Part shown: piece by piece, positions 1 through 64,000 of the stretch
How positions within the stretch are numbered: position 1 is the stretch's first letter
How the letters are laid out: each line of letters opens with the position of its first letter
NCBI RefSeq assembly: GCF_022763245.1
Contig: NZ_JALEGV010000026.1
Span: 1 to 64,000, forward strand
Direction of reading: 5' to 3'
DNA length: 64,000 nt
Source: Oricola sp.
GTDB taxonomy: Bacteria; Pseudomonadota; Alphaproteobacteria; Rhizobiales; Rhizobiaceae
Translations under genes and position numbers: made by a program
The notes under the pieces: model-generated
Seen by the model: only the letters and a program-made list of their open reading frames with translations
Databases searched by the model: none
Told to the model about the DNA's origin: nothing

Positions 1-208
1 CGGCAACATCCTGGAAAAGCTGACCCGACTTGATCGGGAACCAGGCGCCATTGTCGCCTGGCCCGAATAGTCTGGCTGGCGTCCACCCACCGCCCGCTCC
101 TCGGGCGAGGCCGGCACGCCAGGGCGCGAGCTTCTGGATCCCGCGCAGCAGGGCGGGGTCCGTGCCCGGCGCGTAGGTCTGCCGAAGCTTGCCGAGCGAC
201 GTCGTCAC
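1..208 (-). CDS. Partial phage tail/virion protein, N-terminal 69 residues
   Basis: A GTG start overlaps the stop of the upstream small gene in a GTGA arrangement, and the frame runs open to the window edge. The visible peptide ends in ARLFGPGDNGAWFPIKSGQ and LFQD. It resembles the N-termini of phage structural proteins that carry a 'GxxGxWYDPSDLSTLFQD' motif. It closes the late operon in this window, downstream of the lysis genes. The function of the missing part is unknown. Confidence 0.6.
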   Translation of the reverse strand, partial: MTTSLGKLRQTYAPGTDPALLRGIQKLAPWRAGLARGAGGGWTPARLFGPGDNGAWFPIKSGQLFQDVA

Positions 209-513
209 TTGATCGCCACCTGCAGGTTCGGGTTGGTCGCGCCGGAAAGCCGCACGATGACGCTGCCCCCGGAGACGAAGACGAGCTGCTGCAGTTGGTC
301 CTCGGCGCCATCGACACTTGCCGCCGTCACCTTGCTGTCGGGGATTGCCGCGATGACGCCGTCGATATTGGTCAGCACCTGCAGCGTGCCGCCGCCGAAG
401 TCGCCATTGCTTTCGCCGCTGTCCGGCCAGATGAGCGTGCGATAGCCGGGATCGTGCATCGCTTCGAAACCGATCTCCCAATCGTCATTGTCGGTGAAAA
501 GATACTTCGGCAT
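205..513 (-). CDS. Small phage protein, probably virion-associated
   Basis: This 102-residue protein starts MPKYLFTDNDDWEIGF and is predicted mostly beta strand, with many V, I, G and T residues and no membrane segment. It lies between the lysis genes and a structural gene in the late operon and overlaps the next start by 4 bp, so the two are probably translationally coupled. A structural or decoration role is inferred from position only. I recognise no family. Confidence 0.6.
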   Translation of the reverse strand: MPKYLFTDNDDWEIGFEAMHDPGYRTLIWPDSGESNGDFGGGTLQVLTNIDGVIAAIPDSKVTAASVDGAEDQLQQLVFVSGGSVIVRLSGATNPNLQVAIK

Positions 514-522
514 CCAAGCCTC

Positions 523-801
523 CTATTGCGACGATTTCTTCAGCGCGTCGGTCAGCTTCTCGTCCAGCTTGGCGATGCCGTCCTCGATGCGCTTCATGTG
601 CTCGTGAAAGTCGTCGCGCCGGACATAGTTGTCCTTCACGACCTCGATGCGGTCGTTGGCGCGATCGACGCGCTCGTGCAAGGCCTTGTCGCCGGCTGAT
701 TGCCGCGCCGCGAGACGATTGAACAGCGCGAGGATCAGCCCGCCCAGAGTGGTGAACTGACCGACCGCGATGCCGATCAACCATTTCAGATCCGGGTCCA
801 T
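523..801 (-). CDS. One-TM, coiled-coil lysis-cassette protein
   Basis: The 92-residue protein has one N-terminal membrane helix (about residues 8-27, LIGIAVGQFTTLGGLILALF). A charged, heptad-like tail (about 35-90) rich in K, E, R and D follows. It directly follows holin and endolysin genes. XhlA-like and DUF2730-like lysis accessory proteins share this layout: membrane anchor plus periplasmic or cytoplasmic coiled coil. A role in holin function or outer-membrane disruption is inferred from position. No lipobox is present, so it is not a classical o-spanin. Confidence 0.6.
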   Translation of the reverse strand: MDPDLKWLIGIAVGQFTTLGGLILALFNRLAARQSAGDKALHERVDRANDRIEVVKDNYVRRDDFHEHMKRIEDGIAKLDEKLTDALKKSSQ

Positions 802-802
802 G

Positions 803-1333
803 TCAGGCCGTCGCCCCCGCGATTTTCTCGTTCGTGCGCTGGCGCACGTAGTAGCCGACGATGCCGGCCCAGTAGGTGAAGATCGGCACGACGATCGCCA
901 GCAGCGGCGCCAGCTCGGCGTTCAGCGGGATCTGGCGCAGGATGACGATGCACACCGTGGCGAGCATCATGATCGCCGCCAGGCCGAAACCGTAGGCCAG
1001 CAGTGGCCGCCACAGCCGCTGCAGCCGGTCTTCGCTGCGCGCGTCCGTTTCCAGCACGCCGAGATAGGCCAGCCACTGTTCGCCGAAATCGGCTTCGGTC
1101 TCGCGCACGATCGTTTCGACATGCTGCGCATCGGCCTTGTGCGCCTCCACGATGGCGTCCGGCGTCGGTTCCGTGCCGAGACGGCCCGCCACCGCGTCGA
1201 TCGCTTCAGCGGCGATCTCTGCGCCCTTTCCGCCGATCCTGCGGCGGATGATCCCCTTCAGGATCGGCGCGCCCGCCTTGGTCAGGATCGGGATGAGAAT
1301 TTCCGCGCCGGCGGCGGCTGCGATCGCGCTCAT
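803..1333 (-). CDS. Holin, 3TM GTA-type family
   Basis: This 176-residue protein has an amphipathic N-terminal region. Two strong membrane helices lie near the C-terminus (about residues 112-133, LLAYGFGLAAIMMLATVCIVIL, and 143-162), and a weaker hydrophobic helix lies at the N-terminus. The pattern LWRPLLAYGFGL...PLLAIVVPIFTYWAGIVGYYVRQRT resembles the 'holin of 3TMs, for gene-transfer release' family of alphaproteobacterial phages and gene transfer agents. It would form the inner-membrane lesion that lets the endolysin reach peptidoglycan. It sits immediately downstream of the endolysin gene in the late operon. Confidence 0.8.
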   Translation of the reverse strand: MSAIAAAAGAEILIPILTKAGAPILKGIIRRRIGGKGAEIAAEAIDAVAGRLGTEPTPDAIVEAHKADAQHVETIVRETEADFGEQWLAYLGVLETDARSEDRLQRLWRPLLAYGFGLAAIMMLATVCIVILRQIPLNAELAPLLAIVVPIFTYWAGIVGYYVRQRTNEKIAGATA

Positions 1334-1334
1334 G

Positions 1335-2135
1335 TCAGGCTCCCTTGCGTGGCTTCAGTTCTTCGACGACGAACGCGTCGGCTTCATCCTGCTTCGCCTG
1401 CCGCAGCTTGACGAACCACACCGCCGCCAGCACCAGCACGACGAACAGCCCCAGCAGAGACCAGTCCAGCCAGGCCGGCATCAAGGTCGGATCGGTCGCC
1501 TCCAAACCGCCGCCGCCGACGGCCGTGCCGGTCGCGCCGGTGGCGGCCGTGTTCTTGACATTGTCGGCCTCGATCGACTTTTCGGCCGCCTCGATGCGAT
1601 GCTCCGCCAGCCTGTCCGGCACGTCGGCCGGCTGCAGCGTCTCGGCCGGATCGGCCGCCATTTCCTCCAGCGCCATGGCGACGGATTTGGCCTTGATGTC
1701 GGCCACGCGGCGAGACCACCCCTTGCCGAAGGTCTTCCAGATCCGCAGGCTCATCATGAAGTTTAGCCGCAAGTCGCAGATCTTCGCCGCCGTCTTCGAA
1801 TGGTCGTTCGAGCCCGCCGCCTTCTTCAGCCATTTGATGGCGCGCGACACGCCGGAGTTGACGCCCGCGTCATAGGTCGCGAGATCCACGCCTGGAACGA
1901 GAAAGTATTGGAGGGCTGTCGGTCCCCAGAACAGCTTGCGATAAACGTCCTGTGCTTCCGCCACGGTCAGCTTCAGCACGCTCTGCCGCGGCTTCCCGAT
2001 CAGATCGCGATACCGGTCATAGGTCGCATGGGTGACGCCCATATTCGTCTTGCCGCCCGGATCGGCCGGGTGGTCGACATAGCCGCCCTCCCATTTCCGG
2101 GTGATGGCGTCGCAAATCTGGAACCGGTCCGTCAT
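1335..2135 (-). CDS. GH108 endolysin with C-terminal membrane anchor
   Basis: This 266-residue peptidoglycan hydrolase begins MTDRFQICDAITRKWEGGY. The Glu at residue 16 in the EGG motif is the expected catalytic acid of glycoside hydrolase family 108 (lysozyme-like). A peptidoglycan-binding half follows (about residues 85-175). An Ala/Gly/Thr-rich linker leads to one membrane helix near residues 228-248 (LLGLFVVLVLAAVWFVKL) and a charged tail. The start was chosen because its ATG overlaps the upstream stop by 4 bp (ATGA). The membrane segment at the C-terminus suggests the enzyme is held at the inner membrane until the holin acts; this is inference. Confidence 0.88.
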   Translation of the reverse strand: MTDRFQICDAITRKWEGGYVDHPADPGGKTNMGVTHATYDRYRDLIGKPRQSVLKLTVAEAQDVYRKLFWGPTALQYFLVPGVDLATYDAGVNSGVSRAIKWLKKAAGSNDHSKTAAKICDLRLNFMMSLRIWKTFGKGWSRRVADIKAKSVAMALEEMAADPAETLQPADVPDRLAEHRIEAAEKSIEADNVKNTAATGATGTAVGGGGLEATDPTLMPAWLDWSLLGLFVVLVLAAVWFVKLRQAKQDEADAFVVEELKPRKGA

Positions 2136-2401
2136 GTCGCTTTCCCCGCCTCGTCGAGCAGGTCGGCGATCGCGACGATGTCGGCGCTGGCGCGCAGCCA
2201 TTTCGTCTGGCCGAACCGGGTCGCCAGATAGTCGAAATCGGCGTCCTCGATGTCGATCTCGGGCGCATGCCCGGAAAGCGCGTTCATGACGCGCAGGCTC
2301 TTGCGCACCTCGGCCATGCCGAGCGGACGGTCCGGCGACGCGTGTTCGACGCAGGCGAGCAGCGTCTGTTTCTGGTCTTCGGTCAGTGTCAGCGTCTTCA
2401 C
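2132..2401 (-). CDS. Small phage protein of unknown function
   Basis: This 89-residue acidic protein starts MKTLTLTEDQKQTLLACVEH and is predicted helical. There is no membrane segment or recognisable motif. It sits between the tail fibre and endolysin genes and overlaps the endolysin start by 4 bp, so it belongs to the late operon. A tail-fibre chaperone or small regulatory role would fit the position but nothing in the sequence shows it. Confidence 0.65.
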   Translation of the reverse strand: MKTLTLTEDQKQTLLACVEHASPDRPLGMAEVRKSLRVMNALSGHAPEIDIEDADFDYLATRFGQTKWLRASADIVAIADLLDEAGKAT

Positions 2402-2411
2402 GGGCGGTCTC

Positions 2412-4391
2412 CTATGATACGACGGCGAGCTTGCGGCTGGTGCCGGCGTCGTCCTTGATGGTGATGTAGCCGGTCACGGTCTCGGCCCCGATCGCGGCAT
2501 GCGTGCCGAAGCGCAGCAGGCCGGCATTCTTCGGCCGCAGCCGCAGGTCCACGTCGGTGTCCGTGCCGGTGGCGGCGATGTAGGGCGCGGCGGTGGTCAC
2601 GTTGCTCACCACCTGCAGGTAGTTCGCCGCGCCGATCGTCGCCTGGATGTCGAGCGCGCCGATCTGGTTCGCGCCGCGGAACAGGATCTGGTGGTCGCGA
2701 AATTCCATGTCCACGCGGTTGGCATAGGCGGTGATGCCGGAGGTGATCGACGCCGCGACGAGGTCGTTGGTCGGGTCGAACCATTCGATGCGCTGATGCC
2801 GCGCGAGCGCGATCGCCGACGCATAGGTGGACGAGCCCGACGAGCCGTCCGTGCCTTCGAGCCCGTTTTCGGTGAAGACGATCCCCTTGTTCCACGAGCC
2901 GGCCGCGCCGTTGCGGCCGATCACCAGCGCGGCGGCGCAGGGGTTGGCGGCGGCCGGGCCGTAATCGGTGTGGCCGGAGGCCGCGAGCCAGATGCCGAGC
3001 GCGCCCTTGCCGGCGGAGAAGTCGTAGGGGTTCGGGTCGATGTCGTCGGCGGAGGCGTTGCGCACCTCCATTTCCATGCCGTAGGTCCAGCTCCCCGCGC
3101 CGTCGAGGTGGAACGCCTCGACATAAAGCGCCCAGGACGCCGACGACGACGAGGTGCGCGCATTGGAGACGAAGGCCGAAAGCGCCATGGCGGGGCTGGT
3201 CTCTGCCTCGGCCGTGGCGGCGAAGGCCCCGGCGATCTTCAGCCCGTTCTCGGTGTTCGCCTCGGCCGTGACCAGCAGGTTGGCGCCGATGCCGAGATAG
3301 GCCGGCCCGTCGTCATAGCTGGCGAACCACGACGTGCCGGCGTCGCGCGTCGGGCTGGACAGCGCCGCCGCGCCGGCCCATTTGCTGGCCGCCTCGCCGA
3401 TGAACACCCGGTCGGAAAACCGCCAGATGTTGGCGCCGTCGCCGGTGTCGGTGAAATGCCCGCGATGCATGTTCAGTTCGCCGCCGTCGGTCAGCTGGTC
3501 CCATGTCTGGGTCGGGTCCACCAGCAGCGCGGCATTGTCCATCGCCACCGGCGAGCCGAAGGTGCGGCCCGTCGCCGGCTTCGGCGCGTAGATCAGCCCG
3601 CCGGCCGTGTTCGCCGCCTCGAAGGCCGCCACGTCGCTGGCCGAACCGTCGCCGGGCGCGCCGTAGACCGTGTCCACATTGGCGATCGCGCCGATGATCA
3701 GCGCCGCCGCCGCCGCGTTCGCGGCGGTGAACAGCGCCGCCCCGGTCGTGCCCGCGCCAAGCGCGCTGCGGCCGGCCGCCTGCGTTTCGGCCTCGAACAC
3801 GGCGATGCCCGCCGCGCCGCCGCCCAGCAACGCCTGCGCCGCCGCCTTGGTGGCCGTCGCCAGCATCGATATGCCGAACGCGCCCTTTTCGGGCGTACCG
3901 ATATCCTTGTTGACGTAACCGTCGCCGTCGTCGTTGCCCACCAGCGCAAGCCCTGCAACTGGCGCAGGGACAGGCAGGATTGCCGAGCCGACGCCGAATT
4001 CGAACTTCAGCGACCGGGCGATGTCGCGGCCCTGCTCCTGCGCGATGATCGTGAGCGCGTCCAGGTCGGCGTTGATCTTGCTGGTGTCGAACGCCCGGCT
4101 GGCCAGAAAGTCGGAAAGTCGGGTGAGAGGATGATAGCCGACAAGCAGGTACTGATCGCTCTCCAGCGAGCCGACTCCGAGCTGGATCGATCCGCCATCG
4201 GTGTCGCCAAGCCCGGAGGGAAACACGTAATCGACGCCGTTCGTCAGCGTTTCCCGCGCGCCGTCTCGAATTCGGATGACGGTCAATCCGTCTTCGCGGG
4301 TTAACTCGAAATCGTAGTCGAGCACGGTCGTGTCCGCAGCCGGCGAAAGCGACGTCACGCGATCATTGTATGGCAAGGGCGTCTCGGTCAT
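2412..4391 (-). CDS. T7-type tail fibre/tailspike protein
   Basis: The protein has 659 residues. The first 130 or so resemble the T7 gp17 N-terminal attachment domain (PYNDRVTSLSPAADTTVLDYDF; VIRIRDG; NGVDYVFPSG; SKINADLDAL), which docks to the tubular tail. An Ala-rich helical stalk follows (about 180-235). Then comes a region with a pectate-lyase-like opening (PGDGSASDVAAFEAANTAGG) and a long beta-rich receptor-binding part. It would decide host range by binding the cell surface. It is preceded by two copies of the putative late promoter, and its ATG lies only 12 nt past the CTA element of the nearer one, with no clear Shine-Dalgarno. Confidence 0.88.
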   Translation of the reverse strand: MTETPLPYNDRVTSLSPAADTTVLDYDFELTREDGLTVIRIRDGARETLTNGVDYVFPSGLGDTDGGSIQLGVGSLESDQYLLVGYHPLTRLSDFLASRAFDTSKINADLDALTIIAQEQGRDIARSLKFEFGVGSAILPVPAPVAGLALVGNDDGDGYVNKDIGTPEKGAFGISMLATATKAAAQALLGGGAAGIAVFEAETQAAGRSALGAGTTGAALFTAANAAAAALIIGAIANVDTVYGAPGDGSASDVAAFEAANTAGGLIYAPKPATGRTFGSPVAMDNAALLVDPTQTWDQLTDGGELNMHRGHFTDTGDGANIWRFSDRVFIGEAASKWAGAAALSSPTRDAGTSWFASYDDGPAYLGIGANLLVTAEANTENGLKIAGAFAATAEAETSPAMALSAFVSNARTSSSSASWALYVEAFHLDGAGSWTYGMEMEVRNASADDIDPNPYDFSAGKGALGIWLAASGHTDYGPAAANPCAAALVIGRNGAAGSWNKGIVFTENGLEGTDGSSGSSTYASAIALARHQRIEWFDPTNDLVAASITSGITAYANRVDMEFRDHQILFRGANQIGALDIQATIGAANYLQVVSNVTTAAPYIAATGTDTDVDLRLRPKNAGLLRFGTHAAIGAETVTGYITIKDDAGTSRKLAVVS

Positions 4392-4416
4392 GCGCGCAAG
4401 ACTAGGCGTGCTTCCC

Positions 4417-4431
4417 GGCTGTTATGTTTTA
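4417..4431 (-). promoter_or_regulatory. Putative phage late promoter, copy 1 (tail fibre)
   Basis: On the minus strand this reads TAAAACATAACAGCC, followed 11 nt later by CTAG at about 4405-4402. It stands 26 bp upstream of the tail fibre ATG. It is one of five copies, all leftward and all at module starts. Confidence 0.7.
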
Positions 4432-4454
4432 CGGGCTTTCACAGACAAGCGAAC

Positions 4455-4484
4455 GCCGCCCGGTGCAGGGCAGGACCGGGCGGC
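4455..4484 (-). terminator. GC-rich hairpin between twin late promoters
   Basis: GCCGCCCGGT (4455-4464) and ACCGGGCGGC (4475-4484) form a perfect 10-bp stem with a 10-nt loop. On the minus strand the next bases are GTTCGCTTGTCTGT, moderately T-rich but not a full U-tract. It may stop or pause transcripts coming from the ejectosome genes or from promoter copy 2 before the tail fibre gene. Confidence 0.5.
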
Positions 4485-4538
4485 GCGTGTGTGCCGGAAC
4501 AGGACCGGTCCGGCCGGATCAACCTAGTCCGGCCGTTC

Positions 4539-4553
4539 GGCGGTTATGTTTTA
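4539..4553 (-). promoter_or_regulatory. Putative phage late promoter, copy 2
   Basis: The minus strand reads TAAAACATAACCGCC, one base off the consensus, with CTAGG beginning 12 nt after the motif end (about 4527). The motif includes the TAA stop codon of the upstream virion gene. It lies 122 bp upstream of copy 1, with a strong hairpin between them. Confidence 0.68.
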
Positions 4554-7046
4554 GCCACCCAGGGCTGCGCCGATATTCGGTGCCCGCTGCGGTGTTGCCG
4601 TTCCCGGCGCCCAGTAGAATTGCTGCCCGTATTCGCGCTCCCAGAATTGCTGCTGGCGCTTGAAGGCCTTGTTCGCTTCCGGATCGACCAGGAACTGCAC
4701 CTGGTCGAGAAGCATCCGTTCATAAGCCAGGCGCAGATACCAGATCGTTCCACCCGGTGTGTTGCCTCGCGCGAATTTCACGAGCTCGCGGCCGAAATGT
4801 GTCGTCTCGCCACTGGCCATCTGCACGACGTTGCCGGCGGTCAAATTCCAGAAGTCGTTGGCGCGCTGCACCAGCGGGCCGGCGACGGTCGTGCCGAACC
4901 CGCCGCCATAGCGGTTGATGCCGGAAAACAGGAAATCGCCATAGATCCCCAGTCCGCCGCCCTGCAGCATAGCCGCGCCCCAGTTCTTGGGGTCGGTCAT
5001 GTCCCGCGGATCTCGGCCGGCGGCGACTTGCTTCAGCTGCATCGCGGCCATGCCGAGCAATGTCGTCGAGATCAGCAGCGAGCCGGCATAGGCCGCCGCC
5101 TCGCGCCGCATGCCGCCGGTGACCATGCCGTGGATCCGCTGCCCGTGCAGCAGGATGAAGACCGCGCCGAAACTTTTGAACTGGGTGAAGCTGCGAGCGA
5201 TCTCGCCCATCAGCGTGCCGGGCCTGGTATCCCCGCGCAGGATCGTTTTCGACCGGTGCGATCCGCTGGGAACGGCATGCTCCATCTCCGTCTGGATCAT
5301 TTCCAGGTAACGTTCCGCAAGGCGCGGGTCGATCTGGTCGGCAATCTCGGCCGGCCGCAACACATCGACCTTGCCGCGCGCCTTGTGCAGCTTCGCCTTG
5401 CGCATCAGATCCCAGTCGCGAGCCCTGAACCCGTGCCGCTGCAAGGTCGATCGCAACGCATCCGGCAACGCATCGAAGGTCTGCCCAACGCGCGCGCCGA
5501 ACTCGATTTGAAACGCCATTCCCGTTCCATGCCGCGCGGCTTGCGTCCAGGGCGTCAAGCCCGAGATGGTCAACACCCGGTCGGCGAAATAGTTGGCCCA
5601 GGCCGGTCCGTCCAGCGTGCCGACATAGCGCGCCTGGGCGTGAAACACATGCTGCGCGCTGTCGAGGATAAGTCCCGCCGCAACAGCCTCGCGCCGGTTC
5701 ATCGATCCGAAATGCTTCAGGATGTCGAACAACGTTCCCTTGGCCGATATGCCGGCGAAGTGTCGCGCGATCGCCGATGTTCCCGCATCCGATATTGACG
5801 AGATCGCCGCCGCGCCGAGAACGCTTGACGTGATCAGCGATCGGCCGGCCGCCGCCACATTGGCCCAGCGGCGCGACACAGGGGTCTCGGCCTCGCCCCG
5901 GATCGAAGCCCAGACATCGTCGATCCGCTTCGAGTAGTAGTTCGCGCGCTCCAGGGCCTTCGCGCCATCGGCGGCGATCCGCCCCGGCTTGCCGGCCGCC
6001 ACTTTCTGCGCCTCCTTCATGATCGTCTGCTTGGCCAGCTCGATCGTGCTCGACGGGTTCGGCCCAAGGATTTCCATGGCCGCGATGTCGCGCGCCATCA
6101 TGTTGACGTGCCCCATCATCGCGGCGAACGGGTCTGCTCCGCCGCCAAACTGCGACTGGTATTCAAGCCATGTATCGGCGTCGCGGAAGATGAGGAAACG
6201 GTGCTCGGCCCGCTGATTGGCGAGCGCGCCCCGCCCGAAGGGCCGGCGCGCCGGCTCTCGATTGATCCAGCCTTCGGTCGTGATCGCGTAAAAGACATCG
6301 TCCAGGACGCTGTCCAGCTCGGCCGCATCCACCGGCTTTCCCGTCAAGGGGTACACCATGCGCTCGAGATCCAGCATCGGCCGCACCGTGTCTTTCCAGA
6401 CCTGCAGCCCGGCCTTGCGCAGGGCGCGCGCGTCATGGTGCTGCGGCAGGCCCCAGTTCTCGAGTTTGCCGATCGCGCCGCCGGCCTGGTTGAACCGCAG
6501 CCGCAGCCACTCATGCGTCTCGCGCCAGGCTTTCGCCAGTCCCTTTGCCGCCGCGTCGCCCGTGTCCTCGCCGAAGGCTTCGCGGGCCACGTTCTTCAGG
6601 TCTGCCGCGTTCCACCGGCCGGCGTCGCCCCGCAAGGCCCCTCGCCGGAAGTGGTAAAGCACTTCCTCCATCTTGCCATGCGCCATGCCGATGATCGCGC
6701 CGGTGCGACCCGCGACGGAGGAAAACGGCGCGTTGCCGAAATGCTCGAGCTTCAAAAGCCAGGCCTCGGCGATGTCGCGGCGGCCATCCGGCAGTTTGAA
6801 GCTTGTCACGTCGGCGACGTTCTGCTGCAGCGTCTTCAATGCCAGCTTTGCCTTGCGGCGCTTGTGCACTGTGTCGGCCCTCAGGCTGTCCAGCAGATCG
6901 GTTCGCGCCTGCTCGGCGGCGAGTGGATCCCCGCCTTCGGCGCGCGCGCTGCGCAACCGCTCGAAATCGGCCTCGAGGCGCGTCGCTTCCTCTTTGGAAA
7001 GTTCCCCGCCCGCGACCGCTTCGGCAAGACATTGTGCGATGCTCAT
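4551..7046 (-). CDS. Large internal virion/DNA-ejection protein (T7 gp16-like position)
   Basis: This 831-residue, mostly helical protein is the last of four consecutive large internal virion genes before the tail fibre, the position of T7 gp16. It contains long amphipathic helices and several hydrophobic stretches (for example AYAGSLLISTTLLGMAAMQL and TSSVLGAAAISSISDAG). These would suit a protein that forms a channel in the host envelope during ejection. I see no transglycosylase motif here; the lysozyme-like domain is in the 1020-residue neighbour. Starts at 7055 and 7046 are possible; 7046 was chosen because its ATG overlaps the upstream stop by 4 bp. Confidence 0.75.
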   Translation of the reverse strand: MSIAQCLAEAVAGGELSKEEATRLEADFERLRSARAEGGDPLAAEQARTDLLDSLRADTVHKRRKAKLALKTLQQNVADVTSFKLPDGRRDIAEAWLLKLEHFGNAPFSSVAGRTGAIIGMAHGKMEEVLYHFRRGALRGDAGRWNAADLKNVAREAFGEDTGDAAAKGLAKAWRETHEWLRLRFNQAGGAIGKLENWGLPQHHDARALRKAGLQVWKDTVRPMLDLERMVYPLTGKPVDAAELDSVLDDVFYAITTEGWINREPARRPFGRGALANQRAEHRFLIFRDADTWLEYQSQFGGGADPFAAMMGHVNMMARDIAAMEILGPNPSSTIELAKQTIMKEAQKVAAGKPGRIAADGAKALERANYYSKRIDDVWASIRGEAETPVSRRWANVAAAGRSLITSSVLGAAAISSISDAGTSAIARHFAGISAKGTLFDILKHFGSMNRREAVAAGLILDSAQHVFHAQARYVGTLDGPAWANYFADRVLTISGLTPWTQAARHGTGMAFQIEFGARVGQTFDALPDALRSTLQRHGFRARDWDLMRKAKLHKARGKVDVLRPAEIADQIDPRLAERYLEMIQTEMEHAVPSGSHRSKTILRGDTRPGTLMGEIARSFTQFKSFGAVFILLHGQRIHGMVTGGMRREAAAYAGSLLISTTLLGMAAMQLKQVAAGRDPRDMTDPKNWGAAMLQGGGLGIYGDFLFSGINRYGGGFGTTVAGPLVQRANDFWNLTAGNVVQMASGETTHFGRELVKFARGNTPGGTIWYLRLAYERMLLDQVQFLVDPEANKAFKRQQQFWEREYGQQFYWAPGTATPQRAPNIGAALGG

Positions 7047-8905
7047 AGGCGGCAAGCCTCCAGGATCGTTGCATAGTGGTCGCCCCGGTCGATCGCCTCG
7101 ATCGCCTCGCGAAACGTCACCGGTCCGTCATCCCAGGGGATCGTCTCGTCGCCGAAGGCTTCGACGTCGCGTGCGGCAACCGTGAACTTCTCGGGATGAT
7201 CGAACGTCTCCTCGAGCGTTCCGGCGAACGGCTCCAGCTGGCGGCCGTCGCTTGCCTCGAGGAGCGACGCATCGTCGAACCCGGCCGCCGGCTGGCCAGC
7301 ACGCGCATTCGGCGCCACCCGCGCCACCGCTGCACTGGCATCGATGCCTTCGTCGCGCATGGCTTCCATGGCGCGGATGACGGTCTCGTCGTCCAGGCCA
7401 GGGCCTTCGCGCGAAAGGATCGCGCTCGCATAGTCCTCGGCCTGCGCCCGGCCCGCGTCGAAATCGTCGGCCGCGCGCGACGCCGCGTCGGTCGCATCGT
7501 CGAACGGCACGACCCGTTCGCCCCGACTTTCGCGAAAGAGGAGCTGCAGGAGGTCGTCGGGCCGGGTGGACGCCGTCGCTGCATCGACGTTTCCGAACTC
7601 CCATAGATAGCCGTTTTGCGCTGCCAACTCGCGCGCGCGGTCCAGCGGCATGCCGCCCTTTTTGGCAAGCTTGCCGCGAAACGGCACCGTGACCCGTGCC
7701 AGGTCGCTGCCGCCGACGTCCGGATCGGCGATGTCGATCCCGCCGGCCTTGGCGAGGAATTCGGTCAGGCCTGTCTGGCGCGAAATGGCAGGCCGCGCGC
7801 TTTCGGGCATGACGCGCTCGACGATGCGGGTGAGCTGCGCCTCGTCGATGTCGAAGCGCAACGGCTCGTCCGGACCCGCCTCGAGCGCGCGGCTTGCCCG
7901 TGTCATCGCCTGGTCGTGCGTGTCTGGCTCGATCGCGCGAGGCTTCTCAGCGTCGAAGTGCCGAGCGGTCTCGATCGCGTCCAGCGCGCCCCGCGCTTCC
8001 GCCGGAAGCGCCTCGCGAATGGTCGGCAGTTCCGTCGCGGCGGCGGCGGCGTCGCCCGCCAACGCGCGGCGCACCGGTTCGCGGATCCGCGTGTCGGCCG
8101 CCAGCGCGCCGGCCGCGCGGTCCAGATCGGCTCCGCGCAACGCCCGGCCGATCAATTCGCCGGCGCCCTGCACGCCGCCGCCGAGAAGCGCGCCGGCGCC
8201 GGCTGCGAAGACGATGTTCAACATCGCCTGTTCGACGCCGTGATCAAGCCCGGCCTCCGCGCGCCAGGCCTGCACCATCGGCTGCAGCGACGCTTCCACC
8301 GCGCCGTTGATCAGCGCCTCTTTTGCGGCCACCGTCAGGATCCGGCCGCCGATCGTGCGCGCCGCGCCGGGGCCGCCACTTGCCACGATAGCAGCAACCT
8401 GCAACGGATCGCGCAAACTGCCCGACAGGCCGCCGCCGAGAAGCGCGCCCCATTTCGCAAGGCCGGGCCGTGACCCGGCGAGCCGGCTCACGCTCTCACT
8501 CGCCTCACTTGTGATCGCGCGGGCGTCTTCCTCGATCGTACGACCCGCCCCGATCAGATCGGCCTTGTCCGGGAACCGCTCGGCGAGCGCGCTCAGCTCG
8601 TCGCGAAACCGGCGTTTGGCCGCGTCGTAGCGGCTTTCGCCGGGCAACATCGACGCAAGCTCCTCGCGGCTGGGCATGCCGGAAACCGCCGCGCGCTGCG
8701 GATTGTCCAGTGTCGTGCCGGTTGCCGCCCGGATCGCCTCGATCCGCCGGTCATAGGCTTCCTCCATCGCCTGGCCCCGCGCCAGCGAATTGTCGACATA
8801 GATCGCCGCGTCCCGCGCCGCGCGCCAGATGTCGCCGAGATCGGCCTCGCCGCCAGCGAATGTGTCCAGCGCGCTCGAACGGGGAGGATGAAAATAGAAG
8901 CTCAC
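7043..8905 (-). CDS. Internal virion protein of the ejectosome
   Basis: This 620-residue protein is Ala/Asp/Glu/Arg-rich and mainly helical. It has a hydrophobic centre (about residues 145-240) with segments such as WGALLGGGLSGSLRDPLQVA and LNIVFAAGAGALLGGG. The C-terminal third is acidic. It lies between two larger internal virion genes, overlapping both by 4 bp, which suggests fixed-ratio co-translation. By position it matches part of the T7 gp15/gp16 ejection apparatus. No enzymatic motif is visible, and the exact T7 counterpart is uncertain. Confidence 0.72.
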   Translation of the reverse strand: MSFYFHPPRSSALDTFAGGEADLGDIWRAARDAAIYVDNSLARGQAMEEAYDRRIEAIRAATGTTLDNPQRAAVSGMPSREELASMLPGESRYDAAKRRFRDELSALAERFPDKADLIGAGRTIEEDARAITSEASESVSRLAGSRPGLAKWGALLGGGLSGSLRDPLQVAAIVASGGPGAARTIGGRILTVAAKEALINGAVEASLQPMVQAWRAEAGLDHGVEQAMLNIVFAAGAGALLGGGVQGAGELIGRALRGADLDRAAGALAADTRIREPVRRALAGDAAAAATELPTIREALPAEARGALDAIETARHFDAEKPRAIEPDTHDQAMTRASRALEAGPDEPLRFDIDEAQLTRIVERVMPESARPAISRQTGLTEFLAKAGGIDIADPDVGGSDLARVTVPFRGKLAKKGGMPLDRARELAAQNGYLWEFGNVDAATASTRPDDLLQLLFRESRGERVVPFDDATDAASRAADDFDAGRAQAEDYASAILSREGPGLDDETVIRAMEAMRDEGIDASAAVARVAPNARAGQPAAGFDDASLLEASDGRQLEPFAGTLEETFDHPEKFTVAARDVEAFGDETIPWDDGPVTFREAIEAIDRGDHYATILEACRL

Positions 8906-11900
8906 GATCCGTCACCGCGCAGCCCGAGCCGGCGCTCAGTCGGCGCGAGAACATCGACCGGTTTCATGAACGGCGACGACGGATCCGGCGCCGGAAACCG
9001 CAGGCGGCGCCTTTCGGCGAGGCGGCTGGCGTCCAGGACGAAATAGCCGCCGTCCAGGGCGGGAACATAACGCGGATCCTCGGAATAGGGATCGCCCAGG
9101 GCCAGCCGGTAAAGCCCCTGCCCGACATTCACGGGCACCGCGCGCTGCATTTGACGCACCGAAATCGGCACGCCGTTGATGCTGCCGGTCGCCATCTGCG
9201 AGGCAAGATCGCTTTCGCTGATATTGCGGATCAGCCCTTCCAGGGCGTCTGCTCGCATGTCGGGCGGCGCGATCGTCTCGACGCCGTTCACCATGGTCAG
9301 CCCGCCATATTTGACGCCATTGCGCTCCGTCGCCCCCAACACCTCGTCGATCGCCTGCTGGTAGGCCTCGCGCGCCATGTTGCCGGCATTGCCGAAATCG
9401 CTGGCATCGATGCCGAGCGCGGCGATCCGACGCTCGAACAGCACATTGGCCGTGCGCATCACCGCATTGCGCAATTGCGGCTGCGCGTAGAAGGCCGCGC
9501 CGGTGGCTTCGGCCGCAGCGCTTTCCAGCTTTGCATTCGAGGGCAGAGGGCTCTTGTAACCGTCTTGCGCGCGCATGTGCAGCGCTTCGGCGATCTCGAC
9601 CGCGAGCCGCTGGTTTCCGGTCGCATGGAAGAGGCCGCCGAGATGCGCCAGCACCGGCGCGTCCTTCGATATCTCCGCCAGCGCCGCCGGTGTCGCCTCG
9701 CCGAGCCCGGCGGTCAATCCTGCGACGATGCCGGGCAACTGCAACGGATTGTCCTGCACCGCCTTCTTCAGCGCGTCGGCCTCGGCGGGCGTGAAATAAC
9801 GCGGTGCGACGCCGTAATGCGAAGCGACGGCCTCGGCGTCGTTGACCCGTTCCGCGAGTGACGCCGTTAGCGCGGCGTCGTCGGAGAAGTCGATCGGCTC
9901 GATCGTCGCCACGCCGGCCGTCTGCGCCCAACTCAGCGGATCGTCGCGCAAGCCGTCGATCATCTGCTTGTGCAGGCCTTCCATCACGTCCAGCGTCGTC
10001 AACGCGCTTTCGTTTGCGCCGTCCTGCATCATCCTGGCGCGCATGGCGTCGATCTGCGCTGCGACCACTTGCGGGCGCACGGCGACATGCGCCCGTTGCC
10101 AGTCGGCGAGACCGTCGAGAAAATCCATGGTCGAGGTCAGTGCGGCGCCACCGGTTTCCGCCGCCGCCTGCGAGAGTGCCCGGCGCTGATCCTCCGGGAC
10201 AGGAAGGCCCTTTTTCAGGATCGATATCTGCCCGTTGATCTGCTTCGTCACCGCGGTCGCACGGCGTTCCGCGGCCAGTTCGTCGGCTTCCACCCGCCGG
10301 ATCAGCTCGGCATTGACCTTGTCATAGGTTCGTTCGTCCAGCCGGCCGCCGAACCCGTTGTCCTTCGCCCATTCGCCCTGGAACTCCTGGAGATATGCGG
10401 CACGCTCGGCGGGATCGTCGATCTGGTCGAAACGGCCGACGATCCGTGCCGAGACCACGTCCTGTTCGGTTTCCCGCAACAGCCTTTCGCGCGCGGTGGG
10501 CGGCAAGCCGGATGCGGCGATGTCGGCCCGCAAGGCGCGCAGCTCGCCGGCGATCGCCGCGTCGCTTTCGGGCGTGACGTCCGACGTCGTGGCTGTGCGG
10601 ATCAACGATGTCTTGCGGCTCGCGATCTGCGCTTCGAAGGAAACCCGGTGTTCCTCCTCGAGGCGGTCCTGGTAGCGGCGGGCCGCCGCGCTCATCAGGC
10701 TCACGCGATTGCGTTCGAAGCTTTCCGTTATGCTTGCGGCAACCTTCGCCGGCTGACCCTCGACATAGCCTTTCAGGGCGCCGTCCAGGGCTTCACCCAG
10801 GGCGCTCGGATCGCCCTCGTGCTGCAGCGCCAGCGCGTCCATCTGCGCCCGCATGCTGGTATCGAAGCGGTTGAGGGCGATATCCATGGCCGCTTGGTTG
10901 TATGCGTCCGCGCGGATTGTTCCGCCCTGCATCTGCGGAATGCCGCCGAGTGTTCCGGTCAACGAAACCCGCACGCCGCCATCGGCGGTCGCCGCGCCGC
11001 TCGTGCCGCCGGGCAGACGGCTCGCTGATCTCCGCTTCGCGTAGTCTTCAGCTTTTTCGCGACTGGCGAATACGGGAAACATTTCACCCGTGATTGGATC
11101 TATCGGTCCGTGTTTCTTGACGTACTCGGCAACCTCATCCTCGGTTTGAATATTGCCGAGTTCATCGACAGACGGAAACGTATACCATTGATCGCCAATA
11201 GGAAACGTGACTGTCTTCTCTGAATATTCGCCACCGTTGGGATCAACATAAGTCGGGCGGCCGCTGACCGTCCGCTTCCCTGTCGTGTGGCCGAGCCCCT
11301 GCGCAAATGCCAGGCGCCCGGCGAAATTGTGTCCGGCGCGAGGATCCGCGCGGCTGTATCCCTGCGGCCGCTCGAAATGCATGAACGCCGCTACTGCGCT
11401 TTCCACATCCGCTGCGCCGGCAAGCTGCAGGCCCGCATAGCGTTCTGTCGTCTTCAGTTCGTGCACGACGAAGTCGATCTGCGTGTCGGTGTCTTTCCAG
11501 TTGACGCCACGGCTCGCGGCATAGGTCTCCAGCTGGCGCGCACGCTCGCCACGCCACTGAAACAGGCCGATCGCCGTTCCGGCGTCGCCGCTCGCGTCCG
11601 GCCGTCCCGCGCTTTCCGCCTGAGCGTGGCCGGCAACCGCCTGCGCGGCATGCGGCGCGAAACCATGCACCCGAACGAGCCGATCGCGGATCCGCGCCGC
11701 CGTGTCGCCGGATGACGCCGCAGGTCCGGTTTCGGGGAAGGCGAAATCCACGCCGGGCATGGATACCTGCATCGCCGCCGCCGCGCCGGCTTCCGCGCCC
11801 TCGCGCTTCGCTGCCTTCGCCGCCATATTGGCCAGCCTGCCGGAAATCTGGCCGGCCGCGCTCGCGATCGCCTGGAATGTACCGACCGCGCCGGTGTCGT

Positions 11901-11964
11901 TGTTGACCGCGACGGATCCGCGACGCGGTGCGCGCGCATCGAAAGTCGGTATCTCGCGCGCCAT
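8902..11964 (-). CDS. Internal virion protein with phage tail-lysozyme domain
   Basis: This protein has 1020 residues. Residues about 85-215 resemble a phage tail lysozyme domain (AARIRDRLVRVHGF; HAQAESAGRPDAS; GTAIGLFQWRGERARQL), with a Glu in AQAES as likely catalytic acid. It would open peptidoglycan locally during DNA injection. A short domain at about 235-306 (TFPIGDQWYTFPSV...MFPVFASREKAEDYAKRRS) follows; its codons are visibly AT-richer than the surroundings, suggesting a separate origin. The rest is long helical coiled-coil-like sequence. It overlaps its downstream neighbour by 4 bp and the upstream gp14-like stop by 1 bp. Confidence 0.82.
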   Translation of the reverse strand: MAREIPTFDARAPRRGSVAVNNDTGAVGTFQAIASAAGQISGRLANMAAKAAKREGAEAGAAAAMQVSMPGVDFAFPETGPAASSGDTAARIRDRLVRVHGFAPHAAQAVAGHAQAESAGRPDASGDAGTAIGLFQWRGERARQLETYAASRGVNWKDTDTQIDFVVHELKTTERYAGLQLAGAADVESAVAAFMHFERPQGYSRADPRAGHNFAGRLAFAQGLGHTTGKRTVSGRPTYVDPNGGEYSEKTVTFPIGDQWYTFPSVDELGNIQTEDEVAEYVKKHGPIDPITGEMFPVFASREKAEDYAKRRSASRLPGGTSGAATADGGVRVSLTGTLGGIPQMQGGTIRADAYNQAAMDIALNRFDTSMRAQMDALALQHEGDPSALGEALDGALKGYVEGQPAKVAASITESFERNRVSLMSAAARRYQDRLEEEHRVSFEAQIASRKTSLIRTATTSDVTPESDAAIAGELRALRADIAASGLPPTARERLLRETEQDVVSARIVGRFDQIDDPAERAAYLQEFQGEWAKDNGFGGRLDERTYDKVNAELIRRVEADELAAERRATAVTKQINGQISILKKGLPVPEDQRRALSQAAAETGGAALTSTMDFLDGLADWQRAHVAVRPQVVAAQIDAMRARMMQDGANESALTTLDVMEGLHKQMIDGLRDDPLSWAQTAGVATIEPIDFSDDAALTASLAERVNDAEAVASHYGVAPRYFTPAEADALKKAVQDNPLQLPGIVAGLTAGLGEATPAALAEISKDAPVLAHLGGLFHATGNQRLAVEIAEALHMRAQDGYKSPLPSNAKLESAAAEATGAAFYAQPQLRNAVMRTANVLFERRIAALGIDASDFGNAGNMAREAYQQAIDEVLGATERNGVKYGGLTMVNGVETIAPPDMRADALEGLIRNISESDLASQMATGSINGVPISVRQMQRAVPVNVGQGLYRLALGDPYSEDPRYVPALDGGYFVLDASRLAERRRLRFPAPDPSSPFMKPVDVLAPTERRLGLRGDGS

Positions 11965-12491
11965 CAGCCGATTTCCTTCCGGTCAAGCTGCGCGTCTGCC
12001 AGCGTCTGCGTCGCGCCGACGACGCCCTGGATCAGGGCGGCATTCCCGCGCGCCCTCGCATTGCGCGCCGCCCTTCGATGCGCCAGCGATCGCGCCAGCG
12101 CGCCCGACGACGCGATGTCGAGCTCATATTCCGCATCCCTCACCGCCTGCTGGCGCGCCTGCTTCACCGACACCGATCCCAGATTGACCCCGCCGGAGGC
12201 AAACAGCACGGCCTGGTCGGACACCGTCTTTGCCAGTTCCGCTTTCAGCGCGGCCGACGTTTCCTTGGCCGTGACGAATTCCTGCCGGCTGTCGAACGCG
12301 CTTTGCGCGGCGTCGGCCCGGCCCTGCGCGAGGCCCGCCACGCCGCCGCCGATCTGCGCCACGACGCCGAATGTCGTGGCGATGTTCTGCAGGCTGAACA
12401 GCCCGCCCGACGTGGCTGCGCCGCCGACGGCGGATGCCGCCGAGCCGATCCCGGCGACGGCTTTGGTGAACAGGGCTCCGACCAGTTCCAT
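11964..12491 (-). CDS. Internal virion protein, T7 gp14-like
   Basis: This 175-residue protein has an N-terminal Gly/Ala-rich hydrophobic region (about residues 5-60: AVAGIGSAASAVGGAA, NIATTFGVVAQIGGGVAGLA). A long helical segment with many Ala, Gln, Arg and Glu follows (REFVTAKETSAALKAELAKT; VSVKQARQQAVRDAEYELD). This layout is typical of T7 gp14, the outer-membrane part of the DNA ejection channel. It is first of the ejectosome genes after tail tubular protein B, as in T7. Confidence 0.75.
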   Translation of the reverse strand: MELVGALFTKAVAGIGSAASAVGGAATSGGLFSLQNIATTFGVVAQIGGGVAGLAQGRADAAQSAFDSRQEFVTAKETSAALKAELAKTVSDQAVLFASGGVNLGSVSVKQARQQAVRDAEYELDIASSGALARSLAHRRAARNARARGNAALIQGVVGATQTLADAQLDRKEIG

Positions 12492-12501
12492 CTCAGTCTC
12501 C

Positions 12502-14976
12502 TCAAGCGACCACGTCTTTTTCCAGCGACCGTGTGATCATCCGGCCGGGAAAGACCTGCGTGATCGTTACCTGCCCTTCTTCCGTGAAACCGTGCATGCC
12601 CTCGGCCATGACCTTGCCGGTCACCGGCTGGTCGAGCGGCCCAAGGTCGGTAATCACGCTGTCGCTTGTATGCAGCGGCATGTTCACGGCGGGCGCGCCG
12701 TTCGCCGCGATCGCCAGCGACGTCGTATTGTAGATCGACACCTCGGCCCTGCAGACGCGCTTCAGCCGCGCGGGCCGGCGCTGTGTCTCCTCGGCGAGCG
12801 ACACTTTTGGATCCGTGCCGAACGGCGCAATCCAGCTGCCCGCCACGACCGTGCCGGACAGCGCGATGTCGCATTCGACCTCCCCTCCGGAAACCGTGAA
12901 CGGCCCGGAAAAACTGCCGTCATGCTGCAGCCACACGTCGCGGCCGTTGAACCGCGACAACCCTGTGATCGTCGTCGTCGCCACCGCGATTTCGAGCGTG
13001 ATCGCCTCGTCGAGGTAACCGTCCGGATCATGCCGCTCGAGGCGGATTTCCGCCGTGCCGTCGATTTCGCGTTCCATCAGCATCCACATCGTGTTCGAAC
13101 GCGTCACCGCGATCGCGACATAGCTGCCGTCGGTCGACCAGGGCGCGAAGCCGGAAACCTCCTGCGTTCGCATCATCGTCAGCACCGTCGCCGTGCCGTC
13201 CGCATTGACCATGACGAGCAAATCCGCGTTGACGATGCCGCTTGCGCGGCGACGCCGCATGTCGATGGGATCGCGAACCAGGTGCGCCGAGAGAATGGAG
13301 GCGTTGTCGGCGACGTAATTCTCCTCGAGCGCGGTATAGTTCGCCAGGCGCAGCGTGTTGCCGCCCTCCTGGACATAGAACAGCGCATTGTCGGACGAGG
13401 TGAGCGCGACCTGTTGCTTGACGCCGGGACTGTCCGAAAACCCGAAATTCGGCGCAGTTGTCGCCGAAAGCGTGTTGTCACGCAGGAAGGCGAGTTGCTT
13501 GTCGCCCAGGATGACCAGCGCCGAAGCGGACACCATGTCGCGAATGACGGTGTTGTCGGGAAACTCCACCTCGTAGGAAAAGGCCGCAGTCGAGACCGCA
13601 ATCTCCGTGTTGAGGTTGTAGGGATCGCCTTGCACGCTGCCGAGCACGTCGTTCGGCCGTTTCTTCAGTCCTCCCAGCAGCAGCCGTTGCTTGACGAACC
13701 GGCCCACTGCAGGCCAGCCGGCACTTGCCGAGATGATCGGCTCTCCTGCGGCCTTGCCCTCCTGCAGCGTGCGCACCCGCACGAAACCGTCGCCGTCGAG
13801 CGCCGTCGCGCCCATCACCAGCCAGTCCCGCTCCGCATTCGCCCCACCCGTGAATTCGATGACGAAGGTCGTCGTCGAGCTGGCCGTCACCGTGATGCCG
13901 CTGTCGGTGTTGGACAACGCTTCCAGCGCCGATGTGATGCTCGCGGCCGTCGCCGCGCCGCTTGCGCCGCGCGCGATCGCCGTCGTCGTCAGCCCCTCCA
14001 GCGTCAATTCGAACTGCTGGCCTTCGGAGATGCTGTAAAGCGTGATCTCCTGCTTCTCGTTGACGCCGTTGGTGTAGACCCCGCCGTAATCGACGAGAGG
14101 CACGTTCGTGAATGTGATCGGTGCGCTCGACCACTCCGCATCGTCGCCCATTCTCAAGAGCCGGTGCGGCTGCAGATCCTGCTCGAACCCGAGCAACGTG
14201 TCATAGCGCTGTTCAGGCTTGACCTTGCGCAGCTGGCTTTCGGTCACTGGCCAGTTTGCCGACGCTTTCCAGACGCCCACCTTGAAGATGTCGGCATTCC
14301 CGGCCGTGAAAACGATCTCGGTTTCGCTGGCGTCTTCCCCCGTGAACGGCTGCACGATCGCGTCCGTCTTGGTCGATGTCTCGACATGCGCGCTGACACC
14401 CGAAACGCTCACCGCGCCGGCCGCCGTCGTCGCGTCCACGGCCACCCGGAACTGCTGCGCGGTGTGACCGGCATGCCCTGGCCCGCCGCTGGCGAAGCGC
14501 CTGTTCCGGCTTGTCAGGTCCAGCGCCAGCGCGGCGCCGAAAGCCTGCCAGTCGGCCCCGTCGTAATATTCGGCGATGAGTGCGCCGGAGGCCCCCGTGC
14601 TGGCGATCGACACGCCGTCCACGTCGATGAAATGCAGCTTGGTCGCCGATCCGAAATCGATCTCGAACAGAACGAAGCGCGTGCCGCTGGCTGCGCTTGT
14701 CGTGATGGTTTCGTCCGGGTCCAGGAGATCCGCCGCGGTGCCGCCGTTGGAAAGGGTCAGCATGCCGGACGAGATTGCCACCTCGGAAAGCGCTTTGCGA
14801 ACCCGGCTGAAGTCCGTCGATCCGCCGCGATCCCGATAGCCGCCCTGCGGCAACATGATGATGTTCAACCCGTCCGCCAGCGAGCCGGGCACGAATTTCG
14901 TGTCCCGGCGTTCGATGATCAGCGGGTCGAGCACGCCATAGGTGTGCGAGGCCTGGACGGTCGTGATGCGCGCCAT
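12502..14976 (-). CDS. Tail tubular protein B (T7 gp12-like)
   Basis: This 824-residue, beta-rich protein starts MARITTVQASHTYGVLDPLI. It carries the opening typical of large tail nozzle proteins of T7-like phages: tail attachment followed by a 'G...LADGLNIIMLPQGGYRDRGG' stretch. Repeated propeller-like beta segments follow. It would form the distal nozzle of the short tail and bind the fibres. It directly follows the tail tubular A gene with a 3-bp gap, the same order as T7 gp11-gp12, and is slightly longer than T7 gp12 (794 residues). Confidence 0.85.
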   Translation of the reverse strand: MARITTVQASHTYGVLDPLIIERRDTKFVPGSLADGLNIIMLPQGGYRDRGGSTDFSRVRKALSEVAISSGMLTLSNGGTAADLLDPDETITTSAASGTRFVLFEIDFGSATKLHFIDVDGVSIASTGASGALIAEYYDGADWQAFGAALALDLTSRNRRFASGGPGHAGHTAQQFRVAVDATTAAGAVSVSGVSAHVETSTKTDAIVQPFTGEDASETEIVFTAGNADIFKVGVWKASANWPVTESQLRKVKPEQRYDTLLGFEQDLQPHRLLRMGDDAEWSSAPITFTNVPLVDYGGVYTNGVNEKQEITLYSISEGQQFELTLEGLTTTAIARGASGAATAASITSALEALSNTDSGITVTASSTTTFVIEFTGGANAERDWLVMGATALDGDGFVRVRTLQEGKAAGEPIISASAGWPAVGRFVKQRLLLGGLKKRPNDVLGSVQGDPYNLNTEIAVSTAAFSYEVEFPDNTVIRDMVSASALVILGDKQLAFLRDNTLSATTAPNFGFSDSPGVKQQVALTSSDNALFYVQEGGNTLRLANYTALEENYVADNASILSAHLVRDPIDMRRRRASGIVNADLLVMVNADGTATVLTMMRTQEVSGFAPWSTDGSYVAIAVTRSNTMWMLMEREIDGTAEIRLERHDPDGYLDEAITLEIAVATTTITGLSRFNGRDVWLQHDGSFSGPFTVSGGEVECDIALSGTVVAGSWIAPFGTDPKVSLAEETQRRPARLKRVCRAEVSIYNTTSLAIAANGAPAVNMPLHTSDSVITDLGPLDQPVTGKVMAEGMHGFTEEGQVTITQVFPGRMITRSLEKDVVA

Positions 14977-14979
14977 CGG

Positions 14980-15624
14980 CTACCAGTCCCATCCGTTGCG
15001 CGCGTCGTCGGCGCTGTAGCCTTCGCGAATGTCGGACAGCGGATTGCGGCCGCCCGCCGGCTGCTTCGACGCGCCCGCCTGCGCGTCCAGGTCCGCCGCC
15101 ACCTTGAACTGGCCGCCGTCGCCCTGGTATTCGGGCGGACCGTAGGCGTCGCGCCGCAACCGGTCGCGCAGCGACGGCTCCTCGCGGATCTCGAGCGCAT
15201 ATTCGGCTGCGACGCAAAGCGTCACCAGCTCGCGAAAATAGCCGGGCCAATGCGCCACCGGCGGAGTGACCTGGAACTCGGCGAACAGCGCTTCCGTCTT
15301 GGTGAAGACCTTGTGTTCGGACAATTGGAACCGCGAAAGCGGCCGATTGTCGCTGGCGCTTTCGAAATAGGCGCGCGGCAGGGCCAGTCGGCCCGGCGGC
15401 AGCAGGAAGGCATAGGTCCAGCCGAGCGGCGGCGTTTCAGTCAGGCGGGAAAGCGCTGCGAACCGCGTCGTGAAATGCCAAGGGTACTTTGACAGCAAGT
15501 CCTCGAGAATGGCGTCGTAGGTTAGCACGACGCCGATACCGGCCGGCCCCGGCGACGTTTCGCTCTGGATCGGCCGGCAACCGATGCGCGAAAGCGAACG
15601 GTTGATGATCGTAATTTTGTCCAT
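14980..15624 (-). CDS. Tail tubular protein A (T7 gp11-like)
   Basis: This 214-residue protein begins MDKITIINRSLSRIGCRPI and contains ILEDLLSKYPWHFTTRFAAL and the Pro-rich LGWTYAFLLPPGRLALPRAY. These features are typical of tail tubular protein A/adaptor proteins of T7-like phages ('N.aL..lG...I......... W.FAt........P...w.y.Y.lP.D.lr'). It would ring the portal and connect it to the nozzle. Its length is close to T7 gp11 (196 residues). Confidence 0.85.
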   Translation of the reverse strand: MDKITIINRSLSRIGCRPIQSETSPGPAGIGVVLTYDAILEDLLSKYPWHFTTRFAALSRLTETPPLGWTYAFLLPPGRLALPRAYFESASDNRPLSRFQLSEHKVFTKTEALFAEFQVTPPVAHWPGYFRELVTLCVAAEYALEIREEPSLRDRLRRDAYGPPEYQGDGGQFKVAADLDAQAGASKQPAGGRNPLSDIREGYSADDARNGWDW

Positions 15625-15703
15625 GCCCGATCCCGATCGACGCTACAGGGAAGACCTCCCCGGCCGATCGGCCGGGGAAGCGAGAACCGGATTGATCGCC
15701 AGA

Positions 15704-16354
15704 TCAGTCCGGAACGATTGCGGTCGCCACGGCGCCGAGCGCGGTGAAGGCCTGCAGCAGCCATCCGGTCGCCAGGTGCTGGCGGCAGATATAGAGCTGC
15801 GTATGCGTGAGCAGCGCCTCGTTGGTGCCGTCGCTGTTGACGTTGTTGATCGTCTGGTCGCTGTCGGCCGGCGTGCGCAGTTCGCAGTTCGTCGAGGGCG
15901 CGACCCAGATATGGATCTCCCGGTCGCGCGTGGCGGCCGTTGCCAACGGCAGGGTCAGGATGTGGTTCGCGTCGGCACTGGTCGCCTCGACGAGACGGTC
16001 GCCCGGCAGGATGAGACCGGTCGTCAGCCCGTCTGCGGTGGGAACGACGGCCCGCGCGCCGCCGCCGGCCGTTTCCAGGTCGGCGGTGCGGATGATGGCG
16101 ACATTGGTGCCGTCATTGGCGCTGCACATGTACTGCATGAACACCGGCGTGCCGTCGAGATCGAGCCGCGCGTCGATGATCTCGCCGACCTGCATGACAT
16201 CCGCCATGTCGTTGAAATGGCCGGCGGTCTCGACCGTCGCCACGTCGTCGCTGGTCGCGTAGTCCCAGTCGCAAAGCTGCTTGATGTTTGCGCCGGAACC
16301 GTAGGAGACGCCTTCGCCCTTCCGGCGGATGCGCCCGTTTCCAAGAACTCGCAT
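15704..16354 (-). CDS. Capsid-associated (decoration or head) protein candidate
   Basis: This 216-residue protein starts MRVLGNGRIRRKGEGVSYGS. It is beta-rich, with Asp/Thr/Ala-rich strands such as LILPGDRLVEATSADANHIL and AATRDREIHIWVAPSTNC. It lies alone between the major capsid and tail tubular A genes, with gaps of about 80 bp on both sides. Position and composition suggest a head decoration, stabilising or fibre protein. I know no family for it. Confidence 0.6.
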   Translation of the reverse strand: MRVLGNGRIRRKGEGVSYGSGANIKQLCDWDYATSDDVATVETAGHFNDMADVMQVGEIIDARLDLDGTPVFMQYMCSANDGTNVAIIRTADLETAGGGARAVVPTADGLTTGLILPGDRLVEATSADANHILTLPLATAATRDREIHIWVAPSTNCELRTPADSDQTINNVNSDGTNEALLTHTQLYICRQHLATGWLLQAFTALGAVATAIVPD

Positions 16355-16434
16355 TGTCGTATTCCTTCGATCGTTGTTTCAGGGGTGCCCTTCTTGCAAA
16401 GAGGCGGGGCCCGGCCCGAAGGCCAGGCCGGAGA

Positions 16435-17298
16435 TCAGGCGGTCGGCAACGAAATGTCGTTGGGGACGTATTTCGCCTTCAGCTTCACGGTGCCTTCCGG
16501 CAGCAGCAGCTTGGAGCCGATGCGCATGCGCATGTTGTGGGTCCAGCAATCCTTGCGGTTGTCCCAGTCCACCGTTCCGGTGAGCTCGCGCACATAGCCG
16601 AAGCCGATCGACGAGCGGTGCCACATCAGGCAGGTCGCCTGGGTGTCGGCGTCCTTTTCGCGCAGCGTCTTGTCGGACAGCGAGAAGATGTGCATGCCGT
16701 TCCAGCTCTTGGCGAGATTGCCCTTCACGAAAGGCAGGTCCGGCCCGACATAGTCCGCATTGGCGATCCGCTTGTCGCCGATCAGCATCGTCCAGCTCAC
16801 GCTGTCGACCGCGACGAACACGTTGCCGTCCTGCACCTCGACGTCGTTCGCCATCAGCACCTGCTTGCCCTTGACCAGCGTGTTGACGCTCATCAGGTCG
16901 GTGAACGCGCCGACCTCCTGGGTCGCGGCGCGAAGTGCCCGCACGATCGTCTTGTCGTGAACGCGGCCCAGCGCGGCGGCCGAACGCTTCGAAACCGCCT
17001 GCTTGCGGTTGACGGTCATCTGGTCGAGATCGTCCTCATAAACCTCCTCGAACGCGCGGCTCTTCTTGGTATCGACCGCCACCGTGGTGTCGTTCGGATT
17101 GGAGGGCTTGGCGGTGTCGCCGCGCTTCACGTCTTCCTCGGCCTCGACGATGCCGAAGATCGGGAAGTGCATTTTCTCGCCGGTGATCTTCTCCGGCGCG
17201 GTCGTGGTGTTGCGGAGCGCGAAGCCGCCCGACTGATATTCGTGCAGCGCGGTCATTTTCCACTGCTGCACGTAATGGTTGGATGCTGTCTGAGACAT
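16435..17298 (-). CDS. Major capsid protein
   Basis: This 287-residue protein begins MSQTASNHYVQQWKMTALHE. It contains motifs typical of major capsid proteins in T7-like prophages of Proteobacteria (HFPIFGIVEAEEDVKRGD; TKKSRAFEEVYEDDLDQM; WHRSSIGFGYVRELTGTVDWD). It follows the scaffold gene and a late-promoter copy, as expected for the most highly expressed virion protein. Its fold is presumed HK97-like; no protease gene is next to it, in keeping with T7-type assembly without head maturation protease. Confidence 0.85.
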   Translation of the reverse strand: MSQTASNHYVQQWKMTALHEYQSGGFALRNTTTAPEKITGEKMHFPIFGIVEAEEDVKRGDTAKPSNPNDTTVAVDTKKSRAFEEVYEDDLDQMTVNRKQAVSKRSAAALGRVHDKTIVRALRAATQEVGAFTDLMSVNTLVKGKQVLMANDVEVQDGNVFVAVDSVSWTMLIGDKRIANADYVGPDLPFVKGNLAKSWNGMHIFSLSDKTLREKDADTQATCLMWHRSSIGFGYVRELTGTVDWDNRKDCWTHNMRMRIGSKLLLPEGTVKLKAKYVPNDISLPTA

Positions 17299-17594
17299 GG
17301 TCTGTTCCCGTGAATGAGAGGTTCAAGCCGGGGGCCGAGTGCCAGCCGCTGCTCGGGCCTTTCATGTCTGACGGGTGCCAAGCGCGTTCCGGGTCCATCC
17401 ACCGATGCCGGGAGACGATAGGCGCGCGCGCGGGCTGTTATGTTTTAGGGGATCTCCCGCCGGCGACTTGCGCTTGCAGGCGGGATAGCGAGAAAACGGG
17501 CGGCGGACTGAGTCCCTACGGTCGTACCGTCCCTCAAAGGTGCTGGGAGCCTCGCGAGCTGTACCAGACCGCCCTCTGGGTATTCGCATTCTGC
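17299..17594 (-). promoter_or_regulatory. Noncoding gap before capsid gene with late-promoter copy 3
   Basis: At 17433-17447 the minus strand reads TAAAACATAACAGCC, followed 11 nt later by CTAT (about 17421-17418). A run of alternating GC bases lies between the two elements. Upstream of the motif are a 6-bp CCCGCC/GGCGGG inverted repeat (about 17458-17486) and a small ACGGT-ACG-ACCGT hairpin near 17519-17531. No gene fits in the gap. The layout suggests a strong promoter dedicated to the capsid gene. Confidence 0.7.
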
Positions 17595-18494
17595 TCAGTC
17601 GGGATAGAATTCCTTGAACATCGCCGTGGTGCGTTCGGCGAAATCCGGCTGGTACTTCGGATTGCCGCTGTCGTTGCGCGGGTCGGCGACACGCGCCTCG
17701 AGTTCCGCCTTGGTGAAACTCGGCGCCGGCTGGCCGCCGGGCTGCACGCTCTGTGTCATGCCGCCGCGCATCAGGCTTTCGATCACCGCCACACCGTCCG
17801 CCGACGTCGTCAGCAGGCGCAATTCGTTTTTCATGCCGTCGGTGTAGCCCTGCGCCTCAGTCAACTGCTTCACCCAACTGTCGGCGGCCGTCAGCCTTTG
17901 CGCCCCGCGCACCTGCTTGTCCGTCGCGGAACCCTTGAAGTCGGCCGGCGCGAGGCTTTCCAGGAGCGCGTTGTTGTCGATCGGCTGCTCGATCAGGCCC
18001 TTTTCCGCCATCTTCTCGAAGAACTTCGGAACCGCGTCGATCTGCTGCTGCGTGAAACCGTGCTCATGCGCGATTTCGCGGAAGGTCGCGACCGCCTGGT
18101 CATCCTCGGCGATCGATCCTTTCAAGGCCTCCGGCCATTCGAACGTGTAGGCGTCGGCCTTTTCCGGCACGTCCGGCGACTTGCCCTTGGCCAGTTCGTC
18201 GCGCGCACCCTTGTAGGCGTTGGCCAGCCGGTCGATCGTCTCCTGGTCGGACTGGCCGATAAGGTGTTCGGGCAGGCCGTCCGGCTTGTGCAGCTGCGCG
18301 TTCTGCCCGTCGCCGCCGCCGATCGGCAGCGTCCGGTTGCCCTGGGTCGCGTCGTTCGGGTCGGGCTGGGCGGGCGGACTTGCCGGCGGTTGCCCGGCAG
18401 GCGGACCGCCGGGCGTCGTCGGTTGCTGCTGGCCGCCGGGCGGATCCAGCGGCGGTGTGTCGGGGGCGGGATTGAGCCCGTGATCATTGCTCAT
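17595..18494 (-). CDS. Capsid assembly scaffolding protein
   Basis: This 299-residue acidic protein has a Pro/Gln-rich disordered N-terminus (about residues 8-60, with repeats of PPA/PPG and QP). Long charged helices follow (DQETIDRLANAYKGARDELAKG). The disordered, acidic, helical make-up and its place directly before the major capsid gene match T7 gp9-type scaffolds. It overlaps the upstream gene by 4 bp. It would guide procapsid assembly and then leave the head. Confidence 0.8.
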   Translation of the reverse strand: MSNDHGLNPAPDTPPLDPPGGQQQPTTPGGPPAGQPPASPPAQPDPNDATQGNRTLPIGGGDGQNAQLHKPDGLPEHLIGQSDQETIDRLANAYKGARDELAKGKSPDVPEKADAYTFEWPEALKGSIAEDDQAVATFREIAHEHGFTQQQIDAVPKFFEKMAEKGLIEQPIDNNALLESLAPADFKGSATDKQVRGAQRLTAADSWVKQLTEAQGYTDGMKNELRLLTTSADGVAVIESLMRGGMTQSVQPGGQPAPSFTKAELEARVADPRNDSGNPKYQPDFAERTTAMFKEFYPD

Positions 18495-18934
18495 CGTTCG
18501 TCGTCCTGTGCTTGGTTCGGCCTGTTTTCCGCCAGGGCGATGGCCGCGAAAATACCCCTGACGAATTTGCAGCGCACGTCATGCGCCATCAGCAGCGGCG
18601 CGATGACGTCCATTGGCAGTTGCGCATCTTCCGGATAAGGCTCGGCCCGCAGGGACTGATCGAGGAAGATCTCCAGCACCTTGCGGCCGGCCGGCGTCAT
18701 GAAGCAGTCGCGAAAGGCGTTCGCCTCGTTTTTCATCGCCCGCGTGCTTTCCTCGCGCTGCTTGGCGAGCGCGTCGGCCGGGCTCTCTATCCCGCCCCAG
18801 CCCGCGCCTTGTTCCATGCCGAGCGACCGCATCGCCGCGCCGAGAAGATCGTCCAGCGACGGCTGCTCGCCGAAATACCGCCCCGGATCGTCCGGATCGA
18901 TGCCGTGGTCGTTCGACTTGTCGATAGTCGTCAT
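18491..18934 (-). CDS. Small phage head-module protein
   Basis: This 147-residue helical protein includes a conserved-looking core ANAFRDCFMTPAGRKVLEIF and a Gly-rich stretch near residues 40-50. It lies between portal and scaffold and overlaps the scaffold start by 4 bp. The core, with TPAGRKVLE and LDQSLRAEPYPED nearby, suggests a conserved podovirus protein. The function is not known; assembly or a minor virion role would fit the place. Confidence 0.6.
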   Translation of the reverse strand: MTTIDKSNDHGIDPDDPGRYFGEQPSLDDLLGAAMRSLGMEQGAGWGGIESPADALAKQREESTRAMKNEANAFRDCFMTPAGRKVLEIFLDQSLRAEPYPEDAQLPMDVIAPLLMAHDVRCKFVRGIFAAIALAENRPNQAQDDER

Positions 18935-18952
18935 GTGCCCTGCCCTGTTGCC

Positions 18953-20545
18953 TTAAGCGATCGGCTGCGCCGGTGGCGGTTGCGCCGGCTCCGGTTGCTG
19001 TTGCTGCTGCGCGATCATCTGCGCCAGCGCCTGCTGGATCTTCTTCTTGTCGGTCTCCGAGCGCAGGAACCGTTCCGGAATGCCGAGCTTGCGGCCGATC
19101 TCCGTGAAGACGTCTTCCACCTTCGCGGTGAGCATCATCATTTCGCGCCCGCCGAGCCCTGCCGTGATCTGCAGCCATTCGACGAGCGACGAAACGTCCT
19201 GCGCCTGCTGCTGCTTGGCGATCGGCGACACCACTTCGACCCGTGTGATCAGCTGGTCGATCGAAATCGAAACCTTCAGCAGCTTTCGGCGATAAAGGAT
19301 GTCGATGATCCGCTGCACGAGCGGCTTGATGATTTCGAGGATCAGCCGCGCATAGGCCCCGGACAGGTCCTGGCTGAGCCGCTTCATCCGCTCGACGATC
19401 TCCGTCGCCGAACGCACCGCGCCGCTGTCGGGCGGCAGCGTGTCGTCGAGCATCACCTGCTTCACGTTCTCGCGCAGATCCTGCAGGATCAGGTTCGAGA
19501 TGTCGAAACGGCCGGGCACGTCCAGTTTCTGGATCGAAGCGCCCATCGTGCCGCCTGTCGCGCCGACCGGCCACATCGCGCCAGGCGCCATTTTCGCCGT
19601 TTTCGGGTTGAACACCCGGTCGTTTCGATAGATCCACAGGCCCAGAATGGCGAAGGCCGCAGCCTTGATCGAAAGCTCCGTCACCTTGTTCAGCGTCTTG
19701 GCGGTCGGCAGGCCCATCAGGCCGGGGCCGCGCCCCATCGCCTCGCCGGGAACCTTGTAGAAACGGGGCGTGATCCAGGGACAGGTCCGTTCGTTGACCG
19801 CATGGATCGATCCCTCGTCCTTGCCGTGGTCGCTGTCGAACGCCGAGAACTCCCACATCCGGCTCTCTTCGTCGAACTCGCAGGCCTGCGTGATGCTGAC
19901 CTTGGTCTCTGGCTCGTCTTCGATCAGCCGCCTCAGCCGGTCGCTCAACCGTGCCGATTTCCACATGCCGGGAATGTTGGAAGCCTTGAATTCCTTCTTC
20001 CAGTAGATCCCGTTGACATGGCCGGCGCCATCCTCGCGCAAGGCGATCTCGCCGATCGGCACCGCCAGGAAGCGCGCGATGTCGTGTTCGTGCTCGAGAA
20101 TGAGCATCGCCCCGGTGCCGCCGAACAGGTCGAGATACATCTCGCCGGAGGACACCGCGAAATCCGCGCCCTCGATGACGGCGCTGACCTTCGCCGTCAC
20201 GATCGCCAGTTCTTCCTCGATCGCCTTTTTTTCGTCGCCGTCGATGTTGAGATACGGACCGACCTTCAGTTCGAAGAAACGTTGAAAGGCCGGCGTCACA
20301 TCCTGCTGCATGCGCCCGGCGAAGCGGAACGCCGCCTTGGTCGCGGTGCTGTCGAAAACGCGATCGACCCGGCCTGACGTGGTCGCCGAGCCCGTGCCGG
20401 AGGGTGCCCTATAGGGCAGCACGTATTCATAGAGTTCGTCCAGCCGCGCTTTCTGGCCGGAGCAGTCCTGATAGGCTGCCTCGCATGCTTTGGACGTGCG
20501 CTTGAGGTCGCGCGCCGGCATGTCCTGTTGAGACGTATCCGCCAT
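18953..20545 (-). CDS. Portal (head-tail connector) protein, T7 gp8-like
   Basis: This 530-residue protein begins MADTSQQDMPARDLKRTSKA and resembles T7-like head-tail connectors. Features include the early LYEYVLPYRAPSGTGSA segment, DSTATKAAFRFAGRMQQDVT and the TLPPDSGAVRSATEI motif. A Gln/Pro-rich tail ends the protein. It would form the dodecameric DNA portal. The start was chosen because its ATG shares a base with the stop of the 66-residue upstream gene (TGATG). Length is close to T7 gp8 (536 residues). Confidence 0.88.
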   Translation of the reverse strand: MADTSQQDMPARDLKRTSKACEAAYQDCSGQKARLDELYEYVLPYRAPSGTGSATTSGRVDRVFDSTATKAAFRFAGRMQQDVTPAFQRFFELKVGPYLNIDGDEKKAIEEELAIVTAKVSAVIEGADFAVSSGEMYLDLFGGTGAMLILEHEHDIARFLAVPIGEIALREDGAGHVNGIYWKKEFKASNIPGMWKSARLSDRLRRLIEDEPETKVSITQACEFDEESRMWEFSAFDSDHGKDEGSIHAVNERTCPWITPRFYKVPGEAMGRGPGLMGLPTAKTLNKVTELSIKAAAFAILGLWIYRNDRVFNPKTAKMAPGAMWPVGATGGTMGASIQKLDVPGRFDISNLILQDLRENVKQVMLDDTLPPDSGAVRSATEIVERMKRLSQDLSGAYARLILEIIKPLVQRIIDILYRRKLLKVSISIDQLITRVEVVSPIAKQQQAQDVSSLVEWLQITAGLGGREMMMLTAKVEDVFTEIGRKLGIPERFLRSETDKKKIQQALAQMIAQQQQQPEPAQPPPAQPIA

Positions 20546-20745
20546 CAGCCGCCAAGCGTCGATTTGCGGGACTGGTCGCGATAGGCGAGCGACTTGCGCA
20601 GGCTGCTCGCCCGGCTGGCGAGCGCGAGGCGCTGATCCGCCTCGGCGTCGGCGCGGCTGGCTTTCTGGTACTGATCCGCTTGCAGTGCCTTCTCGGCCGC
20701 GGTCGGCCCCTGCTGCGCGCCGAACAGCTTTCCGATTTGTTCCAT
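20545..20745 (-). CDS. Small charged phage protein
   Basis: This 66-residue, highly charged helical protein starts MEQIGKLFGAQQGPTAAEKA. It is rich in A, R, Q and S with no hydrophobic core. It lies between late-promoter copy 4 and the portal gene, and its stop shares a base with the portal start. A minor virion or assembly role is possible; nothing more can be read from the sequence. Confidence 0.6.
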   Translation of the reverse strand: MEQIGKLFGAQQGPTAAEKALQADQYQKASRADAEADQRLALASRASSLRKSLAYRDQSRKSTLGG

Positions 20746-20795
20746 GGATCGCGTCCCGTTCTGAGCTACGGTCCGCAACAGTAAGAGCGCGCATC

Positions 20796-20810
20796 GGCTG
20801 TTATGTTTTA
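20796..20810 (-). promoter_or_regulatory. Putative phage late promoter, copy 4 (portal module)
   Basis: The minus strand reads TAAAACATAACAGCC with the second element CTTAC beginning 11 nt downstream (about 20785). The motif contains the TAA stop of the GNAT-like gene and stands 51 bp upstream of the next start. Downstream genes are the small charged protein, portal and head genes. Confidence 0.7.
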
Positions 20811-21217
20811 GCGTCGGGGGGCCGCACCCAGGTGCGCACCCGCGTGCCCGGCAACCACTCGTCGATCGGCAGGAACCCGGAAAGCCGCGCGATCCGCTCG
20901 CCGGCACGATGGCCCTCAAGGATGCGGCAAATCAGCAGGTCGTTCGGCAGCACCGTCGCCAGCCGCAGCATCAGCGCCCGCATCGCCGCCACCCGGTGCG
21001 GCGAATGCCGCAGTCGCGTTGAGGCGAGAAACCACGCCTCGATCACTCCGCTGCCGATCGGCGCCAGTCCGCACAGGCCCAGCCGCTCCTCGCCCGACCG
21101 GATCGCCCAGGCCGGATAGTCGCGGATCTGCATCGTCAGCTTCTGGAAGTGCCGGCGCGGCGTTGCCCGCCGCACCGCGACCAGATCCTCCAATTCGGCC
21201 GGGCGGAACTCGATCAT
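20801..21217 (-). CDS. GNAT-fold phage protein
   Basis: This 138-residue protein begins MIEFRPAELEDLVAVRRATP and ends IARLSGFLPIDEWLPGTRVR. The N-terminal RPAELEDL and the 'R...GF' end are features of GNAT acetyltransferases. The central acetyl-CoA loop is weak (LRHSPHRVAAMRALM). Proteins of this size between terminase and portal are common in podoviruses and may serve in virion assembly rather than acetylation. Start and end overlap: ATGA with terL, and the TAA stop lies inside late-promoter copy 4. Confidence 0.68.
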   Translation of the reverse strand: MIEFRPAELEDLVAVRRATPRRHFQKLTMQIRDYPAWAIRSGEERLGLCGLAPIGSGVIEAWFLASTRLRHSPHRVAAMRALMLRLATVLPNDLLICRILEGHRAGERIARLSGFLPIDEWLPGTRVRTWVRPPDAKT

Positions 21218-22788
21218 GACCGGTACACGTCGAAATCGGTGTTGATCATCACGGTGCCGACCGGCTCGTCGTAGCCGGCGCCGTCCGTGTGGATCTTGTC
21301 GCCGCGCCCGCCCATCAACTCGCCGCGCACGATGCCGGCGACGCCGAGAAGATCCTCGACCGCGTATTGCAGCGCGTCGTGCGGATTGGAGAATTCGTTC
21401 TTCTCCGGCACCGGGTCTGTCCGGTTGTCGTTGCCTTTGCGCTTCTTGTAGCGATAGCCGGAATTGAAGCCCTTGCGCGTTTTCTTCGCGCGCGTCCCGT
21501 CCAGGATGAATGCCGGCTTGTGACCATCGATCCGGTAGCGCAGCAGCTGCCGCACCCCGTCCTGGCGAATGTTCAGTTCCTGGCTTTCGGCGGGCCAGAT
21601 CGTGATCCCCATCACTTGCTGGACGGTCTCGAACATCGCAAGGTCGCCGGTCTCGCTGTCGCCGCCGTAGAAGCCGGCCGGATCGCCCGTCGCCCGCTCG
21701 ATTTCGAAGCCCGGAAACTCCGATGCGAGATAGACCTTGCACCCCCGGCCGAAGCCGGTCGGCCCGATCCGGCCGGGACAATACTCGCCAAGCAACCGCA
21801 ATTGCCCGTCAGGCGTCCACTGCAACACGAGCATGGCCGGGCCGGTCACTCCCTGGTCGAAACCGAGCCGCAACTTCAGCCCCGGTATCGCCTTCAGGCC
21901 CTCCGCGTCGCAATGCACGAGATCGTCATATTCCGGATAGACCGGTTCGCCCTCGCGCGAGTAACCCCATTGCCCGTCCACCATGCGCTGCACCCACCAG
22001 GGCCGGTGCGCGTTGGTGACTGCCATCTTTTCGTAGATCTCACGACTGATCGCCTGCCGGTTTTCACCGTTCGGTCCGCGCCCGGACGGCTGGCGATAAA
22101 GCTTGTGGCCGGTAGGCTTGTCCTCTTCGAACACGCCATAGGTCCAGTTTTCCGGATCCGGAGGGTTCAAGTCGCCCGTTACGCAGGTGTAATAGTCGGT
22201 CCCCGGATCGAAAAACCGTTTGGGCGGATAGCGCTGCTGCAGCGCGCGGCCGATCAGATAGGTGAGCACGTCACCGGACTGCTGGTCGGCCTCGCCCATG
22301 TTCGCCGTCGTGAATTCGATGCCGCGCAAGGCGGCGTCCACGTCAGCGTCCTGGATCGCCTGGAACACGATCTCGAAATAGAGATTGCCGCCATCCGGCA
22401 TTTGGAAAACGAGCTGATGCGTCGCTTTCCGCCCCTCCCCGCCCGACCAGTTCCCCACATCAGGCCCGAACCAGGACCACCATGAACGCACCGTCGTGCC
22501 CCAAAGGTTCTGATAGGTGTCGCGGATCTCCAGATGCCGGTGAAGTCGGTGGCCGGCAAACTGCCCTTTGCTGCATCGCGGCATGAAATTGGCGCAGGTC
22601 AGCTTGTCGAAGAAGTTGACATTCGTCTTGCCCGAGCCGATCGGCCCCATGATGAACCGCACCCAGTTCGCCCGGTCCTTCATGAACGCTTCCGCTACCG
22701 GGCCCGGCACCTGGTAGGATCGCAGATCCACTTTCTCGAGCTTCAGGCTCCGATAGAGGTCGATCGCGGCTTGCTGGTCTGCATTCAT
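21214..22788 (-). CDS. terL: Terminase large subunit
   Basis: This 524-residue packaging motor has a Walker A motif GPIGSGKT at about residues 48-55, preceded by WVRFIM. ATPase-centre residues follow (GIEFTTANMGEAD). The C-terminal nuclease part includes LRLGFDQGVTGPAMLVLQ, an RNase H-like first acidic strand, and NPHDALQYAVEDLLG, the usual last acidic motif. It cuts and pumps DNA into the procapsid. The ATG at 22788 gives a normal Walker A spacing. An upstream GTG at 23070 in the same frame overlaps the terS stop but would add an Arg-rich 94-residue extension. Confidence 0.9.
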   Translation of the reverse strand: MNADQQAAIDLYRSLKLEKVDLRSYQVPGPVAEAFMKDRANWVRFIMGPIGSGKTNVNFFDKLTCANFMPRCSKGQFAGHRLHRHLEIRDTYQNLWGTTVRSWWSWFGPDVGNWSGGEGRKATHQLVFQMPDGGNLYFEIVFQAIQDADVDAALRGIEFTTANMGEADQQSGDVLTYLIGRALQQRYPPKRFFDPGTDYYTCVTGDLNPPDPENWTYGVFEEDKPTGHKLYRQPSGRGPNGENRQAISREIYEKMAVTNAHRPWWVQRMVDGQWGYSREGEPVYPEYDDLVHCDAEGLKAIPGLKLRLGFDQGVTGPAMLVLQWTPDGQLRLLGEYCPGRIGPTGFGRGCKVYLASEFPGFEIERATGDPAGFYGGDSETGDLAMFETVQQVMGITIWPAESQELNIRQDGVRQLLRYRIDGHKPAFILDGTRAKKTRKGFNSGYRYKKRKGNDNRTDPVPEKNEFSNPHDALQYAVEDLLGVAGIVRGELMGGRGDKIHTDGAGYDEPVGTVMINTDFDVYRS

Positions 22789-23066
22789 CGCGCCATATCC
22801 CCCGACCCCAGGGCCACCGCGTTTGGTTTCCCGCACATATGCGAACCGGCGAGACCCGTTTCGGAAGCTGAAAATCGCACGGCGATGCCCTCTTCTCTCA
22901 GCGAAACCCGATTTCGGGGAACGCCCCGCCCTGCCGGGCCGGCTGAGAAGAGGGCCACCCCTCCGGCCCGCCGGCCGTCTGCCGTCCCTCTCGCCGGCCA
23001 GCGCCAGGCGAAGCGCCGCTGAAACAGCATCAGCGGGTCTGTCAAAGGTTTGTTCAACGTTTTCAA
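22785..23066 (-). CDS. Doubtful ORF filling the terS-terL gap
   Basis: A 93-codon frame begins with TTG one base after the terS stop and ends in a TGA that overlaps the terL ATG (ATGA). A later ATG (MLFQRRFAW) is possible. The peptide is Arg/Gly/Ala-rich with no motif (for example GVALFSAGPAGRGVPRNRV), and no Shine-Dalgarno is evident. The tidy junction with terL argues for a gene; composition argues against. Otherwise this 278-bp gap holds only GC-rich short inverted repeats. Confidence 0.3.
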   Translation of the reverse strand: MKTLNKPLTDPLMLFQRRFAWRWPARGTADGRRAGGVALFSAGPAGRGVPRNRVSLREEGIAVRFSASETGLAGSHMCGKPNAVALGSGDMAR

Positions 23067-23657
23067 TCACTTATCCTCATCGTGTGCCGGTTCGTCGTGT
23101 GCCGCCTCGTCGTCGGCTTCGCTAAGCTCTTGATTTTGCTGCATTTCCTGATTGCCCTCGATCAGCTGCCCGAACACCTGGTCGAGGCTCGGCTCGTCGC
23201 CCTGGGCGGCGCCCATGAACACCGCCAGCACGCCCGCATTGGCCCCCGGCAGGTCGATCGCGATCGGCAGCTTCTGCGCCACATACGGCGCCAGGTCGTT
23301 CGCGCATTTGCGCCAGAACTCGGCCGCCTCGATCTTCTTGCAGCCCAGCGTCGCCGCGATCGCGTCGATCGGCATGGCCACGACCTCCGCTAGCCCGATG
23401 ATCGGGTTCTTCCCCGTCGCCTCGATCAGCTTGACCAGGTCGCGCGTCGATCGGTTCCGGGATCCCTTCGGCCGCCCCGGTCCGCCCTTCACCGTCTCGC
23501 CGCCGGACGTCACGATGGTCCCGAACACGCTCGAGCCGGCGAAGAGATCGTGCTGGATCTTCTCCTCGCCCTCCTGGCGCAGCTCGCCGGACAGCTCCGC
23601 CGCCTTCCCGTCCAGGTCGAGGGCCTTGGCCAGCCCGGTCTGCTTGTCATCGGCCAT
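23067..23657 (-). CDS. terS: Terminase small subunit
   Basis: This 196-residue protein has a basic motif GGPGRPKGSRNRSTRDLVKL in the first half, then a helical core (PIDAIAATLGCKKIEAAEFW) and a very acidic tail (DDEAAHDEPAHDEDK). It would recognise the packaging site and load TerL. The ATG at 23657 follows a good AGGGGG site at 6-7 nt; a GTG two codons upstream is less likely. It is preceded by a 0.4-kb noncoding block with TGGAACA repeats and late-promoter copy 5. Confidence 0.78.
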   Translation of the reverse strand: MADDKQTGLAKALDLDGKAAELSGELRQEGEEKIQHDLFAGSSVFGTIVTSGGETVKGGPGRPKGSRNRSTRDLVKLIEATGKNPIIGLAEVVAMPIDAIAATLGCKKIEAAEFWRKCANDLAPYVAQKLPIAIDLPGANAGVLAVFMGAAQGDEPSLDQVFGQLIEGNQEMQQNQELSEADDEAAHDEPAHDEDK

Positions 23658-23710
23658 ATTCACCCCCTTTTTTATTCAAGCGGTTGAATTTCAAGGTGTT
23701 TTCACGCTTC

Positions 23711-23943
23711 TGGAACACTGGAACAAAGCCCGTTCCATTCACTTTTCCTGCTAACTCACTGATAACTCTATGACTTTCTGAAAGTGGAACATTGGAACAA
23801 TGGAACACGCATTCTCTTACGCGCGCACGCGCACGCGAGGCTTTCCCGTTCCAGTGTTCCACTGTTCCAGATGTCGATTTCATCAATGATGTCAGTGCCT
23901 TGTGGCGACTTCGCAATGGAACGTCTCGCGCTCCACTGTTCCA
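23711..23943. repeat. Direct and inverted TGGAACA repeat array, 8-bp period
   Basis: TGGAACA units lie at 23711 and 23719 (direct pair), and at 23785, 23793 and 23801 (direct triple). The reverse complement GTTCCA lies at 23732; at 23848, 23856 and 23864 (inverted triple); and at 23938 with a degenerate copy at 23930. A single TGGAAC is at 23917. Units inside a block are always 8 bp apart. The direct and inverted triples can pair over 22 bp with two mismatches, around a loop of about 40 nt. This looks like iterons or clustered operators, or a strong RNA hairpin. Confidence 0.85.
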
Positions 23944-24009
23944 CCCTGACCCGCCGGCCGCTCGAAACACCGCGCGGAAACTTCTCTGAAGACTATGGGT
24001 CGGGGTACG

Positions 24010-24024
24010 GGCTGTTATGTTTTC
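24010..24024 (-). promoter_or_regulatory. Putative phage late promoter, copy 5 (terminase module)
   Basis: The minus strand reads GAAAACATAACAGCC, with CCATAG beginning 11 nt further on. It stands 353 bp upstream of terS, just after the helicase gene, and transcripts from here would run through the TGGAACA array. Confidence 0.65.
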
Positions 24025-24068
24025 GCGCGCCCAAATTCCCGCCATCGCCTGTCCCGCGCTCCTGGTCA

Positions 24069-26000
24069 TCAGCTCTCGGCCTCCTTGCGACTGACCAGAA
24101 TGGCGTTCAGACGGAACGCGGTGCCGCGCTTCTTCAGCCCGTCGATGCGCGCCGAGGCATTGCGCCAGTAGTCGTCCGGCGCGGCCTGCAGCGCATATTT
24201 CCAGCTGCCGGCCGACATCTCGCCGGCCCATTTGCTGTCGCGCATCAGCTTGTAGAGTTCGGTGTGCTGGTCGGGGATCAGCAGCTCGAACGCGCCGTCC
24301 TTCACGGTCGGCTTCATCAGCGTCATGCCGGTCTGCTCGAGGAGCTTGCGCGCCTCGTTGTAGCTGATCGGCTCCTGGTCGCCGGAAAGCTTCGCAGCGG
24401 GGTCGCTGCGCTCCCAGAATTCGGTCAACACCTCGCCCACCGTGTGGCGCGTGCCGTTCTTCCAGGCGTCGATCCGCGTCGAAAGGATGTGGTTGAGACA
24501 CAGGCGCCAGTTCTCGCTGGCGTCGTCATGCTCGAACATGCCGCTGACTTCGAAATGGTCGGTCCAGGCGGCGCGGTCGCAATAGGTGCCGAGCGCGATC
24601 TTCAGCGCGCCCGCGTCCTCGCCGATCGCGATGTCGGCCGCCGCCATCAGCGTGCCGAACGTGTCCTGGCCGCGACCGTCATGGCCGCACCCCGCCAGGA
24701 ACTCGCGCCAGCCCTGGTACACCGCCGGCCAGCGATGCCACTCGTCCCAGACGCGCCGGATCAGCTGCCGGCCAATTTCCTGAAATCTGGGGTCGGGGAT
24801 GACGGGTCGCACCGCGCCCTCGGCATGCGGCCGCAGCCGCAGTAGCGCCAGGCGCGAAAGATCCTGCGGGTCGAGCGGCGGCGTGTTGATCGACGAGAAC
24901 AGATAGGCCGACCGGCCGAAGAACTTGGTGCCCTTGTGGTTGTCGCCGCCGCGCATCATCGGTGCGCCGGAACAGGACAGCCGCGCCAGCTCGATCACCG
25001 CCTTCTGCTTGCGCGTGTCGGCCTTGCCCTCGAACTCGTCGATCGCCACGGGCAGGCTGTCGAACTGGAGATCCTGGTAGATGCCGGCGGCGGTCGTGTC
25101 GCCGGTCTGGATGATGCCGTCGCCGAACAGCGCCTTGATGTCGCGCTGCAGCGTCGATTTGCCGGATCCCTTGTCGCCCAGGATGAAGCATTCCGGCCGC
25201 CAGTCGAGCGCGCCGCCGACCATCGCCATCACGATCCATCCAAGCAGCAGCACGGGGTCCAGCTCGGGTCGAACCCAGTTCCAGGCGCGCAGATGCGGCA
25301 ACAGGTCCAGCGCCGGCCCCGGCCGCCCGGCCAGCGCTTCCGGCCAGGGCCGGTTGATCGCCGGCCGCGTCGGATAGACCGCGCCCTCGAACTCGCCCAG
25401 CGGCTCCTCGCCGCGCCGCGTGATCAGCCGATCCCCGCAATGCAGGATCAGATTGCCCTGCCGATCGGTCCAGAAACCGCGCCCGCGCACCTTGTTGGCC
25501 GGCGACCAGGCGCCCTTGCGGCCGCAGGCCGCCATCAGGCACTCGCGCACCTTCTCGGCGCGCCAGCCGGTCACCGCGCCGTCCGCGTTCTTCTTGGGAA
25601 AGGCCCAGTAGAGCCAGAGGTGCCGTCCCATGAAGAGGCCGTTGAGCGGCCCCTGGCCGAACTCGCCTTCCTTCAGCACGCGCAACTGGCCGATCGTGTC
25701 CAGGAAGAAGAACTGGCCGTTGTCGGTGCCGAGCGGCATGACCGGGCAACCGGGCGGCAGGCCGAATTCGTCGGCCGACCACTTTCCCGGCTCCGCGCCG
25801 TCCATCTTCTGCCCCGGGAATGGATCGTCTCGGCCGAGCTCGGCCGTCTTCGGCTCCTCCTCGGCGTTGAGGATCGCGGCGCGCACGGCGTCCTTGCCGC
25901 CCATGCCGGCGGCAAGTCCCTTTTGCGATGCGAGCGGCTTGGCCGGCGACCAGGGATCGAACGGATCGCCCTGGTCGCCGCCGGTCTTGTCTCCGGCCAT
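24069..26000 (-). CDS. D5-like P-loop replicative helicase/primase-helicase
   Basis: The protein has 643 residues. A Walker A motif ILGDKGSGKST lies at about residues 273-283 and a Walker B-like PVAIDEFEG at about 315-323. Sensor-type residues follow (AYLFSSINTPPLDPQDLSRLALLRLRP), a pattern of superfamily 3/D5-like phage and plasmid helicases. The N-terminal 200 residues form a separate domain with Trp- and Cys-containing segments. It would unwind DNA at the phage origin together with the Toprim primase upstream. The repeat array begins right after the gene. Confidence 0.8.
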   Translation of the reverse strand: MAGDKTGGDQGDPFDPWSPAKPLASQKGLAAGMGGKDAVRAAILNAEEEPKTAELGRDDPFPGQKMDGAEPGKWSADEFGLPPGCPVMPLGTDNGQFFFLDTIGQLRVLKEGEFGQGPLNGLFMGRHLWLYWAFPKKNADGAVTGWRAEKVRECLMAACGRKGAWSPANKVRGRGFWTDRQGNLILHCGDRLITRRGEEPLGEFEGAVYPTRPAINRPWPEALAGRPGPALDLLPHLRAWNWVRPELDPVLLLGWIVMAMVGGALDWRPECFILGDKGSGKSTLQRDIKALFGDGIIQTGDTTAAGIYQDLQFDSLPVAIDEFEGKADTRKQKAVIELARLSCSGAPMMRGGDNHKGTKFFGRSAYLFSSINTPPLDPQDLSRLALLRLRPHAEGAVRPVIPDPRFQEIGRQLIRRVWDEWHRWPAVYQGWREFLAGCGHDGRGQDTFGTLMAAADIAIGEDAGALKIALGTYCDRAAWTDHFEVSGMFEHDDASENWRLCLNHILSTRIDAWKNGTRHTVGEVLTEFWERSDPAAKLSGDQEPISYNEARKLLEQTGMTLMKPTVKDGAFELLIPDQHTELYKLMRDSKWAGEMSAGSWKYALQAAPDDYWRNASARIDGLKKRGTAFRLNAILVSRKEAES

Positions 26001-26013
26001 GGTCTAGTTGGGT

Positions 26014-26709
26014 CTACGTGTTGGGCGTCGTCTTTGTCGCGCGCCTGGCTTTGCGGGCGGGCTTTTTCGGGGCGTCTGCCCCGCCGCCTTCACCGCCCGC
26101 AGCCGAACCCGCAGCATCGTTTTCCACACCGTCATCGGCCGACTCCTCCGCTGGGAACCGACCCAACATCTGGGCGGCGAAAGACTGCAGGATCTCGGCG
26201 GCGTTTCGACTGCATCCGAGTATGTGATGGGCCATCTCTTCCACATCCGAGGTGGCCACGCTCTTGAGGAGTTCGAGCGGGCCATCACCGTCGTCCATCA
26301 ACGCGAAGGCCACGCTCAGATCCAATTCGCCGAAAGCGTGGTGGACAGCAGGCGAGGCCCAGGCCGCCAGCTCCACCGGCCCCGCCGGCGTTTCGTCGTC
26401 CGGCTCGCGCCAGGGCTCCAGCACCTGCGCCAGCGCCCGATAGACCGTGAAGAACACCTGCACCGGCTCCGGCGCGTCGGCCAGCCTGGCGAACGGAAAC
26501 GGCCGCGCGATCATCTGGCCCCAGCGCCGCGCGATCGTCTCCGGGGCGGGAAAGCTGCGGTCGCGGCAATAGTCGTAGAGCTGGCGCGGCACGTTCTCGA
26601 AATCGGATTTCATCCGCATCGCCGCCGCGTCGCCGTCCTGCTCCGGCAGGCCGCACGCGCATCGCGCCGCCATCTTCGCCGAAAGCCAGTGGATCTCATG
26701 CGCCTTCAT
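26014..26709 (-). CDS. Replication-module protein of unknown function
   Basis: This 231-residue protein begins MKAHEIHWLSAKMAARCACG. It has two close Cys residues near the start (CAC) and a helical middle, and ends in an Ala/Gly-rich stretch and a Lys/Arg-rich tail (PKKPARKARRATKTT), which could bind DNA. It lies between primase and helicase genes and overlaps the small upstream gene by 4 bp, so a replication role is likely by position only. Confidence 0.6.
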   Translation of the reverse strand: MKAHEIHWLSAKMAARCACGLPEQDGDAAAMRMKSDFENVPRQLYDYCRDRSFPAPETIARRWGQMIARPFPFARLADAPEPVQVFFTVYRALAQVLEPWREPDDETPAGPVELAAWASPAVHHAFGELDLSVAFALMDDGDGPLELLKSVATSDVEEMAHHILGCSRNAAEILQSFAAQMLGRFPAEESADDGVENDAAGSAAGGEGGGADAPKKPARKARRATKTTPNT

Positions 26710-26837
26710 TGTCCTGCTCCCTTTGCCAGTTCGTGGAGGGCGCCGTTTGCCCCGATCGCCAGCAACACGATCGCGATGGCGATCCCCAGCGCCAGCGGGC
26801 GTTTCCAGTTGTTGTTTGCGTCGCGTTCTTCGCTCAT
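26706..26837 (-). CDS. 43-residue single-pass membrane protein
   Basis: The frame reads MSEERDANNNWKRPLALGIA, then a membrane helix ending IVLLAIGANGA and a short tail. Its TGA overlaps the next gene's ATG by 4 bp, and its start overlaps the primase stop in the same way. These tight junctions support a real gene. Function is unknown. Confidence 0.6.
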   Translation of the reverse strand: MSEERDANNNWKRPLALGIAIAIVLLAIGANGALHELAKGAGQ

Positions 26838-27964
26838 TTCACCGTTTCTCCTTTCAAGAGGTCGTTGAAATCCTTGCCGATCGGCGAGCGCGCCTTGCGC
26901 ACGCTGCGGCCCTGCGCCTTCAGCGCGTCGATGCTCGCCTTGAGGTCGCGCGCGGCCTGCGGGTTGTGCCAGTCATTGTCGGCGCACACCGTCACGTCGG
27001 TCACGCAGGCCAGCATCGGCGCGTTGCCGATATTGCCGAGCGTGCCGGCGGCCCAGACGCGCATTTCCGGACAGCCGATCGCCACCGACAACGCGTCCTC
27101 GACGCCCTCCGTGATGACCAGCGGCCCGCGCTTGCCCTTCCGGTCCGCCTGTTCCGGCGAGAGGCCCGTCTCGCCCTTGGCGATGCGCATGACCGCGCCT
27201 TTCGGGCCTGGCCAGATCTTGCGCGGCTTGTTGTTCTTCGGGTCGGGGAGATCCGCCTTGCCGCTGCCGTCCGGCTTCAGCCAGGTGCGGTGCACCGCCT
27301 GCGCCTTGCCGGCCGCGTCGCTCATCAGCGTGATCATGCAGGGCAGCGCGATCCGCCCCTTGCCCTCGGCGAGGACGTAGTCATGCGCCGGGAGGAACCG
27401 GATTGCGCCGGGAAGCTCCAGCCCGGCGGCGATGCGATGCGTCACGAGGTCGATCCCGCGCCCCTGCAGATATCGATCGACGATCGAGCCGGGAAAGTCC
27501 TTCGGCTCCAGCCGCTCGGCCTTCAGCCACAACGCGAAGGCCCGTCTTGACTGTTTTTCGCGCTCCGCCTGGTCGGCCGCGTCCTGTTCGGCGCGGATCT
27601 TCGCCCGGTGCGCCTCGTCGGCCCGCCTGGCGGCGTCGCTCATCGGCGCGACCGGTCCGTTGGACCAGCCGAGCCATTTCAGGCACCAGCTCCGCGTCGC
27701 CGAATAGTCCGGCAGCTGACCGACATATTGGACGAGGCTGATCACGTCGCCGCCGTCGCCGGTCGCCTCGTCGCGCCACACGCCGGGGTTCTTGCCGATC
27801 AGCACCCAGAAGCTGCCGCCATGCCGGTCGGCCCGTGTCGGGTTCTTGCCGATCCAGTATTTGCCGTTCTTGTGCCCGTCCGGCACCAAGTCGCGCACCA
27901 GGCTCTCGATCCTGTCCTCGAGCGCGATCTTGATGTCCGCGAATGTCGGGCCGGTCGCCGTCAC
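26834..27964 (-). CDS. Toprim-domain DNA primase
   Basis: This protein has 376 residues. The N-terminal part has a 'GKYWIGKNPTRADRHGGSFW' and 'GDGGDVISLVQY' pattern typical of phage DUF7146-type primase-helicase proteins. A charged linker follows, then a Toprim domain with Glu in PLVITEGVEDALSVA (about residues 270-285) and an Asp-x-Asp in VTVCADNDW. It would lay down primers for phage DNA replication. The GTG start overlaps the upstream stop by 4 bp (GTGA); no ATG nearby fits. It works with the helicase two genes downstream. Confidence 0.8.
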   Translation of the reverse strand: MTATGPTFADIKIALEDRIESLVRDLVPDGHKNGKYWIGKNPTRADRHGGSFWVLIGKNPGVWRDEATGDGGDVISLVQYVGQLPDYSATRSWCLKWLGWSNGPVAPMSDAARRADEAHRAKIRAEQDAADQAEREKQSRRAFALWLKAERLEPKDFPGSIVDRYLQGRGIDLVTHRIAAGLELPGAIRFLPAHDYVLAEGKGRIALPCMITLMSDAAGKAQAVHRTWLKPDGSGKADLPDPKNNKPRKIWPGPKGAVMRIAKGETGLSPEQADRKGKRGPLVITEGVEDALSVAIGCPEMRVWAAGTLGNIGNAPMLACVTDVTVCADNDWHNPQAARDLKASIDALKAQGRSVRKARSPIGKDFNDLLKGETVK

Positions 27965-28359
27965 GCCGTCTCTCCGAGCATCTTTTCCATCGACGTCATA
28001 AGCAGGTCGAATTTCGGGTCGTCGCGGCGCGCCTCGATGCTCCGGCAGGCGTTCCAGATCGGCCAGCGCGGCCGGGACAGCGCCTGCGCCAGATGCGCCT
28101 GCTGCGTGTCGAGGCCGCAAACCGCGAGATAGATCGCCGCCGATCGGCAGAAGGCGAGTTCGCCGCCGATCCGGCCGGCCCCGCGCCGCGCGGCGATCGC
28201 CTCCATCGGCAGGCCCGACACCCGCGCCACCACGGCCACCGCCTGCAGATAGGCCGACCAGGCCGAAGCCAGCCGCGCGCGCTTGTAGCGCGGCAACCGG
28301 TTCGGCTGGACGCGCGGCGGCGGCCGCCGCCGGCGCTTCGTTTTGCGGGGCCGCTCCAT
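27961..28359 (-). CDS. DnaA domain IV-like DNA-binding protein
   Basis: This 132-residue protein has a very basic N-terminus (MERPRKTKRRRRPPPRVQPN). Residues about 45-127 resemble the DnaA C-terminal DNA-binding domain, with 'R..AIYLA' (CRSAAIYLAVCGLD), a loop where DnaA has its DHTTV signature (ALSRPRWPIWNACRSIE) and a final 'ARRDDPKFDLLMTSMEKML'. The ATPase domain is absent. It is read just before the primase, with a GTGA overlap. It could bind phage origin repeats or act as a transcription regulator, like the DnaA-like domain of GafA. The family match is by eye. Confidence 0.65.
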   Translation of the reverse strand: MERPRKTKRRRRPPPRVQPNRLPRYKRARLASAWSAYLQAVAVVARVSGLPMEAIAARRGAGRIGGELAFCRSAAIYLAVCGLDTQQAHLAQALSRPRWPIWNACRSIEARRDDPKFDLLMTSMEKMLGETA

Positions 28360-28362
28360 GGC

Positions 28363-28674
28363 TTAGGCCGCGACCTCTTCCCAATCCTCGGCGAGCATGT
28401 CGGTCTGCGAAGCCAGCCAGCCGATCACCATCGTTCCATCGGCGGCGCGCATGTCGATGTGCGGCGCCAGTTCGATGAGGCCCTCGGCACCTTCGTGCGG
28501 CTGATCGCGCTGCAGTTCGTCCGCCCGATGCTTGGCCGCGTGGCCAGGCCTCGCGTGCTTGGCTTCAAAGAGCGAACCCGGCGTGAGGGCGATCCACATG
28601 CCCTTTCCGTTCCATCCGGCGCGCGCATAGCGACGCCCCTGCTTCAGTCCTTCGATTACGTTTCCGAAATTCAT
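28363..28674 (-). CDS. DUF2829 protein, Tad2-like anti-Thoeris candidate
   Basis: The protein has 103 residues. It carries the two DUF2829 hallmarks: MNFGNVIEGLKQGRRYARAG followed by WNGKGMWIALTPGS (residues 1-34), and PHIDMRAADG followed by WLASQTDMLAEDWE (71-99). Tad2, the best-studied member, is a tetramer that binds the cyclic ADP-ribose signal made by Thoeris defence and so blocks it. The central segment (35-70) is variable in the family. A good GAAAGGA ribosome site precedes the ATG, and a terminator hairpin lies 33 bp upstream, so the gene may be expressed separately from the operon above it. Confidence 0.82.
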   Translation of the reverse strand: MNFGNVIEGLKQGRRYARAGWNGKGMWIALTPGSLFEAKHARPGHAAKHRADELQRDQPHEGAEGLIELAPHIDMRAADGTMVIGWLASQTDMLAEDWEEVAA

Positions 28675-28706
28675 GGCCGATCCTTTCAGGTCGCATCCAA
28701 AAAAGA

Positions 28707-28739
28707 GCCGGGCGGCACGCGGTACTCAAACCGCCCGGC
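28707..28739 (-). terminator. Rho-independent terminator or attenuator
   Basis: GCCGGGCGG and CCGCCCGGC form a perfect 9-bp stem with a 15-nt loop. Reading leftward, TCTTTTTTGG follows the stem. It would stop transcription from the early genes before the DUF2829, DnaA-like and replication genes, unless antiterminated. Confidence 0.7.
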
Positions 28740-28801
28740 AGTCTGGGAGGAAACTCGTGAAACGCGGAACTCTGGCCGCCGAAGGCGGGAACAATTCAAA
28801 C

Positions 28802-28834
28802 GGGCGGCGGCAGAAACGAGAGGAACCGCCGCCC
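28802..28834 (-). repeat. Second GC-rich hairpin after the 108-residue gene
   Basis: GGGCGGCGG (28802-28810) and CCGCCGCCC (28826-28834) form a perfect 9-bp stem with a 15-nt loop. On the minus strand GTTTGAATTGTT follows, a weak U-tract. Together with the hairpin at 28707 it makes a tandem stem-loop region; the 165-bp gap contains no gene. Confidence 0.5.
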
Positions 28835-28839
28835 GCCTC

Positions 28840-29166
28840 TCAGCCGGCGGGTGCGCTGCCGGCTTTCGAGAACGCGACGCTGCCGGCTCCGATGCAGAGC
28901 ATCATCCGGGCCGCGTCGATCTGCACCTCGAGGAAACGCTCCGGCCGGCCCCACTGGTCGCGCCGCGCCGAGAGGATCGCCAGCAACGCGTCGAGATAGG
29001 CGGTGCCGGCGGTCATCTCCACGGCCTCGAGGGCGCGGCGATACTGGCCCTGGAATTCGACCAGAACGATCGGCGGCGTCGCCAGCAGCAGCGCGGCCCG
29101 CGCCGCGTCGCTCTCCGCATTGAGAAACTGCGCCAGCATCGGCTCGCTAACGGGATGCGAGGTCAT
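28840..29166 (-). CDS. Early-operon helical protein, unknown function
   Basis: This 108-residue protein begins MTSHPVSEPMLAQFLNAESD and is predicted all helical (AARAALLLATPPIVLVEFQG; TAYLDALLAILSARRDQWG). There is no membrane helix or known motif. The start was chosen because its ATG overlaps the upstream stop by 4 bp. It is the last gene before a terminator-like pair of hairpins. Confidence 0.6.
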   Translation of the reverse strand: MTSHPVSEPMLAQFLNAESDAARAALLLATPPIVLVEFQGQYRRALEAVEMTAGTAYLDALLAILSARRDQWGRPERFLEVQIDAARMMLCIGAGSVAFSKAGSAPAG

Positions 29167-29417
29167 AACGCGCCGCCTCCTGCTTGCCGATCGAAACGCT
29201 TGTACGGCCTCACACCCTCGGCAGCCTGCGCCATGCGCTCCAGATGCCACCAACTGAAGACTTCGTTTTGCGCCTCGCGCTCGCTTCTTCGGATTTCGTC
29301 ATGCCGTCCGGCCTTGATCTTGGCCGAATAGCTGCAGTTGAGCTGTCTAACGGCACAACCCCGGCTCGTTTCGTCACAGTCGGGAAGATTGCATGTGAAG
29401 CAAGGATCGTCCTTCAC
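29163..29417 (-). CDS. Small Cys-rich phage protein
   Basis: This 84-residue protein has five Cys residues in its first 28 positions (C6, C9, C14, C21, C28; MKDDPCFTCNLPDCDETSRG), consistent with a zinc-binding knuckle. A basic helix follows. Its codons are lower in GC than neighbouring genes, hinting at different ancestry. It overlaps both flanking genes by 4 bp. Function unknown; small zinc proteins of phage early operons are often host-takeover or DNA-binding factors. Confidence 0.6.
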   Translation of the reverse strand: MKDDPCFTCNLPDCDETSRGCAVRQLNCSYSAKIKAGRHDEIRRSEREAQNEVFSWWHLERMAQAAEGVRPYKRFDRQAGGGAL

Positions 29418-30184
29418 GCCTCGTCTCCATCGCCTTCGTCCGTCATCGGGGCTTCGTAATAGACGGGCGCGGCGGGCTGGCCGGTGCTGTGGATGGTGAT
29501 GAGGCCCTTGGACGCGAGCGCCCGCGTCACCGCGGGCACGGTCGTGCTGGCGACGCCGCTCGCCTGGGCGATCTGCTTGATCGTCACCTTGAACCGGCCG
29601 GGCCCGGCCTGCAGCTGCCGCAATTGCAGCGCGTCGAGCACGCGCGTCTGATTGTCGGTCAGCGTCTCGACCGTGTCGGCAGGGGAGGCAGCGGCGGAAG
29701 GCGCCGGTTCCGGCGCGGGCTCGACGCTGGTTTCCGGCTGCGGCGCTTCGTCCTTTGCGACCGGAATTTCCGAAAGCGTCTCGCGCACCTTGCGTTCGGT
29801 CTCTTCCGAAACGATCTGCTCCGGCCCCGCCAGGAACTGGGCCATCGGATCCTCCTCGAACGGCGGATCCTCCTCGGTCTCGACGGCCGTTTCAGCCGAA
29901 GCCGCGTCCGCCAGGAGCGCGGCGAGCGCATTGCCAACATCGTCCAGACCTTCCAATCGCGCCTGCAATCGCCCCATCGGCCCGTCGATCATCTCCTGTA
30001 TTCGATCCGACACCTCCAACGCGCGCCCCTTGGGCGCTCCTCGCCGGCAGGCCGCCTCGTCGAACGCGTCGGCGAGCCAGTCGACCAGGTGCGAGAAATT
30101 GGACAGCGCCGCCAGATTGTCGCCGCGTCCGTCATCGACCAGATAGCCGTGCGGCAGTTTCGTAATTCCAAGTTCAGTGCTCAC
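29414..30184 (-). CDS. Early protein with C-terminal winged-helix domain
   Basis: This protein has 256 residues. The N-terminal part (1-95) is a compact domain (MSTELGITKLPHGYLVDDGR). An acidic Pro/Ala/Glu-rich linker follows (about 100-170), then a winged-helix DNA-binding domain at about 175-240 (TLTDNQTRVLDALQLRQLQA; ITIKQ-type IKQIAQASGVASTTVPAVTR; ASKGLITI). It probably regulates phage or host transcription. It is in the leftward early operon with 4-bp overlaps on both sides. Confidence 0.65.
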   Translation of the reverse strand: MSTELGITKLPHGYLVDDGRGDNLAALSNFSHLVDWLADAFDEAACRRGAPKGRALEVSDRIQEMIDGPMGRLQARLEGLDDVGNALAALLADAASAETAVETEEDPPFEEDPMAQFLAGPEQIVSEETERKVRETLSEIPVAKDEAPQPETSVEPAPEPAPSAAASPADTVETLTDNQTRVLDALQLRQLQAGPGRFKVTIKQIAQASGVASTTVPAVTRALASKGLITIHSTGQPAAPVYYEAPMTDEGDGDEA

Positions 30185-30450
30185 CCTGCGCCTCCTGTTT
30201 GCGCCCTGCGGCGCGCCTGCATGAAATCCTGCATGGTGGCCGGCGTCCGGCCGGCCTCCCCTTCGACCGTCACCACCTGCGAGCCGTCGTCGAGCTCGGC
30301 GAGGCGCACGCGCGCGAGCCGCACCCCGCGCACGCCCTGCTCCAGCGCGTTGGCGTTGATGTCGTCGATCAGCGATTGTGCGAAGGCCCGCCGCGCCGCG
30401 AGATCGGCCCCGGCCGCCAGTCGGTCCGACACGGCAAAGGCGAGCATCAT
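30181..30450 (-). CDS. Small early phage protein
   Basis: This 89-residue protein begins MMLAFAVSDRLAAGADLAAR. It is mixed helix/strand with no known motif; its end is basic (QARRRAQTGGAG). It overlaps its neighbours by 4 bp in the early operon. Function unknown. Confidence 0.55.
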   Translation of the reverse strand: MMLAFAVSDRLAAGADLAARRAFAQSLIDDINANALEQGVRGVRLARVRLAELDDGSQVVTVEGEAGRTPATMQDFMQARRRAQTGGAG

Positions 30451-30788
30451 GTCCGGCCTCCGCCTCTGTAGAAGGCCACGCTTTCGATCCGGTCCGCCAT
30501 TGCGAGCGACAACGTCTCCTGCATCAACTGCAGGGTGGCGGGATGCATGAAGATGTCGTTGCCGACCCGATATCCGTCCGGCTTGGGAACCTGCACGAAC
30601 CGCACGCGCTGGCGGTGCCCCTGCCTGCGACGGCGCATTGCCCGGCTCGGCGAGCGGCAATCCGACCAGTCCTCGATCGTGTCCACGAGGTGAGCGGACG
30701 GAATGAAGCGTGGCACCGCCGGCGCCAACTCGATCGTCCGCATGGATCGCAACAGCGTGTCGATCGTGAGCGTCGTTTCCTCGCTCAT
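30447..30788 (-). CDS. Small early phage protein
   Basis: This 113-residue protein has a very basic middle (SRAMRRRRQGHRQRVRFVQV) that could bind nucleic acid. The C-terminal part is helical (HPATLQLMQETLSLAMADRI). There is no recognised family. It overlaps both neighbours by 4 bp. Confidence 0.55.
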   Translation of the reverse strand: MSEETTLTIDTLLRSMRTIELAPAVPRFIPSAHLVDTIEDWSDCRSPSRAMRRRRQGHRQRVRFVQVPKPDGYRVGNDIFMHPATLQLMQETLSLAMADRIESVAFYRGGGRT

Positions 30789-30967
30789 GCGCCGTCCCCT
30801 TCGAACCGGGCCTTGGCGCCTTCCAGCACCCGCGCATCGACGATGGCGTGAATTTCGCCGTCCGATCGCCGCGCCTGGTCGCGCTCGAGCCGGAGGCGGG
30901 CGAAGCTGTCGGCCGCGATGGCGAAGGGCGAAGCCGACGCGAGCAGGAATTGCCGATGCGCCTTCAT
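30785..30967 (-). CDS. 60-residue early phage protein
   Basis: This short helical protein starts MKAHRQFLLASASPFAIAAD. It sits in the early operon with ATGA overlaps at both ends. Its N-terminus shares MKAH with the 231-residue replication-module protein. No function can be assigned. Confidence 0.5.
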   Translation of the reverse strand: MKAHRQFLLASASPFAIAADSFARLRLERDQARRSDGEIHAIVDARVLEGAKARFEGDGA

Positions 30968-31086
30968 TCCCCGTCTCCTTCCATCGGATGGCGGGGGCGC
31001 TCGTCCTCGCGGATCCGCGCGCCGACCATGAAGGCCAGCCACAGCACGATGAAGGTCATCAGCCAGATCCCGAGCGCGGCCATCAT
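30964..31086 (-). CDS. 40-residue single-pass membrane protein
   Basis: The frame reads MMAALGIWLMTFIVLWLAFM followed by a charged tail (VGARIREDERPRHPMEGDGE): one strong N-terminal membrane helix, tail probably cytoplasmic. It overlaps the Cro-like gene stop and the next start by 4 bp each. Small phage membrane proteins of this kind can act in superinfection exclusion or host takeover, but this is a guess. Confidence 0.6.
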   Translation of the reverse strand: MMAALGIWLMTFIVLWLAFMVGARIREDERPRHPMEGDGE

Positions 31087-31313
31087 GACGTCACCTCGCC
31101 GGCCGGCGAGTGCGGCTTGTCCTGCGTTTCGCCGGTAACCTCGGCCGCCCTCAGCACCATGGCGAGGATACGGCGCACCGAAGGCGACGGTGTTCCGGTC
31201 CGCTGCAGGCCCTTGAACACGGTGCTTTCGGAGATGCCGGCGCGGCGACACATTTCCGCTCGGGAAAGCCCGACCTGCGCCCGGCGATCTTCGATCTCTT
31301 TCCACGACTTCAT
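31083..31313 (-). CDS. Cro-like helix-turn-helix regulator
   Basis: This 76-residue protein has a Xre-type HTH at about residues 15-36 (GLSRAEMCRRAGISESTVFK). It is transcribed leftward from the repressor control region, divergent from the CI-like gene, and heads the early operon. This is the place of Cro in lambda-like switches. It would compete for the operators near 31330 and favour lytic growth. Confidence 0.78.
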   Translation of the reverse strand: MKSWKEIEDRRAQVGLSRAEMCRRAGISESTVFKGLQRTGTPSPSVRRILAMVLRAAEVTGETQDKPHSPAGEVTS

Positions 31314-31405
31314 CGGCGATCTCCTTCCATAATGTGAAAAAGTGTGATTTGCTCCCCATTGTCAAGCGAACATTCACGCGCAGTTGTTTGGAGTTCCCCG
31401 CGCTA
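31314..31405 (-). promoter_or_regulatory. Divergent repressor/cro control region with operator
   Basis: A TTGACA -35 element for the leftward promoter lies at 31360-31365 (minus strand). The sequence CATAATGTGAAA at 31328-31339 is repeated exactly at 32111-32122, on the other side of the repressor gene. Half-site-like TCACA and CATTCACG words lie around it. These are probably operators for the CI- and Cro-like proteins. The -10 of this promoter is weak. Confidence 0.65.
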
Positions 31406-32038
31406 ATGCTTGTCCTTGTGGAAAACGCTCGTCGCAAACAGCTGGCTTGGGTCAACGCCATTCTGGATCACCGGAAATGGCGGCCGACCAATCTTGCCCG
31501 CGAGGCAGGCATCGATCACTCCACACTCTCCAAGTGGCTGAAGGATCCGCAGAACGTCGCGCAGCTCAGCCCGCTGACGATCGAAAAGATCGCGCGCGTC
31601 GGCGGCATACCGCCCTACGAGACTGCGCCGGTAAGGAAGCCGGCCGGCTTGGCCGAAGCAGAGGCAGACCCCTTCGACCTTTCGGATCTGCCACCCTCAA
31701 GCAGCCGGGTTATCGCTGATTTGCGGGGCGTTATTGGCCAGCGCAACGGCATTGATCCTTGGGTCATGCGCTCCCGCGCACTGGAGCACGAGGGCTACAT
31801 GCCCGGCGACATTCTCCTGGTCGACCTCAACGCCACGCCGATTGACGGCGATGCGGTCTGCGCCCAGGTCTATGATCGCGTCGGCAAGGCCGAAACCGTG
31901 ATGCGCATCTACGAGCAGCCCTATCTGGTTGCCGCCAGCAGCGCCCCCGATTTGCGCCGGCCGCTCCTCGTCGATAACGAGCGCGTCGTCATTCGCGGCG
32001 TGATTGTCGCCTCGCTGCGCGACCGTCGCGTCGCCTGA
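31406..32038 (+). CDS. CI-like repressor with degenerate S24 domain
   Basis: This protein has 210 residues. A helix-turn-helix lies at about 26-46 (RPTNLAREAGIDHSTLSKWL). A LexA/CI-type S24 fold covers about 105-205 (MRSRALEHEGYMPGDILLVD; GDAVCAQVYD; KAETVMRIYE). At the place of the catalytic Ser the sequence reads RALE, and at the place of the catalytic Lys it reads Met (TVMR), so RecA-stimulated self-cleavage looks unlikely. It should maintain lysogeny by binding the repeated CATAATGTGAAA sites on both flanks. The start at 31406 leaves the operator region outside the gene. Confidence 0.78.
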   Translation: MLVLVENARRKQLAWVNAILDHRKWRPTNLAREAGIDHSTLSKWLKDPQNVAQLSPLTIEKIARVGGIPPYETAPVRKPAGLAEAEADPFDLSDLPPSSSRVIADLRGVIGQRNGIDPWVMRSRALEHEGYMPGDILLVDLNATPIDGDAVCAQVYDRVGKAETVMRIYEQPYLVAASSAPDLRRPLLVDNERVVIRGVIVASLRDRRVA

Positions 32039-32183
32039 TTTCCCGTATTTCGCGGACTTTTTCCGGGCTCACGTTTCACGTGTGTCACATTTTCACGCGA
32101 ATTTTCTTGACATAATGTGAAATGCTCCACATTTTTTCCCATGCAAATCAGCCCGATTTGCCACGAAACGGAGCGTTTTACCC
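32039..32183 (+). promoter_or_regulatory. Rightward early promoter and operator
   Basis: TTGACA (32107-32112), a 17-bp spacer and CATTTT (32130-32135) form a sigma-70-like promoter with a weak -10. The spacer and -10 hold an inverted repeat, AATGTG-N8-CACATT (32114-32133). Its left part is CATAATGTGAAA, the same word as beside the cro-like gene. Repressor bound here would shut the integration arm. Confidence 0.65.
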
Positions 32184-32414
32184 ATGGAACACATTGAAAA
32201 CAGGCTGGTGATCAAGGCCGACGCGGTCGCGCGCCTGCTCGGCTACAAGTCCGAAAACACGTTTCGCAACAAGCGCCTGCTCCTCGAGGAGGAAGGCGGC
32301 TTCCCCCGCAAGCTGCCCGGCATCAACGGCTGGTCGCGCCCCGCCGTCGAGCGCTGGATCGAAACCAACGGCGGAACCTACCTCCCCGCCGACCTGGTGG
32401 AGGAAGCGTCATGA
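32184..32414 (+). CDS. AlpA/excisionase-like winged-helix protein
   Basis: This 76-residue protein begins MEHIENRLVIKADAVARLLG. It has the 'L....VA.LLG....T..N' recognition helix and NGWSRPAVERWIE ending that are typical of AlpA/Xis-type DNA-binding proteins. It is first in the rightward arm that ends with the integrase, so a recombination directionality factor is the best guess. A transcriptional role is the alternative. Confidence 0.65.
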   Translation: MEHIENRLVIKADAVARLLGYKSENTFRNKRLLLEEEGGFPRKLPGINGWSRPAVERWIETNGGTYLPADLVEEAS

Positions 32415-32662
32415 TCCCGAGATCGATGAGACCGGTCACCGCAAGCGTCGTGATGGAGTTCCGTCACCGGGAGGCCGATTTTAGCGACGATCCGCCGGAA
32501 GAACGCTTCTACGACATTGTGCCCTGTTCGTGCTGCGAGGCTGTTTCCTTGGTTTTGGTCGATCCGTGCGGCGCCGTTGTGTCTGTCGAGATCACCGACG
32601 TGGCGAAGGCCCTGACCGCCGAGCTGAACGCGCGCATCGCGGCAAGGGAGCAGCGGCCATGA
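32411..32662 (+). CDS. Small phage protein, unknown
   Basis: This 83-residue protein begins MIPRSMRPVTASVVMEFRHR and contains a Cys-x-Cys-Cys group (VPCSCCEAVS). A short helical end follows. Its start overlaps the upstream stop by 4 bp and its stop overlaps the next start. No family is recognised. Confidence 0.55.
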   Translation: MIPRSMRPVTASVVMEFRHREADFSDDPPEERFYDIVPCSCCEAVSLVLVDPCGAVVSVEITDVAKALTAELNARIAAREQRP

Positions 32663-32919
32663 TCGATCCCAGGGATCTCACCGCCGCCGAGCGCGACGCG
32701 CTGCGCAAGATCGGCATGTGGCGCCTGAAGCGCCGGCGCGGCGGCTACGGTCTCGGCGGCGAACCGTGGCGCATCACCAACGCCATGGTCGCGCGCCTGC
32801 GCCACAAGAGCCTGGTCTCCGAGATCGCCGGCGCGCGCGTGCCTCTCGTCCTCACCGGCGAGGGCCGCAACACGCTGGCCGTCATGGACGAACGCGCGAG
32901 GAGCAAGGCCGATGGCTGA
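32659..32919 (+). CDS. Small phage protein with winged-helix look
   Basis: This 86-residue protein begins MIDPRDLTAAERDALRKIGM. The order of helix, strand and 'MVARLRHKSLVSEIAGARVPLVLT' followed by 'GRNTLAVM' resembles a small winged-helix fold. It overlaps both neighbours (4 and 8 bp). A DNA-binding role is possible but unproven. Confidence 0.55.
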   Translation: MIDPRDLTAAERDALRKIGMWRLKRRRGGYGLGGEPWRITNAMVARLRHKSLVSEIAGARVPLVLTGEGRNTLAVMDERARSKADG

Positions 32920-33064
32920 CCCCTGCGCCGCCTTGGTGGTCGCCGCCGTGTGGGTGGCGATCGGCATCGTCCTCGCCTTCGCCGGCATCTGCTTCCTCGA
33001 AGCCGGCCGCCAGTTCCGCCTCCACGGCTTTTCCGCACGAAAGGAGAAAACCCCATGCCGCTGA
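32912..33064 (+). CDS. 50-residue single-pass membrane protein
   Basis: The frame reads MADPCAALVVAAVWVAIGIV, LAFAGICFLEAG and a basic tail. One strong N-terminal membrane helix is present. It overlaps the neighbouring genes on both sides. This is the third very small membrane protein of the prophage; its role is unknown. Confidence 0.55.
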   Translation: MADPCAALVVAAVWVAIGIVLAFAGICFLEAGRQFRLHGFSARKEKTPCR

Positions 33065-33342
33065 TCGCCTATGCCTACAAGTCCGGTGAAATCGGGTTTT
33101 GCAACCCGGACGACATCCCGCCGCGCCGCACCATCGCCTTCACCGACAACGTTTTCGATTTCCCGGCGCTGGACGATCGCACGTTCAAGATGCAGGTCTG
33201 CGCGTCGGCGCAATTGGCCAGCGACGGCGAGACCTTCCTCGTGCCGGGCCTGCCCGATGCGCGCCCCGGCGAGGACATCGCGCAGATATTCCTCGACTGG
33301 GTCGATCGCGTTTTCCCCGGCGCGCAGCTGACAGCGTACTGA
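33055..33342 (+). CDS. Small phage protein, unknown
   Basis: This 95-residue protein begins MPLIAYAYKSGEIGFCNPDD and is mixed alpha/beta, with an aromatic end (IFLDWVDRVFPGAQLTAY). A good ribosome site (AAGGAG) precedes the ATG. No motif is recognised. It belongs to the rightward integration arm. Confidence 0.6.
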   Translation: MPLIAYAYKSGEIGFCNPDDIPPRRTIAFTDNVFDFPALDDRTFKMQVCASAQLASDGETFLVPGLPDARPGEDIAQIFLDWVDRVFPGAQLTAY

Positions 33343-33344
33343 CG

Positions 33345-33671
33345 ATGGCCGCCGGAAACGCGACCCATGGAAGCTACCGTTCCACGCTCGAAAACCACAT
33401 GAAGGCTTACGACAAGCTGCCGCCCTCGGTGCGTGAGACCATGCGCAACGCGTTGATGGATTGGGCGACGCAGCCTTACGTCACCGCGCGGCGTCGGGAC
33501 GGGATCGGCGCCAATCAGCTGAGCGACATGATAATGCGCGACGACATGAGCGCGGCGCGTAAGGACGCAAAAAAGGACTTCGGCGATCAAGCCGCCGACT
33601 TTCTCGCCGCTCAACCGTCGCGCCGCAAGCGCGACTGGTTTGACAGCCCCCCGAAACGCAAGGCTAGATAG
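33345..33671 (+). CDS. DUF6525-like protein
   Basis: This 108-residue protein has a core STLENHMKAYDKLPPSVRET-MRNALMDWA. The 'D.LPP..R..........W' pattern resembles DUF6525 proteins of alphaproteobacterial phages. The C-terminus is basic (PSRRKRDWFDSPPKRKAR). Function unknown; it lies directly before the integrase gene. Confidence 0.6.
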   Translation: MAAGNATHGSYRSTLENHMKAYDKLPPSVRETMRNALMDWATQPYVTARRRDGIGANQLSDMIMRDDMSAARKDAKKDFGDQAADFLAAQPSRRKRDWFDSPPKRKAR

Positions 33672-33682
33672 GAGACAGGACC

Positions 33683-35038
33683 ATGCAGGCAGGGCAGAAC
33701 ATGGGAACCGTCATCATCAAGATCCCGCTGGTGACCTGGCGCGACGGCCGGCCGCGCTGGTTTCCGTCCGCCTCGTTCCGAAAGCTCGGCTACAAGGGCG
33801 AGGATCTGCGCCACGACAACGGCGAGTGGTTCACGGTGGAGGAATGCAAGGCCTGGTCGGACGCCAAGCAGGTCGAGATCGCCGAGCGTCGCCGCGCCGA
33901 GCGGCAACGAGCCGCAGGCGAGGCGCTCGAGGCGAGGCCGACGACGCGCCGCTTGCGGGCGGCCCGGCCGAAACACCGCGCCGCGCTCACCACGCTGTGC
34001 GAGATCGTGACGGACTTCGTCGAGAACGATCCGCGCAACCAGGGCCGCGAAATGGTCGAGGGCCGCAAGAAGCGCAAGCCCCGCGCCGAGCACACCGTGC
34101 GCTTCTATCGCACCTGCATGGCCGCGCTCGAGGACGTCGAGGCCGCGCACACCTGGCACCGCCCCCTTTCGGCGTGCGGCCCGGACGCGATGGGCGAACT
34201 GCTCGATCGCGTCGAGATCGCCCGCGGCCTGTCCATGGCGCGCGGCGTGCGCACCCTCGTTGCGCAGAGTTTCGATCGCGCGATCGCCGCCAGGCGCGCA
34301 TCCGTCAATCCGATGCGGTCTTTGACCGATCGCCTGCCCGTGCCAGACGAGCGCGTGCGCGTCGGCACCGTGCCGGAGATGCTGGCGCTGACCGACGTCT
34401 TCGATCGGATCGGCCGGCCGGAAATGGCCGACTGCGTCTGGCTGGCCCTGTTCTCGGCGCAGCGCCAGGGCGACCGGCTGTCGCTCGAGCAACGCCAGAT
34501 CGGGCCGGACGGCGTGTTGTGGCTGCAGTCGAAGACCGGCGAACGGCTGATCATTCCGCTCGCCCGCATCGTCGCGGCGCGCCTGCAGGCCGCCCGCAAG
34601 CGGCGCGAGGGCTGGACGGTGACGCCGACCCGCGTCGTGGTCGATGAACGCGCCGGCAAGCCTCTGCGGCCGGACTGGTATCGAAAGCTGTTCCGCCTCG
34701 GCCGCGACATCGCCGCGACTGGCCGGCCCGGCGAGGCCGATCGCAAGCTGCTCGGCGCGACGGATCTCGCCGCCGCCCTGCAGGGCTTCGAGCCGGTCGC
34801 TTCGCTTGCCGATTTCCGCGACCAGGATCTGCGCGACACCGCCTTGTCCTGGGCTGACTATGCCGGCTGCGACGACGCCGAGATCGGCAACCTGTCCGGC
34901 CACCGCTTCGCCAGGGAAACGCGCATCCTGCGCCACTACGTCACCAAGTTCGATCCCGCCAAGGCCCGCAACGCGGTGACGAAAACCGAAACCTGGTTCG
35001 ACGCCCAGGTGAAGCACCTGAAGGAGGTGGCGCGGTGA
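33683..35038 (+). CDS. int: Tyrosine integrase
   Basis: This 451-residue site-specific recombinase has arm and core-binding regions at about 1-220 and a catalytic domain at about 225-430. Active-site residues visible are R261 (SAQRQGDRLSL), K284 (SKTGERL), R384 in DLRDTALS (the His of HxxR is replaced by Gln), H407 (LSGHRF) and Y419 (RILRHYV). It would integrate the phage at the tRNA-Lys gene 0.87 kb downstream. A GGAGA ribosome site precedes the ATG. It is last but one gene of the rightward arm. Confidence 0.93.
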   Translation: MQAGQNMGTVIIKIPLVTWRDGRPRWFPSASFRKLGYKGEDLRHDNGEWFTVEECKAWSDAKQVEIAERRRAERQRAAGEALEARPTTRRLRAARPKHRAALTTLCEIVTDFVENDPRNQGREMVEGRKKRKPRAEHTVRFYRTCMAALEDVEAAHTWHRPLSACGPDAMGELLDRVEIARGLSMARGVRTLVAQSFDRAIAARRASVNPMRSLTDRLPVPDERVRVGTVPEMLALTDVFDRIGRPEMADCVWLALFSAQRQGDRLSLEQRQIGPDGVLWLQSKTGERLIIPLARIVAARLQAARKRREGWTVTPTRVVVDERAGKPLRPDWYRKLFRLGRDIAATGRPGEADRKLLGATDLAAALQGFEPVASLADFRDQDLRDTALSWADYAGCDDAEIGNLSGHRFARETRILRHYVTKFDPAKARNAVTKTETWFDAQVKHLKEVAR

Positions 35039-35418
35039 GGTTCGCGCTTACCGTACTGCTGTTTGCCGCTGTCGCGCCGGCTGCGGCCATGCCGATCTGC
35101 GGTGAGGGCCGGCGCGTCACCTGCGTCGTCGATGGCGACACCTTCTGGCTGAACCGCGAGAAGATCCGGCTTGTCGGCATCGATGCGCCGGAAGTCAGTC
35201 ATCCGCGATGCGCGCTCGAGGCCCGTCTTGGCCGCGCCGCGACGCAGCGCCTGGCGCAATTGCTGACCGGCGAGATCCGCTTGACCCGCACCGGAACCGA
35301 TCCCTTCGGCCGAACGCTCGCCAGCGTCACCGCCGCCGGCCACGACGTCGGCCGTCAGCTCGTCGACGAAGCCCTCGCCCGCCCGTGGCCGGGTCACAAG
35401 GTGGAATGGTGCAGCTGA
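35035..35418 (+). CDS. Exported staphylococcal-type nuclease
   Basis: This 127-residue protein has an N-terminal signal peptide (MRFALTVLLFAAVAPAAAMP). The SNase fold follows: VVDGDTFWLNREKIRLVGID with APE, then DPFGRTLASV and DVGRQLVDEALA. The Asp pair, Arg of KIRL, Glu of APE and Arg of FGR are the expected catalytic and Ca-binding residues. Its GTG overlaps the integrase stop (GTGA). As a secreted nuclease in a prophage it is probably a cargo gene acting in the periplasm or outside; exclusion of incoming DNA is one possible role. Confidence 0.85.
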   Translation: MRFALTVLLFAAVAPAAAMPICGEGRRVTCVVDGDTFWLNREKIRLVGIDAPEVSHPRCALEARLGRAATQRLAQLLTGEIRLTRTGTDPFGRTLASVTAAGHDVGRQLVDEALARPWPGHKVEWCS

Positions 35419-35778
35419 CTACATCACCTGCAGAAGTTGATTTAATCGATGCTTCTCGGCCGGGCCTGCATTCGCTAGAAACTGCACCAGTTCCGGCGGC
35501 GCATATAGAACAGTTTGCTGCAGAACGGCTGGATCAATCGGCCGGTCGTAGCGCAGCGCGAAGGCGAGAACGCCAGCAACACTGCCTAGCGTCGCATCGT
35601 TCGCCTCAGCGAGAAACTCGATCGCCCTTTCGGGAATGCCTGGAATTTCGCGAGCCAACAAGATCGCCCGGTCCTGGGGATCTCGCACAACACGGCGCGA
35701 CGCATTCGACTTCAGCCTTGACCAAGCGAAAATCGCAGCGACGCACACGCCGCCGATCACAAACCACAATGCCCCCAT
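35419..35778 (-). CDS. Membrane-anchored prophage cargo protein, unknown
   Basis: This 119-residue protein has an N-terminal membrane helix (ALWFVIGGVCVAAIFAW) followed by a helical soluble domain (LAREIPGIPERAIEFLAEAN; YAPPELVQFLANAGPAEKHR). It ends in LLQVM. An extended start at 35847 is possible but would read through an inverted repeat. It lies between the nuclease (tail to tail, no gap) and the attachment tRNA, where prophages often carry host-expressed genes. No family recognised. Confidence 0.55.
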   Translation of the reverse strand: MGALWFVIGGVCVAAIFAWSRLKSNASRRVVRDPQDRAILLAREIPGIPERAIEFLAEANDATLGSVAGVLAFALRYDRPIDPAVLQQTVLYAPPELVQFLANAGPAEKHRLNQLLQVM

Positions 35779-35814
35779 CACGTACAGACCCGCTGATTTT
35801 GCCGTGTGCTTTTG

Positions 35815-35847
35815 CGTGTGCCGTGTGCCGGCACATGTCCGGCACAC
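35815..35847. repeat. GTGTGCC direct and inverted repeats beside attachment site
   Basis: CGTGTGCCG occurs twice with a 7-bp step (35815 and 35822). GTGTGCCGG (35823-35831) and CCGGCACAC (35839-35847) form a perfect 9-bp inverted repeat with a 7-nt centre. Lying 60-90 bp from the tRNA 3' end, they may be integrase arm or excisionase sites, or an operator for the cargo gene. Confidence 0.5.
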
Positions 35848-35907
35848 GTTCTCATCCTGTTCTATCGGGAGACATCAGTCAAGCAGTTGTCATGCTTGAG
35901 GAATTTG

Positions 35908-35983
<76 letters not shown>

Positions 35984-36029
35984 GGGGAGACCGGCTATCT
36001 AGTCGCACTTTTCCGCTTTGTAAAGGGCC

Positions 36030-36932
36030 TCAAATCGCCAATGTGCCCTCGGCGACGCGGACCGCGTGACCGCCGATGCGCGCGGCGTGGAACGCACCGG
36101 CGCGCGCGTCCATTTCCAGGCGGATCTGCGACGGCCGGCCCATCTCCACACCCTGTTCGATGAGGAACGCGTTCGGCCCGTCGGCCAACCCGTCGAAATG
36201 CGCGATCGCGCCGGAGAACACGGCCACCGCCCCGCCCGTTGCGGGATCTTCGCCGAGGCCCATCTCGGGCGCGAACATGCGGGCGTGAAAGGCGCAGTCG
36301 TGGCGGATCGTCTCGCGGCAATAGGCGTAGATCGACGCCGAACGGCCGTCGATGACGGGGGCGATGTCGATCCAGCGCGCCGGATCGACCTTCATGCGCT
36401 CGGCGACGCCGAGGCCCGCGAGCGGGACGCAGACGAAGCTGTTGCCCGCCGTCCACACGCTGACGACGTGATTCTCGAAGCCGATATCGGTGGCGTCCAC
36501 CCCGATCGCCGCGGCGACCACGGCCTTGTCTTCCTCGAAGGGCGCCTGCGTCGGCAGGATCGGCAGGTCGAATTCGGCATAGGGTGCGTCGCCGAGCCGC
36601 AGCGCGCAGCGCACCGGCCCGATCGGCTCTTCCAGCACCATCAGGCGGCTGTCGCCCGCCGCCGGCGCCTCGTGACCGAGCGCGACGGCCGCGCCGACAG
36701 TCGGATGGCCGGCAAAGGGCAGTTCGCGTCCCGGCGTGAAGATCCGCAGTCGCGCGGTATGGGCGGGATTGTCGGCCGGCAGCAGGAACACCGTCTCCGA
36801 CAGGTTGAACTCGCCCGCGATCGCCTGCATCGCCGCGTCGTCCAGCCCTTCCGCGTCGAAGACCACGGCAAGCGGATTGCCCGTCAGCGGCTGATCGGTG
36901 AAGACATCATAGATTGCGTAGCGTCGCGACAT
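36030..36932 (-). CDS. PhzF-family isomerase
   Basis: This 300-residue protein begins MSRRYAIYDVFTDQPLTGNP and carries the PhzF hallmarks: GNPLAVVFDAEGLDD, NLSETVFLLP (with the catalytic Glu), LRIFTPGRELPFAGHPTVGA and the C-terminal EDPATGGAVAVF. The family uses a diaminopimelate-epimerase-like fold for isomerisation of small metabolites; the substrate here is unknown. The ATG at 36932 was preferred because AGGGAG sits six bases before it; 36938 is too close. It is the first chromosomal gene beyond the tRNA. Confidence 0.9.
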   Translation of the reverse strand: MSRRYAIYDVFTDQPLTGNPLAVVFDAEGLDDAAMQAIAGEFNLSETVFLLPADNPAHTARLRIFTPGRELPFAGHPTVGAAVALGHEAPAAGDSRLMVLEEPIGPVRCALRLGDAPYAEFDLPILPTQAPFEEDKAVVAAAIGVDATDIGFENHVVSVWTAGNSFVCVPLAGLGVAERMKVDPARWIDIAPVIDGRSASIYAYCRETIRHDCAFHARMFAPEMGLGEDPATGGAVAVFSGAIAHFDGLADGPNAFLIEQGVEMGRPSQIRLEMDARAGAFHAARIGGHAVRVAEGTLAI

Positions 36933-36970
36933 GCGCATCTCCCTTTTCCAGGTCCTCCGCTACCGCAAAA

Positions 36971-37675
36971 TCAGCCATTCGCGAAGTGCCAATCGGCCAG
37001 CAGTCCGGCATGCGGCTTCAGCGAGACCGTGTCGCGCCAGTCGGCATGGACCGCGACAGCGGTCTCGATCTCGTCGTCCCCGGTCACGGCCTGATGGCGG
37101 CGCAGCCGCTCCACCCCCTCCACGAAACCGAAAGGCAGCCGGTTGCGCCGGGCGATGTGATAGGAGTTCGCGCCCCTGGCGGCGGTGAAATCCGCGTCGG
37201 CCTCGGCCTCGCGAAACACCAGCCCCGTCTCCTCGACCAGTTCGCGCGACAGGTTACGCGTCACGTCGAAGGAACCGTCGATCACGTCGTCCGCGTCGAA
37301 GGAGCCGCCGGGAAAGTAGACCTGGCCGGCATTGGCCGTATGCGCGCCCATCCGCACGGCGAACAACGCTCCGTCGGCCATCACCGGCATCGACGATCCG
37401 GTGATGTGCGTCGCCTCCCCCGGCTTGCCGTGGTCGCGCCAGTAGAGGAAGGTGGCGAAATCCGTGCGTCGCGCCGTTCCCGACAGCGCATCACCCGTCA
37501 GAGAAACCGCCTCGAACAGGAAGAACGGTCCGTTCCACAGCCGCGGATTGGCGGCGCTCAGACGCGCCCAGTTCGCGTCGATCGCCGCGCGGTTCTCCCG
37601 CTCGTACCGCAACGGGCCCTCGCCGAGACGAAGCGTCACGTCGCGCAGCCTCACCACTGTCGAAGCGTCATCCAT
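36971..37675 (-). CDS. NUDIX hydrolase
   Basis: The protein has 234 residues. A NUDIX box is visible as GGSFDADDVIDGSFDVTRNL followed by SRELVEETGL (about residues 122-151). It would hydrolyse a nucleoside diphosphate-linked compound. Length and the N-terminal 'W......NP.L..GP.F' (WARLSAANPRLWNGPFFLFE) match a group of rhizobial NUDIX proteins. A strong AGGAGG site precedes the ATG. It precedes the PhzF gene in the same direction; co-transcription is likely. Confidence 0.85.
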   Translation of the reverse strand: MDDASTVVRLRDVTLRLGEGPLRYERENRAAIDANWARLSAANPRLWNGPFFLFEAVSLTGDALSGTARRTDFATFLYWRDHGKPGEATHITGSSMPVMADGALFAVRMGAHTANAGQVYFPGGSFDADDVIDGSFDVTRNLSRELVEETGLVFREAEADADFTAARGANSYHIARRNRLPFGFVEGVERLRRHQAVTGDDEIETAVAVHADWRDTVSLKPHAGLLADWHFANG

Positions 37676-37755
37676 GGCCCCCTCCTACCGGAAATCCGGT
37701 CCGCGTCCAGTGCGCCCGGCAAGGCCTGCGAAAGATGGCCGCACCGGCGGCGCGC

Positions 37756-37769
37756 TTGATCTGGATCAA
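37756..37769 (+). promoter_or_regulatory. FNR/FixK-type box
   Basis: TTGATCTGGATCAA is a perfect TTGAT-N4-ATCAA palindrome, the consensus for FNR, FnrN, FixK and Dnr proteins. Downstream is an AT-rich stretch with TTATAT near 37788 that can serve as -10. The next ATG is 58 bp beyond the box. Low-oxygen activation of the following gene is expected. Confidence 0.8.
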
Positions 37770-37826
37770 TTTATATGTAATTTCACTTATATAAAAGATT
37801 GCGCATATACAAACGGAGATCCGATC

Positions 37827-39041
37827 ATGCCCCTCACCAAGGCTGCACCGGCACCCTACAATCCGCTCTACTTCCTCTCCGCGCTCGGCGCGGGCGGATT
37901 GGCCGTGTCGTTTTTCATGTACATAATGTGGATGACGCCCCATGCGGGCCAGCCCATCCCGTCCTTCACCACGCTTTTGGCGGCGTTCCAGTCCGGCTCG
38001 TTCGCCATGCAGGCGCTGATCGTCATGTCGCTCGCCGGCATCGCGCTCTTCTCCGTCCTGCATGTCCGCCTGCTGGTCTGGAACTTCGCCCGCTTCAACG
38101 CCTGGAAGAAGACCGAGGCCGCCGACAAGCTGCGCTCCGGCAACGCCGAGACGCAGTTGATGGCGATCCCGCTGACGCTCGCCATGAGCGTCAATGTCGG
38201 CTTCATCGTCGGCGCGGTCTTCGTGCCCGGCCTGTGGGAGATCGCGGAATTCCTGTTCCCGGCCGCGCTGCTCGCCTTCGCCCTGATCGGCGTCTACGCG
38301 TTGCGCCTCTTCGCCGACTTCATGTCGCGCGTGCTGGTCGACGGCGGCTTCCACTGCGCCAACAACAATTCGCTCGCCATGATGCTGGCGGTCTTCGCCT
38401 TCGCCATGGTCGGCGTCGGCTTTTCGGCCGGCACCGCGATGAGCCACAACCATCTCACCTCCGTGGTCGGCTTCATGGGCGCCAGCTTCTTCATCGTAGC
38501 CGCCGTGCTTTTCGCCATGGTCTTCCTCGTCATGGGCTTCCGCTCGATGATGGAACACCGCGCCAATCCGGAAACCGTGCCGACGCTGTGGATCATCATC
38601 CCCTTCGTCACGGTCGTCGGCATCGCCATCTACCGCATGAAGAGCGCGCTCGAGCACAATTTCGGCGTCGAATGGCTCGCCGGAGACAGGTTCGCCCTGC
38701 TCGCCGTCCTGTTCTCGATCCAGCTCGTCTTCGGCTTCATCGGCTATGCCGTGATGAAGCGGGCCCGCTACTTCGAGACCTTCGTCAGCGGCGACAAGAA
38801 GTCGTCGGGCTCCTTCACCCTGATCTGCCCGGGCGTCGCCCTGTTCGTCTTCGCGAACTTCCTAGTCAATCCGGGCCTCGTCGGCCTCGGCGTCCTCGAC
38901 AAGTTCTCGATCGCCTATGCCGTGATCTACGTCCCGCTCGTCGCCGTGCAATTGTTGACCATCAAGGTTTTCTTCCAGCTCAGCGGTAAGTTGATCACCA
39001 ACGAACCGCGCGACACCGGCGCGATGGTGCCGGCCGAGTAA
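37827..39041 (+). CDS. Multi-pass membrane protein, TsoY-like (tentative)
   Basis: This 404-residue protein has about ten membrane helices. It begins MPLTKAAPAPYNPLYFLSAL; characteristic segments are GGLAVSFFMYIMWMTPH, FHCANNNSLAMML and GTAMSHNHL. The overall look is that of TehA/SLAC1-like carriers or channels, and I recall close relatives named TsoY; the match is from memory. The His residues in MSHNHL could bind metal or substrate. An FNR/FixK box directly upstream indicates expression in low oxygen. A terminator follows the gene, so it is probably monocistronic. Confidence 0.7.
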   Translation: MPLTKAAPAPYNPLYFLSALGAGGLAVSFFMYIMWMTPHAGQPIPSFTTLLAAFQSGSFAMQALIVMSLAGIALFSVLHVRLLVWNFARFNAWKKTEAADKLRSGNAETQLMAIPLTLAMSVNVGFIVGAVFVPGLWEIAEFLFPAALLAFALIGVYALRLFADFMSRVLVDGGFHCANNNSLAMMLAVFAFAMVGVGFSAGTAMSHNHLTSVVGFMGASFFIVAAVLFAMVFLVMGFRSMMEHRANPETVPTLWIIIPFVTVVGIAIYRMKSALEHNFGVEWLAGDRFALLAVLFSIQLVFGFIGYAVMKRARYFETFVSGDKKSSGSFTLICPGVALFVFANFLVNPGLVGLGVLDKFSIAYAVIYVPLVAVQLLTIKVFFQLSGKLITNEPRDTGAMVPAE

Positions 39042-39078
39042 GGCGTCCTGCACCCTCCCTGACAATTCGGGACGCCAA

Positions 39079-39105
39079 GGGCCGCGGAGTTCAGCTCCGC
39101 GGCCC
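39079..39105 (+). terminator. Terminator after the TsoY-like gene
   Basis: GGGCCGCGGAG and CTCCGCGGCCC form a perfect 11-bp stem with a 5-nt loop, followed by TTCTT. Confidence 0.75.
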
Positions 39106-39213
39106 TTCTTCACGTCCGAACGGCACGACAACGCCATAATTTCCGGCGAGAGAGGGGCCCTGTCGCCGGGCGAAGCGCATCGGCGATATCAATCAAGCAA
39201 GCAGGAAACTCAC

Positions 39214-39696
39214 ATGAAAGCCTTGAAATCGGCTCTCCTCACAACCGTGCTGGCGGCCGGACTGGCAGCCCCGGCCTCCGCCGGCGAACGCGTCAAGCTC
39301 GGCATGCTCGACTGCGTCGTCGAAGGCGGCGTCAATTTCGCCCTCGTCTCCAGCCGCACCCTGGAATGCTCCTTCTTCCCGACATTCGACGGGCAGGCGA
39401 CGGAATCCTATTCGGGTCGCATCGAGAAGTTCGGCCTCGACCTCGGCCAGACGCAGAACACGCTGATGCGCTGGGCGGTGATCGCCCCCACGGCGAACGG
39501 CTATTCGGAAGGTGCGCTGGCCGGCAATTACGGCGGCGCGACGGCTTCGGCCTCATTCGTGGTCGGCCTCGGCGCCAATGTGCTGATCGGCGGCCTGGAG
39601 AAATCCATCGCCCTTCAGCCCGTCAGCGTCCAGTCGCAGGAAGGCATCAACCTCGCCGTCGGCGTGGCTTCGCTTCGCCTCGACGCAGCCAACTGA
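39214..39696 (+). CDS. DUF992 exported protein
   Basis: This 160-residue protein has a signal peptide (MKALKSALLTTVLAAGLAAP-ASA). The DUF992 pattern follows: VKLGMLDCVVEGG, LECSFFP, YSGRIEKFGLDLGQT and YGGATASASFVVGLGANVL. Two Cys residues (in LDCVV and LECSF) may form a disulfide in the periplasm. The family is common in Rhizobiales and has no known function. A GGAAA ribosome site precedes the ATG. Confidence 0.85.
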   Translation: MKALKSALLTTVLAAGLAAPASAGERVKLGMLDCVVEGGVNFALVSSRTLECSFFPTFDGQATESYSGRIEKFGLDLGQTQNTLMRWAVIAPTANGYSEGALAGNYGGATASASFVVGLGANVLIGGLEKSIALQPVSVQSQEGINLAVGVASLRLDAAN

Positions 39697-39747
39697 TGAA
39701 AAACGGGTCGCGGGGAGCGCTCTCCGCGGCCTGACCTTGCCTGGGCT

Positions 39748-40248
39748 TCAGTCTTCGGGCCCGAGCGCGAGCGGCGCCGGATCGACGCCGAGAAAGGCGC
39801 ACAGGCTTTCGAAGACGAAACGATGGTCCTCGCGCTGCGGGATGCCCGAGACCGTCACAGTGCCGACGACGCCGGTTCCCTTGATGTGGATCGGGAAACA
39901 GCCTCCGTGCGGCGCCATCTCGATCGGCTCCACGCCCCGCCCCTCGTCAAGCGGCTTGCCCGACGCCTCGATCTCGCGGCCCACCCGGTAGGAACATTTG
40001 TGGTAGCGCATGACGACATTGATCTTGCGCCGCACCCACTCCGGATTGTCCGGCGTAGTTCCGGGCAACGCCGCATAGAACAGGGGCCGGCCGGCGACGC
40101 GAATGTCGATGACGAGCGGGAGCCCCTGCTCGGCCGCGCGCTGCCGCATCGCCGAACCCAGCGTCCATGCGTCCTCGTCGCTCAGCCGGTCGAAGCGCAG
40201 CGCTTCCTCCTGCCGCTTCAGCGTCTCGATGTCTTCGGTGATCGTCAT
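39748..40248 (-). CDS. UPF0303/GlcG-HbpS-like family protein
   Basis: This 166-residue protein begins MTITEDIETLKRQEEALRFD. UPF0303 motifs follow: LVIDIRVAGRPLFYAALPGT, NPEWVRRKINVVMRYHKCSY and APHGGCFPIHIKGTGVVGTV. The fold is related to the heme-binding HbpS/GlcG domain. The biochemical role is not established. The start at 40248 was preferred over 40278, which lacks a ribosome site. Confidence 0.85.
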   Translation of the reverse strand: MTITEDIETLKRQEEALRFDRLSDEDAWTLGSAMRQRAAEQGLPLVIDIRVAGRPLFYAALPGTTPDNPEWVRRKINVVMRYHKCSYRVGREIEASGKPLDEGRGVEPIEMAPHGGCFPIHIKGTGVVGTVTVSGIPQREDHRFVFESLCAFLGVDPAPLALGPED

Positions 40249-40287
40249 GGCGTGTCCTCCAGATGGAATGTCCTCCAAGCGGGCGTC

Positions 40288-41514
40288 CTACACCGCAGCC
40301 GGCGCGGCGGCCAGACGGATCAGTTCGCCCAGCCGCTTGATCCCCTGGTCGATCATCTCTTCACGCGCGCAGGAGAACGACAGCCGAATGGTGTTCTTAC
40401 CCGTTCCGTCGGCGAAGAACGCGCTGCCCGGCACGAAGGCGACACGCGCCGTCTCGAGCGATTGCGCCAGCAGCGCCGCGCCGTCCATGCCTTCCGGCAA
40501 GGTCAGCCAGACGAACATCCCGCCCTCGGGCCGGCTCCAGCGGACGCCTTCGGGCATCTCGCGTTTCAGCGCCGCCAGCATGTGGTCGCGTCGCGCGCCA
40601 TAGACCGCGCGCAGCCTCTCGACCTGCTGGTCGAAAATGTTCCGCGCCACCACGTTCATCGCCGCCTGGTTGATCGTGGCCGAATGCAGGTCGCCGGCCT
40701 GTTTCAGGATGACGAGCCGCGAGACGACGTCCTTCGCGGCGCACACCCAGCCGACGCGCAGCCCCGGCGACAGCGTCTTGGAAAAGGTGCCGCAATAGAT
40801 CGTGCGGCAGGCCTCGATGTCGCCCTTGCGCTCGATCTCCATCGCCAGCAAGGGCGGGATCGCCTCCCCGTCATAGCGCAGCGACTGATAGGCCCCGTCC
40901 TCGATCACCGCGACGTCGAGCGCATCGGCGAGATCGAGAACCCGTTCGCGCTCGCCGAGTGTCAGGGTCTCGCCGGTCGGGTTGGCGAAGTCGGGCGACA
41001 CATAGGCGAACTTCACCGCACCGCCCTTCGCCCGCGCCTCGGCGGCGAAATCCTCCGGCGCGCGGTTCCCCATCGGATCCAGCCGGTCGTAGTTCGGCTC
41101 ATAGGCGCTGAACGCCTGCAGCGCGCCCAGATAGGTCGGCCATGTCACCAGCGCCGTGTCGCCCGGTGAAAGGAACAGCTTGCCCAGATAGTCGAGCGCC
41201 TGCTGCGACCCCGAGGTGATGACGATGTTATCCGGACCGCAGGCAACGCCGAGCCCGGCCATCTGCTCCGCGATCCAGCCCCGCAAGCCCGGATGCCCTT
41301 CGCTCGTCGAATATTGCAGCGCCGCGCCCGCCGCCGGGCCGGTCAGCGCGTCTGCATAGGCGTCCCTGAAGGCCTCCGCCGGAAATAGCGCCGGATCGGG
41401 AATGCCGCCCGCAAACGAGATGATGTCGGGCTGGTCGAGCAGCTTCAGAAGCTCGCGGATCTCGGACGCCTTCATCCGCCCCTCGCGCGAGGCGAAGCGA
41501 TGATCATGTTCCAT
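40288..41514 (-). CDS. PLP-dependent aminotransferase (class I/II)
   Basis: This 408-residue protein has typical landmarks: PDIISFAGGIPDPALFP near the start, SGSQQALDYLGKLF, SPDFANPTGETLTLGERERV (NPTG), and the PLP-lysine in YCGTFSKTLSPGLRVGW. It resembles 2-aminoadipate or valine-pyruvate-type aminotransferases related to the MocR C-terminal domain, without the winged-helix part. The substrate is unknown; its place beside ilvC makes a branched-chain or aromatic amino acid possible. The start at 41514 has a GAGGAAA ribosome site. Confidence 0.85.
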   Translation of the reverse strand: MEHDHRFASREGRMKASEIRELLKLLDQPDIISFAGGIPDPALFPAEAFRDAYADALTGPAAGAALQYSTSEGHPGLRGWIAEQMAGLGVACGPDNIVITSGSQQALDYLGKLFLSPGDTALVTWPTYLGALQAFSAYEPNYDRLDPMGNRAPEDFAAEARAKGGAVKFAYVSPDFANPTGETLTLGERERVLDLADALDVAVIEDGAYQSLRYDGEAIPPLLAMEIERKGDIEACRTIYCGTFSKTLSPGLRVGWVCAAKDVVSRLVILKQAGDLHSATINQAAMNVVARNIFDQQVERLRAVYGARRDHMLAALKREMPEGVRWSRPEGGMFVWLTLPEGMDGAALLAQSLETARVAFVPGSAFFADGTGKNTIRLSFSCAREEMIDQGIKRLGELIRLAAAPAAV

Positions 41515-41623
41515 GGTCGTTTCCTCGGGAAATTTTGTTGAACCGACCATGCGCCTTCGCGCAATTTATGTCAACATTACTGACCTAAAATACACGCAAT
41601 ATTTCGTGCGTCGAGCCGCAACG

Positions 41624-41651
41624 AAAAAAGGCCGCGGTCTCCCGCGGCCTT
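41624..41651 (-). terminator. ilvC terminator
   Basis: AAGGCCGCGG and CCGCGGCCTT form a 10-bp stem with a 4-nt loop. On the minus strand it ends in a run of six T, a classic rho-independent terminator 23 bp after the ilvC stop. Confidence 0.88.
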
Positions 41652-41673
41652 CCGATCTGTGGTGCGATGAACC

Positions 41674-42708
<1,035 letters not shown>

Positions 42709-43392
42709 TTACGTGTTGTTGGTCTTTGGATTTTCCGCGGCTGCGTGGAGCCGCCAGAACTGGTCGATGGCCCGCCGGGCCTGCAGGTCGATATCCGCCT
42801 GGCTGGAAAGCAGGGACGGCGCCTCGCCCAGCAGCAGGCGCACATGCAGGTCGCCGACGATCAGGCCGTAAAGCGTGTTGAATGCCGCCTGGCGGTCGTC
42901 ATAGGCGAGAAGTCCCGCCGTCCGACCCGCCTCCAGCAGGCGCACCGCCCGCTGTTCGATCGGGTGGCGTCCGCGCTCCATCATGAGCCGGCCAAGACGC
43001 GCATCCGCATGACCGGCCTCGCCGATCGCCAGCCGGTTGAGCGCCAGCGACGTCGGTCCGGAAAGGACGGTGAGGAGATCGCGCGCGAACCCGGTCAGTT
43101 GCCGGCGATACTCCGTCGCATCCCGCTTGACCGCCGGCGGCACGGACACGCGCACCTTGCTCGCCTGGTAGGTGATCATCGCGGCCAGCAGCCCGTCGCG
43201 GTCGCCGAACCACTTGTAGAGACTTTCCTTGGAGCAGCTGGCGGCGCGCGCCAGGCGGGCGGTCGTGAACCCCTTGTCGCCACCCTCGACCAGCAACGAG
43301 AGCGCCACGTCCAGCACATCCGTCTGGCGCGGGCCGAACTCCTCCTCGCCGCTCTCGGCGGGTGCGTCGTCGATGGTTTCAGGGGCAAGCAT
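42709..43392 (-). CDS. TetR-family regulator upstream of ilvC
   Basis: This protein has 227 residues. The HTH lies at about 40-60 (GFTTARLARAASCSKESLYKWFGDR), followed by a ligand-binding helical domain (TYQASKVRVSVPPAVKRDAT; GLIVGDLHVRLLLGEAPSLL). A perfect palindrome, GTACCGTACGGTAC, lies 17 bp upstream of the ATG and is the likely operator, suggesting autoregulation. Its stop is 15 bp from the ilvC start, so it may be co-transcribed with and control ilvC. Confidence 0.85.
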   Translation of the reverse strand: MLAPETIDDAPAESGEEEFGPRQTDVLDVALSLLVEGGDKGFTTARLARAASCSKESLYKWFGDRDGLLAAMITYQASKVRVSVPPAVKRDATEYRRQLTGFARDLLTVLSGPTSLALNRLAIGEAGHADARLGRLMMERGRHPIEQRAVRLLEAGRTAGLLAYDDRQAAFNTLYGLIVGDLHVRLLLGEAPSLLSSQADIDLQARRAIDQFWRLHAAAENPKTNNT

Positions 43393-43408
43393 GCTGCGAT
43401 CCAAACAA

Positions 43409-43422
43409 GTACCGTACGGTAC
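43409..43422. promoter_or_regulatory. TetR operator palindrome
   Basis: GTACCGTACGGTAC is a perfect 14-bp palindrome 17 bp upstream of the TetR ATG, a typical TetR-family operator size and place. Confidence 0.75.
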
Positions 43423-43483
43423 GGTTCGGGCGTTCTATGCGCGCCACCCGGTCAGGTCAAGCCCAATGTCGCGGGGAATTCGG

Positions 43484-44317
43484 TCAGTCTTCGTCGCCGT
43501 CCATGGCGAGCGGCGGCGCCGCGGCGCCGAGATCGATGAGCTGCGGCCCGTCATGGGCCTTGCCCGCGTCCTTCATCATCTCCAGCCGCCTGGCGATGCG
43601 GGCCTTGGCCTCCTCGGCCTTCAGCCGCAACTGCTCGTAGACCTCCGGATCCTCGTCGGCGAGCTGATGCGTCTCCCAATGCTCGTGCCCGGATGCCTCC
43701 GACGCATGGGGATGCGCTTCCATCGGCGGCTCCGCGGCCTTGGCACGGTCGAAGTCGTCGCGCAGCGGCGCGCTGTCACGAAACAGGTCGTTGGCCTGCG
43801 CATGCGTCAGCGGCGCTTCGATTTCCTCCGCCCAGGCCTGCGACGGCTCGTCATCGTCATCGTCATCGTCAGAATAGACGGCGGCTCTCGGCGTGTCGTC
43901 GGCGAACAGCGTTTCCACGGGCACATCCGTCTCGCCCGCATCGAAATGCGGCTCGGCCGCCTCGAGCACGTCCGGCCCCGCCTCCTCGTCCCATGAGGTG
44001 AATTCGGCCTCCTGCATCACCTCAGGTTCGGCCTCGTGCGCTTCAAGGTGTTCGGTGTCCGCCATCGCCTCGGGCAGCGCCCGCTCGGCCGCTTGCCATT
44101 GCTCGAACTCGGCCGCTTCCCGCTCGACGGCCTCGCGCTCTGCATTCAGGCGCGCGCGTTCGGCCCGCCGGGCTTCCGCCTTGCGGTGCTCCAACCGACC
44201 CAGGATCGTCGCGCTGCGTTCACGCAGGATGTCGCGCTGTTCCATTTCGGCGCTGCGTTCGACGGCCGCTCCGATGCGGTCCTTCGCCGTTCCGCGTGAG
44301 AAAAGACGCTGCAACAT
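43484..44317 (-). CDS. Acidic helical protein of unknown function
   Basis: This 277-residue protein has a basic, helical N-terminal part with a coiled-coil pattern (ILGRLEHRKAEARRAERARL). A long Glu/Asp/Ala-rich disordered middle follows, including a run of seven Asp encoded by TCATCG repeats (43850-43871, plus strand). A helical C-terminal part (QLRLKAEEAKARIARRLEMM) ends the protein. No signal peptide or enzyme motif is seen. A GGAGAG ribosome site supports the start at 44317. Confidence 0.65.
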   Translation of the reverse strand: MLQRLFSRGTAKDRIGAAVERSAEMEQRDILRERSATILGRLEHRKAEARRAERARLNAEREAVEREAAEFEQWQAAERALPEAMADTEHLEAHEAEPEVMQEAEFTSWDEEAGPDVLEAAEPHFDAGETDVPVETLFADDTPRAAVYSDDDDDDDEPSQAWAEEIEAPLTHAQANDLFRDSAPLRDDFDRAKAAEPPMEAHPHASEASGHEHWETHQLADEDPEVYEQLRLKAEEAKARIARRLEMMKDAGKAHDGPQLIDLGAAAPPLAMDGDED

Positions 44318-44444
44318 GGCGCTCTCCTTCAATTTCGCCACAGGGTAACGCCAAATGGTGAACGGCTCCTTTCCGTTCTATCCGGCATTTCACAGCGGAC
44401 ATCGGCGCGATTGACACGCCCGACGCCTCGGCTAAGACACCGCG

Positions 44445-44876
44445 ATGTTCGTCAATCTCGCCCTCGGCACACTCGTCATCTCCATGACGGTCGTCATCCA
44501 CACATTCGGCCTGATCTGGGTCACGCATGCGATGAACTGGCTGACCGACAAGTTCCGCGCCAATGGCCGCCGCAGCCGCATGCTGGCCATGAACACGGTC
44601 GTCGTCGGCATCTTCGCCGTGCTGACCGTCGAGGTCTGGCTGTGGGCGGTCTTCTATTACGTGCTGAACGTCTTCGGCGATTTCGAAACCGCGCTCTATT
44701 TTTCGACGACCACCTTCTCCACCGTCGGCTATGGCGATCTCGTCACCAGCGAGCAGTGGCGCATCCTGGCAGGCCTGGAAAGCGTCAACGGCTTCCTGCT
44801 GATCGGCTGGTCGACGGCCTATCTCGTCGCCGCGAGCATGCGTGTCGGCCCCTTCAAGGCCGGCGAGCACTTCTGA
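44445..44876 (+). CDS. Two-pore-helix potassium channel-like protein
   Basis: The protein has 143 residues. A first membrane helix lies at about 1-30 and a second at about 50-75. A pore loop carries the K+ selectivity filter TVGYGD (STTTFSTVGYGDLVTSEQW), and a last helix lies at about 112-130. This is the layout of the Ion_trans_2 family. It lacks a RCK or cyclic nucleotide-binding domain, so gating is unknown. A role in K+ flux across the inner membrane is expected. Confidence 0.85.
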   Translation: MFVNLALGTLVISMTVVIHTFGLIWVTHAMNWLTDKFRANGRRSRMLAMNTVVVGIFAVLTVEVWLWAVFYYVLNVFGDFETALYFSTTTFSTVGYGDLVTSEQWRILAGLESVNGFLLIGWSTAYLVAASMRVGPFKAGEHF

Positions 44877-44880
44877 CCGG

Positions 44881-45627
44881 TCAGTCGCCGAGCGCGTCGT
44901 TGAATCGCTTGACCGCGCCCGCCATGCCGAATTCCAGCGCGTCGGCGGTCAGCCCGTGGCCGATCGAGACTTCGGCCAGGAACGGAATGCGCGCCACCAG
45001 CGCCGGCAGGTTGTCGACGGTCAGGTCGTGTCCGGCATTGATCGCGAGCCCCGCCGCATGGGCCGCATCGGCCGTCTCGCCCAGAAGGTCGATCTGCCGT
45101 GCCGCCGCCTTCGGATCGTCGAAGCAGGCGCCGTAGGGGCCGGTGAAGAGTTCGACCCTATCGGCGCCCGTCGCCCTGGCCGCCTCCATGCCGGTCACGC
45201 CGGCATCGGGGTCCGCGAAAAGCGAAACCCGCATGCCCTTCGCCTTCAGGCGCTGCACGCAGTCGCGCAGGAAATTGCCCTGGCCGGCGAAGTCCCAGCC
45301 ATGGTCCGAGGTCGATTGCGTCGGATCGTCGGGCACGAGCGTCACCTGGTCCGGCTCGTTTTCCTCGACAAGCGCGAGGAAGTCCTCGGTCGGGTAGCCC
45401 TCGATGTTGAATTCGGCGCCGGGAAACTCGTCGTCGAGCAGCGCCCGGATCTCGGGAAGGTCGGCGAAACGGATATGGCGCTGGTCGGGCCGCGGATGCA
45501 CCGTCAGCCCATGCGCGCCCGCCTGCATGGCGATGCGGCCAAGCCCGGTCACGCTCGGCCACGGCAGGTCGCGGCGGTTGCGCAGCATGGCGATGGCGTT
45601 GAGATTGACGGACAGTTTGGCGGGCAT
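44881..45627 (-). CDS. pdxJ: Pyridoxine 5'-phosphate synthase
   Basis: This 248-residue TIM-barrel enzyme condenses 3-amino-2-oxopropyl phosphate with deoxyxylulose 5-phosphate in de novo vitamin B6 synthesis. Motifs: [30 protein letters not shown] (catalytic and phosphate-binding residues), [21 protein letters not shown] and LAINAGHDL. The ATG at 45627 matches the usual PdxJ start; 45636 in the same frame is possible. Confidence 0.95.
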
Positions 45628-45743
45628 GCGGATCATTCTTGCGGATTGTCGACGTGCCGGCGAAGCGGCAATTTCGACCTATTGTATCCGCGCAGAATTG
45701 GAAAGCCGCCGCCCGCCGCGAAATTGTATCGGGCACAATGCCG

Positions 45744-45908
45744 TCAGGCGACCGCCAACAACCCGAACAGCAGCATGATGCCCAGGACGGCAAGCACGAT
45801 GAAGATCAGCACGCGCGCTGCGGTTCCGGCGAGGCCCGCGACGCCGTGGAAGCCGAGCAGGCTGGCGATGGCGGCGATGATGATGAGGATCAGAATCCAT
45901 TTGAGCAT
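45744..45908 (-). CDS. DUF1328 small membrane protein
   Basis: This 54-residue protein begins MLKWILILIIIAAIASLLGF and has a second hydrophobic helix (VLIFIVLAVLGIMLLFGLLA) after GVAGLAGTAAR. This is the DUF1328 (YtjA-like) pattern of two membrane helices. Function unknown; relatives are often stress-induced. Confidence 0.88.
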   Translation of the reverse strand: MLKWILILIIIAAIASLLGFHGVAGLAGTAARVLIFIVLAVLGIMLLFGLLAVA

Positions 45909-46025
45909 GATGTCTTGGCTCCTGTTGGCTGCGCCAAACCAACGCCGTTGCCCTGAATTGGTTGCATTCTGCGGGCAGAGCCGCACCGAAGCCCTCCACC
46001 CCACTGTCAAACCGCTGCAACGAAG

Positions 46026-46928
46026 ATGCGTTCAATCGATGCCATGCTGACGCTTTCGATCATCGATTCGCTGAGCCTGCCCGGCTCCGAAAACCGCCCC
46101 AACGAGGACCAGATGGGCTGGACGGCCCAGTGCGCCTTCGTCATCGACGGCGCGACCGGCCTCGGCCCGGATTTCGTCGTCGGCCGCCACGACAGCGACG
46201 CCGCCTGGCTCGCCTCCTTCGCCAAGGTCCATTTCGAGGAGATGATCGCGCCGGGCCGCTCGATGGTCGACATCGTCCGCTCCACCAACGCGCTCGCCCG
46301 CAGGATCGTCACCTTCGCCGCCAACGGCCGCGACATGCCGGCCTGGAACCTGCCGGTGGCCGGCTTCCAGATGGTCCGCATCGAAGACAGGCGCATCCGC
46401 ACCTACGGGCTGGGCGACTGCCTTCTCATCCTCACCGACGGCGAGGACGCGACCGTCACCCACACGGCCATGCCGGGCAACGACGCCCATGAGCGCGAGG
46501 CCGCCCGCCTGGTGATCGAGCAATGCGGCGGCCTGGGCAACCTGCCCCGCCTGATCGACGATCCGCACCTGCTGGCCCGCCAGCGTGCCGGACGCGCGCA
46601 ATACAACACCGCCTCGAGCCCCGTCTGGACGCTCGGCGCCGCGCCCGACGCCGCGGACCATCTCGTCTCCGCCCCGCTGTCGGACCGCCTGCCCGTGACC
46701 GGGCTCCTGTGCACCGACGGCTTTGCGGCGCTGGCGACGAATTACGGGCTCTACGAACCGGGCGAACTGGTGGAGGCGGCAAAGCGCGACACACTCCCGG
46801 TCCTCGGCGCAAGGCTGCGCAACGTCGAGAAGCGCGAGGACCCCGACGGCCTCCTCTATCCGCGCATGAAGCGGAGCGACGACGCCACGGCGGTTCTGTT
46901 CGAGATCAGGGAAACCGCCGCTACTTGA
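46026..46928 (+). CDS. PP2C-like protein phosphatase
   Basis: This 300-residue protein resembles PPM/PP2C phosphatases: RPNEDQMGW (metal-binding Asp after a conserved ED), CAFVIDGATGLG (IDGATG, matching the DG metal site), YGLGDCLLILTD (GD motif) and the C-terminal RSDDATAVLFEI (DDATAV). It would dephosphorylate Ser/Thr-phosphoproteins. Starts at 46026 and 46044 (MLTLSIIDS) are both possible. No kinase partner is seen nearby. Confidence 0.82.
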   Translation: MRSIDAMLTLSIIDSLSLPGSENRPNEDQMGWTAQCAFVIDGATGLGPDFVVGRHDSDAAWLASFAKVHFEEMIAPGRSMVDIVRSTNALARRIVTFAANGRDMPAWNLPVAGFQMVRIEDRRIRTYGLGDCLLILTDGEDATVTHTAMPGNDAHEREAARLVIEQCGGLGNLPRLIDDPHLLARQRAGRAQYNTASSPVWTLGAAPDAADHLVSAPLSDRLPVTGLLCTDGFAALATNYGLYEPGELVEAAKRDTLPVLGARLRNVEKREDPDGLLYPRMKRSDDATAVLFEIRETAAT

Positions 46929-48048
46929 CGATAGTCAGCGTCTCCGCAGCCCGCGTGATCGCCGTGTAGAGCCAGCGGCTGCGCATGTCGCGGAACGCGT
47001 AGCTCTCGTCGAACAGCACCACGTCGTCCCATTGCGAACCCTGCGCCTTGTGCACGGTGAGCGCGTAGCCATAGTCGAAATCGTCATAGCGCTTCTTCGT
47101 CTGCCACGGGATCTCGTCGTCCGGCGCGTCGAACGCAGCCTTCAGGAGTTTGATCTTGGCGACGCCGCGATCCGTGTCGCCGTCATCCGGCGACACGAGC
47201 AGGTTGATGCCGGGTTTCACCGTCTCCTTCGAGGCGGTCATCACCTTCCACAGCGAGCCGTTGAGCAGCCCCTTGGCCGGATCGTTGCGCAGGCACACCA
47301 GCTTGTCGCCCGCCTGCGGATAGGCAGCCGTGAAGCCCTTCAATTCGCGCAGGCGCTGATTGTAGCGCCGCCGCGTCCGGTTGATCCCGACCAGCACCTG
47401 GTCGGCGGCCAGCACCAGTTCGGCGTCGACGTCGGCCTTGGAGATCACCTGCGTCGTGCCGTAGTCGCCATGCATGATTTCGTTGCCGGCCCGCACGTCC
47501 ATCGCAAGGCGGATGATCGGGTTTTCAGCCGCCTGGCGGTGGATTTCGGTGAGCAGGAAGTCCGGCTCGTGGTCGGTGAAGAACCCGCCGCCGGAGATCG
47601 GCGGCAACTGGCCGGGATCGCCGAGCACCAGGATCGGCGTGCCGAAGCTCATCAGGTCGCGGCCGAGCTGTTCGTCGACCATCGAGCACTCGTCGACGAT
47701 GACCAGCTTCGCCTTGGCGATGTCGCTCTGCCGGTTGAGCGAGAAGGTCGGCGACATCGACGTCCTGCCGGTCGTTTCGTTCTCGATCGCTTCCTCGCCG
47801 CGCGGCCGGTAGATCAGCGAATGGATCGTCTTGGCATTCGACGCGCCCTTGGCCCGCAGCACCTGCGCCGCCTTGCCGGTGAACGCGGCGAATTGCACGT
47901 GCCCGTCGACATGCTCGGCGAAATGGCGCGCCAGCGTCGTCTTGCCGGTTCCGGCATAGCCGAACAGCCGGAACAATTGCCGGTCGCCATTCGCCAGCCA
48001 ATCGGCGACGGAGGTGAGCGCGTCGTCCTGTTGCGGGGAGAATTTCAT
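46921..48048 (-). CDS. RecD/Pif1-like superfamily 1B DNA helicase
   Basis: The protein has 375 residues. Helicase motifs appear in order: FGYAGTGKTTLA (Walker A, about 29-40), AFTGKAAQVL, VIVDECSMVDE (Walker B), VLGDPGQLPPI (motif III), VLVGINRTRRR, and YALTVHKAQGSQWDDVVLFD with YTAITRAAETL (motifs V/VI). It lacks the N-terminal HhH domain of RecD2, so it is a short stand-alone RecD-like helicase. It probably works in DNA repair or replication restart. The stop lies within the end of the convergent PP2C gene. Confidence 0.88.
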   Translation of the reverse strand: MKFSPQQDDALTSVADWLANGDRQLFRLFGYAGTGKTTLARHFAEHVDGHVQFAAFTGKAAQVLRAKGASNAKTIHSLIYRPRGEEAIENETTGRTSMSPTFSLNRQSDIAKAKLVIVDECSMVDEQLGRDLMSFGTPILVLGDPGQLPPISGGGFFTDHEPDFLLTEIHRQAAENPIIRLAMDVRAGNEIMHGDYGTTQVISKADVDAELVLAADQVLVGINRTRRRYNQRLRELKGFTAAYPQAGDKLVCLRNDPAKGLLNGSLWKVMTASKETVKPGINLLVSPDDGDTDRGVAKIKLLKAAFDAPDDEIPWQTKKRYDDFDYGYALTVHKAQGSQWDDVVLFDESYAFRDMRSRWLYTAITRAAETLTIVK

Positions 48049-48228
48049 GGAAAGGGCTGTACCGGATTCGTTCGCGCACCGCCACGCCGGAATGGCGCCC
48101 GGTTGGACGCGCATGCGGAGTTTGACATAAATGCGCCCGTCCCCATCGAACGAAACGGGAAACGGTGATAAGCTACTGCCGTAAGGTCACTTTTTCCGTT
48201 TTAACGTTCGCCTGCTGCTGACATTTCC

Positions 48229-49836
48229 GTGCTGACGCTGCATCTCAAAGGTCCATTCCGTCTGACCGGCCCCGGAGCCCCCGCAACGCTGTCGCGGCGC
48301 GCACAGGCGATGCTGGCATTTCTGGCACTGCAGCCCGACCTGCGGGCGGAACGCGGGCGGCTTGCGGACCTGCTCTGGTCGGACCGCCCGGAGGAACAGG
48401 CCCGCGCGTCGCTGCGCCAGGAACTGTCGGTCATGCGCCGCGATCTCCCCGAGGGCGCGCTGATGGCCGACCGGCAATTCGTGTGGCTGCAATCCGGCAA
48501 GATCGGCGCCGACATGACCGGCGACGGCCCTTTCCTGGACGGGTTCGACCTCGCTTCCGAAGGCTTCGAGGACTGGTTGCGCGCCACGCGCGCCGCCGCC
48601 GAAGCGGCCTCCGAGCCCCCCTCTCCCGCGCCGGAATTCAAGCAAAACCTGCCTCGCCTCGCCATCCTCGCCTTTGACGAACTGGGCGCCGCCGATGCGG
48701 ACATGTTCGCCGACGGCGTGGTCTCCGAAATCACCGGCGCCCTGTCACGCGTGACCGAATTCCACGTGATCGCGCGCCAGTCCGCCTTCGCCCTGCGCGG
48801 ACAGCCGCTCGACATCCAGACGATCGGCGAAAGGCTCGGCGCGGACTATCTGGTCGAGGGGTCGGTGCGCAGGTCCGGCGACCGTGTCCGCATCGCGGTG
48901 GAACTGGTCTCCGCCGGTGACGGACGCGCGTTGTGGGCGGAACGGTTCGATGACCGGATGGACGATCTCTTCGACCTGCAGGACCGCATCGCCGCGCAGG
49001 TCGCGGGCCAGATCGCGCCCAATCTTCGGGCCGCGGAAATCGCCCGCGCCAGCCAGCGTCCGGCGGCCGATCGGACCGCCTATGAGCTGGTGCTGACGGC
49101 GCTTCCGCATTTCTGGGCGCATCGGCGGGAAGAAAACGCCCGGGCGATCGAATTGCTCGACACCGCGCTCGCCCATGCGCCCGACTATGCTCCGGCCCTC
49201 GCCTACAAGGCGTGGTGCTACGGTCACCAGTGCTGCTATCTGTGGAGCCGGGACGCAGTGACCGACCGCCAGATCGCCGTCGACCTCGTCAGGCGCACCG
49301 CACCGCTGGTGCGTGACGACCCCGGATCGCTCGTCGCCCTGTCGGCGGCCAGCGCGCTTGCCGGCGACGATTTCCCCCAGGCCGACCTCTTCGCGGACAG
49401 GGCCCTGGCGCTCGATCCCAACAACGCATGGGGCTGGTTGCGCAAGGGCTGGAACGCGATCTACAGCGGCAACCCGGACGAGGCTCTCGTCTTTTTCGAC
49501 CGGGCCGAAATGCTCAGCCCGCTCGATCCGTTCCACTTCAACGTGCTGTTCGGCCGGGCCGCGTCCCTGCGTAAACAGGGTCGCTACGATGAGGCGATCG
49601 AGCTGATCCAGCGCGGCATGCGGGCGGGCTCCGGCGTGGTCTGGGCCTACCGGATGCTGTTCAGCGCGCTCTGGATGGCCGGACGCAAGGAAGAGGCGCT
49701 GGAAGCCGCGCGCAAATGGCGTGAAAGCAACCCCGACCTGACGCCCGACCTGATGCGCGCGCTCCTTCCCAAATGGACCCACGAACCGGAGCATGTCGAA
49801 CTGATGATGACGATGTTCGAAGCGGCCGAACGCTGA
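48229..49836 (+). CDS. Winged-helix/TolB-like/TPR regulator
   Basis: The protein has 535 residues. Residues 1-105 resemble an OmpR/SARP-like winged-helix (MLTLHLKGPFRLTGPG; RRAQAMLAFLALQPDLRAER; LADLLWSDRPEEQARASLRQ-ELSVMRRDLP). Residues about 140-265 match the TolB/FlgO-like domain often found with adenylate cyclases (AILAFDELGAADADMFADGV; GADYLVEGSVRRSGDRVRIA). The rest is TPR repeats (AIELLDTALAHAPDYAPALA; DRALALDPNNAWGWLRKGWN). No cyclase catalytic domain is present. It starts with GTG. It probably senses a signal through the TPR part and regulates transcription. Confidence 0.8.
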   Translation: MLTLHLKGPFRLTGPGAPATLSRRAQAMLAFLALQPDLRAERGRLADLLWSDRPEEQARASLRQELSVMRRDLPEGALMADRQFVWLQSGKIGADMTGDGPFLDGFDLASEGFEDWLRATRAAAEAASEPPSPAPEFKQNLPRLAILAFDELGAADADMFADGVVSEITGALSRVTEFHVIARQSAFALRGQPLDIQTIGERLGADYLVEGSVRRSGDRVRIAVELVSAGDGRALWAERFDDRMDDLFDLQDRIAAQVAGQIAPNLRAAEIARASQRPAADRTAYELVLTALPHFWAHRREENARAIELLDTALAHAPDYAPALAYKAWCYGHQCCYLWSRDAVTDRQIAVDLVRRTAPLVRDDPGSLVALSAASALAGDDFPQADLFADRALALDPNNAWGWLRKGWNAIYSGNPDEALVFFDRAEMLSPLDPFHFNVLFGRAASLRKQGRYDEAIELIQRGMRAGSGVVWAYRMLFSALWMAGRKEEALEAARKWRESNPDLTPDLMRALLPKWTHEPEHVELMMTMFEAAER

Positions 49837-50155
49837 TCGCGCGGCGTAGAGTGCGCGGGCTGGTTCAAAGGCTGAAACGCCCGGCACATCCGCGCAGAAA
49901 CTCTCGCAGATAAAGCGACACCCACCTCGAATACGTCGGGCTCAGCCGCCTGCGCTGTTCCCGGCTCGTCCAGATCGGCAATAGCGACCTGATCCGATTG
50001 CAACATTTCTTGTAGTCCGGCAAATCCAAGCAAAAAATATCTCAGGAATACTGATAGTGAATCTTCGATAACCGATGAAAAAGGTTTCTTGACTCATTAA
50101 CGCCGATGTCTTCCAACTTCGTCGAGTAATGTGCCAAACGTGAAGAGGAAACCGA
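49837..50155 (+). promoter_or_regulatory. Intergenic gap, AT-rich end with probable promoter
   Basis: This 319-bp gap has no convincing gene. Its last 170 bp are AT-rich, unlike the surroundings. TTGACT near 50089 may be a -35 element for the following gene, but no good -10 is visible at the usual spacing. The first half is GC-rich and featureless. Confidence 0.35.
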
Positions 50156-50926
50156 ATGGCCTTACCCGAAACAGCGGACGCCATTGAAGATGAAGACTCC
50201 ACGCTGGAAGCTTTGATCGCCCATGCCACGGCCAGCGTAAGGATGGCCGAGACGTATTCCTCCCCCTTCCCCCACATTTTCTTTCGCGATTTCTTCCCGA
50301 CGGAATTCTATCGCGGCCTGGTCGACAATCCGCCCGCCGACGCCACCTTCGACGCGCTCAATCACCATCAGACGCGCTTCGCCGCCCGTCTCTACGACGC
50401 TCATGCCGAGGAAACCGACCCGGACGAGGACGGCCGCTGGCGCAAGGTCTCGGCGGTGCTGCAATCGGCGGAACTGGAGGCCGTGATCCGCGACAAGCTG
50501 GCGGAGGGCCTGGAAATCCGGCGCAAGGGCGAAGGGCTCGACCGCGCCGACGATCTCGGCCTCTTCGCCAAGCCCGTGATCTACAAGGACCTCGACGGCT
50601 ACAGCATCAGCCCGCATCCCGACACGCGCAAGAAGGTCGTGACGATGCAGCTCTACATGCCGCGCGACGACCGCCAGAAGGACATGGGAACGACGCTCTA
50701 CCAGATGTCCGCCAAGGGCGTCCTGCACCCCGGTTCCTATTTCCTGGAACCGGTGAAGACCTTCCCCTTCCTGCCGAATGTCGGCTACGCCTTCGTCGTG
50801 CTGAAGCCGTCGCACAGCGTGCTGAAGACGAGCTGGCACGGCCGGCCGAAGATCAACACCACGCCCGGCGAACCGCGCGTGAGCGTGCTCAACACATTCT
50901 ACGCCAAGGACAGCTACGGCTTCTGA
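50156..50926 (+). CDS. 2OG-Fe(II) oxygenase-like protein
   Basis: This 256-residue protein begins MALPETADAIEDEDSTLEAL. The iron site is suggested by HPDTRKKVVTMQLYMPRDD (H-x-D), and the distal His by PSHSVLKTSWHGRPKI. A conserved strand (GTTLYQ) lies between. This is the jelly-roll layout of small 2-oxoglutarate dioxygenases, often associated with glycan or polysaccharide clusters. A GAGGAA ribosome site precedes the ATG. The substrate is unknown. Confidence 0.75.
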   Translation: MALPETADAIEDEDSTLEALIAHATASVRMAETYSSPFPHIFFRDFFPTEFYRGLVDNPPADATFDALNHHQTRFAARLYDAHAEETDPDEDGRWRKVSAVLQSAELEAVIRDKLAEGLEIRRKGEGLDRADDLGLFAKPVIYKDLDGYSISPHPDTRKKVVTMQLYMPRDDRQKDMGTTLYQMSAKGVLHPGSYFLEPVKTFPFLPNVGYAFVVLKPSHSVLKTSWHGRPKINTTPGEPRVSVLNTFYAKDSYGF

Positions 50927-51408
50927 CCGCCAGCCGCGCCGCCGACCCGAAACAGCACGGGTATCGACACGGCGATCACGATCGCCACCAGCGGCCCCGC
51001 CCAGAGGAACCGGTCCGGATCGACCCGGCCCTCGCCGAACGCTGACCGCAGAAGAAGCCCGGTCACCGGCAGGTTGAGAAGCACCGCCGTCGCCGTTCCC
51101 GGCGCGTAGCGGCGCAGGGCGACAGTCGCGGCGAGATGCGGGAAACCCACATTGACCAGCATGGCCAGCGCATAGCCGGAGACGAGATAGTCCGCGATCC
51201 GGCTGCCGGCCGCCGACCACGCCACGACCGCCCAGGCGGCGATCGTCAAAACCAGGACTGCGAAACGGAACTGCCTTGCCGAAACCGGCACGTGAAACCG
51301 GCCTGCCGAGGCCGACCAGCGCGGCAGCCAGATCGCCTCTTCCGCATTGTGGAGGGTGACCGCGAGAGCGAACAGCCAGGCCAGCGTGAAGAAGCCCGGC
51401 TCGGCCAT
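50914..51408 (-). CDS. HXXEE-motif membrane protein
   Basis: This 164-residue protein has four or five membrane helices and the HxxEE motif in the first helix region (LHNAEEAIWLPRW). NVGFPHLAATVALRRYAPG is characteristic of this family. Function unknown; the His/Glu cluster suggests metal binding in the membrane. Its end overlaps the convergent oxygenase gene by 13 bp. Confidence 0.8.
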   Translation of the reverse strand: MAEPGFFTLAWLFALAVTLHNAEEAIWLPRWSASAGRFHVPVSARQFRFAVLVLTIAAWAVVAWSAAGSRIADYLVSGYALAMLVNVGFPHLAATVALRRYAPGTATAVLLNLPVTGLLLRSAFGEGRVDPDRFLWAGPLVAIVIAVSIPVLFRVGGAAGGQKP

Positions 51409-51717
51409 TCAGGCCGTCCGGATCTTGTACTGACGCGGAATGTCCTTCGTCACCTCGAACCAGGCGGAGGCGGCCGTGCGCGCCTGATGGGCCTCGAACG
51501 CCGACTGGTCGGCGAAGATCTCCGAAACGATCAGGCGGCCCGCCACCTCCCCGCAGGGCATCACGCTGAAATAGACGCAGCCCGGTTCCGCATGCGTCAG
51601 GCGGACATGCTCGGGCAACGCCGCCTCGACGGCCGTCAGCCGCTCGGCGGGCACGTCGATATGCCCGTCGAGCAGGACCGCGCCCGCATGCGGTTCGGGA
51701 CGGACGGTCTTGTCCAT
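51409..51717 (-). CDS. Antibiotic biosynthesis monooxygenase-domain protein
   Basis: This 102-residue protein has the ABM ferredoxin-like fold pattern: DGHIDVPAERLTAVEAALPE, EPGCVYFSVMP, GRLIVSEIFADQSAFEAHQA. Such proteins act as small oxygenases, heme-degrading enzymes or detoxifying proteins; the substrate is not predictable. It follows ilvH with a 2-bp gap and is probably co-transcribed. Confidence 0.8.
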   Translation of the reverse strand: MDKTVRPEPHAGAVLLDGHIDVPAERLTAVEAALPEHVRLTHAEPGCVYFSVMPCGEVAGRLIVSEIFADQSAFEAHQARTAASAWFEVTKDIPRQYKIRTA

Positions 51718-51719
51718 CG

Positions 51720-52292
51720 TCACATGCCTTCCGGGCCGCGGCTCATCGCCGCCACGCCGGTCCGGCACACCTCGACGAGGCCGAGCGGCGCCATGATGGC
51801 GATGAACTGCTCGATCTTCGACGTCCGTCCGGTCACCTCGAAGATGAAATGCTCGATATTGGCGTCGATCACCGTCGCCTTGAACGCGTCGGCGAGCCGC
51901 AGCGCCTCGACGCGGGCCTCGCCCTTGCCGGCCACCTTGATCATCGCCAGTTCGCGCTCCAGCGGCTTTTCGTGGCCGAGCGCGTGCGCGGTAACTGTCA
52001 GGTCGATGACCCGGTGCACGGGCACGATGCGCTCCAGCTGCGCCTTGATCTGCTCCAGCACATGCGGCGTGCCGCGCGTGACGATCGTGATGCGCGACAG
52101 GTGCTTCTCGTGCTCGGTCTCCGAGACGGTGAGGCTCTCGATATTGTAGCCGCGCCCGGAGAACAGGCCGATCACGCGCGCCAGAACGCCCGGCTCGTTG
52201 TCGACGAGGACCGCGAGCGTGTGGGTTTCCGGACGCTGGGTCTCCTGGGCGATGAAATAGGCCGAGCCGGTCGGCCGAAGCTGTGCGTTCAT
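51720..52292 (-). CDS. ilvH: Acetolactate synthase small (regulatory) subunit
   Basis: This protein has 190 residues. The N-terminal ACT domain (HTLAVLVDNEPGVLARVIGL; FSGRGYNIESLTVSETEHEK; LSRITIVTRGTPHVLEQI) binds valine for feedback control. The C-terminal half has KVAGKGEARVEALRLADAFK and EVTGRTSKIEQFIAIMAPLG. It partners with the large subunit encoded at 53.9-55.7 kb; two unrelated genes separate them. A GGAGAG ribosome site precedes the ATG. Confidence 0.95.
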   Translation of the reverse strand: MNAQLRPTGSAYFIAQETQRPETHTLAVLVDNEPGVLARVIGLFSGRGYNIESLTVSETEHEKHLSRITIVTRGTPHVLEQIKAQLERIVPVHRVIDLTVTAHALGHEKPLERELAMIKVAGKGEARVEALRLADAFKATVIDANIEHFIFEVTGRTSKIEQFIAIMAPLGLVEVCRTGVAAMSRGPEGM

Positions 52293-53206
52293 GGGTGGCT
52301 CTCCTGAGCGATGGGTGTCCTGGTGAATGGTTTGAACCGCGCCACAAGCAGCCCGGCGAAGATGACGCCGAGCGCGAGAAGCGCGTGTGGTCCCGGCCTT
52401 TCGCCGAGGAAGACGACGGCGAGCACCACGCCCGCCACCGGCACAAGCAGGTTGATCTGGCCGAAGAACGCCGCGCCCTGCCGGCGGATGATCGCCGCCA
52501 TGATCAGCGCGCCGACGGCCGAAGGCAGTGTGCCCATCGCCAGCAGCGCCACGGTCACGGTCGGCGACGGTGCGATGGCGAGCGGCTGCTCGAACAGGAA
52601 CGCCGCCGGCAGCAGGATGACCAGCGTCCAGGCGGTGATGTAGGCCATCAGCGCCATGGGCGGCCGGCCGACAAGCGGCTTCATCGACAAGGCGTTGATG
52701 GCATAGGCGAAGGCCGCGCCGAGCATCGCCAATTGGCGGAAAAGGTCCTGCCCGAACCCGGCCTGCAATTGCGGCCAGAACAGGATCGCGAGCCCGACAA
52801 GCCCGAGCGCGACGCCGAGGAATTTCGGCAGCGTCATCCGCTCGTCACGGGTGACGAAATGCGCGAGCACCAGCACGGTCAGCGGCATGAACCCCATCAG
52901 GATCGCCGCCAGCCCGCTGTCGATCACCTCGACGCCCCAGTTGATCAGCGTGAACGGCGCCACCGTGCCGGCCAGCGCGCACACGATCATGAAGACATGG
53001 TCGCGCGCCGTCGGCCGAAACCAGCGCCGCGCCGCGATGGCGAAAGCGAACAGCATCACCGCGGAGATCACCTGGCGGATCAGCGTGATGGTGATCGGCG
53101 TCACCTCCGCCACGGCCACCTTCGACAACAGGAAGGCGCTGCCCCACAGGAGCGCCAGCGTGGTCAGGAGCGTGTAGTCGAGAAGGCCGGGACGGTCACC
53201 GCTCAT
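52289..53206 (-). CDS. EamA-family (DMT) transporter
   Basis: This 305-residue protein has ten predicted membrane helices in two repeated EamA halves (LLTTLALLWGSAFLLSKVAV; ... GAAFAYAINALSMKPLVGRP). Substrate unknown; relatives export amino acids or metabolites. It overlaps the ilvH start and the GST stop by 4 bp each, so it lies inside the ilv transcription unit. Export of excess amino acids would fit that place but is only inference. Confidence 0.88.
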   Translation of the reverse strand: MSGDRPGLLDYTLLTTLALLWGSAFLLSKVAVAEVTPITITLIRQVISAVMLFAFAIAARRWFRPTARDHVFMIVCALAGTVAPFTLINWGVEVIDSGLAAILMGFMPLTVLVLAHFVTRDERMTLPKFLGVALGLVGLAILFWPQLQAGFGQDLFRQLAMLGAAFAYAINALSMKPLVGRPPMALMAYITAWTLVILLPAAFLFEQPLAIAPSPTVTVALLAMGTLPSAVGALIMAAIIRRQGAAFFGQINLLVPVAGVVLAVVFLGERPGPHALLALGVIFAGLLVARFKPFTRTPIAQESHP

Positions 53207-53889
53207 GGTGCCTCCGCGGCGCGATAGTCCTCGACGACGGTCTCGCCGACGCCGATTTCCTCGATCACCCACGGCTCCCGCAATCCGGCGTCCACCCAGT
53301 CCCGATAGGCCGGGTGCGCCATCACCGCGTCCATGTAACTCCGCGCCGTCTCCGGCACGTCGATCTGGTAGGCGAAGAGACGGCCGGCGAGCGGCGCATA
53401 CATCGCGTCCGCCGCCGAAAAGGTGCCGTAGAGATACGGGCCGTCCGCCCCGAACCGGCTGCGCGCCTCTTCCCATACGGCACACAGCCGGGCGACGTCC
53501 GCCGCGCAGTCTTCACCGCGGTCCCGCGGCGCGTAGCGCGCGACGAAGCTCATCGGGCACGCCGACCGCAGTCCCGCGAAACCGGCATGCATCTCCGCGG
53601 CGATCGAGCGCGCATGCGCCCGCGCCGCCGGGTCCGCCGGCCAGATCGCGAGATCGGGACGGGTCTCGGCGAGATGCTCGATGATCGCCAGGCTCTCCCA
53701 AAGCGTCACGTCGCCGTCGATCAGCACCGGCACCTTGCCGGCACGGCTGTAGCGCGCGATCAGGCCCTGCGATTCAGGCCGGTAGAGCGGGATCACCGTC
53801 TCCTCGAAGGGGATCCCGAAGGCTTTCAACACGAGCCAGGCCCGCATCGACCACGAGGAATAGGCCTTGTTTCCGATCACGATCCGCAT
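53203..53889 (-). CDS. Glutathione S-transferase family protein
   Basis: This 228-residue protein begins MRIVIGNKAYSSWSMRAWLV with a thioredoxin-like GST N-domain. The active-site serine lies probably in SSWS, the cis-Pro in KVPVLIDGDVTLWESLAIIE. A helical C-domain follows. YSSWSMRAW is typical of a bacterial GST subgroup. It detoxifies or isomerises an unknown substrate. Read between ilvB and the EamA gene. Confidence 0.88.
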   Translation of the reverse strand: MRIVIGNKAYSSWSMRAWLVLKAFGIPFEETVIPLYRPESQGLIARYSRAGKVPVLIDGDVTLWESLAIIEHLAETRPDLAIWPADPAARAHARSIAAEMHAGFAGLRSACPMSFVARYAPRDRGEDCAADVARLCAVWEEARSRFGADGPYLYGTFSAADAMYAPLAGRLFAYQIDVPETARSYMDAVMAHPAYRDWVDAGLREPWVIEEIGVGETVVEDYRAAEAP

Positions 53890-53935
53890 TGTCTGTGACC
53901 CCGCTCAGGCGGCGGCGGGACGAACCCGCCACGCC

Positions 53936-55735
53936 TTAGACCAGCGCCTTTCCTTCCGCGCTGATGGCGTTGGCCACCGCTTCGTCGGTCGCCTCGTCCG
54001 GCAGCAGCATCTCGTTATGCGCCTTGCCCGACGGGATCATCGGGAAGCAGTTGGCGAGATTGGCCACGCGGCAGTCGAAGATCACCGGGCTGTCGGCCGC
54101 GATCATCGCGTCGAGCGCGTCGTCCAGCTCGTCCGGCTTCTCGGCGCGAATGCCGACGCAGCCATAGGCCTCGGCGAGCTTGACGAAGTCCGGCAGCGCC
54201 TCGGTGTAGGAGTGCGACAGCCGGTTGCCATGCAGCAATTGCTGCCACTGGCGCACCATGCCCATATACTGGTTGTTCAGGATGAAGATCTTGATCGGCG
54301 CGTTGAACTGCACCGCCGCCGACATCTCCTGGATCGTCATCAGCACCGAGGCGTCGCCGGCGATGTCGACGACCAGCGCGTCCGGATGGGCGACCTGGAC
54401 GCCCAGCGCGGCCGGCAAGCCGTAGCCCATCGTGCCAAGCCCGCCCGACGTCATCCAGTGGTTCGGCTCGTCGAAGCCGAAGAACTGCGCCGCCCACATC
54501 TGGTGCTGGCCGACCTCGGTCGTGATGAACGTCTCGCGCCCGCTCCGCTTGGCCGCCTCCGACAGCCGCTGGATGGCGTATTGCGGCATGATGACGTCCT
54601 TGTTCGGCGTGTAGGCGAGCGAGTTGCGCGCCTTCCACTTGCCGATCTGGACCCACCATTGCGCCAGCGCCGACTTGTCGGCGACGCCGCCCGAAGCCCG
54701 CCAGATGCGCACCATGTCTTCGAGAACGTGCTCGACATCGCCGATGATGCCGATGTCGACATGCACGATCTTGTTGATCGAGGACGGGTCGATGTCGATG
54801 TGGATCTTCTTGGCGTTCGGCGCGAACTTGTCGAGCCGGCCGGTGATGCGGTCGTCGAAGCGCGCGCCTATATTGATCATGACGTCGCAGTCATGCATCG
54901 CCATGTTGGCTTCGTAGGTGCCGTGCATGCCGAGCATGCCGAGCCAGTTCTCGCCGCTCGCCGGATAGGCGCCCAGCCCCATCAGCGTCGAAGTGATCGG
55001 AAAGCCGGTCAGCGACACCAGTTCGCGCAGCAGGCGGCTGGCCTCGGGGCCGGAATTGATCACGCCGCCGCCCGAATAGATGATCGGCCGCTTGGCCGAC
55101 GCCAGCAGCTTGACGGCCGCCTCGATCAGCGCCTCGTCGCCCGACAGCTTCGGCTGGTAGCTGGCCCGCATGTCGGCCGCGTCGGGGCCGTGATACAGGC
55201 CGGTCGCGAACTGGACGTCCTTCGGAATGTCGATGACGACCGGACCGGGACGGCCGGTGGTCGCGACTCGGAACGCCTCGTGCAGGATGCGCGGCAGGTC
55301 GTTGACGTCCTTGACCAGCCAGTTGTGCTTGGTGCAGGGCCGCGTGATGCCGACCGTGTCGCATTCCTGGAAGGCGTCGGAGCCGATCAGCGTCGTCGGA
55401 ACCTGGCCGGTGATGCAGACAAGCGGAATGGAATCCATCAGCGCGTCCTGCAGCGGCGTCACCGCATTGGTCGCGCCGGGGCCCGACGTCACCAGCATGA
55501 CGCCCGGCTTGCCGGTGGAGCGGGCATAGCCTTCGGCCGCGTGGCCGGCGCCCTGCTCGTGGCGCACCAGGATGTGCTCCACGTCTTCCTGCTGGAAGAG
55601 TTCGTCATAAATCGGAAGAACCGCGCCGCCCGGATAACCGAATATGTGCTCGACCCCGTGGTCCTTCAGCGCCTGGAGCACCATTTCGGCGCCCGTCATC
55701 TCGCGTTTCTCGCCCGCACCGGCATTCGCGTTCAT
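53936..55735 (-). CDS. ilvB: Acetolactate synthase large (catalytic) subunit
   Basis: This 599-residue thiamine-diphosphate enzyme joins two pyruvates, or pyruvate with 2-oxobutyrate, in valine/leucine/isoleucine synthesis. Visible: GYPGGAVLPIYDELF, catalytic Glu in RHEQGAGHAAEGYAR, GPGATNAVTPLQDA, VIDIPKDVQ, and the ThDP/Mg motif VVDIAGDASVLMTIQEMSAA with FILNNQYMGMVRQWQ. Expression is controlled by a branched-chain leader peptide and attenuator upstream. It forms the holoenzyme with IlvH. Confidence 0.96.
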   Translation of the reverse strand: MNANAGAGEKREMTGAEMVLQALKDHGVEHIFGYPGGAVLPIYDELFQQEDVEHILVRHEQGAGHAAEGYARSTGKPGVMLVTSGPGATNAVTPLQDALMDSIPLVCITGQVPTTLIGSDAFQECDTVGITRPCTKHNWLVKDVNDLPRILHEAFRVATTGRPGPVVIDIPKDVQFATGLYHGPDAADMRASYQPKLSGDEALIEAAVKLLASAKRPIIYSGGGVINSGPEASRLLRELVSLTGFPITSTLMGLGAYPASGENWLGMLGMHGTYEANMAMHDCDVMINIGARFDDRITGRLDKFAPNAKKIHIDIDPSSINKIVHVDIGIIGDVEHVLEDMVRIWRASGGVADKSALAQWWVQIGKWKARNSLAYTPNKDVIMPQYAIQRLSEAAKRSGRETFITTEVGQHQMWAAQFFGFDEPNHWMTSGGLGTMGYGLPAALGVQVAHPDALVVDIAGDASVLMTIQEMSAAVQFNAPIKIFILNNQYMGMVRQWQQLLHGNRLSHSYTEALPDFVKLAEAYGCVGIRAEKPDELDDALDAMIAADSPVIFDCRVANLANCFPMIPSGKAHNEMLLPDEATDEAVANAISAEGKALV

Positions 55736-55811
55736 GTTTCTGTTCCCGTCTTCGGCGTCTCTGCTGCCGTTCGCTTTCGAGACCTAATGATGTGTTTGAT
55801 TGTTCCGCGCA

Positions 55812-55835
55812 ATAAAAAAGGCCCCCTGAGGAGCC
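55812..55835 (-). terminator. ilvB attenuator terminator
   Basis: On the minus strand AAGGCTCC and GGGGCCTT form an 8-bp stem (one G-U pair) with a TCAG loop, followed by TTTTATT. It lies between the leader peptide and ilvB. Confidence 0.85.
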
Positions 55836-55872
55836 TTGTGTTTTCCGCGCATGGGAGCTTGCCGCCGGGCGA

Positions 55873-55923
55873 TTACATCGCCCTGCCCATGCGCGGTCCT
55901 ACTACGAGAATGATCTTCGTCAT
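55873..55923 (-). CDS. Branched-chain leader peptide of ilvB
   Basis: The 16-residue peptide reads MTKIILVVGPRMGRAM and holds consecutive Ile-Ile-Leu-Val-Val codons. Ribosome stalling at these codons when branched-chain amino acids are scarce would prevent the terminator at 55812-55835 from forming. It lies directly behind a good promoter with almost no 5' untranslated region, as known for several alphaproteobacterial leader peptides. Confidence 0.88.
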   Translation of the reverse strand: MTKIILVVGPRMGRAM

Positions 55924-56058
55924 GGCGCGGACCATATGACCGCCGGCGGGTGCCGTCAAGTATTGCGCCAAAGCAAACGGCTTTTGCTGATCCGTTGTAG
56001 CCATTCCTTAACTCGGCGCGGCGACAATGGGCGTTCCTGGTATGCGGGACAAGGGATC

Positions 56059-58104
56059 ATGCAAGACAGGCCGGCCGACGCTCTTTCCATGTCATCCGAC
56101 ATTCGTTCATCCGACAATCAATCACCCGACAGATCGCAATTCGTCGAGCGCAATCGCACCGAGGGACATGTCGTCTCCTGCGACGGCACGCACGCGGTCA
56201 TCGCCGCACTCGCCGGCAGGGGCGATCCCGCCAGCGAGGATTACTGGGCCGTCGGCCAGTTGATCTCGATCCGCGTCGATAACAACCGCGTCGTCGGCAT
56301 GCTGTTCAAGGTCGACACCAACACCGGGCTCTGGTCCAGCGACGTCTCCAACCTGATCCACATCCACGTGGAACTGGTCGGCGAGATCGTCGAGGACGAG
56401 CACGGCAAGGCGAAATTCACCGGCGGCATTTCCTCCTATCCGCATCTGGGCGCCATCGCCCACCGCATCCGCAAGGTCGATCTGGCCGCGATCTACGAGA
56501 ACGACGACGAGCGCGCGATCCCGATCGGCTTCCTGTCGCAGAACAACGAGATTCCGGCGCTGATCTCCATCGACAGCCTGATCTCGCGTCACTTCGCCGT
56601 CGTCGGCACGACCGGCGTCGGCAAGTCGACCGCCGTGACGCTGCTCCTGCGCAAGATCGTGGGCACGCGCCCCGACGTCCGGATCCTCATCCTCGATCCG
56701 CACAACGAGTTTTCGTCCGCCTTCCCGGACCTCGCCATCACGATCAACGATTCCGATCTCGACCTGCCCTTCTGGATGTTCCGGTTGGAGGAGTTCACCG
56801 AGGTCCTGTTCCGCGGACGGCCGGCGATCCCGGAGGAAGTCGACGCGCTGCGCGACCTCATCCCCCTCGCCAAGATGCAGTTCAAGGGCAGCGGCCAGCC
56901 CCGGCTGCGCAAGTCGCATGACTCCTCGGCCATCACGTCGGACACGCCGGTCCCCTACCGCATCTCCGACCTGACCAGCCTGATCGAGGAACGCATCGGC
57001 ATGCTGGAGGGACGCGCCGAACGGCCCTTCCTCAAGGCCCTGAAGAACCGCATCGACGCCGCCGCGAACGATCCGCGCTACCGCTTCATGTTCGCCAACC
57101 GCACCATCGAGGACAACATCGTCGACGTCGTGTCGTCGATCTTCCGGATCCCCGACAACGGCAAGCCGATCACCGCCTTCCAGATGAGCGGCATGCCGTC
57201 GGAAATCGTCAACTCGGTCGCCTCGGTCCTCTGCCGCCTCGCCTTCGACCTGGCGATCTGGTCGAAATCGCAGATCCAGACGCTGGTCGTCTGCGAGGAG
57301 GCGCACCGCTACATCCCGACCGACAAGACGGCCGGCTTCGCGCCGACCCGCTCGGCCATCGCCCGCATCGCCAAGGAAGGCCGCAAATACGGCGTCTATC
57401 TGGGCATCGTCTCCCAGCGCCCCGGCGAGCTGGACGAGACGATCCTCTCCCAGTGCAACACCTTCTTCTCCATGCGGCTCGGCAACGAGCGCGACCAGGA
57501 GATCATGCGCAAGGCGATCTCCGGTTCGTCGCGCTCCGCCATCAACTTCCTGCCTTCGCTCGCCAACCGCGAGGCGATCGCCTTCGGCCAGGGCGTTTCC
57601 ACGCCGATGCGCATGACCTTCGAGAAGGTCGAGAAGGCCAAGCTTCCGGGCAACCACCTCTATGACGAGCAGGCCGCGGTCCAGACCGGCGACGCGATGA
57701 TCGAGGTGGAAGACGTCATCCACATGATGCGGTTCCCGCGCGGCGAGCATGGCGGCCCGGACGAACATTACGATCGCGGCAACGGCATCAAGCAGCCGCT
57801 CGGCGAACGGCCGGTCGGCGAACAGCGCCCGTCGCTCGAGGGGTCCTTCCATGACGACGAGGGCCTGCTCTCGCCGAACGAGGTATCGGCGAACCCGCTC
57901 CAGGCCGAGCGCGAGGAACTGGCGCGCCTGTTCAGCGACGATGGCGGCCTGCGCTCCGGGCGCGACCGCTTCGCCAGGCCCGAGCACGAGCGCGACCCCG
58001 CGCCGACCTTCCGGCCGGAACCGGCCCGCCCGACGAGCCAGCCGCAATCCTCGCCGTCATCCGGCTCTTCCGGCCGCGATCTCATCAACCGCTTCCGCAA
58101 ATGA
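56059..58104 (+). CDS. HerA/FtsK-like ATPase with DUF87 domain
   Basis: This protein has 681 residues. A HAS-barrel-like N-terminal domain (about 20-165) precedes the P-loop VVGTTGVGKSTAVTLLLRKI, Walker B-like TLVVCEEAHRYIP and arginine-finger region IVSQRPGELDETILSQCNTF. The C-terminus is disordered, Pro/Ser/Arg-rich, ending DLINRFRK. HerA-type hexameric ATPases move DNA in repair and some defence systems. No NurA nuclease or SIR2 gene is next to it, so this is the common chromosomal type of alphaproteobacteria. Start at 56059; 56089 is possible. Confidence 0.85.
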   Translation: MQDRPADALSMSSDIRSSDNQSPDRSQFVERNRTEGHVVSCDGTHAVIAALAGRGDPASEDYWAVGQLISIRVDNNRVVGMLFKVDTNTGLWSSDVSNLIHIHVELVGEIVEDEHGKAKFTGGISSYPHLGAIAHRIRKVDLAAIYENDDERAIPIGFLSQNNEIPALISIDSLISRHFAVVGTTGVGKSTAVTLLLRKIVGTRPDVRILILDPHNEFSSAFPDLAITINDSDLDLPFWMFRLEEFTEVLFRGRPAIPEEVDALRDLIPLAKMQFKGSGQPRLRKSHDSSAITSDTPVPYRISDLTSLIEERIGMLEGRAERPFLKALKNRIDAAANDPRYRFMFANRTIEDNIVDVVSSIFRIPDNGKPITAFQMSGMPSEIVNSVASVLCRLAFDLAIWSKSQIQTLVVCEEAHRYIPTDKTAGFAPTRSAIARIAKEGRKYGVYLGIVSQRPGELDETILSQCNTFFSMRLGNERDQEIMRKAISGSSRSAINFLPSLANREAIAFGQGVSTPMRMTFEKVEKAKLPGNHLYDEQAAVQTGDAMIEVEDVIHMMRFPRGEHGGPDEHYDRGNGIKQPLGERPVGEQRPSLEGSFHDDEGLLSPNEVSANPLQAEREELARLFSDDGGLRSGRDRFARPEHERDPAPTFRPEPARPTSQPQSSPSSGSSGRDLINRFRK

Positions 58105-58178
58105 CGACCGGTCGCGATCCTCGCTGATCGCGGTTCGTTCGGAACAAGAGATGTGCTGGATGGGCGGCGACCGCCCCG

Positions 58179-58964
58179 TCAGGCGCAGACGCGGTTTCGA
58201 CCGCCTCGCTTGGCCGCGTAGAGGTTCTCGTCGGCCCGCTTGTAGAGCGTGCCGCCCGTTTCCTTGCCGTCCCAGACCGCGATGCCGACGCTGATCGTGA
58301 TCTTCAGCCGGACATTGTTGCCGAGGTTGAACACCAGGCTCGACACGGCCAGCCGCAGGCGATTGGCCATCTTCTCCAGTTCCGGCAGCGCCACGTTCGG
58401 CGCGACGATGGCGAATTCCTCGCCACCCATGCGCGCCGTGATGTCGTGGTGGCGCGTATAGTCCCGGATCGTGTCGGCAAGGCCCTTGATCACCTCGTCG
58501 CCGATGTCGTGACCATGCGTGTCGTTGATGGATTTGAACTTGTCGATGTCGAGGATCATGATCCCGAGCGGCCGCTCGATGCGCGAGAACTCCTCCATGT
58601 ACTGCGCCAGCGCGTCGTCGAAATAGCGTCGGTTCTGCAGCCCGGTCATCGGGTCGGTCAGGGCCGCCCGCTGGAAGGTCTGGCTCTTCATCTCCATGGA
58701 CTCGGCCTTTTCGCGCCACTGTCCGTGTTCATGCGCCTGCCTGCGGATCATCGGGTAGAAGACGACGATGCCGACCATGAGGGCCGAGATCAGCAGCCCC
58801 AATTGCAGCTGCAGCGCGGCGATGCCGCTGGCGACGGGCTCCGGAACGGACTGTCCGTCGAAGGCCCCGGACACAACGGAATTGGCCCAATAGGCGCAGA
58901 CCGCGGCGCCCACCAGGAGCATCAGAAAGGCGATGAAGAACTTCTCGGTGCGATGAAGCCGCAT
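58179..58964 (-). CDS. Membrane diguanylate cyclase (GGDEF)
   Basis: The protein has 261 residues. Two N-terminal membrane helices (about 10-31 and 51-72) and a short coiled coil precede a GGDEF domain at about 95-258. The active site is GGEEF with DIDKFKSINDTHGHDIGDEV. An RHHD inhibitory site stands five residues before GGEEF, so the enzyme should make cyclic di-GMP and be inhibited by it. The region between the helices is too short for a large sensor domain. Confidence 0.92.
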   Translation of the reverse strand: MRLHRTEKFFIAFLMLLVGAAVCAYWANSVVSGAFDGQSVPEPVASGIAALQLQLGLLISALMVGIVVFYPMIRRQAHEHGQWREKAESMEMKSQTFQRAALTDPMTGLQNRRYFDDALAQYMEEFSRIERPLGIMILDIDKFKSINDTHGHDIGDEVIKGLADTIRDYTRHHDITARMGGEEFAIVAPNVALPELEKMANRLRLAVSSLVFNLGNNVRLKITISVGIAVWDGKETGGTLYKRADENLYAAKRGGRNRVCA

Positions 58965-59079
58965 GGCAGACAAACCGGTTACGGATTCGCGCACACTAGG
59001 TCAGGCGAGTTGCACGCTCGTTAAACGGATGGGTTTAGGATTGCTTAGCGGCGTCGCTGCGATTTTAGCGGACGCGACG

Positions 59080-59976
59080 TCACGGGCGTTCGACGCGCCG
59101 CCAGCCCTCGCCGAGCTGGTTGCGGAACCAGGTCATCTGGCGCTTGGCATATTGCCGCGTGGCGGTCTTGGCGCGCGCCACCGCCTCGTCCATCGCGCAT
59201 CGCCCGGCCAGCGCGTCGGCGAATTCGCGCACGCCGATCGCCTTCATCGCCGGCAGCGACGGGTCGAGATCGAGCGCGAGCAGCGCCCTCGCCTCGTCCA
59301 GCGCCCCCGCCTCGACCATCATGTCGAACCGCGTCTCGATATTGGCGTAGAGCGTGTCGCGTTCCGGCAGCACCAGATACCGCTCCGCGTCGTCCGCCTC
59401 GATCAGCGGCGTGCCCGTTTCCGCCTGCCAGTCCAGGATCGAGCGGCCCGACACCTCGTGAACCTCCAGCGCCCGAACGATCCGCTGCCCGTCGCCCGGC
59501 CGAAGCGTCGCCGCCGCGCGCGGATCACGCGCCGCCAGCACCCGATGCAGCGCCGCCGCCCCCTCTTCCGCCAGCCGCGCCCGCATGCCCGTCCGCACCG
59601 CGTCGGGAATGGCCGGCATCGGCGACAGCCCCTGCGTCAGCGCGCGGAAATAGAGCCCCGTCCCGCCGACGAACACCAGCGGCCGGCCGGCGATCGCGTC
59701 GTCCGCCAGCACGCTCTCGACATCGTCGAGCCAGCGCCCCGTCGAATAGCTTTCGCCCGGCGGCACATGGCCGTAAAGCCTGTGGGCGGCCAGCGCCTCG
59801 TCTTCCGGCGAGGGTCGCGCCGTCAGCACCCGCAGCACGTCATAGACCTGCATGGAATCGGCGTTGACGATGACGCCGTCCATCGACCCGGCGATTTTCA
59901 TCGCCAGCGCCGACTTGCCGCTTGCCGTCGGTCCCGCTATCAACACCGCGCGCCGGGACGCCTGCCTGCCTGCCAC
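59080..59976 (-). CDS. miaA: tRNA dimethylallyltransferase
   Basis: This 298-residue enzyme adds a dimethylallyl group to A37 of tRNAs reading UNN codons. Motifs: VLIAGPTASGKSALAMKIAG (P-loop), GVIVNADSMQVYDVL, HRLYGHVPPGESYSTGRW, VFVGGTGLYFRALTQGL and the C-terminal TATRQYAKRQMTWFRNQL. It starts with GTG. It is divergent from serB, with 51 bp between the starts. Confidence 0.95.
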   Translation of the reverse strand: MAGRQASRRAVLIAGPTASGKSALAMKIAGSMDGVIVNADSMQVYDVLRVLTARPSPEDEALAAHRLYGHVPPGESYSTGRWLDDVESVLADDAIAGRPLVFVGGTGLYFRALTQGLSPMPAIPDAVRTGMRARLAEEGAAALHRVLAARDPRAAATLRPGDGQRIVRALEVHEVSGRSILDWQAETGTPLIEADDAERYLVLPERDTLYANIETRFDMMVEAGALDEARALLALDLDPSLPAMKAIGVREFADALAGRCAMDEAVARAKTATRQYAKRQMTWFRNQLGEGWRRVERP

Positions 59977-60027
59977 TTCCTGTCACTCCATCGCGGTTCC
60001 GCGCTCTGCGTCCATGAGAGCCATCCC

Positions 60028-60930
60028 ATGAACACCATCATCACCCTGATTGCCAATCCCGAAGCCGGCACGCTCGACGCCGATCTTCTCCGTTCGGTCG
60101 AGGCGCCGCTCGCCGGCACGCATGTCGACTGGCTGAGCGAAGGCGAAGCCGCCGACGTCGTGATCGCCGAGCCGCTGTCCGCCGACGACCGCGCGACGCT
60201 CGCCGACGATCTGACGTCGCGTCTCGCCGGCCTGCCGATCGATTTCGCGATCCAGACGCTGCGCCCGGAAGAGCGCCGGAAGAAGATCCTGATCGCCGAC
60301 ATGGATTCCACCATGATCCGCCAGGAATGCGTCGACGAACTGGCCGACGAGGCCGGCATCGGCCCGCATGTCGCCGCCATCACGGCGCGCGCCATGAATG
60401 GCGAGATCGGCTTCGAGGGCGCGCTGCGCGAACGCGTGGCGCTGCTGCGCGACCTGCCGGTCGACGTCATCGAACGCGTCATCGCCACCCGCATCCAGCT
60501 CATGCCCGGCGGACGCGAACTGGTCGCCACCATGAGGGCGCACGGCGCCTGGTGCGCGCTGGTCTCCGGCGGCTTCGTCGATTTCACCAGCCGCATCGCC
60601 GCGATGATCGGCTTCCAGGAGCAGCGCGCCAACCGGCTTCTCCAGGCCGACGGCAAGCTGACCGGCGAGGTCGCCGAGCCGATCCTCGGCCGCCAGGCCA
60701 AGGCCGACGCGCTGATGGAAATCGCCGCCCGCCTCGACCTCACCCCCGCCGACGCCATCGCGGTCGGCGACGGCGCCAACGACCTGACCATGCTCGACCT
60801 CGCCGGCACCGGCGTCGCGCTGCACGCCAAGCCGAAGGTCGCCGAACAGGCCGACATCCGCATCGACCGCAACGACCTCACGGCCCTGCTCTACATCCAG
60901 GGCTATCGCCGCGACGAGTTCGTCCGATGA
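60028..60930 (+). CDS. serB: Phosphoserine phosphatase
   Basis: This protein has 300 residues. An N-terminal ACT-like region (1-80) precedes the HAD domain with catalytic DMDSTMI (IADMDSTMIRQECVDELADE), SGGF motif II (ALVSGGFVDFTSRI), the conserved Lys in GRQAKADALME and VGDGANDLTMLDLAG (motif IV). It makes L-serine from phosphoserine. The stop overlaps the following GNAT gene start. Confidence 0.95.
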   Translation: MNTIITLIANPEAGTLDADLLRSVEAPLAGTHVDWLSEGEAADVVIAEPLSADDRATLADDLTSRLAGLPIDFAIQTLRPEERRKKILIADMDSTMIRQECVDELADEAGIGPHVAAITARAMNGEIGFEGALRERVALLRDLPVDVIERVIATRIQLMPGGRELVATMRAHGAWCALVSGGFVDFTSRIAAMIGFQEQRANRLLQADGKLTGEVAEPILGRQAKADALMEIAARLDLTPADAIAVGDGANDLTMLDLAGTGVALHAKPKVAEQADIRIDRNDLTALLYIQGYRRDEFVR

Positions 60931-61493
60931 TGCGCGTCGAGACCGAGCGCCTGATCATGCGCCCGTGGGAAGAGCGCGACCGCGACCTCTTCTACGAGAT
61001 CAACTCCGATCCCGAGGTCATGGCGTTCTTTCCCATGCGCCGGACGCGCGAGCAGGCGGACGCCTTCTTCGACACGCTGCTCGATCGCCAGAAGAACCGT
61101 GTCACCTTCTCGGCGCTGGAACTGCGCGAAACCGGCAAATGCATCGGCTTCTGCGGCCTGCACGAGGACAATATCGAACCGCATTTCCCGGCCGGCACGG
61201 TCGAGATCGGCTGGCGCCTCGTCACGCGGGCCTGGGGCAAGGGCTATGTCACGGAAGGCGCGCGCGCCGCGCTGGCCTACGGCTTCACGCAGATGGGCCT
61301 TGCCGAGATCGTGTCCTTCGCGGTCCACGACAATCACCGCTCCACGGCGGTGATGGAGCGCATCGGCATGCGCCGCGATCCCGGCTCCGATTTCGACTAT
61401 TTCAAGATCCCGGACACGCATCCGCATCTCAAGCGCCACGTCGTCTACCGGATTTCCGCCGAGGATTGGCGCAGCAAAAAGGGCGGTCACTGA
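60927..61493 (+). CDS. GNAT acetyltransferase (RimJ/RimL-like)
   Basis: This 188-residue protein begins MMRVETERLIMRPWEERDRD. It has the typical RimJ-type opening 'ETERL..R', GTVEIGWRLVTRAWGKGYVT with acetyl-CoA-binding GKGYVTEGARAAL, and AVHDNHRSTAVMERIGMRRD. It would acetylate an amino group of a protein or small molecule. Its ATG overlaps the serB stop (ATGA), and the gene ends in a bidirectional terminator. Confidence 0.9.
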   Translation: MMRVETERLIMRPWEERDRDLFYEINSDPEVMAFFPMRRTREQADAFFDTLLDRQKNRVTFSALELRETGKCIGFCGLHEDNIEPHFPAGTVEIGWRLVTRAWGKGYVTEGARAALAYGFTQMGLAEIVSFAVHDNHRSTAVMERIGMRRDPGSDFDYFKIPDTHPHLKRHVVYRISAEDWRSKKGGH

Positions 61494-61504
61494 CCGCCCT
61501 TTTT
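61476..61504. terminator. Bidirectional terminator between GNAT and DegP genes
   Basis: AAAAAGGGCGGTCA and TGACCGCCCTTTTT form a perfect 14-bp inverted repeat with a 1-nt centre (61490), A-tract on one side and T-tract on the other. It includes the GNAT stop codon and serves both convergent genes. Confidence 0.9.
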
Positions 61505-61527
61505 CATGTCTCGTCCGACGAGGTCCG

Positions 61528-63036
61528 TCAGTCGATCCGGATCGTCGCGAAGCGCAACTCGCCGGTCTTGGCCGCGAGCATCAAAAGCGCGTTGCGGCGG
61601 TTGTCTTCCTTCAGCTTGTCGATCGCCTCGACCACGTCCTTCGGCGAGGTGACGGTCTCCTGCGCGATCTCCACGATCGTCTCGCCCGGCTGAATGCCCT
61701 TTTCGGCTGCTGCCGATTCGGGATCGACTGCGAGGATCACGACGCCGCGTTCCACGCTCTCGCCGATGCCGAACGCCTCGCGCTGCGCCTCGTCCAGTTC
61801 GGCCAGCGTCATGCCGAAGAGTTCGACGGTCGCCGGCTCTTCCTGGGCCGCGCCGTCTTCCTCCTGCTCGGGCGTCGCCATGGCAACGTCGGTGTCTTCC
61901 AGCCGGCCGAGCGTCACGTCCACGGTCATCCGCTCGCCCTTGCGGATCAATTCCACCTCGACCGCCTTGCCGACGGGGCTGTCGGCAACGATGCGCGGCA
62001 AGGCGCGCGCATTGTCCACGTCGCGCCCGTCGAAACGCAGGATCACGTCGCCCGGTTCGATGGTGCCGTCGTCGACCGGCCCGCCCTTGATGATGCCGGC
62101 GACGAGCGCGCCCTTCGCATTGTCCATGCCGAGGCTTTCCGCGATGTCGTCGGTGACCGACTGGATGCGCACGCCGAGCCAGCCGCGCCGCGTCTCGCCG
62201 AATTCCACCAGCTGGTCGATGACGTGCTGCGCCAGTTCGGCCGGGATCGAGAAGCCGATGCCGATGGAGCCGCCGGACGGCGAGATGATCGCCGTGTTGA
62301 TGCCGATGACCTCGCCCTTCATGTTGAACAGCGGCCCGCCGGAATTGCCGCGGTTGATGGCGGCGTCCGTCTGGATGAAGTCGTCATAGGGCCCGGAATT
62401 GATGTCGCGGCCGATCGCCGAGATGATGCCGAGCGTCACCGTGCCGCCGAGGCCGAACGGGTTGCCGATCGCCAGCACCCAGTCGCCGACCCGCGCCGTG
62501 TCGGAATCGCCGAACGGCACCGCCTTGAGCTGCTTGTCGCCCGGATCGATCTTCAACACCGCGATGTCGGTCTTCGGGTCGTGGCCGAGGACTTCCGCCT
62601 TGATCTTGGTGCCATCGTTGAAATTGACGCTGACCTCGTCGGCGCCCTCGATGACGTGGTTGTTGGTCACGACGATGCCGCTCTCGTCGACGACGAAGCC
62701 GGAGCCGAGCGACTGCACCTGGCGCGAGCGCGGCCCGCCGCCGTCCTGCTGCTGGTCGAAGAACTCGTCGAAGAATTCCTGGAACGGCGACCCTTCCGGC
62801 ACCTCCGGGCGCGGCACGTTCTGGTCGCTGCCGCCGACCGTCTGCGACGTCGAGATGTTGACGACGGAATCGAGCAGCCGGGCCGAGATGTCGGCGACCG
62901 ATGCCGGCCCCTCCTGGGCGTCGGCGAAGCGTGCCGGAGCGCCGGGCAGCATCGCCCCGCCCGCGACGATCGCCAGCGACAGCATGGCAGCGCCGGCCAG
63001 CCGCAAGGGTTTCAGGGCCAAGGTGTCGAGAACCAT
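61528..63036 (-). CDS. Periplasmic serine protease of DegP/HtrA (Do) family
   Basis: This 502-residue protein has a signal sequence (AGAAMLSLAIVAGGAMLPGA, about 14-33). The trypsin-like domain has His in VVTNNHVIEGADEV, Asp in DPKTDIAVLKID and Ser in INRGNSGGPLFNMK. Two PDZ domains follow (about 290-375 and 400-500). It degrades or refolds damaged envelope proteins. Upstream a palindrome GTCAC-N6-GTGAC may bind a regulator. It lies next to hflC, a frequent rhizobial arrangement. Confidence 0.94.
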   Translation of the reverse strand: MVLDTLALKPLRLAGAAMLSLAIVAGGAMLPGAPARFADAQEGPASVADISARLLDSVVNISTSQTVGGSDQNVPRPEVPEGSPFQEFFDEFFDQQQDGGGPRSRQVQSLGSGFVVDESGIVVTNNHVIEGADEVSVNFNDGTKIKAEVLGHDPKTDIAVLKIDPGDKQLKAVPFGDSDTARVGDWVLAIGNPFGLGGTVTLGIISAIGRDINSGPYDDFIQTDAAINRGNSGGPLFNMKGEVIGINTAIISPSGGSIGIGFSIPAELAQHVIDQLVEFGETRRGWLGVRIQSVTDDIAESLGMDNAKGALVAGIIKGGPVDDGTIEPGDVILRFDGRDVDNARALPRIVADSPVGKAVEVELIRKGERMTVDVTLGRLEDTDVAMATPEQEEDGAAQEEPATVELFGMTLAELDEAQREAFGIGESVERGVVILAVDPESAAAEKGIQPGETIVEIAQETVTSPKDVVEAIDKLKEDNRRNALLMLAAKTGELRFATIRID

Positions 63037-63133
63037 CGGATTGCCTCCAAAAAATACCGCGAGAAATGCCGGTCAAGGGACCGTTCGGTCACATGGCGAA
63101 ACCTAGGGCCCGCCATGTTCGGCACAAACGGAC

Positions 63134-63149
63134 GTCACGCATATGTGAC
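63134..63149. promoter_or_regulatory. Palindrome upstream of the DegP-type gene
   Basis: GTCACGCATATGTGAC is an inverted repeat of 5-bp arms, about 100 bp upstream of the protease start in a 142-bp gap that holds nothing else clear. It may be a regulator site; the regulator is unknown. Confidence 0.35.
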
Positions 63150-63178
63150 AAGCGTGGCCGCTTTGTGAAGGGCTGCCA

Positions 63179-63367
63179 TCACACGTAATGCGCCAGCCAG
63201 ATCAGCGCCAGGCCGGCGCATGCCGCGGCGAGTCCCGCCCGACGCAGGATCTCGTCGGGCGTTTCCAGCAGCATCGCCGCCATGCGCTTGGCGAAATTGG
63301 GGATCCCGCCATAAAGAAAGCCCTCGATCACAAGCATGAGACCGAGGGCCGTCAGGAAGATGGTCAT
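63179..63367 (-). CDS. DUF2065 membrane protein
   Basis: This 62-residue protein has two membrane helices: MTIFLTALGLMLVIEGFLYG and LAAACAGLALIWLAHY. The loop is KRMAAMLLETPDEILRRAG, the classic DUF2065 pattern. It overlaps hflC by 4 bp. Function unknown; it is commonly linked to hflK-hflC. Confidence 0.9.
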   Translation of the reverse strand: MTIFLTALGLMLVIEGFLYGGIPNFAKRMAAMLLETPDEILRRAGLAAACAGLALIWLAHYV

Positions 63368-64000
63368 TGCGGCGCTTGTCGCCCGGCTCCCGCCGGAGGC
63401 GTCGCGCCGGTCGCGTCCTTGAAGAACTTGAAGAACTCCGAGTTCGGCGACAGCACCATCGTCGTGTCGGAGCCTTCCAGCGCCCGCTGATAGGCCGCCA
63501 TCGAGCGGTAGAACTCGAAGAACTCCGGATCGCGGCCGAAGGCGTCGGCGAAGATGCCGTTCCTCTGGGCGTCGCCCTCACCGCGCAAGATCTCCGATTC
63601 ACGCTGCGCCTCGGCGACGATCTCGATGACCTGGCGGTCTGCGACGGCGCGGATGCGGCGTGCCGTTTCACGGCCGCGGGCGCGGATGCGCTCGGCCTCG
63701 GCCAGACGTTCCGCCTTCATGCGGTCGAAGGTCTGCTGCGAGACTTCTGCCGTCAGGTCGGTCCGCACGATGCGCACGTCCTCGACGCTCAGGCCCAGGT
63801 TCTGCGCGTCGGGACGAACCAGATCGCGCACCTGGCGCATCATCTCGGCGCGTTCTTCCGACAGGGCCGCCTCGAACGAGCGCAGGCCGTAGACCCGGCG
63901 CAGCGCCGCGTCGAAACGCGTGCGCAGGCGGTCGGCGGCCTGGCGCAGGTCGCCGGAAACCGTTTCGCGGAACTTGCGCGCGTCGGTGATCTTGAAGGTC
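63364..64000 (-). CDS. hflC: Protease modulator HflC, N-terminus outside window
   Basis: The visible 211 residues hold the end of the SPFH/band 7 domain (TFKITDARKFRETVSGDLRQ; ALRRVYGLRSFEAALSEERA). The HflC-typical VEDVRIVRTDLTAEVSQQTF and the helical RMKAERLAEAERIRARGRET then follow, and SNSEFFKFFKD-like PNSEFFKFFKDATG ends the protein. HflC with HflK surrounds FtsH and limits its proteolysis. The gene reads in from the right edge; hflK is expected there. Confidence 0.92.
   Translation of the reverse strand, partial: TFKITDARKFRETVSGDLRQAADRLRTRFDAALRRVYGLRSFEAALSEERAEMMRQVRDLVRPDAQNLGLSVEDVRIVRTDLTAEVSQQTFDRMKAERLAEAERIRARGRETARRIRAVADRQVIEIVAEAQRESEILRGEGDAQRNGIFADAFGRDPEFFEFYRSMAAYQRALEGSDTTMVLSPNSEFFKFFKDATGATPPAGAGRQAPQ

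Follow-up and report, generated by a model that had tools for sequence, protein, structure and literature searches.

Five short elements in an Oricola prophage look, from their sequence and placement, like phage late promoters in which a block that diverges between phages occupies the −35 region ahead of a host-type −10, because phage-specific blocks change in concert within each phage while NANNNT stays at a fixed 15 nt. Sequence comparisons also make it probable that a small GafY-like activator encoded by the same prophage recognises the block and brings host RNA polymerase to all five late promoters. Positions refer to the window, the whole stretch of 64,000 nucleotides that we analysed.

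Five late elements in a prophage with T7-like virion genes

The five minus-strand copies share the consensus (T/G)AAAACATAAC(A/C)GCC and are placed at the terminase, portal, capsid and tail-fibre junctions of a prophage with T7-like virion genes (Table 1). The initial annotation had assigned them to these modules, in agreement with the gene map, where the TerS and fibre genes are named by position and conservation; family searches gave no match for either gene. The contig that carries the prophage breaks off at window base 1. Scanning the window with up to three mismatches returned five matches, confirming the positions first reported, whereas 100 shuffled sequences gave a mean of 0.16 matches and a maximum of 2, and none gave five. 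The earlier observation that no copy occurs elsewhere in the window was borne out, including for the early/repressor region, and extends to the 5.6-Mb genome, in which TAAAACATAACNGCC at zero or one mismatch found exclusively the five window copies and no random copies in the host. At two mismatches the genome held seven further matches, and a control with the backwards pattern at up to two mismatches also gave seven. Two motifs had been said to carry the stop codon of the preceding gene, and this is true of the copies at 4539 and 20796, where the motif's TAA ends ORFs 4551-7055 and 20801-21781.

Each motif had also been described as followed by a second element with an A at +14 in 5/5 copies. 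The A is there in all five, and the element is better described as a sigma-70-type −10 hexamer, TANNNT, which starts 12 nt after the 15-mer in four copies and 14 nt after it in the terminase copy. In the stretch of 45 nt that follows each copy, this hexamer is the sole TANNNT (strand background, 0.0011 per position). In the terminase copy an overlapping CATAGT starts at 12, giving NANNNT at one spacing in 5/5. TANNNT at +12/+14 is found in 5/5 copies of the Oricola cellulosilytica prophage as well, making 10/10 across the two. We found no TTGACA-like −35 with 16-18-nt spacing; the window has ATAACA at a 15-nt gap. The earlier statement that the pattern does not fit sigma-70 holds for the −35 part, which departs from it, but not for the second element.

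Table 1. Late elements, −10 hexamers and genes in the window
Feature	Position	Strand	Remark
Late element 1 (GAAAACATAACAGCC)	24010-24024	−	upstream of TerS-position gene and TerL
−10 region, late promoter 1	TAGTCT 23990-23995 or CATAGT 23992-23997	−	CATAGT in the common 15-nt register
Late element 2	20796-20810	−	upstream of short ORF and portal gene; holds stop of preceding ORF
−10 hexamer TACTGT, late promoter 2	20778-20783	−	
Late element 3	17433-17447	−	upstream of major capsid gene
−10 hexamer TATCGT, late promoter 3	17415-17420	−	
Late element 4 (one change)	4539-4553	−	outer of tandem pair, upstream of tail-fibre-position gene; holds stop of preceding ORF
−10 hexamer TAGGTT, late promoter 4	4521-4526	−	
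Late element 5	4417-4431	−	inner of tandem pair, directly 5' of fibre ATG at 4391
−10 hexamer TAGTCT, late promoter 5	4399-4404	−	fibre ATG after 7 more nt (near-leaderless)
GafY-like protein, 132 aa	27961-28359	−	DnaA-domain-IV-like model; proposed late activator
Primase-like protein (DUF7146/Toprim)	26834-27964	−	start probably GTG 27964, overlapping end of GafY-like gene
Replication protein, called helicase	24069-26000	−	phrog_21086; second match DNA primase family; last gene before late region
TerS-position gene	23067-23663	−	terminase small subunit by position and conservation
Terminase large subunit	21214-22788	−	listed ORF 21214-23070, N-terminal extension probably false; likely start ATG 22788
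Portal / head-tail connector	18953-20545	−	phrog_332; listed ORF starts 20794, likely start ATG 20545
T7-type capsid assembly (scaffold) protein	17595-18494	−	
Major capsid protein	16435-17298	−	phrog_3437
Virion structural protein	4551-7055	−	phrog_684
Tail-fibre-position gene	2412-4391	−	position and conserved N terminus

Related phages carry different blocks at a fixed distance from the −10

A portal search with a single sequence found no relative in genome or viral contigs; relatives were reached with alignments. The O. cellulosilytica prophage (G002), whose portal is 72% identical to that of the window, has AAAAGGTAACAGC at the same junctions, and other related phages have the variants GAAACGTGACAGC, TAAACGTGACA, GAAACGTAACAC, AAAACGCAACAC, AAAACCGTAACA, CGCAATTGACGC, CGCAACTGACGC and GACACATTTGACC. 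Each phage has its own version of the block at these junctions, changed in concert within that phage. NANNNT starts exactly 15 nt past the block at 53/59 sites in 14 phages (background, 3.0%); motif groups ending in ACA, ACG or ACC were brought into a common register by eye. Two sites had been dropped before counting: one in G075 (7184), with two mismatches and no −10, and one in G065 (10918), a second copy on the terminase side that lacks NANNNT at 15 and whose inclusion would give 53/60. At any other offset from 0 to 35, NANNNT is present at 10 of the 59 sites at most, and TANNNT at offset 15 occurs at 31/59 sites against a background of 0.17%. A fifteenth phage has a 16-nt spacing, and in a sixteenth (G075) the −10 lies at 20-21. 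The hexamers in the −35 place of the relatives are GTAACA, GTGACA or GCAACA, with TTGACG, likewise at 15, in some phages only. Position, the fixed-spacing −10 and concerted divergence all support the earlier proposal that these are late promoters recognised by a factor that the phage encodes. The initial annotation had also suggested looking for the same motif in related prophages; the same junctions do carry blocks with a −10, but the letters of the block differ between phages.

Other loci gave less regular results. In a search for repeated 13-mers upstream of any NANNNT, GC-rich coding words dominated the result in all but G062, and this approach was set aside. No convincing motif was found in L084, L085, L086, L088, L091 and L123; the first five have a GafY-like gene, and a search for one in L123 found none. 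An xxACA-type search gave one or two stray matches in L084, L091 and L123 and ambiguous matches in G015 (6 forward versus 3 reverse), all left out of the counts, and no xxACA-type word was among the top repeated words listed for G024 and G044.

A GafY-like protein is the most likely reader of the block

Among early ORFs of at least 55 aa on the late strand, a comparison that places integrase and repressor outside its scope, three families are common to 14/14 phages: the helicase, the primase and the 132-aa GafY-like protein, which is the only regulator-like one. On these sequence comparisons, the GafY-like protein is the most likely reader of the block. The factor gene had been expected to the left of the window, but this best candidate lies inside it. 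A structural model of the protein (pLDDT 89.7) is predicted to have a DnaA-domain-IV fold: its first nine PDB matches were all DnaA (probability 1.00), with E values of only 0.006-0.11 and TM by target of up to 0.81. Aligned with hhalign, the phage family matched one host GafY homologue with a probability of 96.6 and three with 97.5, versus 2.65 or less for 94 other early ORFs from four phages; these host homologues were named by their place beside a DUF6456 gene, and Caulobacter GafY itself was outside the comparison. The phage profile also recovers the host gene that adjoins DUF6456 (E 9.5e-13), and these matches to host homologues show homology with the GafY family. The profile matches 129/151 family genomes, host GafY and prophage copies being counted together. 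We found no GafZ/DUF6456 partner within the element, the single matches in G000, G002 and G012 all lying off the prophage contig. The window's protein has no family in Pfam or PHROGs; some of its relatives (9 of 13 others scanned) gave weak, below-cut-off Pfam matches to Bac_DnaA_C (0.03 and 0.14), KORA (4e-5), Sigma70_r4_2 (0.008), MarR_2 (1e-4) and HTH_3 (3e-4). A tblastn search of 50,697 phage records with the protein returned nothing at E 0.01.

Across phages, the predicted recognition-helix class follows the motif class. Class T-K/R (five phages) pairs with (T/C)TGAC motifs and class R-P/H-R (nine phages) with xxACA motifs; L122 and G075 have xxACA blocks but helices of neither class. L089 and G072, whose motif had escaped the earlier searches, have the helix T-K-Q. 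When eight loci were scanned for TTGAC followed by a −10 at 15, there were two coding-strand sites in L089, three in G072 and none in the other six; the reverse strands gave none in seven loci and one in L091. Co-variation with the motif does not single out the GafY-like protein, because primase, TerL and helicase correlate about as well or better. In 16 phages the raw correlations were 0.82 for primase, 0.80 for TerL, 0.79 for helicase and 0.77 for the GafY-like domain, and the partial correlations were 0.38 for primase, 0.40 for the recognition helix and 0.29 for the GafY-like domain. In ten close phages, motif distance correlated with GafY-like domain distance at r 0.77 (partial 0.64 given helicase, 0/2000 permutations) and with distance of the neighbouring primase at r 0.72 (partial 0.57).

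We think it unlikely that another early protein, such as those encoded at 29414-30184 or 26014-26709, reads the block and that the GafY-like protein has a different role, for example initiating replication. With 25% and 32% identity between the two Oricola phages, both proteins evolve as rapidly as one might expect of a recognition factor, and the first has a weak C-terminal winged-helix match. However, a relative of 29414-30184 is detectable in G002 only, whereas the promoter layout is common to 15 phages, with a variant in G075, and the 26014-26709 cluster covers 12/14 phages and chains out-of-frame ORFs. A replication role would suit a gene that overlaps the primase start and has a modelled DnaA fold, and the primase co-varies with the motif almost equally, but the blocks differ from origin repeats in being paired with a fixed-spacing −10 at gene starts. 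GafY itself activates transcription, and a passage of the Caulobacter work argues against an action on replication at oriC (PMC9632790). We set aside 29414-30184 and 26014-26709 as fast-diverging and absent from some phages, and also an HTH protein cluster found in 7/14 phages, the window's phage not among them.

Host sigma factors, repressors and phage polymerases

It is very unlikely that these are merely unusual promoters for which sigma70, or a different sigma factor of the host, suffices and a phage factor is unneeded. The −10 does look like that of sigma-70, and −35-like hexamers (TTGACG, GTGACA) occur within several blocks, yet the block is longer than a −35 hexamer and its letters are conserved within, not between, phages; even in two phages of one host genus the blocks differ at all five sites. 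Sigma70 prefers a spacing of about 17 nt, for which a 15-nt gap is short.

A prophage repressor might instead occupy the blocks as operators or 'stoperators', silencing late genes whose promoters are otherwise ordinary, which we consider highly improbable. The dispersed, asymmetric, transcription-oriented and diverging sites do resemble those of the L5-like mycobacteriophages, in which scattered asymmetric sites are aligned with transcription and diverge among phages. Stoperators, however, need no −10 at a fixed distance, as is present at 53/59 sites, and the early/repressor region lacks the block. In the one phage pair that bears on it, G000 and G002, the sites did not track the repressor: the two have nearly the same block, yet the CI-type HTH repressor of G000 (31334-32038), which we set aside as a reader, has no tblastn match in G002, where another small HTH protein takes the repressor place.

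It is scarcely credible that the phage encodes a sigma factor or a single-subunit RNA polymerase that family searches missed. T7-like phages usually carry their own single-subunit RNA polymerase, the virion genes here are T7-like and the contig is cut, but the block-gap-TANNNT layout is unlike a T7-type promoter and profile searches gave no phage match. RNA_pol (PF00940) had 0 matches in 12 genomes and records, nine of them phage records, a weak result given that its control matched 0/14. Sigma70_r2 (PF04542) matched 0/9 phage records in a search whose controls matched in 10/14 and whose scope excluded the prophages of G002, G012, G013 and G074; the window's own genome gave 11 matches, none on the prophage contig (C2). 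The unseen phage polymerase or phage sigma raised by the initial annotation is thus unsupported.

A model for late activation

We infer that the GafY-like protein binds the block and activates transcription in partnership with sigma70. Each promoter would consist of an asymmetric, phage-specific block of 12-15 bp at about −39 to −25, over the place of the −35 hexamer, then a 15-nt gap past the block's ACA end and a sigma-70-type −10 (TANNNT). The activator would be the small early protein with its DnaA-domain-IV-like fold, which would probably bind the block as a monomer, placing its recognition helix on the xxACA end and a basic loop across the A-tract upstream. The bound protein would hold host RNA polymerase–sigma70 on promoters without a normal −35 at normal spacing, so that the virion operons would switch on jointly upon expression of the early operon. 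In TTGAC phages, sigma70 might contribute directly because the block there resembles a host −35.

At the middle promoters of T4, the phage factor MotA is bound in the place of the −35 and the sigma70 −10 is kept at a fixed spacing. The arrangement proposed here resembles these promoters and those of class II activators, but MotA is an unrelated protein that serves middle, not late, genes and has a different box. The DnaA box is TTATCCACA; like it, the block of xxACA phages is asymmetric, AT-rich on one side and closing with ACA on the other, and the candidate reader has the same modelled fold as domain IV. The block differs in having one base more between the ends and other inner letters, and in its proposed role at promoters rather than origins. 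As in the Autographiviridae (T7-like), promoters precede capsid and fibre among T7-like virion genes; unlike in that family, a phage RNA polymerase was not found here and the promoter is bipartite with TANNNT.

The closest known systems are GafY and GafA, activators of alphaproteobacterial gene transfer agents (GTAs), which are likewise small proteins of homologous sequence with a DnaA-domain-IV-like fold; the window protein would share with them the activation of virion genes via host RNA polymerase. Unlike them, the window protein is phage-borne and adjoins primase, and the prophage contigs of three genomes hold no match to GafZ (DUF6456). In Caulobacter, a passage of PMC11150451 places the GafY element at about −123 to −113, and GafY acts there with GafZ and IHF; the phage motif, in contrast, is repeated at the −35 place of five promoters. 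Of the two Caulobacter reports, one states in a passage that the GafYZ binding motif could not be predicted (PMC9632790) and the other calls prediction for GafY difficult (PMC11150451). Among the matches listed from the open-licence PMC literature, none concerned phage GafY-like late promoters, judged by title and start of abstract.

If the model is correct, these phages would provide a clear DNA motif for the family and a readable helix–motif code, T-K/R with (T/C)TGAC and R-P/H-R with xxACA. We see an even chance that GafY and GafA fall within a family of phage late activators that combine a DnaA-domain-IV fold with takeover of the −35, that such a code exists and that GTA regulation arose from a phage late switch. 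Around 18 phages combine a GafY-like protein with their own version of the block at two to six promoters, which makes the code, the RNA polymerase contact and the phage origin of GTA control directly testable. The findings also suggest a way in which late transcription may proceed in a T7-like temperate phage that has no polymerase of its own.

A late block that diverges in concert among related phages

The initial annotation described a leftward motif repeated five times, and a scan of the window recovered five copies, precisely where it placed them, as GGCTGTTATGTTTTA (reverse complement TAAAACATAACAGCC) with at most 3 mismatches (shuffle mean 0.16). When the genome was scanned for random copies (5.6 Mb, 45 contigs, with the window as the opening 64 kb of contig C2), matches to TAAAACATAACNGCC with 0–1 mismatch were found only at these five sites; seven more carried 2 mismatches, and a reversed-pattern control gave 7. 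By gene content, the copies sit inside a T7-like temperate prophage, whose terminase large subunit has distant relatives bearing a TerL annotation (25–31% identity). Its left end is absent from the contig, and base 1 of the window falls within lysis/tail genes.

Features of the prophage and related coordinates (window numbering unless stated)
Feature	Coordinates	Strand	Remarks
Late block, terminase	24010-24024	-
Late block, portal	20796-20810	-
Late block, capsid	17433-17447	-
Late blocks, fibre gene (tandem)	4417-4553	-	122 bp apart
Inner fibre -10 to ATG	4391-4404
GGTGGATGGACCC or near match	17391-17403	-
GafY-like protein	27961-28359	-	132 aa
Tad2-like (Thoeris anti-defence 2)	28363-28674	-	103 aa; E 4.4e-24; early region, directly before GafY-like gene
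Primase ORF	26834-28384		falsely overlaps GafY-like gene
Connector			family match, phrog_332
T7-type scaffold			family match, PF05396
Capsid			family match, phrog_3437
Tail proteins, GTA-type holin, endolysin
Integrase	33683-35038		weak match
tRNA-Lys	35908-35983
Third profile match	G000:C44:33268-33516		own genome

The closest relative, the Oricola cellulosilytica prophage G002, whose host belongs to the same genus, carries AAAAGGTAACAGC at the corresponding junctions, five copies in all, two of them with a single mismatch. Other prophages and IMG/VR phages (G and L handles) each have their own block version at those junctions. Phages of a single host genus differ in the block at every site at once, which calls for a phage-coded reader. 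The motif was absent or unconvincing in six of the loci searched (L084, L085, L086, L088, L091 and L123), five of which encode the GafY-like protein described below. Tandem promoter pairs like that ahead of the window fibre gene also occur in G002, G061, G071 and G062.

The second element is a -10

A second element had been proposed to follow each block in a pattern that does not fit sigma-70. The element is indeed present in all copies, but it is a sigma-70-like -10 (TANNNT), and the exclusion of sigma-70 was thus half wrong. A single TANNNT lies within 45 nt after each window copy (5/5); four of these hexamers start 12 nt past the 15-mer, and that of the terminase copy starts at 14 nt and is overlapped by a CATAGT beginning at 12; the late-strand background is 0.0011 per position. 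G002 has TANNNT at identical spacing in all five copies. Among 59 sites in 14 phages, which were picked by block and not by -10, with the register between motif groups fixed by eye, and which are not independent, as junctions are common to phages by descent (those within one phage being mutually unrelated), NANNNT stood at offset 15 past the ACA-type hexamer end in 53, any other offset from 0 to 35 giving at most 10, and TANNNT stood at offset 15 in 31 (backgrounds 3.0% and 0.17%). Two rows, G075 at 7184 and G065 at 10918, were removed before this count. The offset is 16 in G071 (5/5 sites). G075 (L111/L112), with block CGTAACACGCGC, has its -10 at 20–21 nt in three sites, a distance that exceeds that of the remaining 15 phages by about half a helical turn.

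At the inner fibre promoter, 7 nt separate the -10 from the start codon in the window, G002 and G062, 6 in G061 and 8 in G071. Such spacing predicts a fibre mRNA with little or no leader, which fits a genuine -10. The close spacing is absent in G063, G065 and G066, where the start of the fibre gene lies farther downstream. Just downstream of the capsid promoter, about 90 nt ahead of the capsid gene, nine close relatives including the window carry GGTGGATGGACCC or a near match, suggesting a conserved leader or tiny ORF.

A GafY-like protein as candidate reader

A phage sigma, one of the readers initially envisaged, fared poorly: sigma70 region 2 was found neither in nine phage records nor on the prophage contig. 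A search for RNA_pol across 12 genomes or records found nothing, a weak test in which the control was silent too. Comparing early ORFs (at least 55 aa, late strand) all against all left three families present in 14/14 phages: those of the helicase, of the primase and of a small basic protein, here called GafY-like, whose gene immediately precedes that of the primase. The primase probably starts at GTG 27964.

The AlphaFold2 model of this family (14 sequences) had a mean pLDDT of 89.7, and its nine best PDB matches were all DnaA (probability 1.00, TM by target up to 0.81, E 0.006–0.11, none at 0.001). Published work describes GafY as an activator of gene transfer agents (GTA) and as a homologue of DnaA domain IV (PMC9632790). 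The family profile matched the host gene beside the DUF6456 gene with hhalign probabilities of 96.6 (one host sequence) and 97.5 (three), against a maximum of 2.65 across 94 other early ORFs of four phages; in the window's own genome, the phage profile matched it at E 9.5e-13. Judging by its neighbourhood and similarity, we treat this gene as a putative GafY homologue. A third, weaker match in the genome (E 1.8e-6) differs from both the prophage copy and the copy beside DUF6456. Another protein cluster occurs in the early regions of 7/14 phages (G061, G063, G064, G065, G071, also G012 and G013); we take its N-terminal part to be ribbon-helix-helix-like and its C-terminal part to recall GcrA.

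Covariation of protein and block

In ten close phages, block distance correlated with distance in the GafY-like domain at r 0.77 (partial 0.64 when helicase is accounted for; 0/2000 permutations), and with that in the recognition helix by itself at 0.71 (0.52; 1/2000). The domain correlated more strongly than TerL (0.55; 0.33; 103/2000), but its lead over the neighbouring primase (0.72; 0.57; 2/2000) was slight. Across 16 phages, raw r was 0.82 for primase, 0.80 for TerL, 0.79 for helicase, 0.77 for the domain and 0.74 for the helix, with partials of 0.40 (helix), 0.38 (primase), 0.29 (domain) and 0.27 (TerL). Together, these correlations support a protein–block link without proving it.

Recognition helices of the T-K/R type (G012, G013, L087, L090 and G074) accompany (T/C)TGAC blocks (5/5), and R-P/H-R helices accompany xxACA blocks (9/9); L122 and G075 combine xxACA blocks with helices outside both classes. 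L089 and G072, whose block was previously missing, have a T-K-Q helix. We searched eight loci on both strands for TTGAC followed by a -10 at offset 15, and found two on the coding strand of L089, three on that of G072 and none on the reverse of either; the other six loci had none on the coding strand and one on the reverse, in L091. Of the five L089/G072 sites, four fall in gaps between late genes, two at helicase/TerS, one at TerL/portal and one after scaffold, and the fifth lies further downstream. Direct involvement of sigma70 at -35 is possible in the TTGAC phages. The outline of the xxACA block (A-tract, about four bases, ACA) resembles the DnaA box, TTATCCACA; this likeness would fit an asymmetric monomer site.

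A proposed late activator

The best explanation, which we consider quite likely from sequence comparison, is that the GafY-like protein reads the block as a late activator with host RNA polymerase; the 16-phage correlations slightly reduce our confidence. Setting the -10 at -12 to -7 puts the block at about -39 to -25, and we infer that the bound protein would occupy the usual sigma region 4 position, replacing or supporting that contact. This would be much like T4 MotA, which acts at middle promoters in place of, or supporting, the sigma region 4 contact. At RcGTA promoters, GafA is described as binding near the -10/-35 regions and as making contact with RNA polymerase omega (PMC9638019; PMC6363796). 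The Caulobacter GafY element is described as lying far upstream and depending on IHF and GafZ (PMC11150451), whereas the block here covers the -35 place; a check of three prophage contigs turned up no GafZ. Phage promoters that depend on an activator are known already, and so, separately, are GafY-type activators; titles and abstract starts among the matches listed did not combine a phage GafY-type activator, a block at the -35 place and a helix–motif code. On the proposed model, expression of the early operon would cause the terminase, portal, capsid and fibre operons to fire synchronously.
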